IMG/VR virus record: IMGVR_UViG_3300036791_000263
Span: 1 to 46,539 of that record
Direction: 5' to 3' (one strand)
DNA from: a virus
DNA length: 46,539 nucleotides
How positions within the stretch are numbered: position 1 is the stretch's first letter; the number at the start of each line of letters is the position of its first letter. A program made the position numbers and the translations under genes. Under the pieces are notes generated by a model that saw nothing but the letters and a program-made list of their open reading frames with translations, was not told the origin of the DNA and ran no database searches. Below are positions 1-46,539 of this stretch, piece after piece.

Positions 1-224
1 CGAAGGTCTTTGAATCCTTCAGGCGCATCGTCTTGAACAGTCAGCCAAGCACAACCGCGCTCGTCAGCAGGTTTCAGGGTTGCTTCAACGCGAGAGACTC
101 CTGCCTCGTCCCAAGCATTCTGTATCAGCTCAAACACGGCAAATTCAATGCCCTTGCGTTTGAGTATTTTTGAGAGACCTGTTCGATCAATGTCGAACCA
201 AGTCGATTTGGTTTCATTTGTCAT
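1..224 (-). CDS. GHKL-type ATPase N-terminus (partial)
   Basis: This gene starts at ATG 224 and runs off the left edge, so only 74 residues are visible. They contain an N-box-like helix with E32, N36 and D39 (ELIQNAWDE) and a G1-like loop around D65-G70 (QDDAPEG). Both are hallmarks of the GHKL ATP-binding fold shared by MutL, Hsp90, gyrase B and phage rIIA-like proteins. The helix-loop spacing fits that fold. The role in the phage is unknown; an rIIA-like or MutL-like protein is possible. The start is fixed by a promoter-like element 5 bases upstream and by the Met-Thr-Asn-Glu opening shared with other early genes. Confidence 0.7.
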   Translation of the reverse strand, partial: MTNETKSTWFDIDRTGLSKILKRKGIEFAVFELIQNAWDEAGVSRVEATLKPADERGCAWLTVQDDAPEGFKDL

Positions 225-229
225 AGTCT

Positions 230-259
230 TCAATTTCGCACAAGTAGAAAAGTGTGCAA
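230..259 (-). promoter_or_regulatory. Early promoter/operator element copy 1
   Basis: Read on the minus strand: -35-like TTGCAC, an 18-base spacer ending TTTTCTACTTGTGCGA, and -10-like AATTGA. The -10-like box ends 5 bases before the ATG at 224, so a transcript would begin at or next to the start codon. The spacer core matches the other copies exactly; the -10 is the weakest of the set. Confidence 0.6.
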
Positions 260-272
260 GCGTTTTTTTGAA

Positions 273-380
273 TTATTTTTTGTCGATCATGCGGCGACGC
301 TGCCAGCTGTTCAGCGCGTGACCGAGAAACAGGCAGAGCGTTGGCACAACCGAGCAATAGATGACGAGAACGATTTTCAT
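273..380 (-). CDS. Small membrane protein, 35 aa
   Basis: A short gene whose ATG at 380 overlaps the stop of the upstream PLP enzyme gene as ATGA. It encodes one strongly hydrophobic segment (about residues 2-21, KIVLVIYCSVVPTLCLFLG) followed by a basic tail (QRRRMIDKK). This is the layout of a single-pass inner-membrane protein with its C-terminus in the cytoplasm. It closes the operon and lies just before the next early promoter. The function is unknown. The start overlap and the clean hydrophobic-then-basic pattern support it being real. Confidence 0.6.
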   Translation of the reverse strand: MKIVLVIYCSVVPTLCLFLGHALNSWQRRRMIDKK

Positions 381-1222
381 TTTCGTAGAGGTGCAGAGTT
401 TCCGACGACCCAGAAGAGCGTCTTGCCGCTGAGCTTGAGTTTGTCTTTCATGTAGGCAAAAGCCTTTGCTTCGTAGATTGGGTCGAGTTCGAGACCGTCG
501 ACCTCGACGTGCAGCTCGCGAGAATAAGGGTGCGACTTGTCGAGGTGAAGCTCATATTCCCACGCCCAACGGTTCGAGAGTTCTCCGATCCGTCGGTCGC
601 GGTCGACACCTGCGATCTGGATGCCGATGATGCGTTTCGGTTTGATGCCGAACAACTGCAGACCGAGCAGCGCGCCGCTCATGACGATGCCGCTGCCAAC
701 GGCGAAAACGATGTTGTCGATGTCTCTCGGCACGTTCTCAACCTGCTTGGCGGTCGATTGAACGATCGCACGCGGTGCGCCCACGGCGTTCATACCGAAA
801 TTGACGAGAAACGGATGCTCTGGCATCTTGTTGATTTGCGAATTGAGCGCTGACGTGTAGCCGAGCTTTGAGACGATGCGCACCTCAGCGCCAGCGCGTT
901 CGCACCAGCGCACAGTGCTGTGCTGTCGCGAGCGCTCGTTGCCCCCAATGGCAATGATGCAGTGCAGACCGAACTCGCGTGCCACGCGAGCGACGATTGC
1001 GCCCTGCGGCGAATGCACGCTTGTCGCTGTTGCGACGAAGCCGTTGTGATCGATGCTGATGCGTTCGAGCTTGTCCTCGAATAGAAAATTGCACTGGCGC
1101 AGCTTCGTGCCGTTGACCGGGACATCGTCGAACGGTTGCAGCAGGTCGTCACGCTTGAACAAGATGCCAGCGCGTTCTTCGACCGGTGTCAGTTCGCTCA
1201 GGTTGCGGATGCGCTCGCTCAT
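377..1222 (-). CDS. PLP-dependent fold-type II enzyme (ACC deaminase/D-cysteine desulfhydrase-like)
   Basis: A 281-residue protein starting at ATG 1222, which overlaps the previous stop as ATGA; a longer reading to 1291 is less likely. The region FKRDDL...NGTKLRQ matches the substrate and cofactor segment of the ACC deaminase/D-cysteine desulfhydrase family, with K40 the expected Schiff-base lysine. A Ser-containing loop (TSVHSPQGA) followed by a helix leading to GLHCIIAIGG, and a Gly-rich phosphate-binding loop (GSGIVMSGALLGL), also fit. Family members eliminate or deaminate small amino acids. The substrate here cannot be read from the sequence. PLP enzymes are unusual in phages; some take part in thymidine hypermodification, but no other genes of such a pathway are visible. 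It is coupled to the 1219-2118 gene. Confidence 0.8.
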   Translation of the reverse strand: MSERIRNLSELTPVEERAGILFKRDDLLQPFDDVPVNGTKLRQCNFLFEDKLERISIDHNGFVATATSVHSPQGAIVARVAREFGLHCIIAIGGNERSRQHSTVRWCERAGAEVRIVSKLGYTSALNSQINKMPEHPFLVNFGMNAVGAPRAIVQSTAKQVENVPRDIDNIVFAVGSGIVMSGALLGLQLFGIKPKRIIGIQIAGVDRDRRIGELSNRWAWEYELHLDKSHPYSRELHVEVDGLELDPIYEAKAFAYMKDKLKLSGKTLFWVVGNSAPLRK

Positions 1223-2118
1223 GTGACTGGATCCAAGATTCTGTAGATTTGACGACCACCTTCGTCTTGCCATTCTTTCGGGCCGCACCACGTCTGTTTA
1301 ACCCAGCGAGTCGAACCGCGTGCGTAGGTGTAGCGCTCATGGCGATAGGTGCGCCAGTGACCGCGCCGATCATGAGACATGCGCTTCAGTTCTTCGTCGC
1401 GATCGACGACAACGCGAGTGCCTTCAGCGACCTCTTTCTTGTTCGCCGGATGCCCGTGAGTGATCAGCGTGAAGTGAGTGCGCGAGCGCGTCCACTCGAT
1501 GCTCTTGCCTTGCTTGTTCGGGCGCACTTCGACAACGTGCGTTGACGGCATGCTCGCGTCGATCAGGAACGCAGCCACTGAGCCGATTGCTCCGGTGACG
1601 AGCTGCGAGATGCCTTGGCCAAGCGTTTCGTTGACTGGCAACCATTCGCCCTTCACACAAAGACTCATGTTGTAAAAGTAAGCACCATCTGCAGTGCCTT
1701 GAGGGTCGTGCCGCAAATTGCCGAGCAGCATGTAGAGAGGCAGCGGCATGTGCGGAGCAGGAGCTGTCTTGTGGTCCCAGAGTTCTTTGATCTCGACGAT
1801 GATAAAGAGTTCGTCGTGAGCTTTCGTGACGACCATGTTTGTGCGGTAGGTGCCATGACCAATCTCATTCTCGCCGTCTTTCCACGGCACAGCAGTCTCA
1901 GCGACTGCGATGCGAAACGTGTTGAACGGCATCGGCACCGCTTCGAGCGCCTCGATCTGTGGCGTCTTGGTCAGCTCGCGTTCATGCTCGTAGGTCGTGA
2001 CATAGTCGAAGAGCGGAGCTTTCTGCCAGTTACCGAAGACGCTCTGCGCGATGATCGGCGGATATGGATACGTCGCGAGCGCTCGCTCGATACCATCGTT
2101 GAAGGTGATCGGGTTCAC
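1219..2118 (-). CDS. Conserved-looking phage protein, 299 aa, function unknown
   Basis: It starts with GTG at 2118, overlapping the previous stop as GTGA, and overlaps the PLP enzyme gene as ATGA. The C-terminal third is rich in Arg, His and Trp (GHWRTYRHERY, then WVKQTWCGPKEW), a pattern seen in many uncharacterised phage proteins. The middle has a hydrophobic stretch (QLVTGAIGSVAAFLIDASM). I do not recognise a catalytic motif or an established domain name. Tight coupling to the PLP enzyme suggests that the two are made together. Confidence 0.75.
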   Translation of the reverse strand: MNPITFNDGIERALATYPYPPIIAQSVFGNWQKAPLFDYVTTYEHERELTKTPQIEALEAVPMPFNTFRIAVAETAVPWKDGENEIGHGTYRTNMVVTKAHDELFIIVEIKELWDHKTAPAPHMPLPLYMLLGNLRHDPQGTADGAYFYNMSLCVKGEWLPVNETLGQGISQLVTGAIGSVAAFLIDASMPSTHVVEVRPNKQGKSIEWTRSRTHFTLITHGHPANKKEVAEGTRVVVDRDEELKRMSHDRRGHWRTYRHERYTYARGSTRWVKQTWCGPKEWQDEGGRQIYRILDPVT

Positions 2119-2441
2119 TTGCGATCTGCAGCGATTTGATTTGCCCGCCAGCCAATCATGAGTCCGTCCACGTAGGCCATGGTAAGCGTCAAGAAAAGCT
2201 TGTGCTCGTCATCCGTCATTTTGACCATGACGGGGCGCGAAACACCGCTGATGTTAAGGCCGCGCGAAGCAGCGACGACGCACCTGAGCGCACGCTGTTC
2301 TGCGATGTAGTGAACGTCTTCGAGCTTTTGACCGAAACGCTCGCACGTTTCCTTTAGGCCATGCGTCTCGGCGTAGTTGTTGACTTCGCGCGCTGCCACT
2401 GCCAGCGGGTTGTCCGCCATGTCTGCCCGAATCGTGTTCAT
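2115..2441 (-). CDS. Hypothetical protein, 108 aa
   Basis: A mostly helical, soluble-looking protein. ATG 2441 overlaps the previous stop as ATGA, and its own stop overlaps the GTG of the next gene. There are no Cys clusters or known motifs. A hydrophobic helix near the end (LFLTLTMAYVDGLMIGW) may form a packing surface. Function unknown. Confidence 0.7.
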   Translation of the reverse strand: MNTIRADMADNPLAVAAREVNNYAETHGLKETCERFGQKLEDVHYIAEQRALRCVVAASRGLNISGVSRPVMVKMTDDEHKLFLTLTMAYVDGLMIGWRANQIAADRK

Positions 2442-2611
2442 TCGTTGTGCTTTCGCTGCGAATAGTCTCTGAGCCAGAGCGACGCTTTGAGCTGTTCATT
2501 GGCAAGCGCGAGCGATCTGGTCAGTTGCGCGATCAGTTGGCGCGTTCGCTTGATAGATTTACCAGCGTGAATGGCCGCAGACTTGCAGACTGGTTTGGTT
2601 AGGTTTTTCAT
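2438..2611 (-). CDS. Small basic protein, 57 aa
   Basis: A short gene from ATG 2611 whose stop overlaps the next ATG at 2441 as ATGA. The product is basic and probably one long amphipathic helix (GKSIKRTRQLIAQLTRSLALANEQLKA is the central part). No family is recognised. The overlap and the lack of a competing frame support it. Confidence 0.6.
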   Translation of the reverse strand: MKNLTKPVCKSAAIHAGKSIKRTRQLIAQLTRSLALANEQLKASLWLRDYSQRKHNE

Positions 2612-2636
2612 TTTCTTGGGTTTTGGGTTTTGGGTT

Positions 2637-2834
2637 TTATCGATTCGGGTCGCCGAATGATTTCATCCAGTAACTGAGGATGGTCGACGCGTCCTTTTTC
2701 GAGACACTGAATGCAGTCTCGACATACGGGCGGGCGCCGAACATATTCGTCTCGCCGCTTTTGCGCAGTTCATCGAGGAACGTGAGGTGCTCGTCAGTCA
2801 CGATGTTTGGTCGTTGTGTGGTTTCGTTTGTCAT
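2637..2834 (-). CDS. Small conserved phage protein, 65 aa
   Basis: It starts at ATG 2834 (MTNETTQ); an upstream extension to 2945 would run through a hairpin region and is rejected. The sequence HLTFLDELRKSGETNMFGAR...YWMKSF is a pattern I have met in small hypothetical proteins of many phages and bacteria, but no function is established. The first codons match those of other early genes, although no promoter element precedes it; a weak AGAAAG ribosome site does. Confidence 0.75.
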   Translation of the reverse strand: MTNETTQRPNIVTDEHLTFLDELRKSGETNMFGARPYVETAFSVSKKDASTILSYWMKSFGDPNR

Positions 2835-2856
2835 AAGTTTTGCTTTCTTGGTTTTT

Positions 2857-2897
2857 GGAGCGTGATTGCTCCGTTGCTGGCGTGACTCGGCACGCCA
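2857..2897 (-). terminator. Two small hairpins between early genes
   Basis: On the minus strand, a 7-bp stem (TGGCGTG/CACGCCA, 2878-2897) is followed by a 5-bp stem (GGAGC/GCTCC, 2857-2872) and then AAAAACC. There is no U-tract, so this is not a classical terminator. It could attenuate transcription, protect the mRNA end or mark a processing site between the genes ending at 2911 and starting at 2834. Confidence 0.3.
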
Positions 2898-2910
2898 AGC
2901 TGCGGAACCG

Positions 2911-3093
2911 TCAAACTGTTCGAATCGGCAAGCCGAGCATCTCAACTGCGCGTCTCATCCCGTCGACGTAGGGCTTATTGCGCCCGTCGTAACTTCGGTT
3001 GAGTCGTGCGATCTCTGCTTGCACGGCTAGGACGCTGTTGAGCGTCACGAACACTTTTTGGTTTTGAACTGCTTTGTGATCAGTCGTTGCCAT
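2911..3093 (-). CDS. Hypothetical protein, 60 aa
   Basis: It starts at ATG 3093, overlapping the end of the previous gene by 14 bases. The product looks like two helices joined by a turn (LNSVLAVQAEIARLNRSY, then YVDGMRRAVEMLG). The spacing recalls small helical regulators, but no family is recognised. Confidence 0.6.
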   Translation of the reverse strand: MATTDHKAVQNQKVFVTLNSVLAVQAEIARLNRSYDGRNKPYVDGMRRAVEMLGLPIRTV

Positions 3094-3322
3094 TTTCGTG
3101 TGTTTCCTTTCTTGTTGGTGGTTTGGTTTTTCTCAGCACGCATTCGTCAGCGCGACTCGCGCCAACGAGCGAATATTTTTTGCCTGTCTCGCGCTCTCGC
3201 ATCATGATGCAGATGCGCTGCTTGAAGTCGGCGACGCTCTCAGGTTGTCGTGTGGTGATCGATGCCTTGCGACCGTGACGCTTGTCCTCTTCGCTTTGCA
3301 GTATTGATGGAAAAGGTTTCAT
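3080..3322 (-). CDS. Hypothetical protein, 80 aa
   Basis: The start is ATG 3322 (MKPFPSILQ), chosen because it overlaps the upstream stop as ATGA. A strongly basic, polar product with a central segment PESVADFKQRICIMMRERETGKKYSL. No family is recognised. Confidence 0.6.
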   Translation of the reverse strand: MKPFPSILQSEEDKRHGRKASITTRQPESVADFKQRICIMMRERETGKKYSLVGASRADECVLRKTKPPTRKETHENGND

Positions 3323-3984
3323 TGAGCATCCCCCCAAAGCGCGTGATCTTCGCGCAGCTCGGCTTTCGCGAGCATCTCGTTTTCAAGATCATCGGCTTCG
3401 TCGCGTTGACCTTCGTCCTCGATCTCGACGTGAGAAATTTCAGGCGTCGGCTGAGATTTCGCGCCGTTGCTGTGCGCGAAGTATTTCGCACACACGGGCC
3501 CGATCGCTCCAGCGACGCTCTTGGCGGCTTTCAAGCTGCGACTGCAGACGATGCACTTTGAATACTTCGTCAAAAAATCAGCAGCGTCAGCCAAGTCCCA
3601 ACGATCGCTCTCGCTGAGCTTGTAGATCATCCCGGGGCGGTAGATCGCTTCGAAATCGACGACCTCGCCGTTCTCGGTCATGCGAGCTGGCGACTCGACG
3701 ATCTCTTTCGCATAGCAGCGCGTCTTGTCCTTGTTCGGTTTCACGACATAGACGCGATTGTCCTTGCGGAAAACGCCCATCGTCACCGTCACTTCAGATT
3801 TCGGTCGCAGCGTGTGACTTTCGAGCGCGACGTTTGTCGCAGGACTCGACATGCACTGGCCGTCGATGCAGCGAACGCCCGCGCCTTTTGTCCAGACGCA
3901 GCTTTGACCTTTGAAGATCACGCTGCCGCAGCGCGTGCATTTACCGTTGAACTTTGCTTTGATTGTGATTGATTCGTTTGTCAT
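3319..3984 (-). CDS. Zinc-binding protein with DUF6011-like C-terminus, 221 aa
   Basis: It starts at ATG 3984 (MTNESIT), 4 bases after an early promoter element. The N-terminus has a Cys set (CTRCGSVIFKGQSC...GVRC...GQC) typical of a zinc ribbon. Near residues 150-180 the motif CIVCSRSLKAAKSVAGAIGPVCAKYF (quoted in two parts: CIVCSRSLKAAKSVAG, AIGPVC) matches DUF6011 proteins, which pair two CxxC elements around an Ile-Gly-Pro loop. It is the first gene of a nine-gene operon running to 273. A nucleic-acid or protein adaptor role is likely but unproven. Confidence 0.7.
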   Translation of the reverse strand: MTNESITIKAKFNGKCTRCGSVIFKGQSCVWTKGAGVRCIDGQCMSSPATNVALESHTLRPKSEVTVTMGVFRKDNRVYVVKPNKDKTRCYAKEIVESPARMTENGEVVDFEAIYRPGMIYKLSESDRWDLADAADFLTKYSKCIVCSRSLKAAKSVAGAIGPVCAKYFAHSNGAKSQPTPEISHVEIEDEGQRDEADDLENEMLAKAELREDHALWGDAQ

Positions 3985-3988
3985 AAGA

Positions 3989-4018
3989 GTAAAATCGCAC
4001 AAGTAGAAAAAAAGTCAA
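3989..4018 (-). promoter_or_regulatory. Early promoter/operator element copy 2
   Basis: -35-like TTGACT, 18-base spacer with TTTTCTACTTGTGCGA, -10-like TTTTAC, then 4 bases to the ATG at 3984. It would start the 3984-to-273 operon with a leaderless transcript. Confidence 0.7.
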
Positions 4019-4064
4019 CACGAAAACGCAACTTTTTTCAACTTTTTATGGCACACCCGGGATG

Positions 4065-4077
4065 CTTGGACGCCAAT
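4065..4077. repeat. Left copy of a 13-bp inverted repeat
   Basis: CTTGGACGCCAAT here is the exact reverse complement of 4833-4845. The two copies bracket the three-gene unit 4112-4733 together with its promoter. Confidence 0.55.
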
Positions 4078-4088
4078 GACTTACGCGC

Positions 4089-4112
4089 AAAAACTCAGCG
4101 GGCGCAGTTTTT
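4089..4112 (-). terminator. Possible weak terminator after the 4112 gene
   Basis: A 7-bp A/T-dominated stem (AAAAACT at 4089-4095 with AGTTTTT at 4106-4112) encloses a GC-rich loop just past the stop of the 4112-4345 gene. On the minus strand it reads AAAAACT-loop-AGTTTTT. The stem is weak, but its place at the end of the operon fits termination. Confidence 0.4.
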
Positions 4113-4345
4113 CAGTCGTTGAAGATCGTGAAGAACGCTCGGTGCTGAGCATCGCCGTTGTAGTATTCGATCAGACCGTTGCCGACGTAGTGCTTTCGGA
4201 ATCGACCAAGACCTTCGACATCGAAGAACTCTGGCCATTCTCCGGGCTTGAGCAATAGCGACGACGCTTCAGCGCTGCCACGCAGAGTCTTGCTGCGCAG
4301 CGATGCCGGTGCTTCGTTGAAATCTGCGATCGTGATCGTTTTCAT
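4112..4345 (-). CDS. Hypothetical protein, 77 aa
   Basis: It starts at ATG 4345, overlapping the previous stop as ATGA; a longer in-frame reading to 4717 is an overlap with other genes and is rejected. The product opens with a beta-like MKTITIADF, and later has EWPEFFDVEGLGRFRKHYV, suggesting a small alpha/beta domain. No family is recognised. It is the last gene of a three-gene unit. Confidence 0.65.
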   Translation of the reverse strand: MKTITIADFNEAPASLRSKTLRGSAEASSLLLKPGEWPEFFDVEGLGRFRKHYVGNGLIEYYNGDAQHRAFFTIFND

Positions 4346-4533
4346 CGTTGTTGGCTCGTAAGGTGCCATGTATGGCAGAACGGGCAGCGATACTCTCGCG
4401 CTGGCTTGGCGCCATTGCCGCGAAGCGGCGCAACTGCGATCTGCGCGAGCGCGAACCTTGCCAACAGTCGCGACGCAAATTGGCGCTTGCCAGTCGCGTG
4501 ACAATAGGATTTGATTCGCACTCTGGGCATCAT
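4342..4533 (-). CDS. Small zinc-ribbon-like protein, 63 aa
   Basis: It starts at ATG 4533 (ATGA overlap with the previous stop). The C-terminal YRCPFCHTWHLTSQ matches a widespread type of short phage and plasmid protein in which a Cys-x2-Cys followed by Trp-His-Leu-Thr-Ser ends a basic helix; the cysteines and histidine probably bind zinc. Exact function is not established. Confidence 0.7.
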   Translation of the reverse strand: MMPRVRIKSYCHATGKRQFASRLLARFALAQIAVAPLRGNGAKPAREYRCPFCHTWHLTSQQR

Positions 4534-4733
4534 GGCAGCAGAAAGATTCTCCCGTTCTTGCGCATTGCCGGCACAGGCAAACCTTGTTGCCAGAATGCGA
4601 CCAGCTCGGCGTGACGAGCTTCGGTGAAAAATCGGGCGTTTGCGACCTCGCTGAGACCGACCGGCCGCGCATCGGATGCGTAACCGCCGCGGCGTTTGCA
4701 GTGGACGACGAAGCCATATTCGATCGCGTTCAT
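4530..4733 (-). CDS. Hypothetical protein, 67 aa
   Basis: First gene of the three-gene unit, starting at ATG 4733, 5 bases after an early promoter element. It contains SDARPVGLSEVANARFFTEA, then a hydrophobic-aromatic segment ending GRIFLLP. No motif is recognised. Confidence 0.65.
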   Translation of the reverse strand: MNAIEYGFVVHCKRRGGYASDARPVGLSEVANARFFTEARHAELVAFWQQGLPVPAMRKNGRIFLLP

Positions 4734-4738
4734 AAAGT

Positions 4739-4768
4739 GTAGATTCGCACAAGTAGAAAAGTTGTCAA
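4739..4768 (-). promoter_or_regulatory. Early promoter/operator element copy 3
   Basis: -35-like TTGACA (a full consensus match), 18-base spacer with the conserved core, -10-like ATCTAC, then 5 bases to the ATG at 4733. A large palindrome (4780-4810) lies directly upstream. Confidence 0.7.
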
Positions 4769-4779
4769 ACAGAGAATTT

Positions 4780-4810
4780 GAGAAATTTCAGCCGTCGGCC
4801 GAGATTTCTC
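4780..4810. repeat. 31-bp imperfect palindrome upstream of a promoter
   Basis: Position 4795 is the centre; 14 of 15 positions can pair when one G-T wobble is allowed, with outer arms GAGAAAT/ATTTCTC and inner GCCG/CGGC. It lies 12 bases upstream of the -35 of copy 3. It could be an operator or an RNA hairpin. No U-tract follows on either strand. A close copy (27 of 31 bases) sits inside the gene at 3432-3462. Confidence 0.5.
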
Positions 4811-4832
4811 TTGCGTTGAAAAGACAAGGCAA

Positions 4833-4845
4833 ATTGGCGTCCAAG
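4833..4845. repeat. Right copy of a 13-bp inverted repeat
   Basis: ATTGGCGTCCAAG, the exact reverse complement of 4065-4077. The 4811-4980 stretch around it has no convincing gene; it also holds a 7-bp inverted pair CATAAGT/ACTTATG. Confidence 0.55.
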
Positions 4846-4980
4846 TCGGTGCATAAGTAAGCCTCAGAAATACGACTTATGACGACTTGCGGGTTCGCGC
4901 CGGTGCTGCAGATTTGAAGGCAACAAGGTTAAGGCGGCGCACCGTGACGTTTGAGTGAAGCGCCGAGCGCGCGGTGCGTC

Positions 4981-5023
4981 CAAACAAAAAGTGCGCACGA
5001 TCGATTTCTCGAAACGTGCGCAC
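4981..5023 (-). terminator. Rho-independent terminator after the DUF932 gene
   Basis: On the minus strand: a 9-bp stem (GTGCGCACG at 5015-5023 pairing with CGTGCGCAC at 4991-4999), a 15-base loop, then TTTTTGTTTG. The GC-rich stem plus U-tract, about 40 bases past the DUF932 stop, is the clearest terminator in the window. Confidence 0.8.
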
Positions 5024-5061
5024 CCTGTTTTCAATCAGTCGATGGCTGCTGTCAATGACGT

Positions 5062-6267
5062 TTATTTCGTCGCGAGCACAAGTGCCGGCTCCTTGATGAT
5101 CTTACCAGCAAGCGATTCGAGATCGCCCGCGTCATCAGGGTCGACGATGTCTTGCGCGAGACGCGACACAGCTTGGGCGAACCCAAAGCGGGTCTGATCG
5201 TAGTCACGCAGGAAGTAGGTCATCAGCGCCTCACGCTGTTCTTCGTTGACTGCGCCAATCGCAACGATGTTGTCGATCGCTGCGCTCGGGCTTTCGACCT
5301 TGTCAGCTTGCGCTGCTTTCGCTTTCGCGACCATCGCGGCAAACTTGTCTTGATCGAACGCTGCGCGAATTGCATCGCGCGCTTTGAGCATGATCGCTTT
5401 CGTCTCGGCGCTGATCGTCTCTTGAGAGAAAATTCCCTCTTCGAGGCGCTCACCGAGATGCACGCGGGAAACAACCGTTTCGAGCGTCGCGACGTTGAAG
5501 CAGATGCCCATGAGGATTCCGATGCGAACATGGAACCCGCCGTGACCTGTCTCGCTGTTGAGCACAGTCACAACTGGGTGAATCGTGCCTTGACCGCCCG
5601 GCAGCTCGTCTTTGATGCGAGCACCGAGAATCGTCTTGCCCATCAGTTCCTTGTTGCCGATCGCGCCGGCATACCAACTGCCCTGCGGCCCTGAACGCTG
5701 CACGATGTCGATTTTGTCCCAGACTTGCTGAGTCGTGAACTTGATGCGCATGCGCTTGTCGCTCAGGTCGGCTTCGAACACTTGCGCGTCTTTTTTGCGC
5801 GCCTCATCGAGGCACGTAAACGCCATGTCGAAGTTATCGATCACGCGGTAACCGTTCGAGAGCCACGCGCGCACTTCGTTGTCGAGGCAGCGCACGAGGC
5901 GTTTCTTCGGGTCGTCGGCGTGCAGACCGTTGACGAGGTCTGCGAGGCGGTTCGGGCGCTCAGTCATGAGCGTGTCGAAGAACCGCGTTGGAATCGGTGG
6001 ACTGCACTTTTCGGCGAGCTGATGATATGCAGCGCGTTTCATCATCATTGCACCTTCGGGCATCCACTCGAATGCCTGCCCAGTCACCGGGATGATCTTG
6101 ATGCCGCCGTTCGCTTCGACTTTCAGGTGTCGCACGTCGGCGACGAAGTCGATGCGCGAATTTTTCTGGCGCTCAAGCTCAGTGACGAGCTGGTTCAGAG
6201 TGCCGCGACCCTTCCAAGAGTCGTTGAACTCTGCGACTGTTTCATTGGTTTTTTCTGTATTTTCCAT
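5062..6267 (-). CDS. DUF932 phage/plasmid-type protein, 401 aa
   Basis: Starts at ATG 6267 behind an AGAAAG-like ribosome site. The sequence RAWLSNGYRVIDNFDMAFTCLDEA (quoted in part: WLSNGYRVIDNFDM) and the following strands match DUF932, a family found in phages, plasmids and integrative elements. Length is within the usual range of about 300-400 residues. Family members are of unproven biochemistry, often found near replication and recombination genes, so a DNA-processing role is inference. It is followed by a strong terminator. Confidence 0.75.
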   Translation of the reverse strand: MENTEKTNETVAEFNDSWKGRGTLNQLVTELERQKNSRIDFVADVRHLKVEANGGIKIIPVTGQAFEWMPEGAMMMKRAAYHQLAEKCSPPIPTRFFDTLMTERPNRLADLVNGLHADDPKKRLVRCLDNEVRAWLSNGYRVIDNFDMAFTCLDEARKKDAQVFEADLSDKRMRIKFTTQQVWDKIDIVQRSGPQGSWYAGAIGNKELMGKTILGARIKDELPGGQGTIHPVVTVLNSETGHGGFHVRIGILMGICFNVATLETVVSRVHLGERLEEGIFSQETISAETKAIMLKARDAIRAAFDQDKFAAMVAKAKAAQADKVESPSAAIDNIVAIGAVNEEQREALMTYFLRDYDQTRFGFAQAVSRLAQDIVDPDDAGDLESLAGKIIKEPALVLATK

Positions 6268-6294
6268 TTGGTTTCTTTCTTGTTTTGCAGGTGT

Positions 6295-6381
6295 TTAATC
6301 CAGTTCCCGCTTCTCTGGTTTCTCAGTTGCCCGCCGCCCGCGCTCATTGACGAGCGCGAGACGACGAGTGAGGAAATTCAT
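6295..6381 (-). CDS. Possible 28-aa basic peptide
   Basis: ATG 6381 overlaps the previous stop as TAATG, a common coupling arrangement. The product (MNFLTRRLALVNERGRRATE and eight more residues) is basic and helical. It is too short to identify and could be a chance reading. Confidence 0.35.
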   Translation of the reverse strand: MNFLTRRLALVNERGRRATEKPEKRELD

Positions 6382-6593
6382 TATCCTGTCTGCACGATGC
6401 CGAAGCAGTCGGTGCACATCCAACCGTGACTACCGATTTTTGAGCTGCGGTAGTAAACGATGCGATCGAGAGCGCTGTTGCACCTGCACCACTCGTCTTT
6501 GAGCAGTCGGTAGTTGTGATTAGCCGCTTCGAGGTGCGCAGGTGAATCGTCCATCGCATCAGTGCGAAGGCGTTGAGTTTGGTTCTTTGTCAT
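6381..6593 (-). CDS. Hypothetical protein with Cys pairs, 70 aa
   Basis: Starts at ATG 6593 (MTKNQ), 3 bases after promoter-like copy 4; it also overlaps the previous stop as ATGA. The Cys pairs EWCRCN and GWMCTDCFG, about 35 residues apart, suggest a zinc ribbon. A small nucleic-acid or protein adaptor is plausible. Confidence 0.65.
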   Translation of the reverse strand: MTKNQTQRLRTDAMDDSPAHLEAANHNYRLLKDEWCRCNSALDRIVYYRSSKIGSHGWMCTDCFGIVQTG

Positions 6594-6826
6594 AGAGTAG
6601 TTTCGCACAAATCGCTTTGTGCGCAAGCATTAATTTCAACTATTTTTGCCTGATAACTTCGCGCTCCGAGCTTGCGCTGCTTGAGCCCAAGTCGAGCACG
6701 AGTTCTTTCACGCGCTGCGACCAAGTGCATGTCGCAATGCCAAGCGCTGAGGTGCAGCGGTGCTCCGCACACGACGCAGCGACGTTTGGCGTGCATGCGT
6801 TTTTGCCAATCGTGTTGCTTGCTCAT
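6590..6826 (-). CDS. Small zinc-ribbon-like protein, 78 aa
   Basis: Starts at ATG 6826 (MSKQHDW), overlapping the upstream stop as ATGA. RRCVVCGAPLHLSAWHCDMH gives a C-x2-C...C-x2-H set, followed by a very basic helix (ERTRARLGLKQRKLG). This suggests a short nucleic-acid-binding protein. Its 3' end contains promoter element copy 4. Confidence 0.65.
   Translation of the reverse strand: MSKQHDWQKRMHAKRRCVVCGAPLHLSAWHCDMHLVAARERTRARLGLKQRKLGARSYQAKIVEINACAQSDLCETTL
6597..6626 (-). promoter_or_regulatory. Early promoter/operator element copy 4 (diverged)
   Basis: -35-like TTGCGC, 18-base spacer ending TTTGTGCGA, -10-like AACTAC, then 3 bases to ATG 6593. It lies inside the end of the upstream gene, which may explain its divergence. 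It is nearly a perfect dyad (TTGCGCACAAA / TTTGTGCGAA), the clearest symmetry of all copies. Confidence 0.5.
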
Positions 6827-7134
6827 GACTTTTGGCCTTGATCTTGAGCGATGCCGAGCTGCTTGCACTTGGCAGTCCAAGCGGCGTCAGTCGCCTCTTT
6901 GAGAAAGCCGATTTTCACGAGAAAGCGCAGCTGCGAATTGCGCGCGCCTCGGCAAAGCCGTTCGGCCTTGCCCGTGTGCTCGTTGATCGCATTGCTACCT
7001 GTCGAGTGACAGATGCGCGACGCTTCACTAAAGGCGCTTGCCTCAAGCATAGGCACGAGATCAGCATGCTCAGAGCCTTCACGCCACGGGCACGTTGCGC
7101 ACATATTCTTTTGCACTGGCATTCGTTTGCTCAT
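6823..7134 (-). CDS. DUF6283-like Cys-rich phage protein, 103 aa
   Basis: Starts at ATG 7134 (ATGA overlap). The order CATCPWREGS...RICHSTGSNAI...LCRGARNSQL is a pattern I recognise from a common family of small phage proteins (DUF6283-like), with four conserved Cys and one His that probably bind a metal. Function is not established. It is in an operon of small zinc proteins. Confidence 0.65.
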   Translation of the reverse strand: MSKRMPVQKNMCATCPWREGSEHADLVPMLEASAFSEASRICHSTGSNAINEHTGKAERLCRGARNSQLRFLVKIGFLKEATDAAWTAKCKQLGIAQDQGQKS

Positions 7135-7358
7135 ATTGTAAATTCGAGTGAAAAACCGCCTTTCGTGACAGGCGCGTCATGCCCACACTTGCAGCACTCG
7201 CCGTTCTCATACAGAGCGTTCGGCTCAGTGAACGTGCAGCGCTCACCGCACTTCGGACAGGTGAATTTGAAGTGAACGATCGCGCCCGGAATCTGCCTGA
7301 TCGCCTCTTGAGCGCGCTTCATCAGTTCCTCGCGCGGTAAGTCGTGGTAATCTTTCAT
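7131..7358 (-). CDS. Zinc-ribbon protein, 75 aa
   Basis: Starts at ATG 7358 (MKDYHDLPREEL; ATGA overlap on both sides). Two CxxC pairs (FTCPKCGERC and CCKCGHDA) form a classical zinc ribbon. An amphipathic helix precedes it. Probably a nucleic-acid-binding or adaptor protein. Confidence 0.7.
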   Translation of the reverse strand: MKDYHDLPREELMKRAQEAIRQIPGAIVHFKFTCPKCGERCTFTEPNALYENGECCKCGHDAPVTKGGFSLEFTI

Positions 7359-7477
7359 CTGACTGTGACGACTGCGCGGTTCTCCTTGCGCTGGTGGCGC
7401 CAGTTGAACGTGCGCAGAGCGATATTGACGGGCCGTTTGCGCCGCCTGATGATCTTGATCTTGCGGGTCGTTTTCAT
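7355..7477 (-). CDS. Small very basic protein, 40 aa
   Basis: ATG 7477 overlaps the previous stop as ATGA, and its own stop overlaps the next ATG. Eleven of the 40 residues are Arg and five are Lys (KTTRKIKIIRRRKRPVN). It is likely to bind nucleic acid by charge. Overlaps on both sides support it. Confidence 0.6.
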   Translation of the reverse strand: MKTTRKIKIIRRRKRPVNIALRTFNWRHQRKENRAVVTVR

Positions 7478-7767
7478 GATTCGCGTTGGGCGAGGCGTTT
7501 CCATAAAATGTCCGTGACGTGCCTTTCGTCGACGAAGCTCTCCTCAGGTTCGCTCGGTGTGTGTAGACCGCTCGCATAGCGGGCCGTCTGCCAGTTGAGG
7601 TGCTCGTCACGAATCAGCACGATGCGGAAGCTGTCGCGCTTGTGCTCTTTGCCCGCGTCATATTCGTAAACGCAGATCGTTCCGAATCCGTCGTAGTCTT
7701 TCGGAGCCGTCGTGCGCTTGACGTGATAGGTCACGCTGTCGCCGTTGATTTTGATTTCGATTTTCAT
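7474..7767 (-). CDS. Hypothetical protein, 97 aa
   Basis: First gene of the operon 7767-to-6295, starting 5 bases after promoter-like copy 5. It opens with a beta-strand MKIEIKINGDSVTYHVK and is rich in charged and aromatic residues. No family is recognised. Confidence 0.65.
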   Translation of the reverse strand: MKIEIKINGDSVTYHVKRTTAPKDYDGFGTICVYEYDAGKEHKRDSFRIVLIRDEHLNWQTARYASGLHTPSEPEESFVDERHVTDILWKRLAQRES

Positions 7768-7772
7768 AGTGT

Positions 7773-7802
7773 GTAATATTGCACAAGTAGAAAAATGTGC
7801 AA
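7773..7802 (-). promoter_or_regulatory. Early promoter/operator element copy 5
   Basis: -35-like TTGCAC, 18-base spacer with TTTTCTACTTGTGCAA, -10-like TATTAC, then 5 bases to ATG 7767. Confidence 0.7.
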
Positions 7803-7803
7803 G

Positions 7804-8247
7804 TCAGTATTTTGCTGGTTTGTAATGTGTCGCCATCGGCAGCTCGTTGCGCAGTTTCTGGTAGTCAGCATCGAGCGCCTGTTCTTTGACCATCGCCAGT
7901 GAGCGCGGCATCGCTTGTGCATTCGACATGTGCGTGTCGAAGTGCGAGCAACCGAACGGCGCGACGGCGTGAATCTTGCAGCGGTCGTTCTCGTCGAGGA
8001 ACACGCAGCGCCCTTTGCGGAAGCGCGGTGTGATCGTGCCGACGCGATGCGTCTTGCCGTCGTGCGTTTGCACGAGCGCGCCCGGGCTGGCCCAGAAGTG
8101 CTCTTTCGCTGTCTCGCGATCTTCGCCGAGATGTTCAGCGATGCGTTCGAAGTCGCCCGGCCTGAGCGGTCCCGGTTGCCGTTTGCAGCAAGCCTTGCAC
8201 TCGTTGCACGCGCACGTTGTTCGATTGAATTGATCTGTTTCGTTCAT
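7804..8247 (-). CDS. YkgJ-family metal-binding protein, 147 aa
   Basis: ATG 8247 overlaps the previous stop as ATGA. The N-terminal Cys cluster (C12, C14, C17, C20, C21 in TCACNECKACCKRQPG) and later C81, C90 and C100 (RCVFLDENDRCKIHAVAPFGC) are the signature of the YkgJ/CxxCxxCC zinc- or iron-chelating family. Cellular members are of unclear function, and phage copies occur. It ends the 9000-to-7804 operon; no terminator is seen. Confidence 0.8.
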   Translation of the reverse strand: MNETDQFNRTTCACNECKACCKRQPGPLRPGDFERIAEHLGEDRETAKEHFWASPGALVQTHDGKTHRVGTITPRFRKGRCVFLDENDRCKIHAVAPFGCSHFDTHMSNAQAMPRSLAMVKEQALDADYQKLRNELPMATHYKPAKY

Positions 8248-8450
8248 GATTCTTCGTCAATTTGCTCGCCCATTTCTTCCAACTCTTGTCGACCTTCGCC
8301 GGGACGCGTCAGCGACCAGCCGCAATAGCAACGTTCAAGTCCTCTGTGATACCCGCATTCTAGGCAGACTTTTGCCCCGCAGTAGCGTGACCACTCAAAA
8401 AAGCCGCCGCAGATTTTGCACTGGTTTTTTTCTGTCAGTTCGACACTCAT
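8244..8450 (-). CDS. Zinc-binding phage protein, 68 aa
   Basis: Starts at ATG 8450 (MSVELTEK; ATGA overlap). CKICGG...CGAKVCLECGYHRG...RCYCGWSLTRPGEGRQELE contains several CxxC elements and a conserved acidic-Gly tail. I have seen this arrangement in small proteins from unrelated phages. Function unknown. Confidence 0.75.
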   Translation of the reverse strand: MSVELTEKNQCKICGGFFEWSRYCGAKVCLECGYHRGLERCYCGWSLTRPGEGRQELEEMGEQIDEES

Positions 8451-8734
8451 CGGTAACCTCCGCGAACGCGCATCGCGTGAGTGATCTCGCCGTGATGAGC
8501 GCGAGCGGCCATTTGCCGCGCCTCTTGAGCGTGACCGCCGCGCGGTAGACGCGAAAGCTGCTTGATGCGCTTCGCGATCTCGTTGCGGCAACTCTCTTCG
8601 ATCTCGTCCTCGCCTGACTCGTTCGCCGCGCTCAGTTTTTGCCAAAGCTCGTCGGTTGTGAGATCGTCGTTCTCGAACTCTGAGACGTGGCGACCGTCAG
8701 CGCTGTCGCCGTATTTGTTGAATCGTGTTTTCAT
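8447..8734 (-). CDS. Hypothetical protein, 95 aa
   Basis: Starts at ATG 8734, with ATGA overlaps on both sides. An acidic first half (SEFENDDLTTDELWQKL, then GEDEIEES) changes to a basic C-terminal half. Probably helical. No family is recognised. Confidence 0.65.
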   Translation of the reverse strand: MKTRFNKYGDSADGRHVSEFENDDLTTDELWQKLSAANESGEDEIEESCRNEIAKRIKQLSRLPRGGHAQEARQMAARAHHGEITHAMRVRGGYR

Positions 8735-9000
8735 GAGCAGAGACCTTTCAGCAGTCCGAACTCGCTCGTGCCCTCGTAAAAGCGCACGCGATCGTTCTCG
8801 AAATAGTCGGTTGTGATGTCCGTGTTGTTCTCAGGTCGCAGCTCGCGCGGCAGACCTTTGAGAATGCTCTTCGCGTAAAGCGTCACTGCGACGCGACCGT
8901 CGACGAGCTTCGTCAGCGAATACCAGCAAGGATAATATTTGCCGGCAGCGTCTCTGACGCCTTTCTTGAGGAATTTAACTGTCTTGGTTTCGTTTGTCAT
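8731..9000 (-). CDS. Hypothetical protein, 89 aa
   Basis: Starts at ATG 9000 (MTNETKTVKFLKKGV), 3 bases after promoter copy 6; the longer reading to 9033 would include the promoter and is rejected. It looks like a small beta-rich domain (GKYYPCWYSLTKLVDGRVAVTLYAK, quoted in part as CWYSLTKLVDGRVAVTLYA). First gene of the operon ending with the YkgJ-like gene. Confidence 0.65.
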   Translation of the reverse strand: MTNETKTVKFLKKGVRDAAGKYYPCWYSLTKLVDGRVAVTLYAKSILKGLPRELRPENNTDITTDYFENDRVRFYEGTSEFGLLKGLCS

Positions 9001-9124
9001 AGTGTAAGATTGCACAAGTAGAAAAAGAGTCAAGCAGATTTTTCAAAAGATGAAAACCGTGATCGAGCACAACCTTTTCGACTGCGTGACGCTGATCGCC
9101 ACTTAGCACGCGCGGTTGATTCAT
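8975..9124 (-). CDS. Doubtful 49-aa reading frame across a promoter
   Basis: ATG 9124 overlaps an upstream stop as ATGA, and the first part (MNQPRVLSGDQRHAVEKVV) looks natural. But it reads straight through promoter copy 6 and into the start of the 9000 gene. A competing frame (9030-9230, from TTG) covers the same bases. I give both as weak. Confidence 0.3.
   Translation of the reverse strand: MNQPRVLSGDQRHAVEKVVLDHGFHLLKNLLDSFSTCAILHYDKRNQDS
9004..9033 (-). promoter_or_regulatory. Early promoter/operator element copy 6
   Basis: -35-like TTGACT, 18-base spacer with TTTTCTACTTGTGCAA, -10-like TCTTAC, then 3 bases to ATG 9000. Confidence 0.7.
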
Positions 9125-9324
9125 CTTTCGATTTGCTGAACACTGTCGCGAACATGCGGTAGCAATCCGCTTCGTTGTATATCGTGTCTCTCACGCTTGC
9201 ACTTTGGTTCGTCACGACAGCGTTCAACAAGTCGATTTTCTGCAGTCAGTGAGCGCCTTGCTCTACGGCCTCTGCCTCGCTCACAAAATGGTGTCGAGAA
9301 CGTGCGCTCGTTGACTGCAGACAT
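9121..9324 (-). CDS. Doubtful 67-aa reading frame
   Basis: From ATG 9324; its stop overlaps the ATG at 9124 as ATGA. The product is Arg- and Cys-rich (CERGRGRRARRSL), more like a shifted frame than a gene. The 9125-9382 stretch has no convincing alternative, so this entry only records what is there. Confidence 0.25.
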   Translation of the reverse strand: MSAVNERTFSTPFCERGRGRRARRSLTAENRLVERCRDEPKCKRERHDIQRSGLLPHVRDSVQQIER

Positions 9325-9382
9325 TTTTCTATTCAGAGTAGGCGACTGCACACCGAAGCAATCGCCGTTCTCTGCACACTTT

Positions 9383-9496
9383 TTAGCTGACCAATTCAGC
9401 TTCGATCACAGGGAGATCGAGGTTTTGTCGCAGCGTGCTTTCTGCCAAAGGCATGAGTTCCCACTGCGGTTCAACTATCATTAGTTCGTTTGTCAT
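9383..9496 (-). CDS. Short early peptide, 37 aa
   Basis: Starts at ATG 9496 (MTNELMIVEPQWELM), 4 bases after promoter copy 7. The shared first codons and promoter make expression likely. A stop at 9383 follows a helical stretch. It may be a small regulator or the truncated start of a longer gene. Confidence 0.55.
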   Translation of the reverse strand: MTNELMIVEPQWELMPLAESTLRQNLDLPVIEAELVS

Positions 9497-9500
9497 GCTG

Positions 9501-9530
9501 CTACAATCGCACAAGTAGAAAAAGAGTCAA
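9501..9530 (-). promoter_or_regulatory. Early promoter/operator element copy 7
   Basis: -35-like TTGACT, 18-base spacer with TTTTCTACTTGTGCGA, -10-like TTGTAG, then 4 bases to ATG 9496. It is the outermost leftward promoter of this arm. Confidence 0.65.
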
Positions 9531-9637
9531 GCAGTTTTCTTCAAGTATTTCACTTTTTTTTCACTGGCTTAAACCGCGCAATTCCAAGCAGTTACAGCCG
9601 AAGCGCAAAAAATACTCGCACATTTTTCTTTTCGTCG

Positions 9638-9667
9638 TATGATTTTTCTTGTTGAATCAAGAGGGAG
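9638..9667 (+). promoter_or_regulatory. Possible rightward promoter and strong ribosome site
   Basis: TATGAT at 9638-9643 is close to a -10 consensus, though no good -35 is seen 17-18 bases before it. AGAGGGAGG near 9660-9668 is a strong Shine-Dalgarno for ATG 9674. This is the divergence point between the leftward early arm and the rightward late block; 9531-9637 holds nothing else I recognise. Confidence 0.4.
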
Positions 9668-9673
9668 GCCATT

Positions 9674-9862
9674 ATGGGCAAAGTCAGTTCGAGAGTTCGC
9701 TCATTCCGCAACCGTGCCCGATCAGGTGCAATCATGTCGACGAAGACATTCAACGCGATTGTGCGCTCGTATCCAAACAAAGCACGCGGTTTGAAGGCAG
9801 CAGGCGCAGCCTATTGGGCCGCAGCCAAACGCAGAGCAGCAGGTAAACGTAAAGGCTCATGA
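9674..9862 (+). CDS. Small basic protein, 62 aa
   Basis: ATG 9674 has a strong Shine-Dalgarno; the start at 9649 would lie before it. The product is very basic with an Ala-rich end (AAGAAYWAAAKRRAAGKRK). Sequences of the form IMSTKTFNAIV...KAAGAAYWAA occur in small phage proteins of unknown role, often near packaging genes. Nucleic-acid binding is likely. Confidence 0.65.
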   Translation: MGKVSSRVRSFRNRARSGAIMSTKTFNAIVRSYPNKARGLKAAGAAYWAAAKRRAAGKRKGS

Positions 9863-10224
9863 AACAGTCGATGCAGATCGAGCGCGCCCAGCTCACGAAC
9901 GATCTTGCTGATCTCGTGCGCGCGACGTTCATGCACGCCTACCGCAAACGGCTCTGTGGCGCGAGCGAGCAAGAACTGATCATCGAGCACGACATCGAGG
10001 CTGCCTACGAGGGCATTGACGAGCGCGTGCGTGAGACTGCGCGCTGTGCCATCCATACTGCTGTCATTGCCGCTGAGCATGGCATTCCGTTCGCGCAAGC
10101 GTGCGAGCTACTCAGTCAGCAGATCGAGGAGAGCGTTGACAAACTGCTGCTCGGCACCAAGCGCAGACACCCACACCCTAGGCCCCACCCTCACGGCTCA
10201 CCTATACCCGAATCCAAAACGTGA
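9859..10224 (+). CDS. Hypothetical helical protein, 121 aa
   Basis: ATG 9859 overlaps the previous stop as ATGA; an alternative start is ATG 9871. Largely helical, followed by a His-Pro-rich tail (KRRHPHPRPHPHGSP). The tail may bind metal or be unstructured. No family is recognised. Confidence 0.6.
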   Translation: MKQSMQIERAQLTNDLADLVRATFMHAYRKRLCGASEQELIIEHDIEAAYEGIDERVRETARCAIHTAVIAAEHGIPFAQACELLSQQIEESVDKLLLGTKRRHPHPRPHPHGSPIPESKT

Positions 10225-10260
10225 AGCAGTTACGCACCACAACCATCGTGTTGATCTCGT

Positions 10261-10413
10261 ATGCCATGGACGAAAACAAATAAACGCAACAGCAGAGGCG
10301 CGCGACTGTATCGTTCGCCAAGTGGCAAGCTGTGGACAGCCCGTAGTATTCGAGCATACAAGGCAACAGGTGGCTTTCGCCGAGCTGTGCGATCGGCACG
10401 AGCCAAGAGATGA
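10261..10413 (+). CDS. Small very basic protein, 50 aa
   Basis: A clean short frame from ATG 10261 with a natural-looking product (RLYRSPSGKLWTARSIRAYK) containing about 18 Arg/Lys. No strong ribosome site precedes it. It may bind DNA or RNA. The remaining 10414-10619 stretch contains only very short frames that I would not call. Confidence 0.5.
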   Translation: MPWTKTNKRNSRGARLYRSPSGKLWTARSIRAYKATGGFRRAVRSARAKR

Positions 10414-10619
10414 GTCGATGAATCATTGCGATGAAACAACAGCGATCAACATCCATGCACTTGCTCTCACTAATTCGTTCGCTCAATCATAGCCATAACC
10501 GTCCATGATCCTGCGAGCAACGATCGAATCAATGCGAGCGAGTTCTTCGCGCATCGCTTCGACAATCGATCGTCATTGCATCCAAAGAATTAAGAGAGCC
10601 TCACTGACCACCTATCTCT

Positions 10620-10728
10620 GCCAAAATTTTTGGCTGAAATTTTTACCCGTTTTTAAGTTTTACCGGCGCTCGGACCGGCGGCGCGTGCAGAGACGCCCGG
10701 ATCCGGCCTAGGCCAACCGGACCATGGT
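10620..10728. other. Palindrome-rich region, candidate packaging (cos/pac) site
   Basis: Directly upstream of the small terminase gene lie a 15-base A/T dyad (10620-10634, GCCAAAATTTTTGGC), then two perfect 10-bp palindromes overlapping by two bases (CCGGATCCGG at 10697-10706 and GGCCTAGGCC at 10705-10714), then ACCATGGT (10721-10728). In lambda-type phages cos lies beside the small terminase gene, so this is a reasonable cut or binding site. Proof would need genome ends. Confidence 0.4.
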
Positions 10729-10736
10729 TCCATCGT

Positions 10737-11291
10737 ATGACGCGTAACAAAGTCACATCTGCGCAGATGGCAGAAATTCTCGAAATCAATACGAATGAAC
10801 TGTTTAGGTTAACGAATGCGGGCGTGCTGCAGCGATCGACCGAAGCCCGCAAGGGTCACGAGCGCGTCGTTTACGATTGGCGCGCGAACGTGAAAGCGTA
10901 TATCAGGCACTTGACGAAGCCCGCTCGACAGGCGCAGGACGACTACGTCTACGAGAGACACGAGACGCAGCGCATTATTCGTCAGCAGAAAGAACTCGAA
11001 TATGGTTTGGCGACTGGCGACCTCATAAAGCGCGAAAAGGTGACGTTGCTCGTGGTCAATCTACTGTCAGCGACGAAGAATCATCTGCTCGCGGTGCCGT
11101 CGCGCCTGACGCGGGTGATACTCGGCATCACTGATTATCGCACAGCTTACAACCTGCTTTACGATGCAGTCGAGCTTGCCTTGCGGGAGCTGGTCGAGTT
11201 CGATGCTGAAAAGATATTCGCAACTGCTCATGCCAAAAACGGTCAGCCCGAAAAAATCAAAGCTGCAGCTGCCGCACGTCGACGAAGATGA
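10737..11291 (+). CDS. terS: Terminase small subunit
   Basis: A 184-residue protein just before the large terminase. Residues 1-60 form a winged-helix-like DNA-recognition domain (VTSAQMAEILEINTNELFRL...AGVLQR), as in lambda Nu1. Then comes a long helical region and a basic tail (AAAAARRRR). In lambda-type phages this subunit binds the cos region and recruits the large subunit. The stop lies inside the start region of the large subunit gene. Confidence 0.8.
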   Translation: MTRNKVTSAQMAEILEINTNELFRLTNAGVLQRSTEARKGHERVVYDWRANVKAYIRHLTKPARQAQDDYVYERHETQRIIRQQKELEYGLATGDLIKREKVTLLVVNLLSATKNHLLAVPSRLTRVILGITDYRTAYNLLYDAVELALRELVEFDAEKIFATAHAKNGQPEKIKAAAAARRRR

Positions 11292-13224
11292 TCGCGCGCT
11301 GTTGCGCGAGTGGCAACAAGGCGCATGCCCGCCGTCGCGCCTGACGCTGAGCGAATGGGCAGATCGCTATCGCGTGCTATCGAGCGAGTCGAGCGCTGAA
11401 CCCGGTCAGTGGGTCACGGCGAACGTGCCGTATGAGAAAGCGATCATGGACGCGATCAGCGACCCGTTCGTGCCGCGCGTGGTCGTGCAAAAGGGCGCGC
11501 AGCTGGGCATCACTGACGCGGCTATTCTGAACCCGATCGGTTACTTCATTGATCAAGACCCGTGCCCGATCTTGGTCGTGCAGCCGACAGTCGAGCTGGC
11601 TGAAGCGTTCTCGACAGACAGGCTTGCGCCGATGCTGCGCGACTCGCCGCACTTGCGCGCGAAGGTAGCAGACCCGAGAGCGCGCGACTCGCAGAACACG
11701 CTGCGCAGAAAAGGCTTCAAGGGCGGTTACGTCGCGATCGGCGGTGCGAACAGCGCAGCGAGCCTCTCTGGGCGACCGGTGCGCGTTGTGCTGCTCGACG
11801 ATGTCGATCGCTACCCGTCAAGCGCCGGGACTGAAGGCAACCCGTTACAGCTTGCGATCGCGCGCACAAGTGGTTTCTGGAATCGCAAGGTCGTCATTAT
11901 CAGTTCGCCTGGAACGCGTGGCGTGAGCCACATCGAGCGCGAGATGCTGCAGTCGACGTGCGAACACTGGTATTTGCCGTGTCCTGAGTGCGGTGCGATG
12001 CAGGTTCTGATGTTCGAGCGCATCGATTTCGACGATCTGACGCACAGCTGCGTTGAATGCCCTGCGCGCTCGCTGAAGTTCCGCTGGTTGCAAGGCAGAG
12101 GCGAGTTCAGGGCACATCGACCGTTCGACGATCACGGGCGCAAAGTCACGACGCGCGGTTTCTACGTGAGCGGGCTTTACAACCCGTGGCTTGAATGGGA
12201 CGTGCTGCGCGACGAGTTCGTGCTTGCAGCTCGCGCAAACGAAGAGGGCGACGTTGAACCATTGAAGGCTTTCAACAACACGCGCTTGGGCAAGTTGCAC
12301 GAAGAACAAGGCAGTAAGGTGCAGATCGATCTCTACGACACGCGGCGCGAAGAGTTCGCTGCTGAAGTGCCACAGGGCGTGCTCGTGATCACTGCAGGCG
12401 CTGACGTGCAAGATCAATCGCTGCACTGCGACGTGATCGGCTGGGGCGCAGGCTTCGAGAACTGGCATCTCGATTACTTGACGATACCGGGCGACCCGCG
12501 CACCGATGAGCCGTGGGAGGCGCTCGATGAAGCAGTTTTCAACCGAGTTTTCACCACTTTTGATGGTAAAAAGATGCGAGTTCGGCGCATGTGCATTGAC
12601 TCAAGTTTCGCATCTGACTACGTCTACGCCTACACGAAGGCGCGCCAACCGCGCTGCATCGCGATAAAAGGCATGGGTGGTCTCGGTAAACCAGCGATCT
12701 GCGCGCTCACATTCTCGAAATCGAATCGTTGTCTGATCGCATCGATCGGCGTCGACACGTTGAAAGAGGAGATCATGAACCGTTTGAACGTCTCGGTCGT
12801 TGGCGCTGGCTTCTGTCATTACCCGAAGAGCGACTTCGAAGGCGAACCGATCAACGGCTACGATGTTGACTACTTCGAGGGCTTGCGCGCCGAGTCACGC
12901 ATCACAAAATCGAAATATGGTTTCAAGACCTACGTCTGGACAAAGCGCGTTTCGCAGCGCAACGAAAGCTGGGACTGTTTCGTCTACGCTCTCGCTGCGA
13001 CCCGGCTGCCGCATTCAGGCATCAAGCTCGCGACGACAGCGCGCAACGGCGTGAAGCTCGAAACGATGACGCGCGACGTGTTATTCGAAAGTCAGACTAA
13101 CGAGTCAAAGCAGAGCGCGAAGTTCGGCGCGCAATCGATGGCGACTGACCTTGTTGAAAAGCCGAAGCAGGCAGCGCCTGTCAACAAGACGCAGTTTGGT
13201 GCGATGAATCGACCGATCTACTGA
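11230..13224 (+). CDS. terL: Terminase large subunit, GpA family
   Basis: About 664 residues from ATG 11230; ATG 11203 is also possible. Both starts overlap the small subunit gene. A Walker A-like segment VQKGAQLGIT (about residues 86-95) and Walker B VVLLDDVDRYP (about 186-196) give the packaging ATPase. A Cys set (PCPEC ... CVEC) and the nuclease-region segment TAGADVQDQSLHCDVIGWG match lambda GpA-type enzymes. The protein cuts concatemeric DNA and pumps it into the prohead with the portal. Its end is overlapped by a leftward gene. Confidence 0.93.
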   Translation: MPKTVSPKKSKLQLPHVDEDDRALLREWQQGACPPSRLTLSEWADRYRVLSSESSAEPGQWVTANVPYEKAIMDAISDPFVPRVVVQKGAQLGITDAAILNPIGYFIDQDPCPILVVQPTVELAEAFSTDRLAPMLRDSPHLRAKVADPRARDSQNTLRRKGFKGGYVAIGGANSAASLSGRPVRVVLLDDVDRYPSSAGTEGNPLQLAIARTSGFWNRKVVIISSPGTRGVSHIEREMLQSTCEHWYLPCPECGAMQVLMFERIDFDDLTHSCVECPARSLKFRWLQGRGEFRAHRPFDDHGRKVTTRGFYVSGLYNPWLEWDVLRDEFVLAARANEEGDVEPLKAFNNTRLGKLHEEQGSKVQIDLYDTRREEFAAEVPQGVLVITAGADVQDQSLHCDVIGWGAGFENWHLDYLTIPGDPRTDEPWEALDEAVFNRVFTTFDGKKMRVRRMCIDSSFASDYVYAYTKARQPRCIAIKGMGGLGKPAICALTFSKSNRCLIASIGVDTLKEEIMNRLNVSVVGAGFCHYPKSDFEGEPINGYDVDYFEGLRAESRITKSKYGFKTYVWTKRVSQRNESWDCFVYALAATRLPHSGIKLATTARNGVKLETMTRDVLFESQTNESKQSAKFGAQSMATDLVEKPKQAAPVNKTQFGAMNRPIY

Positions 13225-13408
13225 CGGCTTGTTCTTTTGCCCATTCGCAGAGCACGTTCGCAGCGACGCGCGTGCGATAAACTTGACCGTTGCTCTGTCG
13301 CTCAACGCGCACGAGTTCGATCAGCACGGCTTTCGGGACGACAGTCTCGATGCGCACGTCACCGAGCTTTGGACGACCGCGCGATCGCGAAATGATGACG
13401 ACTTTCAC
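13181..13408 (-). CDS. Ribbon-helix-helix DNA-binding protein, 75 aa
   Basis: A leftward gene inside the rightward head block, from GTG 13408. GRPKLGDVRIETVVPKAVL gives the beta-strand, followed by helix LIELVRVERQ and helix VYRTRVAANVLCEWA. The order and lengths fit an Arc/CopG-type ribbon-helix-helix repressor. It has its own promoter with a near-consensus -10, and its end overlaps the terminase gene by 44 bases. A regulator of the head genes or of itself is likely. The longer reading to TTG 13447 would run into the promoter. Confidence 0.65.
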   Translation of the reverse strand: MKVVIISRSRGRPKLGDVRIETVVPKAVLIELVRVERQSNGQVYRTRVAANVLCEWAKEQAVSRSVDSSHQTASC

Positions 13409-13418
13409 TTCGCAGAGT

Positions 13419-13447
13419 TCTATAGCAGACGACGCTCGACCGAGCAA
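13419..13447 (-). promoter_or_regulatory. Promoter of the antisense ribbon-helix-helix gene
   Basis: -35 TTGCTC (13442-13447), 17-base spacer, -10 TATAGA (13419-13424), both close to sigma-70 consensus. The start codon is 10 bases further on, so the leader would be only about 3-4 bases. Confidence 0.6.
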
Positions 13448-13457
13448 AGAGGATTTT

Positions 13458-13487
13458 TTGCGCTTTAATTCGAGCCGATTTTATACT
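13458..13487 (+). promoter_or_regulatory. Rightward promoter before the head genes
   Basis: -35 TTGCGC (13458-13463), 18-base spacer, -10 TATACT (13482-13487). It lies back to back with the leftward promoter, about 40 bases before ATG 13528, and could drive the portal-to-tail operon. The shared region could be the operator of the ribbon-helix-helix protein. Confidence 0.5.
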
Positions 13488-13527
13488 CGTTTAATCCCGA
13501 AGCGTCGTGTGCTACTCGTCGCTTTGA

Positions 13528-13836
13528 ATGCCGACAGAGACAGCAGCTGCACGATCAACACCAGTTCAAACGCCATGTGAGCAACCAAAAGACCTCTGCG
13601 CCTATTGGCGCGATCAACTGTGCAGAGCAGAAAAAGCGCTGGCGAAGATCACGTCGAGCGCCGTCAACAGTTACACGATTGGCAGCCGGAGCTTGAAGCG
13701 GTTGAGCCTCGCTGACGCAGCGGCAGCTGTCGATTACTGCCGCAAACGCGTTGAACTTTATTGCGGCGAAGCACCGTTGCCGAGTTCGCTCACTGGTCGC
13801 GACTCAGCTTGCAGAATCATTTCACGCGATGTCTGA
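13528..13836 (+). CDS. Head-tail joining-like protein, gpW/DUF6148 type
   Basis: 102 residues between the terminase and portal, the position of lambda gpW. NSYTIGSRSLKRLSLADAA is the repeated signature of small head-joining proteins (DUF6148-like), followed by a helix AVDYCRKRVELY. Such proteins stabilise the portal after packaging. The start at 13528 is a guess; the stop overlaps the portal start by 8 bases. Confidence 0.65.
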   Translation: MPTETAAARSTPVQTPCEQPKDLCAYWRDQLCRAEKALAKITSSAVNSYTIGSRSLKRLSLADAAAAVDYCRKRVELYCGEAPLPSSLTGRDSACRIISRDV

Positions 13837-15577
13837 CACACTCACACTCAACGGCAACGGCGCAGTCAAACGATTGCCGCGAGGTGTGCTGCTCGATGCG
13901 AGCGGCGAAGTCTTGAATGCGCGAGCGTTTGATCCGCGCGCAACGGGTTACGGCAATTACGGCGCAAGCGTGCAAAAGAACGCGCTGCTCGGTTGGCTTT
14001 GGCGCGGTGGCGACACTGATCTCGACATCGGCTGGAATGTGCAAATCCTTCGAGAGCGATCTCGTGATGCTTTCATGGGTGTGCCTTTGGCGTCGGGTGC
14101 GGTCGAAACTCTCGATACGAATGTGATCGGAGAAGGCTTGTATCCGGCGCCGAACGTCGACGGCGACGCGCTCGGACTTGACCAAGAGCAGACGGCAGAC
14201 CTGAACAAAGAACTCGCTGACAAATTCGGGTGGTGGGCAGACGACCCGCGTGAGTGCGACTTCGAAGCGAAGCACAGTTTCTATACGCTGCAGCACGTCG
14301 CGTTTCAAAGCATGCTGCTGAGCGGCGACTGCCCGGTGCTATTCCCGCTCAAACCGCGACCGCGCACACTGTTCGATCTGCGCATCCGCGTGCTCGAAGC
14401 CGATCGCGTGATGAACCCGCCGATCGTGAAACCGACCGACAACATTTTCTCTGGCGTCGAACTCGACAGTGACGGCGAGCTGCTTGCGTATCACATCGCA
14501 GACAGGCATCCGCTCGCGACAATGCGCAGAATACGCATGGCACCGCCGCGAAAGACGTTTCGCATCACGCCGTTTGGCCCAGCGTCGGGCAGGCGCAACA
14601 TGGTGCTCTTGATCAGACCCGAACGCCCTGAGCAGCGCAGAGGCGTGCCGATTCTCTCTGTCTGTCTTGAGCTGTTGAAGCAGCATGGGCGCTACATCGA
14701 CTCGACTGTCGTTGCCGCGGTCATTCAGTCGTATTTCACTGCGTTCATCACGCAGGAATTTCCTGATCCAAACCTCTTTGATACGCTGCTGACTGAGCAA
14801 CAAAAGAAAGAGATTCTGAACTTCAATCCTTACAACGTGCAGTTGGGGCCAGGCATCGTGAATTTCATGCGTCCGGGTCATGCGGTTAATTTCGCAGCGC
14901 CGACGCAACCGCAGCAAACGTTCGGCGACTTCACGATCGGCGTCGCCAAATTCGTCGGAGCAGCGTTGGGCATCCCATACGAAGTCCTGTTGAAACAGTT
15001 CAACGCGAGTTACTCCGCAAGTCGCGCCGCGCTCTTGGACTTCTGGCGGCGCGTGCGCAAGCATCGAGCGCTCATGATCGATCAGTTCTGTCAACCAACC
15101 TACGAAGAGTGGTTGATCGACGCGATCAGTCTCAGTCGCATCGAGAAATTTCCGGGCGGCTTCGACGACCCATACATCCGCAAGGCGATGCTGCGCTGCA
15201 TCTGGACGGGTTCAAGCGCTGGCTCGCTCGACCCGCAGAAAGAGGTTGCTGCAGCCGATCAGAAGGTGAAATGCGGCTTCAGCACGATCGAGCGCGAGAG
15301 CGCAGAACTCAACGGCTCGAACTATCGCGACAACATCCGCCAGCAATCAACTGAGCAGGACGAGTTCGACGAAGCTGATTTGATCTTTCCGCCCTATCGC
15401 CCGAGCGGTGGCGGTGTGGGCTTTGGTGCTCCGGGCGCGCCGAAACCGAAGGGCGGCGAGGGTAAATCAATTCCGCCACCTAAGCCGCCGCCAGCAGCGC
15501 GGGCGAAGCGAAAAAGAGTCGCGCATCGAGACAGAGTCGCGTTGTCGAGCGGTCTCAGCGGGAGGTTTGAACGATGA
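13829..15577 (+). CDS. Portal protein, lambda family
   Basis: 582 residues from ATG 13829 (MSDTLTLNG); an extension to 13751 would read through the previous gene. Features of the lambda B family: an N-terminal YGNYGASVQKNALLGW, a TNVIGEGLYPAPN segment, then KFVGAALGIPYEVLLKQFNASYSASRAALLDFWR (in part GAALGIPYEVLLKQFNASYS), the most conserved part, and a Gly/Pro-rich C-terminus. Forms the ring at the head vertex through which DNA enters and leaves. Its last bases overlap the protease start. Confidence 0.93.
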   Translation: MSDTLTLNGNGAVKRLPRGVLLDASGEVLNARAFDPRATGYGNYGASVQKNALLGWLWRGGDTDLDIGWNVQILRERSRDAFMGVPLASGAVETLDTNVIGEGLYPAPNVDGDALGLDQEQTADLNKELADKFGWWADDPRECDFEAKHSFYTLQHVAFQSMLLSGDCPVLFPLKPRPRTLFDLRIRVLEADRVMNPPIVKPTDNIFSGVELDSDGELLAYHIADRHPLATMRRIRMAPPRKTFRITPFGPASGRRNMVLLIRPERPEQRRGVPILSVCLELLKQHGRYIDSTVVAAVIQSYFTAFITQEFPDPNLFDTLLTEQQKKEILNFNPYNVQLGPGIVNFMRPGHAVNFAAPTQPQQTFGDFTIGVAKFVGAALGIPYEVLLKQFNASYSASRAALLDFWRRVRKHRALMIDQFCQPTYEEWLIDAISLSRIEKFPGGFDDPYIRKAMLRCIWTGSSAGSLDPQKEVAAADQKVKCGFSTIERESAELNGSNYRDNIRQQSTEQDEFDEADLIFPPYRPSGGGVGFGAPGAPKPKGGEGKSIPPPKPPPAARAKRKRVAHRDRVALSSGLSGRFER

Positions 15578-16743
15578 ACCCATTCTATTTGTTCCGCGCA
15601 GAAGCAGTTGACGAACCGACGAACGCCGAGCTGTTGATCTTCGACGTGATCGGCAACTGGGACGAGATCGGCGAAGTGAGCGCCAAAGCGTTCGCGCGAG
15701 ATTTGTCCAAGCTGCCGTCGAGCGTCAAGCGCTTGGATATCCATATCAATTCGCCCGGCGGCAGCGTCTTTGAGGCGAGCGCGATCTACTCGCGCCTCGC
15801 TGATCATCGCAGTCAAAAGATCGTCTACGTCGACGGCTTGGCAGCGAGCGCTGCGAGCATCGTCGCGATGGTAGGTCACAAAATCTACATTCGCGCGAAC
15901 GCGAACATGATGATCCATCTGCCGAGTGGGCTTGCGATCGGCAACGCCGACGACATGCGCACGATGGCGGGTGCGCTCGATGCCGTGACTGAGCCGATGA
16001 TCAACATTTACGCAAGCCGCACGAAACTCGAACGCGACGAACTGCGCAGCATGATGGCAGCCGAGACATGGTTCACGCCGCAGCAGGCAGTCGACAAAGG
16101 TTTTGCTGACGAAATGCGCGGTGTCATTAAGGCAGCTGCAGTCGTCGCAGAGCACAAAGCGATTTTCAACGGTCTCGAATTTGATCTTTCGAGATTTCAC
16201 AACGTCCCGGCGTTTGCCGCCGACACAACAGAAGGAAACACCATGCCTAACAAACCAAAACCAAAAGCGTCTGCCACAGGCGCTGAAGAAACACCTGAAG
16301 AGAACGGGAACGGCAAAGGCAAAGAGGAAACGCCGGCGCCACCCGCAACCGAAACACCGACACCGCCAGCAACACCGCACCCGCAAACACCGGCACCGCC
16401 GCCAGCCACCGCGGACGATCCAGCAGCCAAGATCGATCCAGCCGTGAAAGCCGAGCGCGATCGCGTCGCAGCGTTGCTGTCGCTCGATCGTCCTGCGACG
16501 CACGCGATCGTGATGGCTGCGATCAAAGACGGCAAGAGCGTCGTCGACATTGCCGCCGAGTGCATGACGGCGATGGACAAACAGAGCACTCGCGATGCGC
16601 GTCACTCAGACGCGCGCCAGCTTGAGCACATTCCACCGAGCGATGGAGCTGATGATGACAAGAAACTCGGCACACTTTTAAGCGAGAAAGTGCAATCGCG
16701 ACTGAAACGTCGCGGCGGTATGCGTGCGCACAGTCGTAACTAA
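15574..16743 (+). CDS. ClpP-type prohead protease with C-terminal scaffold
   Basis: 389 residues; ATG 15574 overlaps the portal stop as ATGA. The N-terminal half is a phage ClpP/S49-like serine protease: NSPGGSVFEA oxyanion strand, nucleophile S92 in DGLAASAAS, histidine H115 in NMMIHLPSG, and ETWFTPQQAVDKGFAD. After about residue 220 follows a Pro/Ala-rich linker and a charged helical tail, the usual place of a scaffold domain. In lambda the C protease and Nu3 scaffold share one reading frame in the same way. Confidence 0.9.
   Translation: MNPFYLFRAEAVDEPTNAELLIFDVIGNWDEIGEVSAKAFARDLSKLPSSVKRLDIHINSPGGSVFEASAIYSRLADHRSQKIVYVDGLAASAASIVAMVGHKIYIRANANMMIHLPSGLAIGNADDMRTMAGALDAVTEPMINIYASRTKLERDELRSMMAAETWFTPQQAVDKGFADEMRGVIKAAAVVAEHKAIFNGLEFDLSRFHNVPAFAADTTEGNTMPNKPKPKASATGAEETPEENGNGKGKEETPAPPATETPTPPATPHPQTPAPPPATADDPAAKIDPAVKAERDRVAALLSLDRPATHAIVMAAIKDGKSVVDIAAECMTAMDKQSTRDARHSDARQLEHIPPSDGADDDKKLGTLLSEKVQSRLKRRGGMRAHSRN
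16243..16743 (+). CDS. Nested internal start for a scaffold protein, 166 aa
   Basis: ATG 16243, in frame within the protease gene, has a Shine-Dalgarno-like GAAGGAAA 5-10 bases upstream. It would make a Pro/Ala-rich linker plus the charged C-terminal helices (KIDPAVKAERDRVAALLSL). Lambda Nu3 arises from such an in-frame start in gene C. The position and composition support the same here. Confidence 0.6.
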   Translation: MPNKPKPKASATGAEETPEENGNGKGKEETPAPPATETPTPPATPHPQTPAPPPATADDPAAKIDPAVKAERDRVAALLSLDRPATHAIVMAAIKDGKSVVDIAAECMTAMDKQSTRDARHSDARQLEHIPPSDGADDDKKLGTLLSEKVQSRLKRRGGMRAHSRN

Positions 16744-16785
16744 CCAAAAACCAAACAAACAACCATCAACTAAGGAATCAAAATT

Positions 16786-17199
16786 ATGGGAGTCTACAAT
16801 CAACAGCAATATCCGATCAATTTGCTCAGTCACGACGACGAGCCAGATTGGAAGGTCGTGCGCTATCCATTCACCGATGTTGGGCCAGAAGTGCTTGCCG
16901 AGATGCACCCCGGTTATCTCGTCAAGTTCAATGCAGCTCGCGACGCGGTGCTACCAGCGCTCGCTGCGGACGACGCCACGCTTGAAGCCGTTATCGTCGA
17001 CACACCTGAGCGCGACAGCGGTGACACGACCGTCGCAGTCGCTCTGCAAGGTTCGTTCAACGCGAACCAAGTCCATTACGCTGACGCGCATGCAGCCACA
17101 GGTGGGCCAGCGCCGCTCAGTCCAGCAGCGATAACACGGCTGCGCGAGGTCGGTATCTTCCTCGACGAAGCTGTGCCCGGTGGCGCTTTCGCTCCGTAA
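16786..17199 (+). CDS. Head decoration protein, gpD-like
   Basis: 137 residues from ATG 16786 behind AAGGA. It sits between the scaffold and major capsid genes, as gpD does in lambda. GYLVKFNAARDAVLPALA and the C-terminal TRLREVGIFLDEA fit a gpD-type trimer that stabilises the expanded shell. Confidence 0.8.
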   Translation: MGVYNQQQYPINLLSHDDEPDWKVVRYPFTDVGPEVLAEMHPGYLVKFNAARDAVLPALAADDATLEAVIVDTPERDSGDTTVAVALQGSFNANQVHYADAHAATGGPAPLSPAAITRLREVGIFLDEAVPGGAFAP

Positions 17200-17246
17200 A
17201 CTCAACCAACGTCAACCAAAACCGAAAACAGAAGGCAAACAAAACC

Positions 17247-18482
17247 ATGTATATCAACCCAATCTACGAAGTGCGGACGATGCTCGAACCTTTCGTGCAA
17301 GGGCCGCTTGTTCACACGTTCTTGCGCGACACGTTTTTCAACGATCGCGAGTATCCGCCGACGCCACTGGTCGAGTTCGACTTTCGGCGCGGCCGTCGAA
17401 AGATGGCGCCGTTCGTCGCTCCTTTGATTGGTGGCAAGGTCATGGAGCGCGAAGGCTACGAGACGCGATTCTTTCGCGCACCGCGCATCGCGCCTGTTCG
17501 CGCACTGCGCACGCCTGATCTCGAACCGCGGCTTCCGGGCGAGACCATTTACTCTGGTCGCACGGCTGCTGATCGTGCGGCCGAGCTGCTCGCTGAAGAC
17601 TCGATCTTTTGCGATGAAGCGATCTCGCGCAGAGAAGAGTGGATGTGCCGCGAAGTGTTGGTGAATGGTCAGATCACGGTCGTCGCCGACCACGGTTATC
17701 AGCTCGTGATCGACTTCAAGGAAAGCTCGCAAGGGGCAGCCGACAACCACGAGAAAGGTTTGACGCAATGGGACCAAGCAGGCAGCGACCCGTTGAAAGA
17801 CCTTGAGACTGCCCGACTCAACACGATCAAAGCGAGCGGTATCTCGCCGAACGTCGCGTTGTTCGGCACCGATGCGAAAGACATCTTCATCCGCAACGAG
17901 TCAGTGAAGACGTTGCTCGACAATCGGCGCATCGAGCTGGCCACGATCCAGCCGATCATCCAAGATCAGGCAGTCGTGCGCTTCGGGACCGTGCCGGGTC
18001 TTGAGCTTTACAGTTACAGCGAATATTTCGAAGACGACGCTGGCGACCTCTTTCCGATGTTGCCGCCGAACTTCGTCATGTTGCTGTCGACGAACACGCC
18101 GAACAAGATTGTCTACGGCGCGTTCACGCAGCTTGAGGATGCGAAAGCGAAGCAATTCGTGACGTATCAAACCGATCGCATCCCGTTCGTTTACGGCGAT
18201 GAGGATGACGGCAACTTGTTCTACAGGCTCACGAGCTGCCCGTTGCCGATGCCAGCAGACATCTTGGGCTTCCGCATCATCGAAGCACTGCCGATGACCT
18301 ACCCTGCAGCCGCTGGCCCACAGTTGAAAGACTTGAGTGGTGGGGGTGCAGAAAACGATCTGAGTGGCCAGACCGTTGAAGAACTGAAAGAAACCGCCGC
18401 GAAAGAGGGCGTTGATCTGTCGGGTGCGACCCACAAAGCCGACATCGTTAAAACGATCCAGAAGCACCGCAAAAGCAAATAA
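17247..18482 (+). CDS. Major capsid protein, gpE-like, with HeH/LEM-like tail
   Basis: 411 residues from ATG 17247 behind GAAGG. The segment VEFDFRRGRRKMAPFVAPL, the EEWMCREVLVNG helix and the FRIIEALPMTYPAA end match the lambda E type of HK97-fold capsid protein. Family proteins are about 340 residues; the extra C-terminus (LSGQTVEELKETAAKEGVDL, then THKADIVKTIQ) resembles the short HeH/Rho-N helix-extension-helix domain and follows a Gly-rich linker (DLSGGGAEN). It may be exposed on the capsid or bind DNA. Confidence 0.92.
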   Translation: MYINPIYEVRTMLEPFVQGPLVHTFLRDTFFNDREYPPTPLVEFDFRRGRRKMAPFVAPLIGGKVMEREGYETRFFRAPRIAPVRALRTPDLEPRLPGETIYSGRTAADRAAELLAEDSIFCDEAISRREEWMCREVLVNGQITVVADHGYQLVIDFKESSQGAADNHEKGLTQWDQAGSDPLKDLETARLNTIKASGISPNVALFGTDAKDIFIRNESVKTLLDNRRIELATIQPIIQDQAVVRFGTVPGLELYSYSEYFEDDAGDLFPMLPPNFVMLLSTNTPNKIVYGAFTQLEDAKAKQFVTYQTDRIPFVYGDEDDGNLFYRLTSCPLPMPADILGFRIIEALPMTYPAAAGPQLKDLSGGGAENDLSGQTVEELKETAAKEGVDLSGATHKADIVKTIQKHRKSK

Positions 18483-18494
18483 GAAATCGTCAGC

Positions 18495-18863
18495 ATGAGT
18501 CTTCGTGATCAGTTTGCTCCTGATCTCGATGAGGTTTTCATCGAGCCATCTGAGTTCGGAACTTGGCGTGAGTTTCGCATCTCAGACGGTCACGGCGGCT
18601 TCAAGGTGTTTACAGCGAAAGTTGTTTGGGACATGGAAGCAGCGAAAGAGCAACCGGTCGTGAAAATCCACGGCGTCTATCTTGGCGACGTGATCTGCTA
18701 CATCGAGCATAAACACTTGCCCCGGATGCCCGTGGCAGGCGAGCTGATTTACTCGCCTGCCAACCAACCGTGGGAAGTGCTCGACGTGACTGACGAGGAA
18801 AGCTGTTACAAAATTTCGTTGTCTGCGACGCGCTCGCAGCCGGCACGCTACGGGAGCAACTGA
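18495..18863 (+). CDS. Head-tail attachment protein, FII-like
   Basis: 122 residues. FAPDLDEVFIEPSEFGTWREFRI and the later PWEVLDVTDEESCYKISLS match the head-tail connector pattern of lambda gpFII and related small beta-barrel proteins (called by position and by the first segment). It would link head to tail after packaging. Confidence 0.65.
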   Translation: MSLRDQFAPDLDEVFIEPSEFGTWREFRISDGHGGFKVFTAKVVWDMEAAKEQPVVKIHGVYLGDVICYIEHKHLPRMPVAGELIYSPANQPWEVLDVTDEESCYKISLSATRSQPARYGSN

Positions 18864-18864
18864 T

Positions 18865-19419
18865 ATGGTCGAACTCAGCATTGATGCCAACCAGATGAAG
18901 AGACTGCGACAACAGCTTCTGGGCATCAAGGACGGCGTCCCGAAAGTGCTGTCGCCAGCGATCAATCGCGCGCTCGACAGCGGGCGCACAGCAGTCAGGC
19001 GCGAAATTCGCAAGGAATACGTCATCAAACAGAAGGACATTCCGATCAGGGTGCAGGGTGCGAATCGCGCAAATCTGAGCGGTGCCGTCATTGTGAAGCA
19101 GGGTATGCTCGATGTTTCGAAGTTCGTCTATCGACCGAAAAGTCCCGGCACCAAACGCCCGCTTTACGTGCAAGTGAAGAAAAGCGGCGGCGGCTTGATC
19201 AGCGGCGGGTTCGTTGCTGCGATGCCGACAGGCTTCACGGGCCCGTTCATGCGCACGACGAAAGCTCATCTTCCGATCAGAAAGATCATCACAATCGGCG
19301 CGGCGATTATGGCGAGCCGGCCCTCAGTTGGGCCAGCTGCACATAAAGCAATGGATGAAACTCTCACCAAGCGCATCGATTACGAGCTGCAACGGGTCTT
19401 GGCGAGAGGCGAAGGATAG
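18865..19419 (+). CDS. Minor tail protein Z-like
   Basis: 184 residues following the attachment gene by one base. The N-terminal helix (LSIDANQMKRLRQQLLGIKDGV) and basic AVRREIRKEYVIKQKDI are typical of the gpZ/minor-tail Z (prophage tail completion) family. It likely helps to finish the tail end that joins the head. Confidence 0.75.
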   Translation: MVELSIDANQMKRLRQQLLGIKDGVPKVLSPAINRALDSGRTAVRREIRKEYVIKQKDIPIRVQGANRANLSGAVIVKQGMLDVSKFVYRPKSPGTKRPLYVQVKKSGGGLISGGFVAAMPTGFTGPFMRTTKAHLPIRKIITIGAAIMASRPSVGPAAHKAMDETLTKRIDYELQRVLARGEG

Positions 19420-19424
19420 ATTTT

Positions 19425-19568
19425 ATGGGCCTGAAAAAAATTCTGTTTATCATCGGTGCCGTTTGCTTCAGCATTGGCGCAGTCGTCTCGTTCTCGCCTT
19501 CAACCACGTTGAACAAAGTGAACTGGTTGTGCGCAGGCGCAGCGTTCGTCGCTTGGTCTTACGTGTGA
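19425..19568 (+). CDS. Small membrane protein, 47 aa
   Basis: ATG 19425 after a short gap; the product has two hydrophobic segments (ILFIIGAVCFSIGAVVSF and LCAGAAFVAWSY) separated by a short polar turn. It lies between two tail-assembly genes. Two-helix hairpin proteins of this size include some holins, but nothing more specific points to that. Confidence 0.6.
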   Translation: MGLKKILFIIGAVCFSIGAVVSFSPSTTLNKVNWLCAGAAFVAWSYV

Positions 19569-19569
19569 A

Positions 19570-20238
19570 ATGAAACCACACCCGATAACCGAACCAGACT
19601 TCCACGTCCGCGCGCATAGCGTGTATGATCTCGAAGTCACGCTGGTGAAGTTCATCAAGCAAGTCGTCGCTGGTTATCGGTTCGACAACCCAACGCTCAA
19701 CCTCGCGCAGGCAACAGAGCCAGAGCACCCGATTGTGCGCGACCTTGATCAGCCGCCGGTCTCTTACGATCCGACCGAGCGTGCGCAGACTCTCGCGCTC
19801 AAGCAACCGCCGCGCGTCGAGCGCGGTCGCATCCCGCGCTCGGTGACAGGTGAAGTCGCGATCGATCGGTTGCCTGACTTCCCTGCAGTCATTGTGCAAG
19901 CGCTCAGCGGTCACGCAGAGATCAACGAGACAACGATCACTGCGAAAATCTTCGTCAACATGTATGACGAGAACCCTGAGAGCGGCGGCTACCAAGATTG
20001 CCTCAACATCACTGAAGCGCTCGTCATCGCGCTCACCAGTTACGGACAAGGCGTGATCGACAAAGCCTACCCGATCGTCATGCCGATTGACTGGAAGCTG
20101 CTCGACGTTGACGCGTTTCCACATTTCATCGCAGAGATCACGACGAATTGGACGTTACCGAGCGCTCGCGCATTGCCAGAGTTACAACTTGGCTATCCAT
20201 ACATTGGTGAGGAAGCACCGTTCCCGTTTCATGGCTAA
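19570..20238 (+). CDS. Tail completion/terminator-like protein, 222 aa
   Basis: Follows the membrane protein by one base. Located between Z-like and sheath genes, where contractile phages carry the tail terminator (P2 R/S position). FPAVIVQALSGHAEINETTIT and IFVNMYDENP form an alternating beta pattern, ending in a Gly/Pro tail. Called from position and length; no direct motif. Confidence 0.5.
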   Translation: MKPHPITEPDFHVRAHSVYDLEVTLVKFIKQVVAGYRFDNPTLNLAQATEPEHPIVRDLDQPPVSYDPTERAQTLALKQPPRVERGRIPRSVTGEVAIDRLPDFPAVIVQALSGHAEINETTITAKIFVNMYDENPESGGYQDCLNITEALVIALTSYGQGVIDKAYPIVMPIDWKLLDVDAFPHFIAEITTNWTLPSARALPELQLGYPYIGEEAPFPFHG

Positions 20239-20581
20239 ACGAAATCAACAGCCGAAACAGATCAGAGGCCAAGTGCAATACTTGGGACCGCAGGTGCCGC
20301 AGCTCGGCCTGTCTTACAGCACACTTTTTCTCGACGGCATCTACCCGCACCTGTATGAGACGATCGCGCAATGTCCTGCTCTCGGTGAGCTGTTCATACC
20401 GATCGCGCGAGTCGCCGTCGTTCGTCGAGAACTCAATTTCGATATTGCGCGCAACATGCGCGGCACAGAAGGTCGCTACGTAGCATTTTATCGCGAAGTC
20501 CAGCGGTGGGTTCGCACTCAAACGCAAATGAAAGAAAAAAAGCAGCCAATAACCATCATCGAGGAAAATCATCATGCCTAG
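20231..20581 (+). CDS. Hypothetical tail-region protein, 116 aa
   Basis: ATG 20231 overlaps the previous stop by 8 bases, and its stop overlaps the sheath start by 8. The product (VQYLGPQVPQLGLSYSTLFL) may be an accessory sheath or connector protein. No family is recognised. Confidence 0.6.
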   Translation: MAKRNQQPKQIRGQVQYLGPQVPQLGLSYSTLFLDGIYPHLYETIAQCPALGELFIPIARVAVVRRELNFDIARNMRGTEGRYVAFYREVQRWVRTQTQMKEKKQPITIIEENHHA

Positions 20582-22073
20582 TCTCGGACCATTTCCACAC
20601 GGCGTCAGTTGGACTGACGTTCCCACAAGTATCATCTCGCCCGTGCCAGCGTATCCGGGCATCAACGTTGTTTTCGGCTCCGCCCCGCTGCACCTACGCA
20701 AGGACGGCCGCGATTACATCAACAAGCCACGCATTTACAACCGCTACGAGGACGCGGTCGCGGAACTCGGCTATAGCACCGATTGGCAAAAATACGATCT
20801 CTGCGAGCACATGGATGCGCTCTTTGTCGAGTTCGGAATGTTCCCGGTGATTTACATCGCGGTGAACGACCCTGAAGACGGCAAGACCGTCATGGCGCCA
20901 AAGCAGCTCACGCTCGTTGCCGGTCAAGTCGATTCGCAAGAGGATTTGATCGCGTGGTCGATCAAAGTGAAGGACGACACCGGCACCACGGATTACGAGG
21001 AAACCAAGGACTATCTGCTGTCGCTCTCGAAGAATCTGACGTGGGTCATTACCCGGGTCACGACTGGCGCAATTCCAAACGACAATTCAGTCATCACGCT
21101 CGAAGGCGATCATCCGAATCCGAGCGGCATTGACTCAGGTGACATCATCGGCGGCATCGACATCAACAGCGGGCAGCGCAAGGGCTTGGAAGTCATCGAG
21201 GACGTGTTTCAAGCAACAGCGCGCGTGCCGGGTGTCATTATCTGCCCTGCGTTTTCAAAAGATCCGTTGGTCGCTTCTGTCATGGAAACGAAAAGCGAGA
21301 ACATCAACGGTTGCTTCGCTTGCACCTGCTTGATCGATGTCGACACGAACACCGTGCTCAAGGCACAAGATGTCAATGCGTGGAAGAACACGAACAACAT
21401 CGTCTTTCCTCGGCAGGAATTGCTGTTCGGTCAGCCTGCACTGATCGGTCTGACGCAACGCAAAGTCTATCACTTCGCGTCTCAGCAAGGGCCGCTCCTG
21501 CAATGGACCGACACGTATCGTGGCGGCGGTCTGCCTTACTGCTCGCCGTCAAACAAGAACCTGAAGATGAACGCGCTGCTCTTGGAGAACGGCGGCGAGA
21601 TCAACATGCACTTGTTCGACGCGAACATGCTGAACTCGCAAGGCGTGATCACTGCGCTCAACTGGATTGGCGGCTGGCGCAGTTGGGGCAACCGCACTGC
21701 CGTTTATCCGTCGAGCACTGATGTCAAGGACATGTTCATTCCCGTTCGTAGGATGTTCGACTTCGTTGGCAACACGATCGTCTTGACGATCTGGCAAAAG
21801 GTCGACGAACCGGGCAATCGCAGGCTGATCGATGCAGTCGTCAATTCGATCCAGCAATGGCTCGATGGCCTAGCCAATCAGGAAGCGTTGCTCGGCGCGC
21901 GCATCGAGTTTCGTCACGACGAGAACCCGACCGTCGAGATTCTCAACGGTCACTACGTTTTCCACGTTTATGTCGCGGTGCCTACGCCGGCTGAGTGGCT
22001 GGATTTCAAAATTGAGTATTGGGTGCCATACATTCAGAATCTGTGGCCAGAGGCCGCAGGAGCTGCAGCTTAA
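20574..22073 (+). CDS. Tail sheath protein
   Basis: 499 residues. YPGINVVFGSAPLHLRK near the N-terminus, a long alpha/beta middle with IEDVFQATARVPGVIICPAFS, and the C-terminal VRRMFDFVGNTIVLTIWQKVDEP...RLIDAVVNSIQQWLDGL match contractile phage sheath proteins. The conserved C-terminal part interlocks neighbouring subunits. Shows that the phage is a myovirus. Confidence 0.9.
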   Translation: MPSLGPFPHGVSWTDVPTSIISPVPAYPGINVVFGSAPLHLRKDGRDYINKPRIYNRYEDAVAELGYSTDWQKYDLCEHMDALFVEFGMFPVIYIAVNDPEDGKTVMAPKQLTLVAGQVDSQEDLIAWSIKVKDDTGTTDYEETKDYLLSLSKNLTWVITRVTTGAIPNDNSVITLEGDHPNPSGIDSGDIIGGIDINSGQRKGLEVIEDVFQATARVPGVIICPAFSKDPLVASVMETKSENINGCFACTCLIDVDTNTVLKAQDVNAWKNTNNIVFPRQELLFGQPALIGLTQRKVYHFASQQGPLLQWTDTYRGGGLPYCSPSNKNLKMNALLLENGGEINMHLFDANMLNSQGVITALNWIGGWRSWGNRTAVYPSSTDVKDMFIPVRRMFDFVGNTIVLTIWQKVDEPGNRRLIDAVVNSIQQWLDGLANQEALLGARIEFRHDENPTVEILNGHYVFHVYVAVPTPAEWLDFKIEYWVPYIQNLWPEAAGAAA

Positions 22074-22099
22074 CAACAACAACCACGGAGAGATAACCT

Positions 22100-22627
22100 A
22101 TGTTAGTTCCAAACCACGTCGCAAATTATTCGATTTTCCTCGCTGGCAAGCGTTTGCTCGGCCTCGCTGACGTAACGTTGCCAAACCTGCAGAACCTCAC
22201 CGACGCTCTGAAGGGCAGCGGCATCTTTGGCGAAGTCGACATGCCAGTGCAATGCCATTTCCAAGCGATCTCGGTGACGCTCAACTGGATCACCGTCGTC
22301 GACGACGCAGTGTTCGCCACGGTTCAGCAAGGCGTGCAGCTCGACGCATGGGCAGCGCACCAGCAGCACGACAGCGGCACGAACCAGATCGTCCACACCG
22401 GCTGGCGATATGTCATGGGTGTCGCGCCGAAAATATTCAATCTCGGTAAATTAGAGGTCGGTACCAAAGGCGAAGCAGTCAGCGAGTATGAACTGATCAG
22501 CCTTCGTTGTCTGCATGACGATCGCATTGTTCTCGAAGTCGACAAAGAGAACGCGGTGTGCCGTTGGTGGGATGGCGCCAAGCTCGTCGATCACGCGCAG
22601 CGCATTCGGCAGTTGATTGGCATTTGA
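22100..22627 (+). CDS. Tail tube protein, P2 FII type
   Basis: 175 residues from ATG 22100, behind GGAGAG. VANYSIFLAGKRLLGLADVTLPNL is the usual start of the P2-type tube protein, followed by beta-strands and VVDDAVFATVQQG. It would form the rigid inner tube in the sheath. Confidence 0.88.
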   Translation: MLVPNHVANYSIFLAGKRLLGLADVTLPNLQNLTDALKGSGIFGEVDMPVQCHFQAISVTLNWITVVDDAVFATVQQGVQLDAWAAHQQHDSGTNQIVHTGWRYVMGVAPKIFNLGKLEVGTKGEAVSEYELISLRCLHDDRIVLEVDKENAVCRWWDGAKLVDHAQRIRQLIGI

Positions 22628-22647
22628 GTATCGGCTATGAACGTCTT

Positions 22648-23142
22648 ATGCCAAACTCAAATGAACAAACAGAGACCGAAACTCCCACGACCACGTTAAA
22701 CCGGCTGCCAGACAGCGACGGGCCAACAGTTCAAGAATTAGAACGCGACGCGCAGGAAGCTGCGTCAGCGTATCGCGACATCGAGATCGAGCCAGCGAAG
22801 CTGCCGATCCGCGTCAAGTTCGATCCGGCGGTCGAATACGACGGTCAATCGTATGATGAATTGATCTTCGATTTCGATCGATTGATCGGCAAGGACTTCC
22901 AGCGCGCCGAACGCACGTTCACGCGGATGTATAAGCCGGACAGGGACGAAACGCCCCTGCCTGAACTCAAGCCGCTGTATCATGTGATCATCTTGTCGAT
23001 AGCCGGTTATCGTCCAAACGAACGCCCGGGAAGCGGCGTGCCGCTCGGTCTCATTCAGAAACTACCAAGGAGGTATTACACACCGCTGAGACTCGAAGCC
23101 CTAAAAGCCTGTGGCAGCTCGCCGGAAGAGGAGAAAGTATAA
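22648..23142 (+). CDS. Tail assembly chaperone (gpE-like)
   Basis: 164 residues from ATG 22648 (MPNSNEQTE); an extension to 22558 overlaps the tube gene. Placed between tube and tape measure genes, as P2 gpE/lambda gpG. IRVKFDPAVEYDGQSYDELIF...RLIGKDFQRAERTFTRMY is the typical front part of this family. A -1 shifted frame continues to the tape measure (next entry). Confidence 0.8.
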   Translation: MPNSNEQTETETPTTTLNRLPDSDGPTVQELERDAQEAASAYRDIEIEPAKLPIRVKFDPAVEYDGQSYDELIFDFDRLIGKDFQRAERTFTRMYKPDRDETPLPELKPLYHVIILSIAGYRPNERPGSGVPLGLIQKLPRRYYTPLRLEALKACGSSPEEEKV

Positions 23143-23306
23143 CCAAACTTCTCCGCGCCATAGCGGTGCGACTCGCTCGCGCAACTGGCGGTGGCGTCGA
23201 ATACTGGATGGAGCTGCCTCTCAAGGAGCTAGGAAATTTTATGCTGGAGCTGGCAGAGCAGATCGAACAAGAGCAACAAGCCGAAAGAGCGGCTCAAAGG
23301 AGGTGA
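23106..23306 (+). CDS. Chaperone frameshift extension (gpE'/GT-like)
   Basis: In the -1 frame, ATGGGVEYWMELPLKELGNF and a charged helix run to a stop at 23304-23306, with no start codon in place of a promoter or ribosome site. P2 and lambda tails make such a second product by programmed -1 shift. A single-tRNA slip at the four A's (23103-23106) would give about a 219-residue fusion; the exact slip site is not proven. The -1 frame is open well upstream, so other sites are possible. Confidence 0.6.
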   Translation, partial: SLWQLAGRGESITKLLRAIAVRLARATGGGVEYWMELPLKELGNFMLELAEQIEQEQQAERAAQRR

Positions 23307-23313
23307 AGAAAAC

Positions 23314-26223
23314 TTGGCAGAAGGAAAGCGCGAGTATGTAACGATCTTCGCCATAGGCGCGAAGTTGCTCGGCTCGTTCAAGGGCGCGATGACGCAAGCG
23401 CAGGCTCGACTGAAAAGTCTTGAGCGCGCAGCTGGCAAGATGGGCAGTTTTTTCAAGAAACTGTCATTAGGCATCGTTGGTCTCAGCGCCGCGTTCGCAG
23501 GATTTGCCGCGAAAAAAGTTTTCAGCGGCATCTTCGAAGGCGCTGTTAAACAGGCTCAGGAAGCCGAAGATCGCACGCGCACGCTCACGGCGTCGTTGAT
23601 GCGCATCGAAGGGATTCGCAGCCGAGGCGTCGGTGTAGCCAAACAGCAGGTCGATCTTCTGCATCAATACGGCGAGGCAATGAGCAAGCAAGGCGTCGTC
23701 TCCTCAGACATGTATGACATCGCCGCGAAGACGTTGTCCGTCTACAAAGTCACGCCGAAGCTGATCGCGCAGATGGAAGGTCCGCTTGCTGACGCGCTCG
23801 TCTCGATCAAAGGCGCACGCGCAACTGAGGAAGACATGCAAGGTCTCGCTCTCGCGACTGGCAAAGCGATTCGCGGTGGCAAGACCAAGGCGCTCGAAGA
23901 ATACGGCTTCGTCATGAACAAGCAGCAGACGAAAGAGTTTCGTGACCAAACGTCTGCGATGGGACGCTACAAGATACTGAGAAAGTTCTTCGCGAGTTAT
24001 CGAGGCGAGAACGCCAAGGCGATGAACACTGCGACTGGGCAGATGCAGAAGCTGAAGGAAGAGCAGAAAAAGATGTCCGAAGAACTCGGCGTCAAGATGC
24101 TGCCAGCGATGGGTAAAATGGCCGAGGCGTGGCGCAAGTTACTGCCTGAAGCGAAGCCGTTCCTTGAAACGATTCAAAATCTGCGAGTCAAAGCGATGGA
24201 GAAACTCGCAGACTTCATTCGCACAGGTCTCATTCCAGCATGGAACAAGTTCAAGCAGACGCTCTCGGAGAGCGGCGTCTATAAGCGGCTGAGCGACTCT
24301 TGGAAGAGACTCACTGAAGGATTCGGCAAGGCGTTCGGCGTCAAAGACGCGCAAGACTGGGGCAAAAAGATCGGAGACGTTTTCGTTGGCTTACTCGACA
24401 AAATGGCCAAGGTCATTGACTACGTCAACGAGAACAAAGATTGGCTGCTGCCACTGGTCAAGAATCTCACCAAGCTGGCGTTGGCGATTGCGGTGATCGG
24501 CAAAGTGAGTGCGGTCACGACACCTGCACTCAAGGGTGTCATGACAGCATTGCAGATCGGCAAATTCTTGCTTCCGCTGTTAGGCGCGATCGGCCCGGCA
24601 GGCTGGCTCATTATCGGTCTAGTTGCTCTTGCTGCCGCGCTCGTCTGGGTTGTAACACACTGGAACAAGTTCAAGGAAGGAGTTCAAGCCGCCTACGATG
24701 CGGTCGGCAAGGTGCCAATCATAGGGCCAGCCTTACAAGCGTCGTTTATTCCGCTCAAGCTGCTGATTAAAGCCATCGACTGGCTGATCAATGTCGACTG
24801 GGGAGCCGTAGGCAAAACAATCGTGAACTCGTGGAACGTCGTCAAAGCATTCTTCACCGGCTTTTGGGACGGCATCAAAGATACGTGGACCGGCGTCATC
24901 GAGTGGATGAAGACTAAGTGGAACAATTTCGCCGCGAGCTTGCACCTGCCGTCATGGATGAAATTCGGCGCTGGCAACAAAGCGGTCAAGGCGCCCGCCG
25001 CTGCCGCAGTCGCCGCTGGCGCGAATATCCCGACCAATGAACAGATGCTGCCTGCATACCAGCGTGGTGGCGTGGTTACGCGACCGACGGTTGCGAGAAT
25101 TGGAGAGACGCCCGAGTTGATCGTCCCGCTGAAAGTTCTCGGAAAGACGATGAACCAAGTTACCGATGCGGTGAAGGAAGTCGCAACAACACTCAATCGT
25201 TACCTGCTGGATCCGTTAAAACGAGCAGCAGGCGGCATAGGCGGCATGTTTGGTGTCGGCGCTGGCGCTGCTGCACGCGTCGCTGCCGGCGTGTCTCATG
25301 CTGGCGCGGCTGCTGCAGCTGCTGGCGTTGCCGGCGGTCCTGCTGGCGCTGCTGCTGCAGCAAAGTCTGTCCTGCTGGGACCGGAAGCACTCGCCAAGAT
25401 CAAAGCTGAGCGGGCAGGTATCGTCAAAGAACTGCAAGCGCCGTCGATGCAGAATCTGGTGTCAGCGACGCTCGCGACTGAAGCCAGCAGCGCCGAAGGT
25501 CAGAAGAACGTGCTCGAAGCGATGGTCAACCGCGCCGTTGCCTACAAGCGAGCAGGCAAGTTCAAGTCGATGGAGCAGATGATCAAGGGCGGGTTCTACG
25601 GTCCGTGGAATCGCGGCGAGACACGCGCAGTCATGGGGCGAGGACTGAGCGAAGCGCGTGCTCAGCAAGTCTCTGGCATGGTCAGTGAGATCGGCGCCGG
25701 TCGCAACGTGCTTCGCGGAATGACTGATCAGGGAATGGTCAACGAGATCAAAGGCTACAAGGAGAAGATCGCCGGCGAATACCACGGCTTCATGCAAGGT
25801 TTGCACGAGCAGTATTCGACAGCCGCTTACACTGAATCGAAGAAAGCAGCGACAGGCGCGCCGCCGTTACTGGCAGCAGCAGCTCCGGGAGCACAGTTTG
25901 GCGGCATCTTCAGGCGTCCGTCAATAGCGAACATCGCAGAGCGTGGCGCTGAAGCGGTCATCCCGTTGACAGGCGGTCGTCGTGCTCATGGCTTGCTCGA
26001 TTACGCTTCGCGTGCGCTCGGACGCACTGGCATGGGCGGCCCCGTTGCGCACCAGACGCACGTTGCGTTCGCACCGCACGTCGAGATTCACGGCAACGTC
26101 ACGCAGGAGGAAACGCGTGCGATGGATAGCCGTTTGCGCGATCTGGCGCGCGATTTCATTGGGCAATTCAAGGCAGCGCAGCACCAAGAACGGAGGTTGA
26201 GTTATGAATCAGGCTACGGTTGA
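23314..26223 (+). CDS. Tail tape measure protein with hydrolase-like domain
   Basis: 969 residues; TTG start at 23314, 7-8 bases after a perfect AGGAGGTGA. N-terminal helices, repeated hydrophobic stretches (ALAIAVIGKVSAV, LIIGLVALAAALVWVV) and a Gly/Ala-rich linker are typical. Residues about 700-810 (TLATEASSAEGQKNVLEAMVNRA...GGFYGPWNRGET) resemble cell-wall hydrolase domains of the SleB type, which several phages carry in the tape measure. It sets tail length and probably enters the host envelope during injection. Confidence 0.88.
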   Translation: MAEGKREYVTIFAIGAKLLGSFKGAMTQAQARLKSLERAAGKMGSFFKKLSLGIVGLSAAFAGFAAKKVFSGIFEGAVKQAQEAEDRTRTLTASLMRIEGIRSRGVGVAKQQVDLLHQYGEAMSKQGVVSSDMYDIAAKTLSVYKVTPKLIAQMEGPLADALVSIKGARATEEDMQGLALATGKAIRGGKTKALEEYGFVMNKQQTKEFRDQTSAMGRYKILRKFFASYRGENAKAMNTATGQMQKLKEEQKKMSEELGVKMLPAMGKMAEAWRKLLPEAKPFLETIQNLRVKAMEKLADFIRTGLIPAWNKFKQTLSESGVYKRLSDSWKRLTEGFGKAFGVKDAQDWGKKIGDVFVGLLDKMAKVIDYVNENKDWLLPLVKNLTKLALAIAVIGKVSAVTTPALKGVMTALQIGKFLLPLLGAIGPAGWLIIGLVALAAALVWVVTHWNKFKEGVQAAYDAVGKVPIIGPALQASFIPLKLLIKAIDWLINVDWGAVGKTIVNSWNVVKAFFTGFWDGIKDTWTGVIEWMKTKWNNFAASLHLPSWMKFGAGNKAVKAPAAAAVAAGANIPTNEQMLPAYQRGGVVTRPTVARIGETPELIVPLKVLGKTMNQVTDAVKEVATTLNRYLLDPLKRAAGGIGGMFGVGAGAAARVAAGVSHAGAAAAAAGVAGGPAGAAAAAKSVLLGPEALAKIKAERAGIVKELQAPSMQNLVSATLATEASSAEGQKNVLEAMVNRAVAYKRAGKFKSMEQMIKGGFYGPWNRGETRAVMGRGLSEARAQQVSGMVSEIGAGRNVLRGMTDQGMVNEIKGYKEKIAGEYHGFMQGLHEQYSTAAYTESKKAATGAPPLLAAAAPGAQFGGIFRRPSIANIAERGAEAVIPLTGGRRAHGLLDYASRALGRTGMGGPVAHQTHVAFAPHVEIHGNVTQEETRAMDSRLRDLARDFIGQFKAAQHQERRLSYESGYG

Positions 26224-26557
26224 GCCGCGAATCGCAGGACCGTCTTGGCCGCGCGTGATGCCGCCGCAGAAGTATGTCGAGTTCCAGCAGCAGGTCGCCG
26301 CGCTCATCGACATCAAAGAGCCGAAATACCGCCAATACATCACGACGCAGGGCGATTGGTGGGACTTGATCAGTTTGCGCTGCTACGGCATGAAGCGCGG
26401 CGACGATCACTACATGCACAAGCTGATCGAAGTGAATTACGATCTGCGCGACGTGAGCAATTTTCCTGCTGGCGTTGCAGTCAACGTGCCTGATATGCCT
26501 GTCAAGATGTCAATCCCGCTCGTGCCTTGGAAAAGCGCAACGATTATCACGGCATGA
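26204..26557 (+). CDS. Tail protein X-like (LysM-type)
   Basis: 117 residues from ATG 26204, overlapping the tape measure end. YRQYITTQGDWWDLISLRCYG...LIEVNYDLRDVSNFPAGVAVNVPD is the LysM-like gpX pattern of P2-type baseplates, which may bind peptidoglycan or the tail tip. Confidence 0.82.
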   Translation: MNQATVEPRIAGPSWPRVMPPQKYVEFQQQVAALIDIKEPKYRQYITTQGDWWDLISLRCYGMKRGDDHYMHKLIEVNYDLRDVSNFPAGVAVNVPDMPVKMSIPLVPWKSATIITA

Positions 26558-27783
26558 TCACACCCGTCCGAATCGCTTATCCGTCGATCCAGATGGGCGG
26601 TCAGGATTACTATTCGAGCCTTGCGCCGTATTTTCTCAACCTCGTTTACACTGACAACTATGACGGTGAGAAGGCAGACGATCTCGACCTGCAGCTCGCA
26701 GACCGCGATCGGCGCTTCATCAACGATTGGATGCCCGACAAAGGCGTTTTCATCGACGTGTCGATCATCGTTGAGCGTTGGTTCGCGCCGTTCGCCGCAG
26801 GATTGATGCTCGACTGTGGGCGCTTCTGGATCGACACGGTAGACTTCGACCTACCGCAGCACACCGTCTCAGTCAAAGCATCATCAATCCCGACTGACGT
26901 TCACCTCAAGTCGAAAGACGAAACACGCGGCTGGGAGGACAGTTCACTTCAAGACATCGCTGGGCAGATTGCAGACGAGAACCAGATGCAGCTGCAATGG
27001 AACAGCGATTACAACCCTGAATACAGTCGCGTCGAGCAGAACGAAGAAAACGGTCTCTGCTTTTTGAAGAAACGCGCGAAGGACGCGGGTCTGACAATCA
27101 AATGTTCGCGCAACCAGATTATCATCAGCGACGCGCAAAAAATGGATGAAGCAGCGCCAAGTTTCATGCTCGTCTATGGTAATGTCGCCGCTGGCGGTGG
27201 CGCGTGCTATCGCATGAGCGGTGGTCACTTCACGACACGAGTCATGGACTCGAAAAAGTCAGCAAAAATCAAATACGTCAACCCAGAGACAGGGCGCTTG
27301 ACCGACGAAGGCTATTCCGTGAAAGACGACGACCTGACGAAGCAGGATGTCGACGATCAGATCAACGACAAGGTCGAATATCAATCCAATTCGAGCGGCG
27401 GCGGCAGCGGCGGGCGTGCCGCATTGGTTTCGCGCTGTCTCGCGCTCGCAGCAGCTCGTGAAAAGAAAGCCAAGGACTCGCCACCGAGTGATCAAGGTTT
27501 GTGGGGCGACAATTTACCCGCCGACAATGCCGGTAAGGGCGCAGGCGGTTCCGGTGCTGGTCAGCGCAAAGCGAAAGCGAACTGCCGCGAAGCGAACAAG
27601 GACAAAGAAACAGCAACGATCGACATGTCGATTGGCAATCCGCTGATCGCAGCAGGAATGACGTTCATGCTCAAAGGTGTCGGGCAATTCGATGGCAAAT
27701 GGTTCATCGAAAGCGCGAGACACACGGTTGGACCGCAGTATGACACTAGCCTCGGCGTGCGTCGCTGCTTGGAGGGTTACTGA
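26554..27783 (+). CDS. Baseplate hub protein, P2 gpD-like
   Basis: 409 residues from ATG 26554 (ATGA overlap); the longer reading to 26527 is less likely. DLDLQLADRDRRFINDWMPDKG is typical of the N-terminal barrel, and MTFMLKGVGQFDGKWFIESARHTV of the C-terminal part. The gpD/gp27-like hub forms the central baseplate ring around the spike. A Gly/Ser/Lys-rich insert (about residues 285-350) is an extra. Confidence 0.88.
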   Translation: MITPVRIAYPSIQMGGQDYYSSLAPYFLNLVYTDNYDGEKADDLDLQLADRDRRFINDWMPDKGVFIDVSIIVERWFAPFAAGLMLDCGRFWIDTVDFDLPQHTVSVKASSIPTDVHLKSKDETRGWEDSSLQDIAGQIADENQMQLQWNSDYNPEYSRVEQNEENGLCFLKKRAKDAGLTIKCSRNQIIISDAQKMDEAAPSFMLVYGNVAAGGGACYRMSGGHFTTRVMDSKKSAKIKYVNPETGRLTDEGYSVKDDDLTKQDVDDQINDKVEYQSNSSGGGSGGRAALVSRCLALAAAREKKAKDSPPSDQGLWGDNLPADNAGKGAGGSGAGQRKAKANCREANKDKETATIDMSIGNPLIAAGMTFMLKGVGQFDGKWFIESARHTVGPQYDTSLGVRRCLEGY

Positions 27784-27784
27784 T

Positions 27785-28558
27785 ATGGGGCGCAAAAATT
27801 TACTCAGCGACACTGACTACAACACGGGCAAGGACAACCGTTTTGGCAGCAGCGTTGTCATGGGTCGCGTGACGAAGATCGAGTGTGACGAAACGCAGGC
27901 GAACGTGCGCGTGATCTTTCCCGATAAGGTCGATCACAAAGGCACGCCGCTCATTACGAAGCCAGTGCCGGTCCTGCATCCGGCGGCTACGGGCAAGAAA
28001 AGTTTCCAGATACCGCGTGTTGGCACGAACGTCGCGCTGCTGAAGTATCCGAACAGCCACAGTGATTACGCTGTGCTCGGCTCGTTCTACACGACGAGCG
28101 ATCCACCGCCGGTGACAGACCCAAAGCTCGACTACACAGAATGGGAAGGCGGGCACATTCAGAAGTTCGACGCTAACGACGACGCCGAAGTGTTCATGAC
28201 GCAGGATTTCAAAGGCGGCATCGACACGAAAGCCAAAAAGAATATCAAGGTTTCGACTACTGACGGTGCGCACATCAATCTCGAAGCCGACGGCGACGTA
28301 AATGTCAAAGCACCCAATGGCGCGATCAATCTCCAGCAAAAAAACATCCTGCTCGAAGGCGCAGTCACGATCAAGGGCGACATCGAACATACGGGCAACA
28401 TGAGGACGAGCGGCGTTCATCAAGACAGCAACGGGCTTCACACCAGCGGTCGCAGCGCAGAAGAACTCGAAAAGCGCGTCGTTGCGCTTGAGCATCGCGT
28501 CACTCAGCTCGAAGCGTTGTTAATCGCGATACAACGGGAGAAATCAAATGGCAGTTGA
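27785..28558 (+). CDS. Baseplate spike protein, gpV-like
   Basis: 257 residues from ATG 27785 (MGRKNLLSD). An OB-fold-like N-terminal half (VVMGRVTKIECDETQANVRVIF...IPRVGTNVALLKYP) is followed by repeating short strands (INLEADGDVNVKAPNGAINL) typical of the spike beta-helix, and a coiled-coil end. It pierces the outer membrane at infection. Confidence 0.88.
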   Translation: MGRKNLLSDTDYNTGKDNRFGSSVVMGRVTKIECDETQANVRVIFPDKVDHKGTPLITKPVPVLHPAATGKKSFQIPRVGTNVALLKYPNSHSDYAVLGSFYTTSDPPPVTDPKLDYTEWEGGHIQKFDANDDAEVFMTQDFKGGIDTKAKKNIKVSTTDGAHINLEADGDVNVKAPNGAINLQQKNILLEGAVTIKGDIEHTGNMRTSGVHQDSNGLHTSGRSAEELEKRVVALEHRVTQLEALLIAIQREKSNGS

Positions 28559-29003
28559 GGGCATTTACGGTTCGATCGTCTTCGGCAAAGCGCGTGGCAG
28601 GATTCACACGTTTGAAGAAATCCAGCGCAAATACACTGGTCGCTTCGGCTCGCACATGGTGCATCTGCGCAAACCGCTGCTCGAATGGGCTGGCAACGAT
28701 CTCGTCGAGTGCGATTACCGAATCAGCTTGAACGCAGCGTGGTGCGGTAATCCGCTGCCGCTGCTGGCGCAATGGCACTTTTATCATGAAAACGCCATGG
28801 CTGCGCCGTTGATCGTCGGTTCAAGCCCGATGGGGCCGGGTCTGTCGCTGTTCGTCATTACCGATCTTGCTGAGAGTCACAAACATTGGCTGCATGGCGG
28901 CAGACTGATCGCCGTCGAGCTGAGCGTGACGTTCAAGGAATACATTCCGTTCACGGAAGGTTCGTTCTCGTCATTTGGCATTCCGGGCTTTGGAGGATTG
29001 TAA
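28548..29003 (+). CDS. Tail protein U-like
   Basis: 151 residues from ATG 28548, with GGGAGA upstream. VHLRKPLLEWAGNDLVECDYRISL and the C-terminal VELSVTFKEYIP match P2 gpU-type tail proteins, which take part in baseplate assembly. The gene overlaps the spike gene. Confidence 0.8.
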   Translation: MAVEGIYGSIVFGKARGRIHTFEEIQRKYTGRFGSHMVHLRKPLLEWAGNDLVECDYRISLNAAWCGNPLPLLAQWHFYHENAMAAPLIVGSSPMGPGLSLFVITDLAESHKHWLHGGRLIAVELSVTFKEYIPFTEGSFSSFGIPGFGGL

Positions 29004-29004
29004 A

Positions 29005-29724
29005 ATGCCGATCACCGCCTCAATCATCGACAACAAGTTCAGCAACGAACTAGGTGCGAACTGGCGCATCCAGCTGCGCGACGCAGACGGCATGCCGCTC
29101 ACGATGGCGAGCTTCGAAGCGATCGATTTTGGTGCCGTGAGTTACAAGGAAATTTTTCAGAACGTGAAGACGATCTTGACGACCCCGCTGTTCAGCGCCG
29201 CGCTCGAACGCACGCTCGGACTCGACACGAGCATTGTCGATCTGCCGATGAACCTTGCCGAGGAAGCGACGGTCGCGATCCTCGACGCGCTTTATTACTG
29301 GGAGTCGCGCGTTGAAGTCATGTCGATCGATTTCGAGCCGAAGACGTTGACAGGTCAACTGACCGTAAATCTGCAATTGAAAGTGAAGAACGTGATCTGG
29401 GGGACGAGCACGCAATACGACAAGATCACGATCTACACTGAGGAGCCGATAGTGCCGCCTGCTCTGCCGCCGTCGAAACCGACAGATGAAGCGCCACCGG
29501 GCATGATCATTCAAGGTCCACCCGGACCTGAAGGCCCGCAAGGCCCGCCCGGGGCGACTGGCCCTGCTGGCACGCGCGGCAGTCTGTGGTTCACGGGCAC
29601 GACTGATCCTGTCAGCGTTGCGGGCGCACTCATCAATGACATGTATTTGAACACGACAACAGCAGCGATCTTTCAGTATGACGGCACAACTTGGAGGGTA
29701 ATATTCAATGGCAGATCAACCTAA
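29005..29724 (+). CDS. Baseplate wedge gp25/gpW-like fused to collagen-like and knob domains
   Basis: 239 residues from ATG 29005 (MPITASIID). Residues about 20-150 match the gp25/P2 gpW wedge ([25 protein letters not shown]...). A Pro-rich linker follows, then about seven Gly-X-Y triplets ([19 protein letters not shown], about 170-190) and a short domain ([19 protein letters not shown]). Gp25-type proteins usually end after the first domain, so the collagen and knob are an addition. The knob is similar to the end of the next gene. Confidence 0.8.
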
Positions 29725-30082
29725 ACCAGCACCACAACAACGAACACCGCGAGCGCCCGGATGGACGCCAGCAGGTAACATCAAAGGGCCACCCGGACCG
29801 ACAGGCGCTGCAGGGCCACCCGGTGATACGGGACCAGCGGGAGCAACTGGCCCACCTGGCGCGGCTGGCGATCCAGGCCCCGCGGGACCGCAAGGACCGA
29901 CAGGTGCGACTGGGCCAGCAGGCACTCGCGGTGCGACATGGGTCGTGCAACCGAACGATCCGGGTGTCGCGATGGGGCAAGAGATCACTGGCGACATGTG
30001 GCTCAACTCGACGAGCGGCGACATCTTTCAATACAGCACGACGAAAGGTTGGCGCAAAGTGATGGGTGAAGGAGCAGCATAA
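29708..30082 (+). CDS. Collagen-like protein, 124 aa
   Basis: About 17 Gly-X-Y triplets (residues 26-77, such as [19 protein letters not shown]) follow an [12 protein letters not shown] opening. The end ([20 protein letters not shown]) is homologous to the end of the previous protein, so this looks like a duplicated knob. Collagen-like segments form trimers in fibres. Its start overlaps the previous gene by 17 bases. Confidence 0.85.
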
Positions 30083-30837
30083 TGCCTGACGACGAATCAG
30101 CTGAGACACCGTCGACGAAAGCTCCTGGCTGGGCACCCAAGGGCAACATCAAAGGGCCAAAAGGCGACACAGGTCAGACAGGTGCGCAAGGTGCAACTGG
30201 CCCGCCAGGCTCAACTGGTGCGCAAGGGCCGAAGGGTGATCCAGGTCCGGCAGGAAATACCGGCGCACAAGGTCCGCAGGGAAATCAAGGTCCGCAAGGG
30301 CCAGCAGGACCGACAGGACCGACAGGGCCAACTGGCGCAGGTGTCGCTGCTGGGGGCGCGAGCGGTGACAAGCTGCAAAAGAAAAGCGCCACAGCAAATG
30401 ACACTGAGTGGGTCGCCGCGAATGCCATTCACTCAAATCCGGGGGCAACCTATCCGCTCGTCACTGGAACGGCTCTCAAGGCTGCAGGGTTTCGTCAGGC
30501 TTTAACGATTAGAGGAAGCGGTCGCGTGTTTGCGATAGTATCAGGTCGTATGTATTGCAACACAGCCAGTGGCTTCGGACTTGCCCAACTCAACTACGGC
30601 ACGGGAACCCCGCCGCTAGCCGGAGCAGCGGCAATCGGGACGCTGATGAGTAATCAGGCTTTCAGCGCGAATGTCGGTCAGCCAGCGAACGCTTACACGA
30701 TGTTCAGCTTAAACGGGATGATTCTCAGCGGCTTAGTCAAAGGCACCGCGTATTGGTTCGATGTGTTTTACTGTGCTGGCAATGCAGCTTGGGCAGCCGG
30801 AATGGCTGGTCTTTGCCTCGACGTTTTCGAATTATGA
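30082..30837 (+). CDS. Collagen-like fibre protein, 251 aa
   Basis: The ATG overlaps the previous stop as [17 protein letters not shown], as in the previous protein, is followed by about 22 Gly-X-Y triplets (to about residue 88) and a Ser/Gly-rich C-terminal domain with beta-sheet patterning ([20 protein letters not shown]). It may be a second fibre or knob, with the collagen part forming the trimeric stalk. Confidence 0.82.
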
Positions 30838-31034
30838 CATCAAAAGATCGAGTCGCCATCGTCATCGCAGCCGGATTGGTTGGGTGGGGATTACTCGCTA
30901 TCGCTGGAGCAGCTTGGCGCAACAGGTCGTTCACTGAAGGCGGCGGTGAAATACTGCTTGCTATTGCTGGCGGCCTCGCCTCATCGTTAGCCGCATATTT
31001 CGCGACAAGAAACAACGGAGCACCAAAAGAATGA
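30834..31034 (+). CDS. Small membrane protein, holin candidate, 66 aa
   Basis: ATG 30834 overlaps the previous stop as ATGA; a longer reading to 30753 is less likely. Two hydrophobic helices ([20 protein letters not shown] and [18 protein letters not shown]) separated by a charged turn and ending in a short polar tail fit a class II holin. It is directly followed by a hydrolase-like gene, which adds weak support. No lysis gene cluster is otherwise visible. Confidence 0.5.
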
Positions 31035-31522
31035 AAACGCACACCGCAATCATGCAACCGCTGCTCGTGATCGACCAAGTATTGATCGCTGGCGCAGGCG
31101 ACTTTCGCTACATCGCGTTCATCAGCGATCTCGACATCTGCAACGACGGCACTGGCCCTGACTACGATGATCCGCATCATCAGTCGCAGACTGCTTATTA
31201 CAACGGCGGCAAATACCTTAACGCTGACGAGGACAAATATCTCGTCAGTCCGCCGCAGGTGCGCTCGATGATTGAGCCGATCCTCATGGGCTGCCAAGGA
31301 CGCATCACGAATCTGACGACAGCGAAATGGAGCCCTGCCGTGGTAGGCGAGATCGGGCCGGACGACAAGACCGGCGAAGCTGCCTATTGCGTAGCGAAAA
31401 TCGTCAATCCAAAAATCACTCACAACAGCGGCGACACGCGACGTGTTTACCTCTACGAGTTTTGGCCCGGTATTCCAGCTGTCGTCGACGGTAAGAAATA
31501 CAAATTGGAGGGAGCAGGATAA
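31031..31522 (+). CDS. GH75 chitosanase-like protein, 163 aa
   Basis: ATG 31031 overlaps the previous stop as ATGA. SDLDICNDGTGPDYDDPHHQ and SQTAYYNGGKYLNADEDKYL, then VVGEIGPDDKTGEAAY, resemble GH75 chitosanases, where an acidic residue and a Glu in the G-(D/E)-x-G-P...G-E stretch are catalytic; E107 and E116 would be the pair here. It may cut a host surface polymer or cell-wall glycan. It sits among baseplate genes, so a structural enzyme is as likely as a lysin. Confidence 0.6.
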   Translation: MKTHTAIMQPLLVIDQVLIAGAGDFRYIAFISDLDICNDGTGPDYDDPHHQSQTAYYNGGKYLNADEDKYLVSPPQVRSMIEPILMGCQGRITNLTTAKWSPAVVGEIGPDDKTGEAAYCVAKIVNPKITHNSGDTRRVYLYEFWPGIPAVVDGKKYKLEGAG

Positions 31523-32787
31523 TGGCACAAATCATTCAAGGCGGAAACGGCAACGGTGGCGTCATCGTTGTTCCAAACGGCGCCAATGGTCAAGCTGCGA
31601 GCGCACCTGGCGCGCCCGAATATGGTCTCGACTACGTGCCCTCGATCGATTTTGCAGTCAAAGACCCGACAGTCATCCAACACGAAGTCATCAACGATTA
31701 CGAAGCCGCGTTCAAGCTGCTGACAGGCATCGCCAAGTCGCTCGCACCGGGTGATCCTGTGCGCTTGCATCTGCTCGTCGTCTGTCACTGGCTCAGTCAT
31801 CAGCGCACGCTGATCGATTTCACGGGCAAGAACAACCTGCTCAAATACGCTCGCGGCGATTATCTCGACAACCTCGCTGCGCTGCATGGGCAACGTGCGT
31901 TGCGATTGCCTGCGTCGGCAGCAAGTTGCACGCTTCGCTTTACGTTGGAACACCCGCTCGCGTTCGACGCATCAATTCCTTATGGGACACAGTGCCAAGC
32001 GCCGAACGGCATCATCTTTCAAACGCTCACGGCCGGCGTGATCAAGACAGGTGAGTTCTTTTGCGATGTCTCAGCGCAGGCGCTCGACGCAGGTGCTGTC
32101 GGCAACGGCTTCGTGCCCGGTCAAGTCAACACGATCATCAACTGGAACCAGCAGTTTGCGATGGAGGTGAGCAACACCGACACGACTGCAGGCGGCAGTG
32201 ACGAAGAAACTGACAATCAATATCGCTACCGCGTCTGGCTGGCGATTGAATCCTATTCGACGTGCGGCCCTCGCGCTGCCTATGAGTTCTGGGCGCTCTC
32301 GGCGCATCCCGACATCAGCCAAGTTGTCGTCCACAGTGCTCCCGAGATCGCAGGCGAGGTCTGGATTTATCCGCTGTTGAAAGGCGGGCAGATTCCGAGC
32401 CAATCGATTCTCGATCTCGTGCTCGCAAAATGCAGCGCCGACACTGTTCGCCCGCTCACCGATTACGTCACGGTCTTTGCGCCGAACCCGTTCACCTACA
32501 CGCTCGACATGACCTACTACATCAGCAAGGACAACGAGGTCGTGCAGAGTTCAATCTCAACTGCTGTCAATCACGCAGTCAGTGATTGGATTCTCTGGCA
32601 GCGATCGTATGTCGGGCGCGACCTCAACTGCGATGAACTCATTCGTCGTTGTCTCGAAGGTGGTGCGAAGCGCGTCGCCATAACGTCGCCAACGCCGTTG
32701 TTCCAGCTCATGCAATACAACCAGCTCGCCTGTCACGATGAAGCGATCGCTCCGGTCGTGACCTACGGCGGCGTCGAAGAACCATGA
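31522..32787 (+). CDS. Baseplate wedge protein J-like
   Basis: 421 residues; the start overlaps the previous stop as TAATG. GDYLDNLAALHGQRALRLPAS, then strands and SDEETDNQYRYRVWLAIES...GPRAAYEFWALS match the P2 gpJ/Mu gp47 wedge family. With the gpI-like protein it forms the baseplate periphery. Confidence 0.85.
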   Translation: MAQIIQGGNGNGGVIVVPNGANGQAASAPGAPEYGLDYVPSIDFAVKDPTVIQHEVINDYEAAFKLLTGIAKSLAPGDPVRLHLLVVCHWLSHQRTLIDFTGKNNLLKYARGDYLDNLAALHGQRALRLPASAASCTLRFTLEHPLAFDASIPYGTQCQAPNGIIFQTLTAGVIKTGEFFCDVSAQALDAGAVGNGFVPGQVNTIINWNQQFAMEVSNTDTTAGGSDEETDNQYRYRVWLAIESYSTCGPRAAYEFWALSAHPDISQVVVHSAPEIAGEVWIYPLLKGGQIPSQSILDLVLAKCSADTVRPLTDYVTVFAPNPFTYTLDMTYYISKDNEVVQSSISTAVNHAVSDWILWQRSYVGRDLNCDELIRRCLEGGAKRVAITSPTPLFQLMQYNQLACHDEAIAPVVTYGGVEEP

Positions 32788-33875
32788 GCACAAGTCTGCG
32801 CACAGGTAAGTTGCTTGAGCTTTGCACGCCGAGCATCGCTTACGACAGCCAAGTGCAGGCTGCGTGCGAGTCGTTCGATTATCAGATGTATGAGATCATC
32901 GACGAGACAGGTCAGGTGTGTTTCATCCCGAATATCATGGGCCTGAGAGACCCGAAGCTCGTCGATATTCTCGCGTGGCAATTCAACGTCGACGGTTACG
33001 ATCCGACTCGCGACTTGGAGTTCCGCAAGAACCTCGTGCAGCAGTCGATCATCTGGCATAAGCGCAAAGGCACACGCGCGCTCGTCGAGGAAGTGATGCA
33101 CACGTTTTGGCCCGGTGGCGCGACGCTCGAAGAGTGGTTTCAGTATCGTGGTGGGGCCTCAACAGCGCACGCGGTAGCGAGTCAGTCACCCGCCACGCCA
33201 ACTTACTCCACTGGCATCGTCCTCGGCATACGCTTACAGTGTGTCGTAGATGGAAAAATCACCGCGCTCCGATTCTACCGTCTAACACCATCGAGCACGA
33301 CTTCGCGAGTGATGAAGTTGTGGAGAGAACCGGCGCACACTCTCGTCGCTACATCACAACCATCGGTGGAAAACATATCGCAGACTGGATGGATAGAATT
33401 ACCTCTTACGCCACCGCTCGATGCGGTTGCAGGCGATATTTTCGTTGCATCCTACGAACAACCCAATGGTGATACTTACGGACGGACAAACACCGCCAGC
33501 GTATCCGAGTCTGCGGAATTGGCTATCGTTACGTCAGCGTGTTGGGGATCCGCCATGGGCGGCTTTCCAGCGTCAGATACACCGCTTGCAACGTTCTTCG
33601 CTGATGTGTCGTTTGTAACTCCTTCCGGCGACTGGCCGCCGGGCCAGCCCGATCCGAAGTGGCATGATCGATACCGCTTTCGCATCATGGTCGATCAAGC
33701 TGTCATACCGCCTGATCAAGAGAACGCCGTGCTTGCGCTGATCGATCGCTACAAGCCTGTCAGTAGGTGGTGTGAAGGAATTTTCTATTCGCGCGTCTCA
33801 GAGTGCGATATTGGTTGGGCAGGAATGACACTGCGTTTCATCTACAGAGAAAGTGAGGCACCAGATTACCCATGA
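32784..33875 (+). CDS. Baseplate protein I-like with inserted DUF4082-like domain
   Basis: 363 residues (ATGA overlap). Residues 1-120 (LVDILAWQFNVDGYDPTRD...HKRKGTRALVEEV) and the C-terminal part (YKPVSRWCEGIFYSRVSECDIG) match P2 gpI. Between them about residues 124-292 are an insertion: LGIRLQCVVDGKITALRFYR, GWIELPLTPPLDAVAGDIFVASY, with the strand pattern of the DUF4082 jelly-roll, common in secreted carbohydrate-related proteins. Codon use there looks less GC-rich than its surroundings. It may bind host glycans. Confidence 0.8.
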   Translation: MSTSLRTGKLLELCTPSIAYDSQVQAACESFDYQMYEIIDETGQVCFIPNIMGLRDPKLVDILAWQFNVDGYDPTRDLEFRKNLVQQSIIWHKRKGTRALVEEVMHTFWPGGATLEEWFQYRGGASTAHAVASQSPATPTYSTGIVLGIRLQCVVDGKITALRFYRLTPSSTTSRVMKLWREPAHTLVATSQPSVENISQTGWIELPLTPPLDAVAGDIFVASYEQPNGDTYGRTNTASVSESAELAIVTSACWGSAMGGFPASDTPLATFFADVSFVTPSGDWPPGQPDPKWHDRYRFRIMVDQAVIPPDQENAVLALIDRYKPVSRWCEGIFYSRVSECDIGWAGMTLRFIYRESEAPDYP

Positions 33876-35632
33876 GCTTGGCAAAACATGAATTTACAGA
33901 CGCCGGTCGCTCGATGCTTGGTCGAGCGCAGAACGCAGAGACACTTCACATCGCGAAAATCGTCCTCGGCAGTGGCGTGGCAACGCAGCCGAGCGATCTC
34001 TTTCCGCTGACGCAGCTCGTGCAGTATGTGATGGACGTGAACATCACGACCAAGAACGATTACGGCAACGGCATCATGCTGGTTGAAGGTTCGTTCTTGA
34101 GCACTGCTGCGCCGAGCGCATTCCAGTTGCGCGAAGTTGGTGTCATGGCGCACATCGGCGCCGAAGCAGATCGCTTATACTCAGTCGCGAACGTGTTCGC
34201 CGATCCGCCGGACACGATTGATCCTGCCAGCCCTAGCGTGCAGGCGTTCAAGATCAAGCTCGTCATTGACCGCATCCCGACAGATCAGCTCGTCGTCGAG
34301 ATCGGTCCAACCGAAGCCGTGACTGGCGAGAACGTCGGCGCTGAGACAGTCGGCCCCGGTTGGTTCAAGCAAGCAGTTGCGAATTTGCTTTCGTTCAAAC
34401 GAGTCAAGGAAGGCGCCGGTGTTTCAATCGTCGAGGACGACAGCCATGATTTCATCACCATCGGCGTGAAACAACTTCTCGTCGATCTCGACGTTTATGT
34501 TCCAGCGACGCATCCCAACTGTCCGAATCCCGATGTCGGGTTCCCAAGCGTGCAAGAGGCGCATGATTATCTGACGCAATGGCGCATCCCGTCGTCGCGT
34601 CTTGCTCGCATCAACGTCTGGAAAGGCACCTATGTTTCGCCGCCGATAACCTTTTTCCATCCTGACGCGAAGCAGATTCAGCTGCTCGGCTGGCCTCGCG
34701 AAGAGTATCCGGTCTCGCAAATCAGTTATATCTCGCCCACATCAAAACAGGTGACGCTTGCAGCCAATCCAGGAGCCGCGCTGCAGAACGGCATGATTGT
34801 CTACCTTGCGGATGCGTCCGGTTACTCCGGCGGTTGCAGAATCACGGCGATCTCAGCCAACGTCATCACCTGTTCGACACTTTACCGCGGTGCCCGGGCA
34901 CTCAGCAATCCATTCACTACCGTCGTTGCCGCTGGGCCACGGCTTTGTCGGTATCCGACAATTCTCGAATGCAACACGCAGACCAGCACTCAGAATAATT
35001 TGAGCTATCCGAATGGACTCGGAATGATCGACAGCGTCTGTTTTCACAAGGGCGCTTATGGCATCGGTGGCGCGGATGCAGGCATCCAGAACATCATGGT
35101 GATCGGCATGGCAGGCGGCACGAATCGCCGCGGCATCACTACTGGCGGCTCGTTGCAGCTGGTAGCCGGTGAGTCCGTCATCACAGATTGGGACTTCGGT
35201 TTCACTGCACGATCAGGCGGCGCGTTGTGGGTGCGCGAGAAAACCTACATCAACGCTTGCAATGCAGGCTTCAACCCGGGCGGTGGCGGCGGTGCGATGG
35301 CTGCTCTGAACTCTGCCGACACTGGCAACATTTTGTATATCAACCATTGCGCCAGTGGCATCCAATGCTGGGGCGGTGCGAACTGCAACGGTGGCTGTAT
35401 CCTCATTGGTGTCTGCGACACTGCAATCAGTTGCAATACCAACTCAGTCGTCACAGTCGGCGTCGGCAACGATCTGTATGTGCTTTACTACGGCAACGCG
35501 CAGGACATTTGGGCGAACGCCATGAGCTTCGTGCAAAACACCAAATTCAATAGCGGCGGTCCTGACCCGCTCAAGTGTTCACCGCCGCCTGAACAACTTG
35601 GCAATCTGAACTCGCTCATCCATCTGATTTGA
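33872..35632 (+). CDS. Tail fibre with beta-helix, H-like
   Basis: 586 residues (ATGA overlap). The N-terminal domain (FTDAGRSMLGRAQNAETLHIAKIVLGSG) is of the tail-collar type, which attaches to the baseplate. After about residue 200, repeated Gly/Ser/Val-rich short strands (GITTGGSLQLVAGESVITDW, INACNAGFNPGGGGGAM) suggest a parallel beta-helix like a pectin-lyase fold, which could bind or cut surface sugars. Ends the late operon. Confidence 0.78.
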   Translation: MSLAKHEFTDAGRSMLGRAQNAETLHIAKIVLGSGVATQPSDLFPLTQLVQYVMDVNITTKNDYGNGIMLVEGSFLSTAAPSAFQLREVGVMAHIGAEADRLYSVANVFADPPDTIDPASPSVQAFKIKLVIDRIPTDQLVVEIGPTEAVTGENVGAETVGPGWFKQAVANLLSFKRVKEGAGVSIVEDDSHDFITIGVKQLLVDLDVYVPATHPNCPNPDVGFPSVQEAHDYLTQWRIPSSRLARINVWKGTYVSPPITFFHPDAKQIQLLGWPREEYPVSQISYISPTSKQVTLAANPGAALQNGMIVYLADASGYSGGCRITAISANVITCSTLYRGARALSNPFTTVVAAGPRLCRYPTILECNTQTSTQNNLSYPNGLGMIDSVCFHKGAYGIGGADAGIQNIMVIGMAGGTNRRGITTGGSLQLVAGESVITDWDFGFTARSGGALWVREKTYINACNAGFNPGGGGGAMAALNSADTGNILYINHCASGIQCWGGANCNGGCILIGVCDTAISCNTNSVVTVGVGNDLYVLYYGNAQDIWANAMSFVQNTKFNSGGPDPLKCSPPPEQLGNLNSLIHLI

Positions 35633-35638
35633 GTCAAG

Positions 35639-35803
35639 TCACGGCTTGCTTTTCCAAATGCGCTGCAGCTCGTCGCGAAAATTTCCTGCAAGCGCCTCGC
35701 CATGTTTTTTGCACACAAAGGCCACGAAGTGTCCACTTGTAGAACGCAATTTCTGGGCATCTAATTTGCCTAGACCGGCGAGTGAAAGAAAATTCGCAAG
35801 TTC
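35639..35803 (-). pseudogene. In-frame continuation of the methyltransferase, no start codon
   Basis: After the methyltransferase TGA (35804-35806) the same frame stays open for 54 more codons. They read like a real protein (RSTSGHFVAFVCKKHGEALA ... DELQRIWKSKP) and end with the same ten bases as the methyltransferase (CAAGCCGTGA). There is no ATG or GTG start, only TTG at about 35742. It could be a gene fragment left by recombination, a TTG-started small gene, or a readthrough tail. No strong terminator is seen in this convergent stretch. Confidence 0.4.
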
Positions 35804-36796
35804 TCACGGCTTGACGAAGATCAGTGCGTATTCGTGACGCTTCGGCAAGATTTTGTTGTCGATGATCTGCGATGCGAACGCTTGCCCGAACGAGCCACCG
35901 AGGTCGATGATCGCGCAGTCGTGCTGCTTGAAGCCAGCGTCGCGCAGCAGCTGCGCAGTGTGAATGTGGTAGGCGTAAAACTTGCCGTCCTTGCGAAAAT
36001 CATTGATGCACCAGACGCAGAATGCGCCTGACTTCAGGCAGCGGAAGTTTTGTTTTGCAACGTCACCAAGTCGACGCAGGAACTCAGGATAATCGTTGTC
36101 CTTGCCGAGCTGGCCCATTTCGTCGCCGTAGTATTCGAGGTCCCAGTATGGTGGCGACGTGATCGTGAAATCGCCAACGTTGCTTTTCACTGGATGTTTG
36201 CAGTCGCTGCCTTCGATCCTTCGGCCGTCTTTCACACACTTGTCGCAATGATTCATCAGGCGCGAGTCAACTTCGTGCAGCTCGATCGTCGCCTTGTTCA
36301 ATGACGACATGCCTTCAAGCTGTTCAGCGTTGCCGCCAAGCAGCATCTCGCGCAGCTTGAAGTTCGCTTCCATGAAAGCGTGCGAAATGTCGCAGCCGAT
36401 GTAATTGCGACCAGAACAGTAGCAAAGCTGCATGCGCGAATTGTGCCCGGCAAACGGGTCGACGACAGTCATGCCGCGGTCAGTGTAAAGCCGCAGCAGA
36501 GCGCGCCCGACCTTCTGCGGGAAGCGACTGAGCGCACCCCAGCGCGCCCCGGCGCCGCTCAAGTAGTAGGTCTGCTTGTTTCTTTCTTCAGCTGTGACTT
36601 TGCCGAACTCGCGCGCGACGTTTTCAGGCTGGTGGAATGTTGACGCGTAATCGCGCCCGTGTTCGTCGACGAGCAGATCGATCGCGCGGTCGCTCGGGTC
36701 GTGCTTCAAGATCGATTCGGGAATGAACCCAAAGTGCTTGACGATTGCATCGCGTCGGTCGCGTGACTTGGCAACGTCATCAGTCGTCTTGGCCAT
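35804..36796 (-). CDS. DNA methyltransferase (N4-cytosine/N6-adenine type)
   Basis: 330 residues. Motif I VVDPFAG (113-117) binds AdoMet; motif IV TSPPYWDL (213-218) is the SPPY type of amino-methyltransferases. A Cys/His set (C184, C187, C199, H201) lies between them. No restriction enzyme gene is adjacent, so this orphan enzyme more likely protects phage DNA or changes regulation. The target sequence cannot be read from the protein. It has its own promoter. Confidence 0.85.
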   Translation of the reverse strand: MAKTTDDVAKSRDRRDAIVKHFGFIPESILKHDPSDRAIDLLVDEHGRDYASTFHQPENVAREFGKVTAEERNKQTYYLSGAGARWGALSRFPQKVGRALLRLYTDRGMTVVDPFAGHNSRMQLCYCSGRNYIGCDISHAFMEANFKLREMLLGGNAEQLEGMSSLNKATIELHEVDSRLMNHCDKCVKDGRRIEGSDCKHPVKSNVGDFTITSPPYWDLEYYGDEMGQLGKDNDYPEFLRRLGDVAKQNFRCLKSGAFCVWCINDFRKDGKFYAYHIHTAQLLRDAGFKQHDCAIIDLGGSFGQAFASQIIDNKILPKRHEYALIFVKP

Positions 36797-36804
36797 GTTT
36801 CGCG

Positions 36805-36834
36805 ACTATATCACCATTCGGATGCGTTGTCCAA
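36805..36834 (-). promoter_or_regulatory. Promoter of the methyltransferase gene
   Basis: -35 TTGGAC (36829-36834), 18-base spacer, -10 TATAGT (36805-36810), then 8 bases to the ATG. It lacks the conserved spacer core of the early elements, yet also predicts a leader of about 1-2 bases. Confidence 0.6.
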
Positions 36835-36870
36835 CGATTCCTGAGCGCTCTGGGTGCGTCGGGAAGCGTG

Positions 36871-37974
36871 CTACAGCAGACGATCTTTGTCGACAGCAGG
36901 GGTGTTCCGCTTCGCCCTGCGCTCGTCGAGCACTTCCATGACGACATTCCAGTTGTCCGGTTGCAGGAACCTCGCGACCTTTTCTTCTGGTATCTTCTCG
37001 AACGTGCCTTCAGAGGCTTCAATCCAACCTTCGTCAAGCGCAGCGCTCACGAAATCTTGCGGCGTGCAGTTGCCGATTTTCAGCATGTCAGCGAGACGCT
37101 GATAGGCGGTGCGTTCAATAGGGGCCGAAGGGGCTTTGGTCGTTTTCGCGCGTCGCGTTAAGGTCGATCGGGAACTTGAGGCCGGGGATTCTGACGATTC
37201 TTTTTTTTTCGCCGGTTCAGCCGCTTTTGGCTCAGGCTCAGCTTTCTTCGGCTCAGGTTGAGTCTCGACAACTGTCGCCTCGACTGCGTCCTTTTTCTCG
37301 TTCTTCGTCGGCGGTTCTTCTGCAAAGACAGGTTTCGCGATCTCACCTAACTGGGCCGTGATGACGTTCGATTCTTCTGCGGTATACATGCCGCCAAGCA
37401 TCGTCGGGAACGAGCTGCGCAGCGCGTCAGCTTCAGCGCACTTGACGATCATCCCGGCTGGGTCGTCTTTCCAGATACCGTAGTTTTTGTTGAAACGTTC
37501 AAGTCGCAAGCGCTTTTTCATCGGGTGCGAGCGACCTTTGAAATAGACGGTCGCCCAACCGCCCAAAATCTTGTCGTTCGGCATGTGCCAATCGCCGAGC
37601 AGCTCAGTGATGTTTGAGTCGCGCAATACGATCGTGCCGCTTTCCATCCCATCGAACTCAGGGTGCAGCTCGGCGCGTTTCAAGAACGCTTGATGCGCAG
37701 TGATCAGCGAGAACGATGGAATGCCAGTCTGCGAATCGTAGCCGATCAAGAACGCGTCGCCTTCGAATGGATTCAACTTGCGTGCTTGGCACATCATCAT
37801 GAAGCGAATCGCGTCCTCGTCGCTGCAATTCTTGCCGCTGCGTGTTTTGACTGCGATGAGACGTTTCACGATCTCGATCGAAAGCCGCACTTTGTCTTTT
37901 GTGCCGAACGGCACGAACTCGACGATCTCAAGTTTGGTTTCAGTTTTCGCTTCAGTTTTTTCTTCAGTTTTCAT
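36871..37974 (-). CDS. RecT/Bet-type single-strand annealing protein
   Basis: 367 residues from ATG 37974. The middle (ARKLNPFEGDAFLIGYDSQTG...FSLITAHQAFLKRAE) is the RecT/Redbeta pattern, with LGGWATVYFKG and KCAEADALRSSFP further on. These proteins anneal ssDNA made by an exonuclease. An acidic/Lys-Pro linker (about 220-280) and a small helical C-terminal domain, similar to HTH-type tails of some family members, are extra. Possible partner: the exonuclease at 40928. Confidence 0.8.
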   Translation of the reverse strand: MKTEEKTEAKTETKLEIVEFVPFGTKDKVRLSIEIVKRLIAVKTRSGKNCSDEDAIRFMMMCQARKLNPFEGDAFLIGYDSQTGIPSFSLITAHQAFLKRAELHPEFDGMESGTIVLRDSNITELLGDWHMPNDKILGGWATVYFKGRSHPMKKRLRLERFNKNYGIWKDDPAGMIVKCAEADALRSSFPTMLGGMYTAEESNVITAQLGEIAKPVFAEEPPTKNEKKDAVEATVVETQPEPKKAEPEPKAAEPAKKKESSESPASSSRSTLTRRAKTTKAPSAPIERTAYQRLADMLKIGNCTPQDFVSAALDEGWIEASEGTFEKIPEEKVARFLQPDNWNVVMEVLDERRAKRNTPAVDKDRLL

Positions 37975-38296
37975 GATTGTGGTGGTGTTTGATGATTAAA
38001 TCGACGATCGTTTGCAGCACTTGTGGCAAAAGCCCGTCTGCTGCTCGACGGCGTGTTACTGATACCTTCGGTTGCCAGCCGAGAGGAAGCGGTAGGCCGC
38101 GACTGTCCTTACCTTCACTGCGCAATCTTTTGGCTCGCCGTCTTTGATTCTGGCGCTGTCTTTCAAGCAGTCTTTCACGCTCCTCTGGAGAGCAATGAAT
38201 GCGCTTCACATGTGCCTTCAACCCGCTGGCAGTTGGAAACTGCTTCAAGCATTGCTCACACTTGAACTGCGGCACGATTTGCCCTTCAGTCGCCAT
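37964..38296 (-). CDS. C2H2 zinc-finger protein, 110 aa
   Basis: ATG 38296 (a longer reading to 38434 overlaps the previous gene). FKCEQCLKQFPTASGLKAHV...H has C13, C16, H29, H34: C-x2-C-x12-H-x4-H, the classical C2H2 finger. A basic helical region follows (ERLLERQRQNQRRRAKRLR). C2H2 fingers are common in eukaryotes but rare in phages; a DNA-binding regulator is likely. The end overlaps the RecT-like gene start by 11 bases. Confidence 0.7.
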   Translation of the reverse strand: MATEGQIVPQFKCEQCLKQFPTASGLKAHVKRIHCSPEERERLLERQRQNQRRRAKRLRSEGKDSRGLPLPLGWQPKVSVTRRRAADGLLPQVLQTIVDLIIKHHHNHEN

Positions 38297-38618
38297 TTTG
38301 GTTGTCGACGTGCACCGCGCGCACTTTGAGCGCTTCCTTGCCATGTTTGAGCGTGGCCACCATGTCGCCATAATGATAGGTGATCGCACCCGTTTTGTCT
38401 TTGCTGAGCTTGTCAGCGTGTTCATTGAGTGCATCGATCAGCGCACGTTTCGCAGCGACTTCTCTCGTCGTGTGAGCCATGCGCGTGTCGCGAGCTTCAA
38501 CGTAATCGTCGATGCACACGTCGATCTGTCTGATCGCTATGCGCTCGACGCCTTTGCCTTTCATGTGCGGCAATTCGGTCGCCGCACCGTTCGATTTGGA
38601 TTTTCTCGTTAGTGTCAT
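38286..38618 (-). CDS. Hypothetical protein, 110 aa
   Basis: From ATG 38618 with overlaps on both sides (4 bases upstream, 11 downstream). A mixed charged protein; DDYVEARDTRMAHTTREVAAK may be a helix. No motif is recognised. Confidence 0.65.
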   Translation of the reverse strand: MTLTRKSKSNGAATELPHMKGKGVERIAIRQIDVCIDDYVEARDTRMAHTTREVAAKRALIDALNEHADKLSKDKTGAITYHYGDMVATLKHGKEALKVRAVHVDNQNGD

Positions 38619-38827
38619 GATGTGACTTGAGTTTGAGTTTTGAGTCCGCGCGGTGGCCCGCGCAAAGAGCCGCGCCGTTTATCGTAATCGTGCATGCAAC
38701 CGCGACACCATTTCGAACGCGGGGCGAACGAATCAATCGGCAACCATTTGCCTTCTGGATGTCGCGGCCCTGTGCAGCGTCGCATGTTTTTGCCGTGAAA
38801 CGGGAGTTCAGGTTGCGAAAATTTCAT
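38615..38827 (-). CDS. Small Cys-containing protein, 70 aa
   Basis: ATG 38827, ATGA overlaps on both sides. RRCTGPRHPEGKWLPIDSF...KWCRGCMHDYDKRRG has a Cys pair and a spaced His, possibly a zinc element of the HNH-nuclease-associated type, but no full HNH pattern is seen. Confidence 0.6.
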   Translation of the reverse strand: MKFSQPELPFHGKNMRRCTGPRHPEGKWLPIDSFAPRSKWCRGCMHDYDKRRGSLRGPPRGLKTQTQVTS

Positions 38828-39264
38828 GCGTGTTTCAAGAACAGTTTCTGAATCAAGCGCCAGCGCATTGCTGCATCCAATGCCTTGTTCTTGCAGCGTT
38901 CAAGGTATTTCGGCAGCTTCGCTCTGTCGTAGGCGTCGCCCTTGAATATCTTGTAGCACTCGATCCTGCCGCCCCGTGCGTCACTGTAAGCAGGATAAAC
39001 AGGCACATTCTTGTCTTGCGCTGCGCGATATGAGCGCCAACCGTGGTAGCGCACAGTCGCTTCGTTTTCTTCGTTCGCGAAACCGAACTGCATCTGCGCG
39101 ATCTCTTTCGGCGTCACGCTGTTTTTCGCACGCATTAGCATTTCTGTCGTGAACTCGACGACATAGTATGTGAGAGCGTTGCGATCAGCTTTGCGCAGCT
39201 TGCCGTTGCGATTGATCAGGTCGCCCGCGTCGAGCTTAATGATTTGTCCGTTGCGTTGTTTCAT
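38824..39264 (-). CDS. Hypothetical protein, 146 aa
   Basis: ATG 39264, ATGA overlap with the J-domain-like gene. Contains ALTYYVVEFTTEMLMRAKN and YHGWRSYRAAQDKN. A basic C-terminal half may contact nucleic acid. No family is recognised. Confidence 0.65.
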   Translation of the reverse strand: MKQRNGQIIKLDAGDLINRNGKLRKADRNALTYYVVEFTTEMLMRAKNSVTPKEIAQMQFGFANEENEATVRYHGWRSYRAAQDKNVPVYPAYSDARGGRIECYKIFKGDAYDRAKLPKYLERCKNKALDAAMRWRLIQKLFLKHA

Positions 39265-39836
39265 GCTGCCCTCCTGAGTCTGTCGCGCACGACATTGAGA
39301 CGCGTCATTGCTTCGTTTGAACCGCCGAGCTTGTCAGGATGCAGTTCTTTCGAGAGCACCTTGTAGCCGATGTCGATCAAACGGTTGGCGAGCGTGTGCT
39401 CAGCTTCGCGCTCTTTCTCGCGGTGATGCTCATCAAGCTCGAATTGCCTCATCTGCTCGCGCGTCTCGCGCGCTGTCTCTTTGACATAGGTGCTCCACGG
39501 AGCTTCGTGATGAGGTCTGCGATCGCCAGATGCCTCTGAGATCGTTCGAAAAACTGCGCCCGCTGAGTTTTTGCGCGCTGCTTTCATCCATGCTTGCGCG
39601 GTGGATTGACTCAGGTGAAAGTTCTTTTCGAGCCAGCTGCTCCAATAGCCGTGTTTGAGCTGCGACTTTGATTCGAGCAGTTCGTTGCCGATCTTGATCT
39701 CAATCCAAAGGCTTGAATCGTCGCGCAGTCGCTTGCGTTCTGCGAGATGCTCTTTGATCAGCGGCACGAGCACGTTGAGCGGTCGTGCCAATGGTTGTTC
39801 TTTTTTCGTTTCCAGTTGTTGGTCGTTTTTACTCAT
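39261..39836 (-). CDS. DUF3102-like/J-domain-like fusion protein, 191 aa
   Basis: The N-terminal half (IGNELLESKSQLKHGYWSSWLEKNFHLSQSTAQAWMK) matches the DUF3102 pattern found in plasmid and phage proteins. The C-terminal 40 residues (IGYKVLSKELHPDKLGGSNEAM) contain the HPD motif (166-168) that J-domain proteins use to stimulate Hsp70/DnaK. The fusion may direct host DnaK to a phage target. It follows a tiny upstream reading frame that ends over its start codon. Confidence 0.7.
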   Translation of the reverse strand: MSKNDQQLETKKEQPLARPLNVLVPLIKEHLAERKRLRDDSSLWIEIKIGNELLESKSQLKHGYWSSWLEKNFHLSQSTAQAWMKAARKNSAGAVFRTISEASGDRRPHHEAPWSTYVKETARETREQMRQFELDEHHREKEREAEHTLANRLIDIGYKVLSKELHPDKLGGSNEAMTRLNVVRDRLRRAA

Positions 39837-39852
39837 GAGATTTCATTTTCAT
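39829..39852 (-). CDS. 7-codon upstream reading frame (leader)
   Basis: From ATG 39852 the message reads MKMKSHE then TAA (39829-39831), overlapping the ATG of the J-domain-like gene (39836) by eight bases. Since a promoter-like element ends 7 bases before it, the tiny frame would be the leaderless first start, and the main gene would be translated by re-initiation. Confidence 0.45.
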   Translation of the reverse strand: MKMKSHE

Positions 39853-39859
39853 ATTTTGT

Positions 39860-39889
39860 GTAAAATCGACTGAACAACAAAAGATTCAA
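39860..39889 (-). promoter_or_regulatory. Early promoter/operator element copy 8 (diverged)
   Basis: -35-like TTGAAT, 18-base spacer ending TCGA, -10-like TTTTAC, then 7 bases to ATG 39852. The spacer has lost most of the core; the spacing and -10 are kept. Confidence 0.5.
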
Positions 39890-39928
39890 GTGCGCAAGTG
39901 CAAAAACAGAAAAAGTTTTCGCATGCGG

Positions 39929-40204
39929 CTACAGACCTTTGCTCGGTGCTTCGTAGCCTTCGCTGCCGATCATCCAATAATGGATGAGCAGCAGTGCGTT
40001 GTAGAGATCGTTGTCGCCCTCTTCGTAGTCGGGCGTCGTCTCGTCGACGTAAAATTGGTCCTCGATTTGCTTCTCGCTCATGCGCTGTTCGAGCACGCGC
40101 ACGCTTTCTTCGATCGAGGTGCGAGCTTCGCTGTTCCAGCGGTCTTTCGTCAGCGCTTTCTTGAGCGCCTTGATTTCGCGATTGATCTCAGCGTCGCTTC
40201 TCAT
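39929..40204 (-). CDS. Hypothetical protein, 91 aa
   Basis: ATG 40204 overlaps the previous stop as ATGA. A charged coiled-coil-like N-terminal part (REIKALKKALTKDRW) and an acidic C-terminal part (TTPDYEEGDNDLYNALLLI). No family is recognised. Confidence 0.65.
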   Translation of the reverse strand: MRSDAEINREIKALKKALTKDRWNSEARTSIEESVRVLEQRMSEKQIEDQFYVDETTPDYEEGDNDLYNALLLIHYWMIGSEGYEAPSKGL

Positions 40205-40443
40205 TGAGCGACCGCAGCTGCTGGCACAGGTGTCGCGGGCTTCGCGCTCTCATCTTCGACGAATTTCTCGTAGATTTTATCGCGCAAGCCTACCGTCAAC
40301 ATGGACTCGACGAACTCTTGCAGTGGAATGCGCTTCTGCACTGAGAGCACGCGAATGCGGTGATGTAGCACGTCGCTGACCTTGACTGTTCGAGTAGGAC
40401 TTTTTTTGCGTAGATTGCTTTTCATCGAAAGCGAGCTTGACAC
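40201..40443 (-). CDS. Ribbon-helix-helix-like regulator, about 80 aa
   Basis: GTG 40443 follows promoter copy 9 by 6 bases; ATG 40425 (MKSNLRKK) is the alternative. A basic N-terminal arm (RKKSPTRTVKVSDVLHHRIR) leads into helices (VLSVQKRIPLQEFVESMLTV) that fit the ribbon-helix-helix pattern, followed by a Pro/Ala tail. It may be the repressor of the early elements. Confidence in the family is moderate. Confidence 0.55.
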   Translation of the reverse strand: MSSSLSMKSNLRKKSPTRTVKVSDVLHHRIRVLSVQKRIPLQEFVESMLTVGLRDKIYEKFVEDESAKPATPVPAAAVAQ

Positions 40444-40466
40444 GGTTACACAAAGTGCGCAAGTAG
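40437..40466 (+). promoter_or_regulatory. Possible rightward leaderless promoter
   Basis: -35 TTGACA (40437-40442), 18-base spacer, -10-like AAGTAG (40461-40466), then 6 bases to GTG 40473. It overlaps leftward copy 9 head to head, so the two directions could exclude each other. Confidence 0.45.
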
Positions 40467-40479
40467 AAAAGCGTGACAA
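40450..40479 (-). promoter_or_regulatory. Early promoter/operator element copy 9
   Basis: -35-like TTGTCA, 18-base spacer containing TTTTCTACTTGCGCA, -10-like CTTTGT, then 6 bases to GTG 40443. The TTGTCA lies across the start of the rightward gene 40473. This is the centre of the divergent switch between the two operons. Confidence 0.6.
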
Positions 40480-40946
40480 AAAGAAAAGGGCTTCAGATGT
40501 CACTCGAACAAGCTGATGCGCATCAAAAAAAGCATGGGTTTCCGCCGCTCGTCGAAGTGCAAAGCCCAGCGTCATCGAAAGCGCCAACGAAAAAAACGAA
40601 AAAATTGCGCACCGCTCGCGAGATGAACGCGACTGAGCGCGAGTTTTCGTTCATTCTCGAAGCGCAGAAGACGAAAGGCGAGATCGTGCGCTGGGTCTTT
40701 GAAGGTGTCACCCTGCGCTGGGGCGGCGGTATGCGCTACAAACCTGACTTTCTCGTCGTCGTCGCAACTGGCATCGAAGTGAACAAGCAGCGCGTCGGGC
40801 ATTTTCGCTGCATCGAGGTCAAAGGCGCACGCATACTTTACGCGCAGCAAGCGATCGCACGTTTCAAAGGCTGCCGGGCTGAGTGGCCTGAGTTCGAGTT
40901 TCAATTCTGGCAGAAACTGGAGGGCACATGGACAAAACTGTTGTAA
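40473..40946 (+). CDS. DUF1064-like PD-(D/E)XK nuclease, 157 aa
   Basis: GTG 40473. TEREFSFILEAQ (E56), YKPDFLVV (D92) and CIEVKGAR (E115, K117) spell the PD-(D/E)XK fold of DUF1064/phage endonuclease proteins. It may process branched or other replication intermediates. Ends overlapping the exonuclease start by 19 bases. Confidence 0.8.
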   Translation: MTKRKGLQMSLEQADAHQKKHGFPPLVEVQSPASSKAPTKKTKKLRTAREMNATEREFSFILEAQKTKGEIVRWVFEGVTLRWGGGMRYKPDFLVVVATGIEVNKQRVGHFRCIEVKGARILYAQQAIARFKGCRAEWPEFEFQFWQKLEGTWTKLL

Positions 40947-42067
40947 CCGTCGCGCGAGCGATCACGACGCCGTCGAACCTGCGTCGACGCGAGCTGTGTC
41001 CGGGCAGCGCACGCATGGAAGCCGGACTGCCCGACGACGATTCGGTCGACGCGCGCAGTGGTCGTCTGTTTCACAGTTACTGGGCAAATCCAAACTTCGT
41101 GCGCGAGTTTTTGAAGCAAGACGAGCAAGACCTGCTTGAACTGAGCGATCGGCTCATGAGCGATGTGTTAAACAAGCTCGCATTCGAGACAGAGCACGAG
41201 TTCTATGTAGAACAAAACCTGTGGACGAAAATGGGCACGCACAGGCTCAGCGGCACGCCAGATCGCGTCTACGTCTGGCCGCAGCGCAAGAGTGCTCTCG
41301 TCGGCGACTTGAAAAGTGGGTTCGCTCAAATCGAGCGAGCCGAGCTGAACCTGCAGCTGCGCGGTTACGCCGTGATCTCGAAGGACAATTTCGATGTCGA
41401 GCACATCTACGTCGCGCTGCTGCAGCCTCGGCTCTTTTACCCGAGCGAGCGCATCACGATGGCGCACTACGAGAAAGCTGACATCGACCGCAGCCGCGAG
41501 CAGATCACGGAGATCATCGATGCGACAGAACGCAAGGACGCGCCGCTCGTCGCTGGCGAAGAGCAGTGCCGCTATTGCCGCGCAAAGTTGATGTGCCCTG
41601 CGTTTCGTGCCGCCGTGACGCTGCCTGTCGGCGCTTACAAGAGCGAGACTGAGCTGAGCAAAGCTGCGCGCGAAGCGTGGATCGCAAAACGGGTCGCCGG
41701 TTGCAACGACGAGCAGCTCGAAGAGGTGATCGAAGCGTGCAGGCTCGCCGATCTCGTCGCGTTCCCTGCCCGTGACGAAGCGCGGCGCCGCATTCGCGCT
41801 GGCGGTTTCGAGAAGTTCGTGCTCGGCAAAGATTGGAGCGTGCGCACAATCACGAACGTTCGCCGTGCAATCGCCATGCTGGCGCTCGCGAATGTCGCCT
41901 CGCGCGAAGACGTTCTCGACAGCTGCACGATCTCGCTTGAACAGATCGAAGGGCGCTACCGTGACCGCAAGAAACTCACGTGGAAACAGGCACGCACGAA
42001 GATCGATAAAGTGCTCGCGTCAGTCATTCAACACGAAGACCGCGAGCCAAGAATCCTACGAAAATGA
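40928..42067 (+). CDS. RecB-like PD-(D/E)XK exonuclease with Fe-S-type Cys set (DUF2800-like)
   Basis: 379 residues. LSGTPDRVYV (D112), VGDLKSG (D127, K129) and NLQLRGYA (Q145) give the RecB-type nuclease motifs. Cys residues C24, C214, C217 and C223 are placed like the 4Fe-4S cluster of AddB/Cas4-type nucleases. This fits DUF2800 phage exonucleases. A likely partner of the RecT-like protein (36871-37974), encoded on the opposite strand. Confidence 0.8.
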   Translation: MDKTVVTVARAITTPSNLRRRELCPGSARMEAGLPDDDSVDARSGRLFHSYWANPNFVREFLKQDEQDLLELSDRLMSDVLNKLAFETEHEFYVEQNLWTKMGTHRLSGTPDRVYVWPQRKSALVGDLKSGFAQIERAELNLQLRGYAVISKDNFDVEHIYVALLQPRLFYPSERITMAHYEKADIDRSREQITEIIDATERKDAPLVAGEEQCRYCRAKLMCPAFRAAVTLPVGAYKSETELSKAAREAWIAKRVAGCNDEQLEEVIEACRLADLVAFPARDEARRRIRAGGFEKFVLGKDWSVRTITNVRRAIAMLALANVASREDVLDSCTISLEQIEGRYRDRKKLTWKQARTKIDKVLASVIQHEDREPRILRK

Positions 42068-42309
42068 AACAAGATCAATGCCGTTCATGCAAGGCGCCGA
42101 TCATCTGGGCGCGAACTGAAAAAGGCCGTCGCATCCCGCTCGACGCAAAACCGACTGCCGGCGGAAACCTTCTGCTCGAAAGACGTGAATACCTTGAACC
42201 GCTCGCGGTCTACAAATCGCCCGACGAGCGCGCTGCGATGAACAACACGCAGTTTTTCATCTCGCATTTCGCGACGTGCAATGACTCTGCCAAGTGGAGA
42301 AAAAAATGA
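42064..42309 (+). CDS. Zinc-ribbon phage protein, 81 aa
   Basis: ATG 42064 overlaps the previous stop as ATGA. CRSCKAPIIWARTEKGRRIPLDAKP and the end FFISHFATCNDSAKWRKK match a small phage zinc protein type with Cys-x2-Cys and a distal His/Cys pair. Function unknown. Confidence 0.75.
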   Translation: MKQDQCRSCKAPIIWARTEKGRRIPLDAKPTAGGNLLLERREYLEPLAVYKSPDERAAMNNTQFFISHFATCNDSAKWRKK

Positions 42310-42569
42310 AGAACGCCGAGCAGCTCGAACTCGAAATCGCCGAAGCCCGTGCCACAATGACCGATCGCGAGGTTGTCGAGCACATCATCAAACTCTACGG
42401 GGCCGAGTTCGAGAAGGCGAACGCCGAGATCAAGCGGCTGCGCGACGAGAACCTTGAGCTGTTCCAACTGAAGCAAAAAGTGCAGATCGTGAACCGCGAG
42501 CTGATGCACGCGCTCGAAGGACGCAAAGATGCCAAAACTGCTAAACTACACAACCAGCATCGCTCCTGA
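42306..42569 (+). CDS. Coiled-coil protein, 87 aa
   Basis: ATG 42306 (ATGA overlap); the longer reading is rejected. Residues about 35-75 (FEKANAEIKRLRDENLELFQLK) are a clear coiled coil. No family is recognised. Confidence 0.65.
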   Translation: MKNAEQLELEIAEARATMTDREVVEHIIKLYGAEFEKANAEIKRLRDENLELFQLKQKVQIVNRELMHALEGRKDAKTAKLHNQHRS

Positions 42570-42963
42570 GAAGACCGTCAGCGAGATTCAGGCAAAGCTG
42601 GCGAACGCCGGGGCGTTCCAAATCCTGCACGAATATGAGCGCAGCACGCGCGAGCTTGTCGGGTTGTCGTTCCGCATCTCGACTGAGTTTGGCGACCTCG
42701 CGTTTGAGCTGCCAGCGCGCATCGAAGCCGTCGAACTCGTCTTGAAAAAGCAGCGCGTGAGCATGAAAAAAGAGGCTCGGGCGCAGGCGACCCGCGTTGC
42801 GTGGCGCATCCTGAAAGACTGGGTCGAAGCGCAGCTCGCGCTCATCGAGACAGGCATGGTCACGATCGAACAGGTGTTTCTGCCGTATGTGCAGGATGCC
42901 AAAGGTGTCACGCTTTACGAGTCGATCCGCGAGAAACGCTTTGCCGGGCTTTTGACAGAATGA
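42529..42963 (+). CDS. Widespread phage protein of unknown function, 144 aa
   Basis: Overlaps the previous gene by 41 bases. The segment QATRVAWRILKDWVEAQLALIETGMVTIEQVFLPYV, with YTTSIAPEKTVSEIQAKLA at the start, matches a family I know from many phages but whose function is not established. Confidence 0.75.
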   Translation: MPKLLNYTTSIAPEKTVSEIQAKLANAGAFQILHEYERSTRELVGLSFRISTEFGDLAFELPARIEAVELVLKKQRVSMKKEARAQATRVAWRILKDWVEAQLALIETGMVTIEQVFLPYVQDAKGVTLYESIREKRFAGLLTE

Positions 42964-43157
42964 AGCGCGAGTCATGCAAATATTGCGATCGGCGGATACC
43001 GAAAGGCGGTGCGATGCAAATCCACCTCAGATTCAAGCATCGGCGCGAGTATTTTCACGAGATTATGAGCGAGTTCCGATCACATCCGTCCGTGCAAGTG
43101 GCGATGATCGAGCTTGGTTCAGCACAGCGACTCTTGCTTGAGCGCAACGAGCCATGA
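42960..43157 (+). CDS. C2H2 zinc-finger protein, 65 aa
   Basis: ATG 42960 (ATGA overlap); a longer reading to 42801 is rejected. CKYCDRRIPKGGAMQIHLRFKH has C6, C9, H22, H27, exactly C-x2-C-x12-H-x4-H. A second C2H2 finger beside the one at 37964-38296, which is unusual for a phage. Confidence 0.7.
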   Translation: MKRESCKYCDRRIPKGGAMQIHLRFKHRREYFHEIMSEFRSHPSVQVAMIELGSAQRLLLERNEP

Positions 43158-43522
43158 GACGAGGACGACCGAGTTATGGAATGCGCCCGTGTCGACAGTG
43201 CCAAACTGTGTTCGAAGCCAAGACGCACAACGCTACCTTTTGCAGTTACGTGTGCCGCGCCCGCTTTCGCGCACGAGTGCGGGCGGCACCGAAAATCGAC
43301 GAGATCGTGTTCGCCGAAGCGCGCACGATCATGGAGCTTGCCCGACCGTGCCTGAAGCGCTGGGCAGCTCGCTACGCTCAAAGCGAGCACGCCAAAAAAC
43401 ACTGCATCGAAACTTTTTCGATCATCGAGCGCATGGACGATTGGATGCTGCGCAACCGAACAAGCGCCAAGCCGGAGCCGCCCGAGGAAGCCATTGAAAT
43501 CGATGAGCAGCATGGGCCCTGA
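43154..43522 (+). CDS. Small zinc-binding protein, 122 aa
   Basis: ATG 43154 (ATGA overlap). RPCRQCQTVFEAKTHNATFCSYVCRARFR has two Cys pairs (C-x2-C and C-x3-C) followed by basic helices, like many short phage and plasmid proteins with a zinc ribbon. Probably nucleic-acid-binding. Confidence 0.7.
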   Translation: MRRGRPSYGMRPCRQCQTVFEAKTHNATFCSYVCRARFRARVRAAPKIDEIVFAEARTIMELARPCLKRWAARYAQSEHAKKHCIETFSIIERMDDWMLRNRTSAKPEPPEEAIEIDEQHGP

Positions 43523-43763
43523 CTACGTCATACCGCAGCAGCGCTGCAGCAGGTGCAGGCACCCGTTCGACGAGGCGTGCTGCACCGTCGGTGACCACAA
43601 ACCAACACCCGGAATGATCTCGATCTGCGTCAACTGCGGCAAGATCATGATTTTTGACGAGCAGCTGCGTCTGCGCGAACCGAGCGAGCAAGAACTGCTG
43701 GACATCAGCACGCGCTCGGATATCGTCGAGCTGCAGCTTTACATCGCATCGCTACGAAAATGA
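43503..43763 (+). CDS. Zinc-ribbon protein, 86 aa
   Basis: ATG 43503, overlapping the previous gene by 20 bases; ATG 43512 is an alternative. RCSRCRHPFDEACC...ICVNCGKIMIF gives Cys pairs as in a zinc ribbon. The second half is helical. Confidence 0.65.
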   Translation: MSSMGPDYVIPQQRCSRCRHPFDEACCTVGDHKPTPGMISICVNCGKIMIFDEQLRLREPSEQELLDISTRSDIVELQLYIASLRK

Positions 43764-43864
43764 TCGCGTCATGGTTCATCTTGAAGGCAATCGGTCTTGG
43801 CGTCGTGTTCTGGTTGCTCGTCATCGCCGTCTGGGTCTGGGCAGCGAGCGGTCCCCACAAATGA
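43760..43864 (+). CDS. Small membrane protein, 34 aa
   Basis: ATG 43760 overlaps the previous stop as ATGA, and its stop overlaps the next ATG (43861). Almost entirely one hydrophobic helix (SWFILKAIGLGVVFWLLVIA). Function unknown; both overlaps support it. Confidence 0.6.
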   Translation: MIASWFILKAIGLGVVFWLLVIAVWVWAASGPHK

Positions 43865-44367
43865 ACAAATGCGGTCATCAATTCTGTCCGAAGTGCGGTG
43901 AGCTGCTGATTCACCTGCTGCACAGATCAGGTTTTGAATCCGCGTCCGGTTTCGGACAAGTCGTCTGGCGTGAAGGACCTGCACGTATCGCTTGTGGCGA
44001 CGTTGATCTCTACGTTCTCGTGCGCGCCATGAGATTGCTGCGCATCATCGAGCACAAACAGATCGGTCAACGGATGGGCGAGTGCCAGCGCACGGTCTTG
44101 GTTTTGCTCGCTGCGTTGATCGAGCTTGGACGCAAGCAGTTTCGATTGCATGACGACAGCGGTGTTTTTGCCATCAGCGGCGCCGTCGAGGCGAACCCGA
44201 AGCGCATTGGTTTCGCCAGCGAGCAGAAAATCTATCAGGTGAAAGACGGCGCATTCAGCAAAATTCTCACATGCACAGAGCCAGAAGAACTCTACCGCTG
44301 GCTCGAAGCGACTGATAAAGCCGGACCGCGGCGTAAATCTGGTCATTGGTTGCCAAACGGACAATGA
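43861..44367 (+). CDS. Zinc-ribbon N-terminus protein, 168 aa
   Basis: ATG 43861 (ATGA overlap); the longer reading to 43654 is rejected. MNKCGHQFCPKCGELLIHLLH is a Cys-rich start, followed by LVRAMRLLRIIEHKQIGQRMGE, which could be a helix-turn-helix, and a beta-like end. No family is recognised. Confidence 0.6.
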   Translation: MNKCGHQFCPKCGELLIHLLHRSGFESASGFGQVVWREGPARIACGDVDLYVLVRAMRLLRIIEHKQIGQRMGECQRTVLVLLAALIELGRKQFRLHDDSGVFAISGAVEANPKRIGFASEQKIYQVKDGAFSKILTCTEPEELYRWLEATDKAGPRRKSGHWLPNGQ

Positions 44368-44585
44368 GCATGACATCAACGTTGATCGAAATTCGTAAGC
44401 AGTTCGAAGAATTGACCGTCACCGTCGACACGGTTGAAATGACTGACCGTGAGCGCCTGCTCGCTGGCTATGAGCTGAATCAGTGCCGCCAAGCATTGAT
44501 CGCTCTCGATTGCGCGCTGCGTCGAAAGCATAATGGAGAAGCATCCTTTTCGAATACAGCAGCAGCCTCAAGCCCTCGATCCTGA
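44364..44585 (+). CDS. Hypothetical protein, 73 aa
   Basis: ATG 44364 (ATGA overlap with the previous stop). Helical, with an acidic mid region (TDRERLLAGYELNQCRQAL). No family is recognised. Confidence 0.6.
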   Translation: MSMTSTLIEIRKQFEELTVTVDTVEMTDRERLLAGYELNQCRQALIALDCALRRKHNGEASFSNTAAASSPRS

Positions 44586-44616
44586 AACGCGCGCTGACAT
44601 CGATGCGACGCCGTGA
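44533..44616 (+). CDS. Possible 27-aa peptide
   Basis: ATG 44533 in another frame inside the previous gene; its stop overlaps the GTG of the next as GTGA, the same coupling type seen elsewhere. The product (MEKHPFRIQQQPQALDPETR) is too short to identify. Confidence 0.4.
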   Translation: MEKHPFRIQQQPQALDPETRADIDATP

Positions 44617-44897
44617 AAATCTGGGTCGAGACGCGCACGATCGAGCAACCTGAGTTCACCGTGAGCGGCAAGTTCGGCGGCAGCATCATGTTCGTCGGTT
44701 ACTCGCGGGCGCTCGACCAGTGGTTCTGGTTGCAGCCTTACGGCATCGAAGAGAAAATCGCTGAGCCGCCAGAAATCTACGTCGACGAGGATTGGGCGCG
44801 TGTGCATAAGCTCGCGAAGCCACGACCACGACGCGAAGGAAAAGCTCATCACATACATCGTGGAAAGCTGCCAGACCAACTGTCACTCGACCTGTGA
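44613..44897 (+). CDS. Hypothetical protein, 94 aa
   Basis: GTG 44613. VSGKFGGSIMFVGYSRALDQWFWLQPYG is a compact beta-rich segment; a basic tail follows. No family is recognised. It is the last gene before the helicase gene. Confidence 0.6.
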   Translation: MKIWVETRTIEQPEFTVSGKFGGSIMFVGYSRALDQWFWLQPYGIEEKIAEPPEIYVDEDWARVHKLAKPRPRREGKAHHIHRGKLPDQLSLDL

Positions 44898-44903
44898 ACA
44901 AGT

Positions 44904-45095
44904 TGTGGATAGTAGTGGAAAAGATTTTTGAAAAAATCGCTTGCGCTACTTGATGCCAGTGCGCGACGATGAAAGATCGTTTTTGTCATGTTTGTCTTCG
45001 CAATCTTCTGTTCTGCAGTTAAGTGCGGGCGCATGGTCGATCATGCTCTCGTGACAAACCGCTTGGCTGCAGACCTGAGGGTTGTTGAATAACCC
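44904..45095. other. Candidate replication origin region
   Basis: TGTGGATAG (44904-44912) differs by one base from a DnaA box (TGTGGATAA). Next to it is a short A/T dyad (GATTTTT/AAAAATC, centred near 44928), and a hairpin GGGTT/AACCC (45079-45095) lies before the helicase start. The stretch 44898-45107 has no convincing gene. Being next to a helicase gene makes an origin plausible but unproven. Confidence 0.35.
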
Positions 45096-45107
45096 AAAGC
45101 GAATCTC

Positions 45108-46539
45108 GTGCCAGAGAACGATGACGAGTTCCGCGCCAAACTTCTCGCCTCGCGCCAGAGACTAAACGACAGCAAGCAAGCGATCACCCCAGCGCGGCAG
45201 GAACAGAAGCCGCTCACGCGACGCAAAGAGAAAGCGCCAGCTGCAGACACGCAGCAAGACGTGCCGCACAACAACGAAGCCGAGCAAGGCATTCTCGGCT
45301 CGATGCTCAGCGAACCTGAGAAAGCGCTCGCAGTGATCGCCCACAAGCGCTTCGAGGCATATCACTTTTTCAACCCTGTCCACCGCACGATCTTCAAAGC
45401 GTTCGTCGACATGTTCGACAGCGGGGCGAAAGTGATCAACATCATCACGTTCGGCGATTACCTCGACAACCAGAAGCTGTCTGACGAAGTCGGTGGGCGT
45501 CCCTACATCACGAGTCTTTTCACCGTTGTCCCGACATCAGCTGCCGTCGAATACTTCATCGACATCGTGCTCGAAAAGTTCGTGCGCAGACGCATGATCA
45601 ATTTCGGCGCGTCGTTTGCGCGAGCTGCTTATGGCGTGACTGAACAGGACGCAATCGACCTGCTGGGTAATTTCGCCGGGCAATACGAGCGAATCTTCGA
45701 CGACGCGCGTCAAGCAGGTGTCGACGACGCTTCTCATCTCTTGAATGGGCAAGCGCCCGTTGTGCCCGTTCAGCTCGTGCGCCGCATTGTGCACCGCGGC
45801 AGCAAGCTCATCGTCGGCGGTGGCAGCAAGACCCAGAAGACGTGGACGCTCATGGACTTGGCGCTCAGCGTCTCGACTGGCTCTGATTGGTGGGGCTTCC
45901 ACACGCACAAGTCGCGCGTCTGCTACATCAATTTGGAACTGCAAGATTGGTCGTTCCACGAGCGTTTGATCGCGCTCGCTGCGCAGAAGGGTGTCAAACC
46001 CGACGAGGGCTGGCTGAAAGTGCTCAACCTGCGCGGGCACGCGCAATCGATCGAGGCGCTGCGTCAGCGCTTCTCGCTCATGTTGAAGTCGGGCTATTTC
46101 TCGCTCGTCATCATCGATCCGGTCTACAAGGTGCTCGGCGGCTACCGCGACGAGAACAAAGCCGGAGACATCGCGACGATGCTCAATGAAGTCGACAAGA
46201 TCGCAGTGCGGGCGAACGTCGCTGTAGCCATGGCAGCGCACTTCTCGAAGGGCAACCAAGCTGAAAAAGAATCGATCGATCGCATCGGTGGCAGCGGCGT
46301 GTTCTCGCGCGACCCTGACTCGATCTTGACGATGACTGCGCACGAAGACATGGACTGCTTCACTGTCGAGACGACGCTGCGCAACCTGCCACCGCTCTCA
46401 TCGTTCGTCGTGCATTGGGAATATCCGTTGTTCGTGCGCGATGAGGAACGCGACCCGAAGCAGCTCAAAGGCAAGCAAGGCGCACCTGCGCAATGGTCTG
46501 ACAAGCAAGTGCTCGAACAGATGAGCATCATCACGGGCT
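45108..46539 (+). CDS. DnaB-N/RepA-like helicase (partial)
   Basis: Runs off the right edge after 477 codons. The start is GTG 45108, the only start codon between a TAA at 45090 and the conserved part. Residues about 60-200 match the DnaB N-terminal domain (HNNEAEQGILGSMLSEPEKA...FNPVHRTIFKAF). The C-terminal half has a Walker A GGGSKTQKTW (about 239-248) and Walker B LVIIDPVYK (about 331-339), as in RepA/KaiC-like (AAA_25) replicative helicases. It would open DNA during phage replication. Confidence 0.85.
   Translation, partial: MPENDDEFRAKLLASRQRLNDSKQAITPARQEQKPLTRRKEKAPAADTQQDVPHNNEAEQGILGSMLSEPEKALAVIAHKRFEAYHFFNPVHRTIFKAFVDMFDSGAKVINIITFGDYLDNQKLSDEVGGRPYITSLFTVVPTSAAVEYFIDIVLEKFVRRRMINFGASFARAAYGVTEQDAIDLLGNFAGQYERIFDDARQAGVDDASHLLNGQAPVVPVQLVRRIVHRGSKLIVGGGSKTQKTWTLMDLALSVSTGSDWWGFHTHKSRVCYINLELQDWSFHERLIALAAQKGVKPDEGWLKVLNLRGHAQSIEALRQRFSLMLKSGYFSLVIIDPVYKVLGGYRDENKAGDIATMLNEVDKIAVRANVAVAMAAHFSKGNQAEKESIDRIGGSGVFSRDPDSILTMTAHEDMDCFTVETTLRNLPPLSSFVVHWEYPLFVRDEERDPKQLKGKQGAPAQWSDKQVLEQMSIITG

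Follow-up and report, generated by a model that had tools for sequence, protein, structure and literature searches.

Examination of a 46,539-nt stretch of viral DNA (hereafter the window, meaning the whole stretch) reveals a family of compact promoters in front of leftward genes, whose -35, extended -10 and start codon are accompanied by palindromic boxes with an 8-bp period. In related phages these promoters co-occur with a gene module that includes a small ribbon-helix-helix (RHH)-like protein. We consider it probable that they are leaderless early promoters of the host RNA polymerase combined with an 8-bp operator array that the RHH-like protein, itself autoregulated, most likely binds to repress them. 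The host polymerase would read the elements, made up of an A-rich upstream stretch, a TTG -35, a 16-nt spacer whose last bases are the extended -10 TGC, [GA]ANNNT and a start codon 5-8 nt further on, as strong leaderless early promoters. The RHH-like protein would bind the 8-bp-spaced boxes as side-by-side dimers and, once abundant enough, would repress all box promoters, its own included; early genes would thus fire at entry and later be shut off. For an uncultivated group of phages, the promoter and box pattern offers a cis-regulatory code that can be read directly: it marks several small and fast-changing genes in each genome, and dozens across the phages, as one predicted regulon whose members are candidate host take-over or anti-defence genes.

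Predicted leaderless promoters of leftward genes

As originally predicted, leftward elements are present in the window at all nine places proposed for the family; the single layout ascribed to them holds for seven main copies, but those at 39860 and 40450 are arranged differently. The core thought to be shared by seven copies is an identical 14-mer, TTTTCTACTTGTGC, in six of them (238, 3997, 4747, 7781, 9012 and 9509). These are its only copies, all on the minus strand, with none on the plus strand of the window by exact search and essentially none expected by chance; the divergent copy at 6597 retains just the right side, TTGTGCGA. All seven main copies are directly followed by a leftward gene with an ATG start, and can be consistently parsed as TTGNNN, 16 nt ending in TGC, [GA]ANNNT, 5 to 7 nt and ATG. 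This parse replaces the -10 hexamer TNTTAC formerly placed at 18 bases, which TTGTAG, AATTGA and TCTACA do not fit.

These predicted leaderless promoters, all on the minus strand and all with the 16-nt spacing, lie at 225..259 (TTGCAC, TGC GAAATT and 7 nt to the ATG at 224, with the box CTACTTGTGC at 238-247), 3985..4018 (TTGACT, TGC GATTTT, 6 nt to ATG 3984; box 3997-4006), 4734..4768 (TTGACA, TGC GAATCT, 7 nt to ATG 4733; box 4747-4756), 7768..7802 (TTGCAC, TGC AATATT, 7 nt to ATG 7767; box 7781-7790), 9001..9033 (TTGACT, TGC AATCTT, 5 nt to ATG 9000; box 9012-9021) and 9497..9530 (TTGACT, TGC GATTGT, 6 nt to ATG 9496; box 9509-9518). The divergent one at 6594..6626 (TTGCGC, TGC GAAACT, 5 nt to ATG 6593) has the inverted repeat GCGCACAAA-N4-TTTGTGCG in place of a perfect box. 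A variant promoter at 39853..39901 (minus strand) lacks the spacer core and carries a box-like GCACTTGCGCAC just upstream of TTGAAT, 16 nt, GATTTT and 9 nt to the ATG at 39852; this first ATG opens a 7-codon mini-ORF (MKMKSHE and stop) that overlaps the start of the gene at 39261-39836. The promoter of the RHH-like gene (40426..40470, minus strand) has the motif TTTTCTACTTGCGC at the -35, followed after 17 nt by the extended -10 TGTCAAGCT, kept in most relatives and here reading TGT CAAGCT, and then 8 nt to the ATG at 40425. No tRNAs or Rfam families were found in the window.

The leaderless layout receives comparative support from related phages. Ten sites from five phages, selected by the box alone, have A at position 2 and T at position 6 of the hexamer in 10/10 cases and an ATG 11-13 nt after the box, again in 10/10. 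Across eight related phages 5-8 nt separate the -10 from the ATG, whether or not the promoters are orthologous, which leaves no space for a Shine-Dalgarno site. Given that the relatives' promoter reads TTG, 16 nt ending in the extended -10 TGC, [GA]ANNNT, 5 to 7 nt and ATG, the transcript is expected to begin at the start codon or no more than about 2 nt away from it. The expectation that late genes use Shine-Dalgarno sites instead is borne out, with a match of at least 4 nt at 16/28 structural genes versus 0/6 promoter-proximal called genes (12.5% in random sequence). Gene content suggests that the promoter-proximal genes are early. Reading the elements as promoters of a T7-like single-subunit RNA polymerase was abandoned, since conservation is lowest immediately upstream of the start.

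The box array and its candidate binder

The spacer core is one box of a palindrome array, YAC-NN-GTR, with an 8-bp period and centres at +0.5, +8.5 and +16.5 from the -35. As the original prediction advised, the core was sought in related phages, and promoter and boxes were found upstream of early genes in eight. Among 33 aligned promoters, a set preselected with the motif, perfect dyads are centred at +0.5 (n=3), +8.5 (n=9) and +16.5 (n=18), with none at about 70 other offsets. When the test was repeated on 533 genes without any promoter filter, the regions from -40 to -12 contained 43 dyads, where genome density predicts 7.3; most lay at about -17, -25 and -33 relative to the start codon. 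None of six control dyad patterns showed more than a 1.5-fold excess. The 8-bp-period array is thus well supported. The dyad array also accounts for a 16-bp direct repeat and for GCAC-N10-GTGC, two alternative descriptions of the motif that were dropped in its favour. Exact matches to the core in viral and genome collections were, among those listed, single occurrences, mostly on unrelated contigs; they were judged to be chance and were not used.

The dedicated regulator envisaged by the original prediction can accordingly be sharpened to this array together with a linked candidate gene. The best candidate for the binder is the 74-aa RHH-like protein encoded at 40201..40425 (minus strand). Its orthologues, in which the TRTVK strand is invariant, give weak, sub-threshold profile matches to RHH_10 (E=0.00053), Omega_Repress (0.0074) and an Arc-like PHROG (0.017), and the window protein itself matches Omega_Repress with E=0.064 (14 bits, cut-off 33.3). 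An AF2 monomer model (mean pLDDT 68; 82-91 across residues 11-40) predicts an extended TRTVKVS segment followed by helices at 16-30 and 35-58. Its PDB fold neighbours, most of which we take to be RHH proteins, are not significant (E > 1), and a PDB sequence search returned one irrelevant match only. These sub-threshold profile and non-significant fold matches hint weakly at an RHH assignment. Box-like sites occur in the gene's own promoter in most orthologues; they are perfect in only two (G004 and G024), match 5/6 in the window, G003, G019 and G020, and by that score are absent from G015. The protein can be tested in vitro without a host, and the natural promoters hold operator, extended -10 and start codon within about 35 bp.

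That the boxes might instead be operators of another protein, either a host repressor or the product of a module gene such as the DUF3102/J-like 39261-39836, appears unlikely. A box-like site does precede 39261-39836 too, and the module genes co-occur, but conservation of the DUF3102 protein is poor (24-49% identity) compared with the invariant AC/GT bases of the box and the invariant TRTVK strand, and a host regulator is not expected to track one phage module. Furthermore, a palindrome array of 8-bp period is the geometry of MetJ, a bacterial RHH repressor whose dimers bind palindromic met boxes in tandem with that period; P22 Arc is an RHH repressor from a phage. If the RHH-like protein is the binder, there is also a small chance that it acts as an activator or dual regulator. 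Many of the -35s are poor (TTGCGC, TTGTGC), and some RHH proteins, such as AmrZ, are described as both activating and repressing (PMC3325190). Against this, several window promoters combine a good -35 (TTGACT or TTGACA) with an extended -10, and the boxes lie between -35 and -10. As this places them within the footprint of the polymerase, and the promoter of the RHH-like gene itself is covered by box-like sites, repression, including that of its own gene, is most likely.

We regard as improbable the notion that the core is itself a recognition signal for RNA polymerase or sigma, read by an unusual host sigma or a phage-modified polymerase with no separate operator. The GTGC of the +16.5 box, which overlaps the extended -10, is almost invariant, and neither the -35 TTG nor the spacing varies. 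Yet the dyads, concentrated at gene starts, shift among registers 8 bp apart, lying over the -35 or in mid-spacer; they occur in both asymmetric orientations, and their central dinucleotide varies (10 types). A polymerase spacer signal would neither invert nor be displaced by 8 or 16 bp, so the RNA polymerase adaptation offered by the original prediction is unsupported; moreover, scans of 126 early/arm proteins from three relatives and of 30 window proteins turned up neither a phage RNA polymerase nor a sigma family. A further reading, that the repeats arose by recent duplication of promoter cassettes or serve as recombination sites, conserved by copying with no regulator, is very unlikely: the phage has RecT, and genes within each phage share the promoter and the first 3-4 codons (MTNE, MTTT, MNNES), but identity is at background after +12 and, in most phages, also before -20, copies within one phage differ in register, centre and -35, and the 8-bp register is kept across phages with different genes.

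Comparison with known regulatory systems

The window boxes resemble those of MetJ in being palindromic, with 8-bp centre spacing over a promoter, and differ from those of MetJ and Arc in box sequence, gene context and sequence family; the RHH-like protein has no significant sequence match to MetJ or P22 Arc. Dyad symmetry of the met boxes is documented (PMC3274233). A viral parallel is F55 of SSV1, a small RHH protein whose repeated binding sites lie in immediate-early promoters as well as in the promoter of F55 itself; repression by RHH regulators works through promoter occlusion, with dimers spreading cooperatively (PMC5569661). However, F55 works on archaeal TATA/BRE promoters with the direct repeat ATAGATAG, whereas the promoters of the window phage are of the bacterial extended -10 type, leaderless by prediction, and carry palindromic boxes at 8-bp spacing.

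Cluster O mycobacteriophages (the Corndog group) have AT-rich promoter regions with predicted SigA promoters, some with the start site at the start codon; a dyad-symmetric repeat of unassigned function is present in over 30 copies, and no integrase is reported (PMC4351075). They share predicted leaderless promoters and multi-copy dyads with the window. Their 17-bp dyad, TGTTCGG-N3-CCGAACA, is nonetheless scattered, about one-third of copies being inside genes, and is not tied to start sites (PMC4351075); in contrast to the window phage, the group has neither an 8-bp array nor a named binder. Short elements in multiple copies genome-wide are also known as Cluster A stoperators and as Cluster K start-associated sequences (SAS), the latter lying at gene starts (PMC4351075). 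Stoperators are asymmetric, oriented with transcription and dispersed, whereas the window boxes are dyads in both orientations at gene starts; SAS are not described in PMC4351075 as promoter operators. In archaeal viruses, an early-promoter motif has been used to find anti-defence genes (PMC11065993). There, as in the window, one conserved promoter unites small, fast-changing early genes, although the archaeal element is a promoter core with flanking regulatory sequence and that of the window, in a phage of bacterial type, combines a promoter with a putative operator array. The combination of leaderless promoters, box array and candidate RHH regulator appears to be new.

Relatives and the linked module

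Phage records contain no near match to the window, and terminase relatives there do not exceed about 43% identity. Terminase searches of two phyla, picked by way of L146 (a Bryobacter) and L126 (an Opitutia bacterium) and covering some 300 genomes apiece, gave only 35-40% matches. In relatives found via terminase, the promoters recur both at orthologues and at unrelated early genes, as they do in relatives found independently via the RHH-like protein. The promoter at 3985..4018 is retained at orthologues in G003 and G009, and the element of 9001..9033 at orthologous genes in G004 and G009. In G009 the boxes are present and the RHH-like gene was not found, its 22-kb contig not showing the corresponding region.

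Six related phages of 40-64 kb have the same structural genes without the RHH-like gene. The leaderless extended -10 promoter precedes 0/451 of their genes versus 37/533 (p 8e-11), and their dyads number 5 versus 43 (p 1e-7), these being gene-level values that ignore phage relatedness, from records that may be incomplete. Downstream of the RHH-like gene (36871..40204, minus strand) lie genes for the DUF3102/J-like protein, RecT and others; linked RecT, resolvase and methylase genes are likewise absent from the RHH-lacking phages. Hence the whole module travels together, and co-occurrence does not single out the RHH-like gene. Structural-gene trees do not separate phages with and without it into two clades: the tail-protein tree forces at least two changes, and the portal tree is compatible with one origin. 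Neither an integrase nor an HTH repressor, the signs sought of a temperate phage immunity system, was found among the 126 early/arm proteins and 30 window proteins, from contigs that may be incomplete.

We tentatively suggest that the autoregulated RHH-like protein and the box array over every leaderless early promoter may form one unit with a RecT/resolvase/methylase replication arm. In sister phages sharing virion genes this unit may be wholly replaced, and accessory genes may join the regulon by gaining a ready-made promoter-plus-start cassette. Several sister phages without these promoters carry other phage-specific repeats.

Predicted leaderless early promoters in the window and its relatives

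The window (46,539 bases) spans the whole of an IMG/VR virus record. It encodes a gpA-type terminase, RecT, a DnaB-type helicase and a phage structural block, and its first 25 kb have no close relative among deposited phages. Its early arm also codes for a pyridoxal-phosphate-dependent enzyme (PALP, E 2.6e-13; 377-1222, minus strand), possibly a host-derived metabolic gene. The CxxCxxCC domain protein of 7804-8247 (minus strand) is also conserved in relatives, where its gene lies elsewhere in the genome.

All nine leftward elements of the original prediction (230, 3989, 4739, 6597, 7773, 9004, 9501, 39860 and 40450) are present. The core proposed for seven of them occurs as six exact copies of TTTTCTACTTGTGC, confined to the minus strand; 6597 retains just its right end, and 39860 and 40450 are arranged differently. 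Directly after the 39860 promoter comes a mini-ORF of 7 codons (MKMKSHE, then a stop; 39829-39852), whose end overlaps the start of 39261-39836; the product of the latter combines a DUF3102 domain with a C-terminal HPDK motif resembling a J-domain.

This promoter type recurs in two independently retrieved sets of related phages, one found via the terminase (G003, G004, G009 and G015) and the other via the 74-aa RHH-like protein (G019, G020 and G024). The promoters parse as an A-rich stretch, a TTG-initial -35, a 16-nt spacer ending in TGC (extended -10), [GA]ANNNT, 5-8 nt and ATG. In 10/10 sites selected by the palindromic YAC-NN-GTR box described below, without reference to -10 or ATG, the hexamer has A2 and T6 and the ATG lies 11-13 nt away. 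As transcription by RNA polymerase begins roughly 7 nt past the -10, the 5' end would be expected at, or at most about 2 nt from, the start codon. The re-parsed promoters support a predicted leaderless layout on better grounds than the original prediction, which had placed the -10 off by 2 nt. Shine-Dalgarno sites, originally noted for late genes, precede 16 of 28 structural genes versus 0/6 promoter-proximal genes.

An 8-bp-period array of putative operator boxes

In the relatives the box shifts by 8-bp steps: it may overlie the -35, lie within the spacer or be inverted. Across 33 promoters preselected with the motif, and with the first base of the -35 as reference, perfect dyads have their centres only at +0.5 (3 sites), +8.5 (9 sites) and +16.5 (18 sites), with none at about 70 other offsets. 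Because of this preselection, the test was rerun without a filter on the sequence upstream of each of the 533 called genes: 43 dyads fall at -40 to -12, where 7.3 would be expected, and the majority lie near -17, -25 and -33, while six control dyad patterns reach at most 1.5-fold over expectation. The central dinucleotide is of ten types, and within-phage identity is high over the promoter and first 3-4 codons, dropping to background beyond. Judged from sequence, these moving dyads, variable centres and restricted identity form the pattern of a protein-bound array. The conserved core thus fits the dedicated regulator originally envisaged; its shifts by 8 bp among -35 and spacer, its inversion and its variable centre argue against the other suggestion, an RNA polymerase adaptation in which the core is a simple spacer signal.

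Within a phage, early proteins that are otherwise unrelated begin with the same 3-4 codons (MTNE; MTTT; MTK/MTN; MNNES-like; in the window, G009, G015, G004 and G024). These codons may act as a start-context signal in leaderless translation, or may have been copied as part of a promoter-start cassette. The gene at 2637-2834 (minus strand) opens with ATGACAAACGAA, as promoter-bearing genes do, yet has no box promoter directly upstream.

A candidate ribbon-helix-helix binder

The candidate box binder is the RHH-like protein encoded at 40201-40425 (minus strand), with orthologues in G003, G004, G015, G019, G020 and G024. Its core (consensus TRTVKISDVLHHRIRVLSVQKRMPMQEFIE) would fit a ribbon-helix-helix form, and weak but consistent profile matches among the orthologues (RHH_10, 0.00053; Omega_Repress, 0.0074; Arc-like PHROG, 0.017) point to this assignment. 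The AF2 model comprises an extended segment and two helices; its PDB neighbours, none of them significant, are mostly RHH proteins. The gene's own promoter carries box-like sites that are perfect in G004 and G024 and match 5/6 positions in the window, G003, G019 and G020; by the same score G015 has none. A TGTCAA extended -10 is common to this promoter in the window, G003, G004, G015, G020 and G024. Both the strand predicted to contact DNA and the AC/GT of the boxes are invariant.

Most likely, host polymerase would fire the strong leaderless promoters as the phage enters, after which the RHH-like protein would build up, spread across 8-bp boxes within the polymerase footprint and shut these promoters off, its own included. 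In this scheme promoter anatomy, array and co-occurrence are observed; binding, repression and timing are predicted. The array recalls the met boxes of MetJ, which have an 8-bp period. Met boxes are dyad-symmetric (PMC3274233), RHH regulators of archaeal viruses (F55, SvtR) act on early and self promoters much as proposed here (PMC5569661), and Cluster O mycobacteriophages, like the box-bearing phages, combine leaderless promoters with dyad repeats (PMC4351075). In the literature searched, no paper describes leaderless promoters, an 8-bp box array and an RHH-like candidate together.

Co-occurrence of promoters, boxes and the RHH-like gene

Six further records of 40-64 kb were chosen through a structural gene in which they show 64-77% identity; all lack the RHH-like gene. 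Leaderless extended -10 promoters precede 0/451 of their genes, compared with 37/533 among the box-bearing phages (p 8e-11); dyads number 5, a background level, versus 43 (p 1e-7), both p-values treating genes as independent. Because structural-protein trees do not split the two groups into clades, common descent alone is unlikely to account for this co-occurrence: one tree forces at least two changes, while the other is compatible with a single origin. Since the RHH-lacking phages are also without orthologous RecT, resolvase and methylase, the co-occurring unit is a module, within which predicted function, rather than the co-occurrence test, singles out the RHH-like gene.

Three RHH-lacking phages each have their own phage-specific intergenic element in many copies, often at late-gene boundaries: GAAGGTTAATTAAATTTAGTCAAAGCTT in G616 (e.g. 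L377:139-160), palindromic CCCTTATAYTGAATTCAATATAAGGG in G617 (e.g. L380:3765) and the inverted repeat AAGCTTATC-N9-TGATAAGCTT in G618 (e.g. L382:2373-2400).
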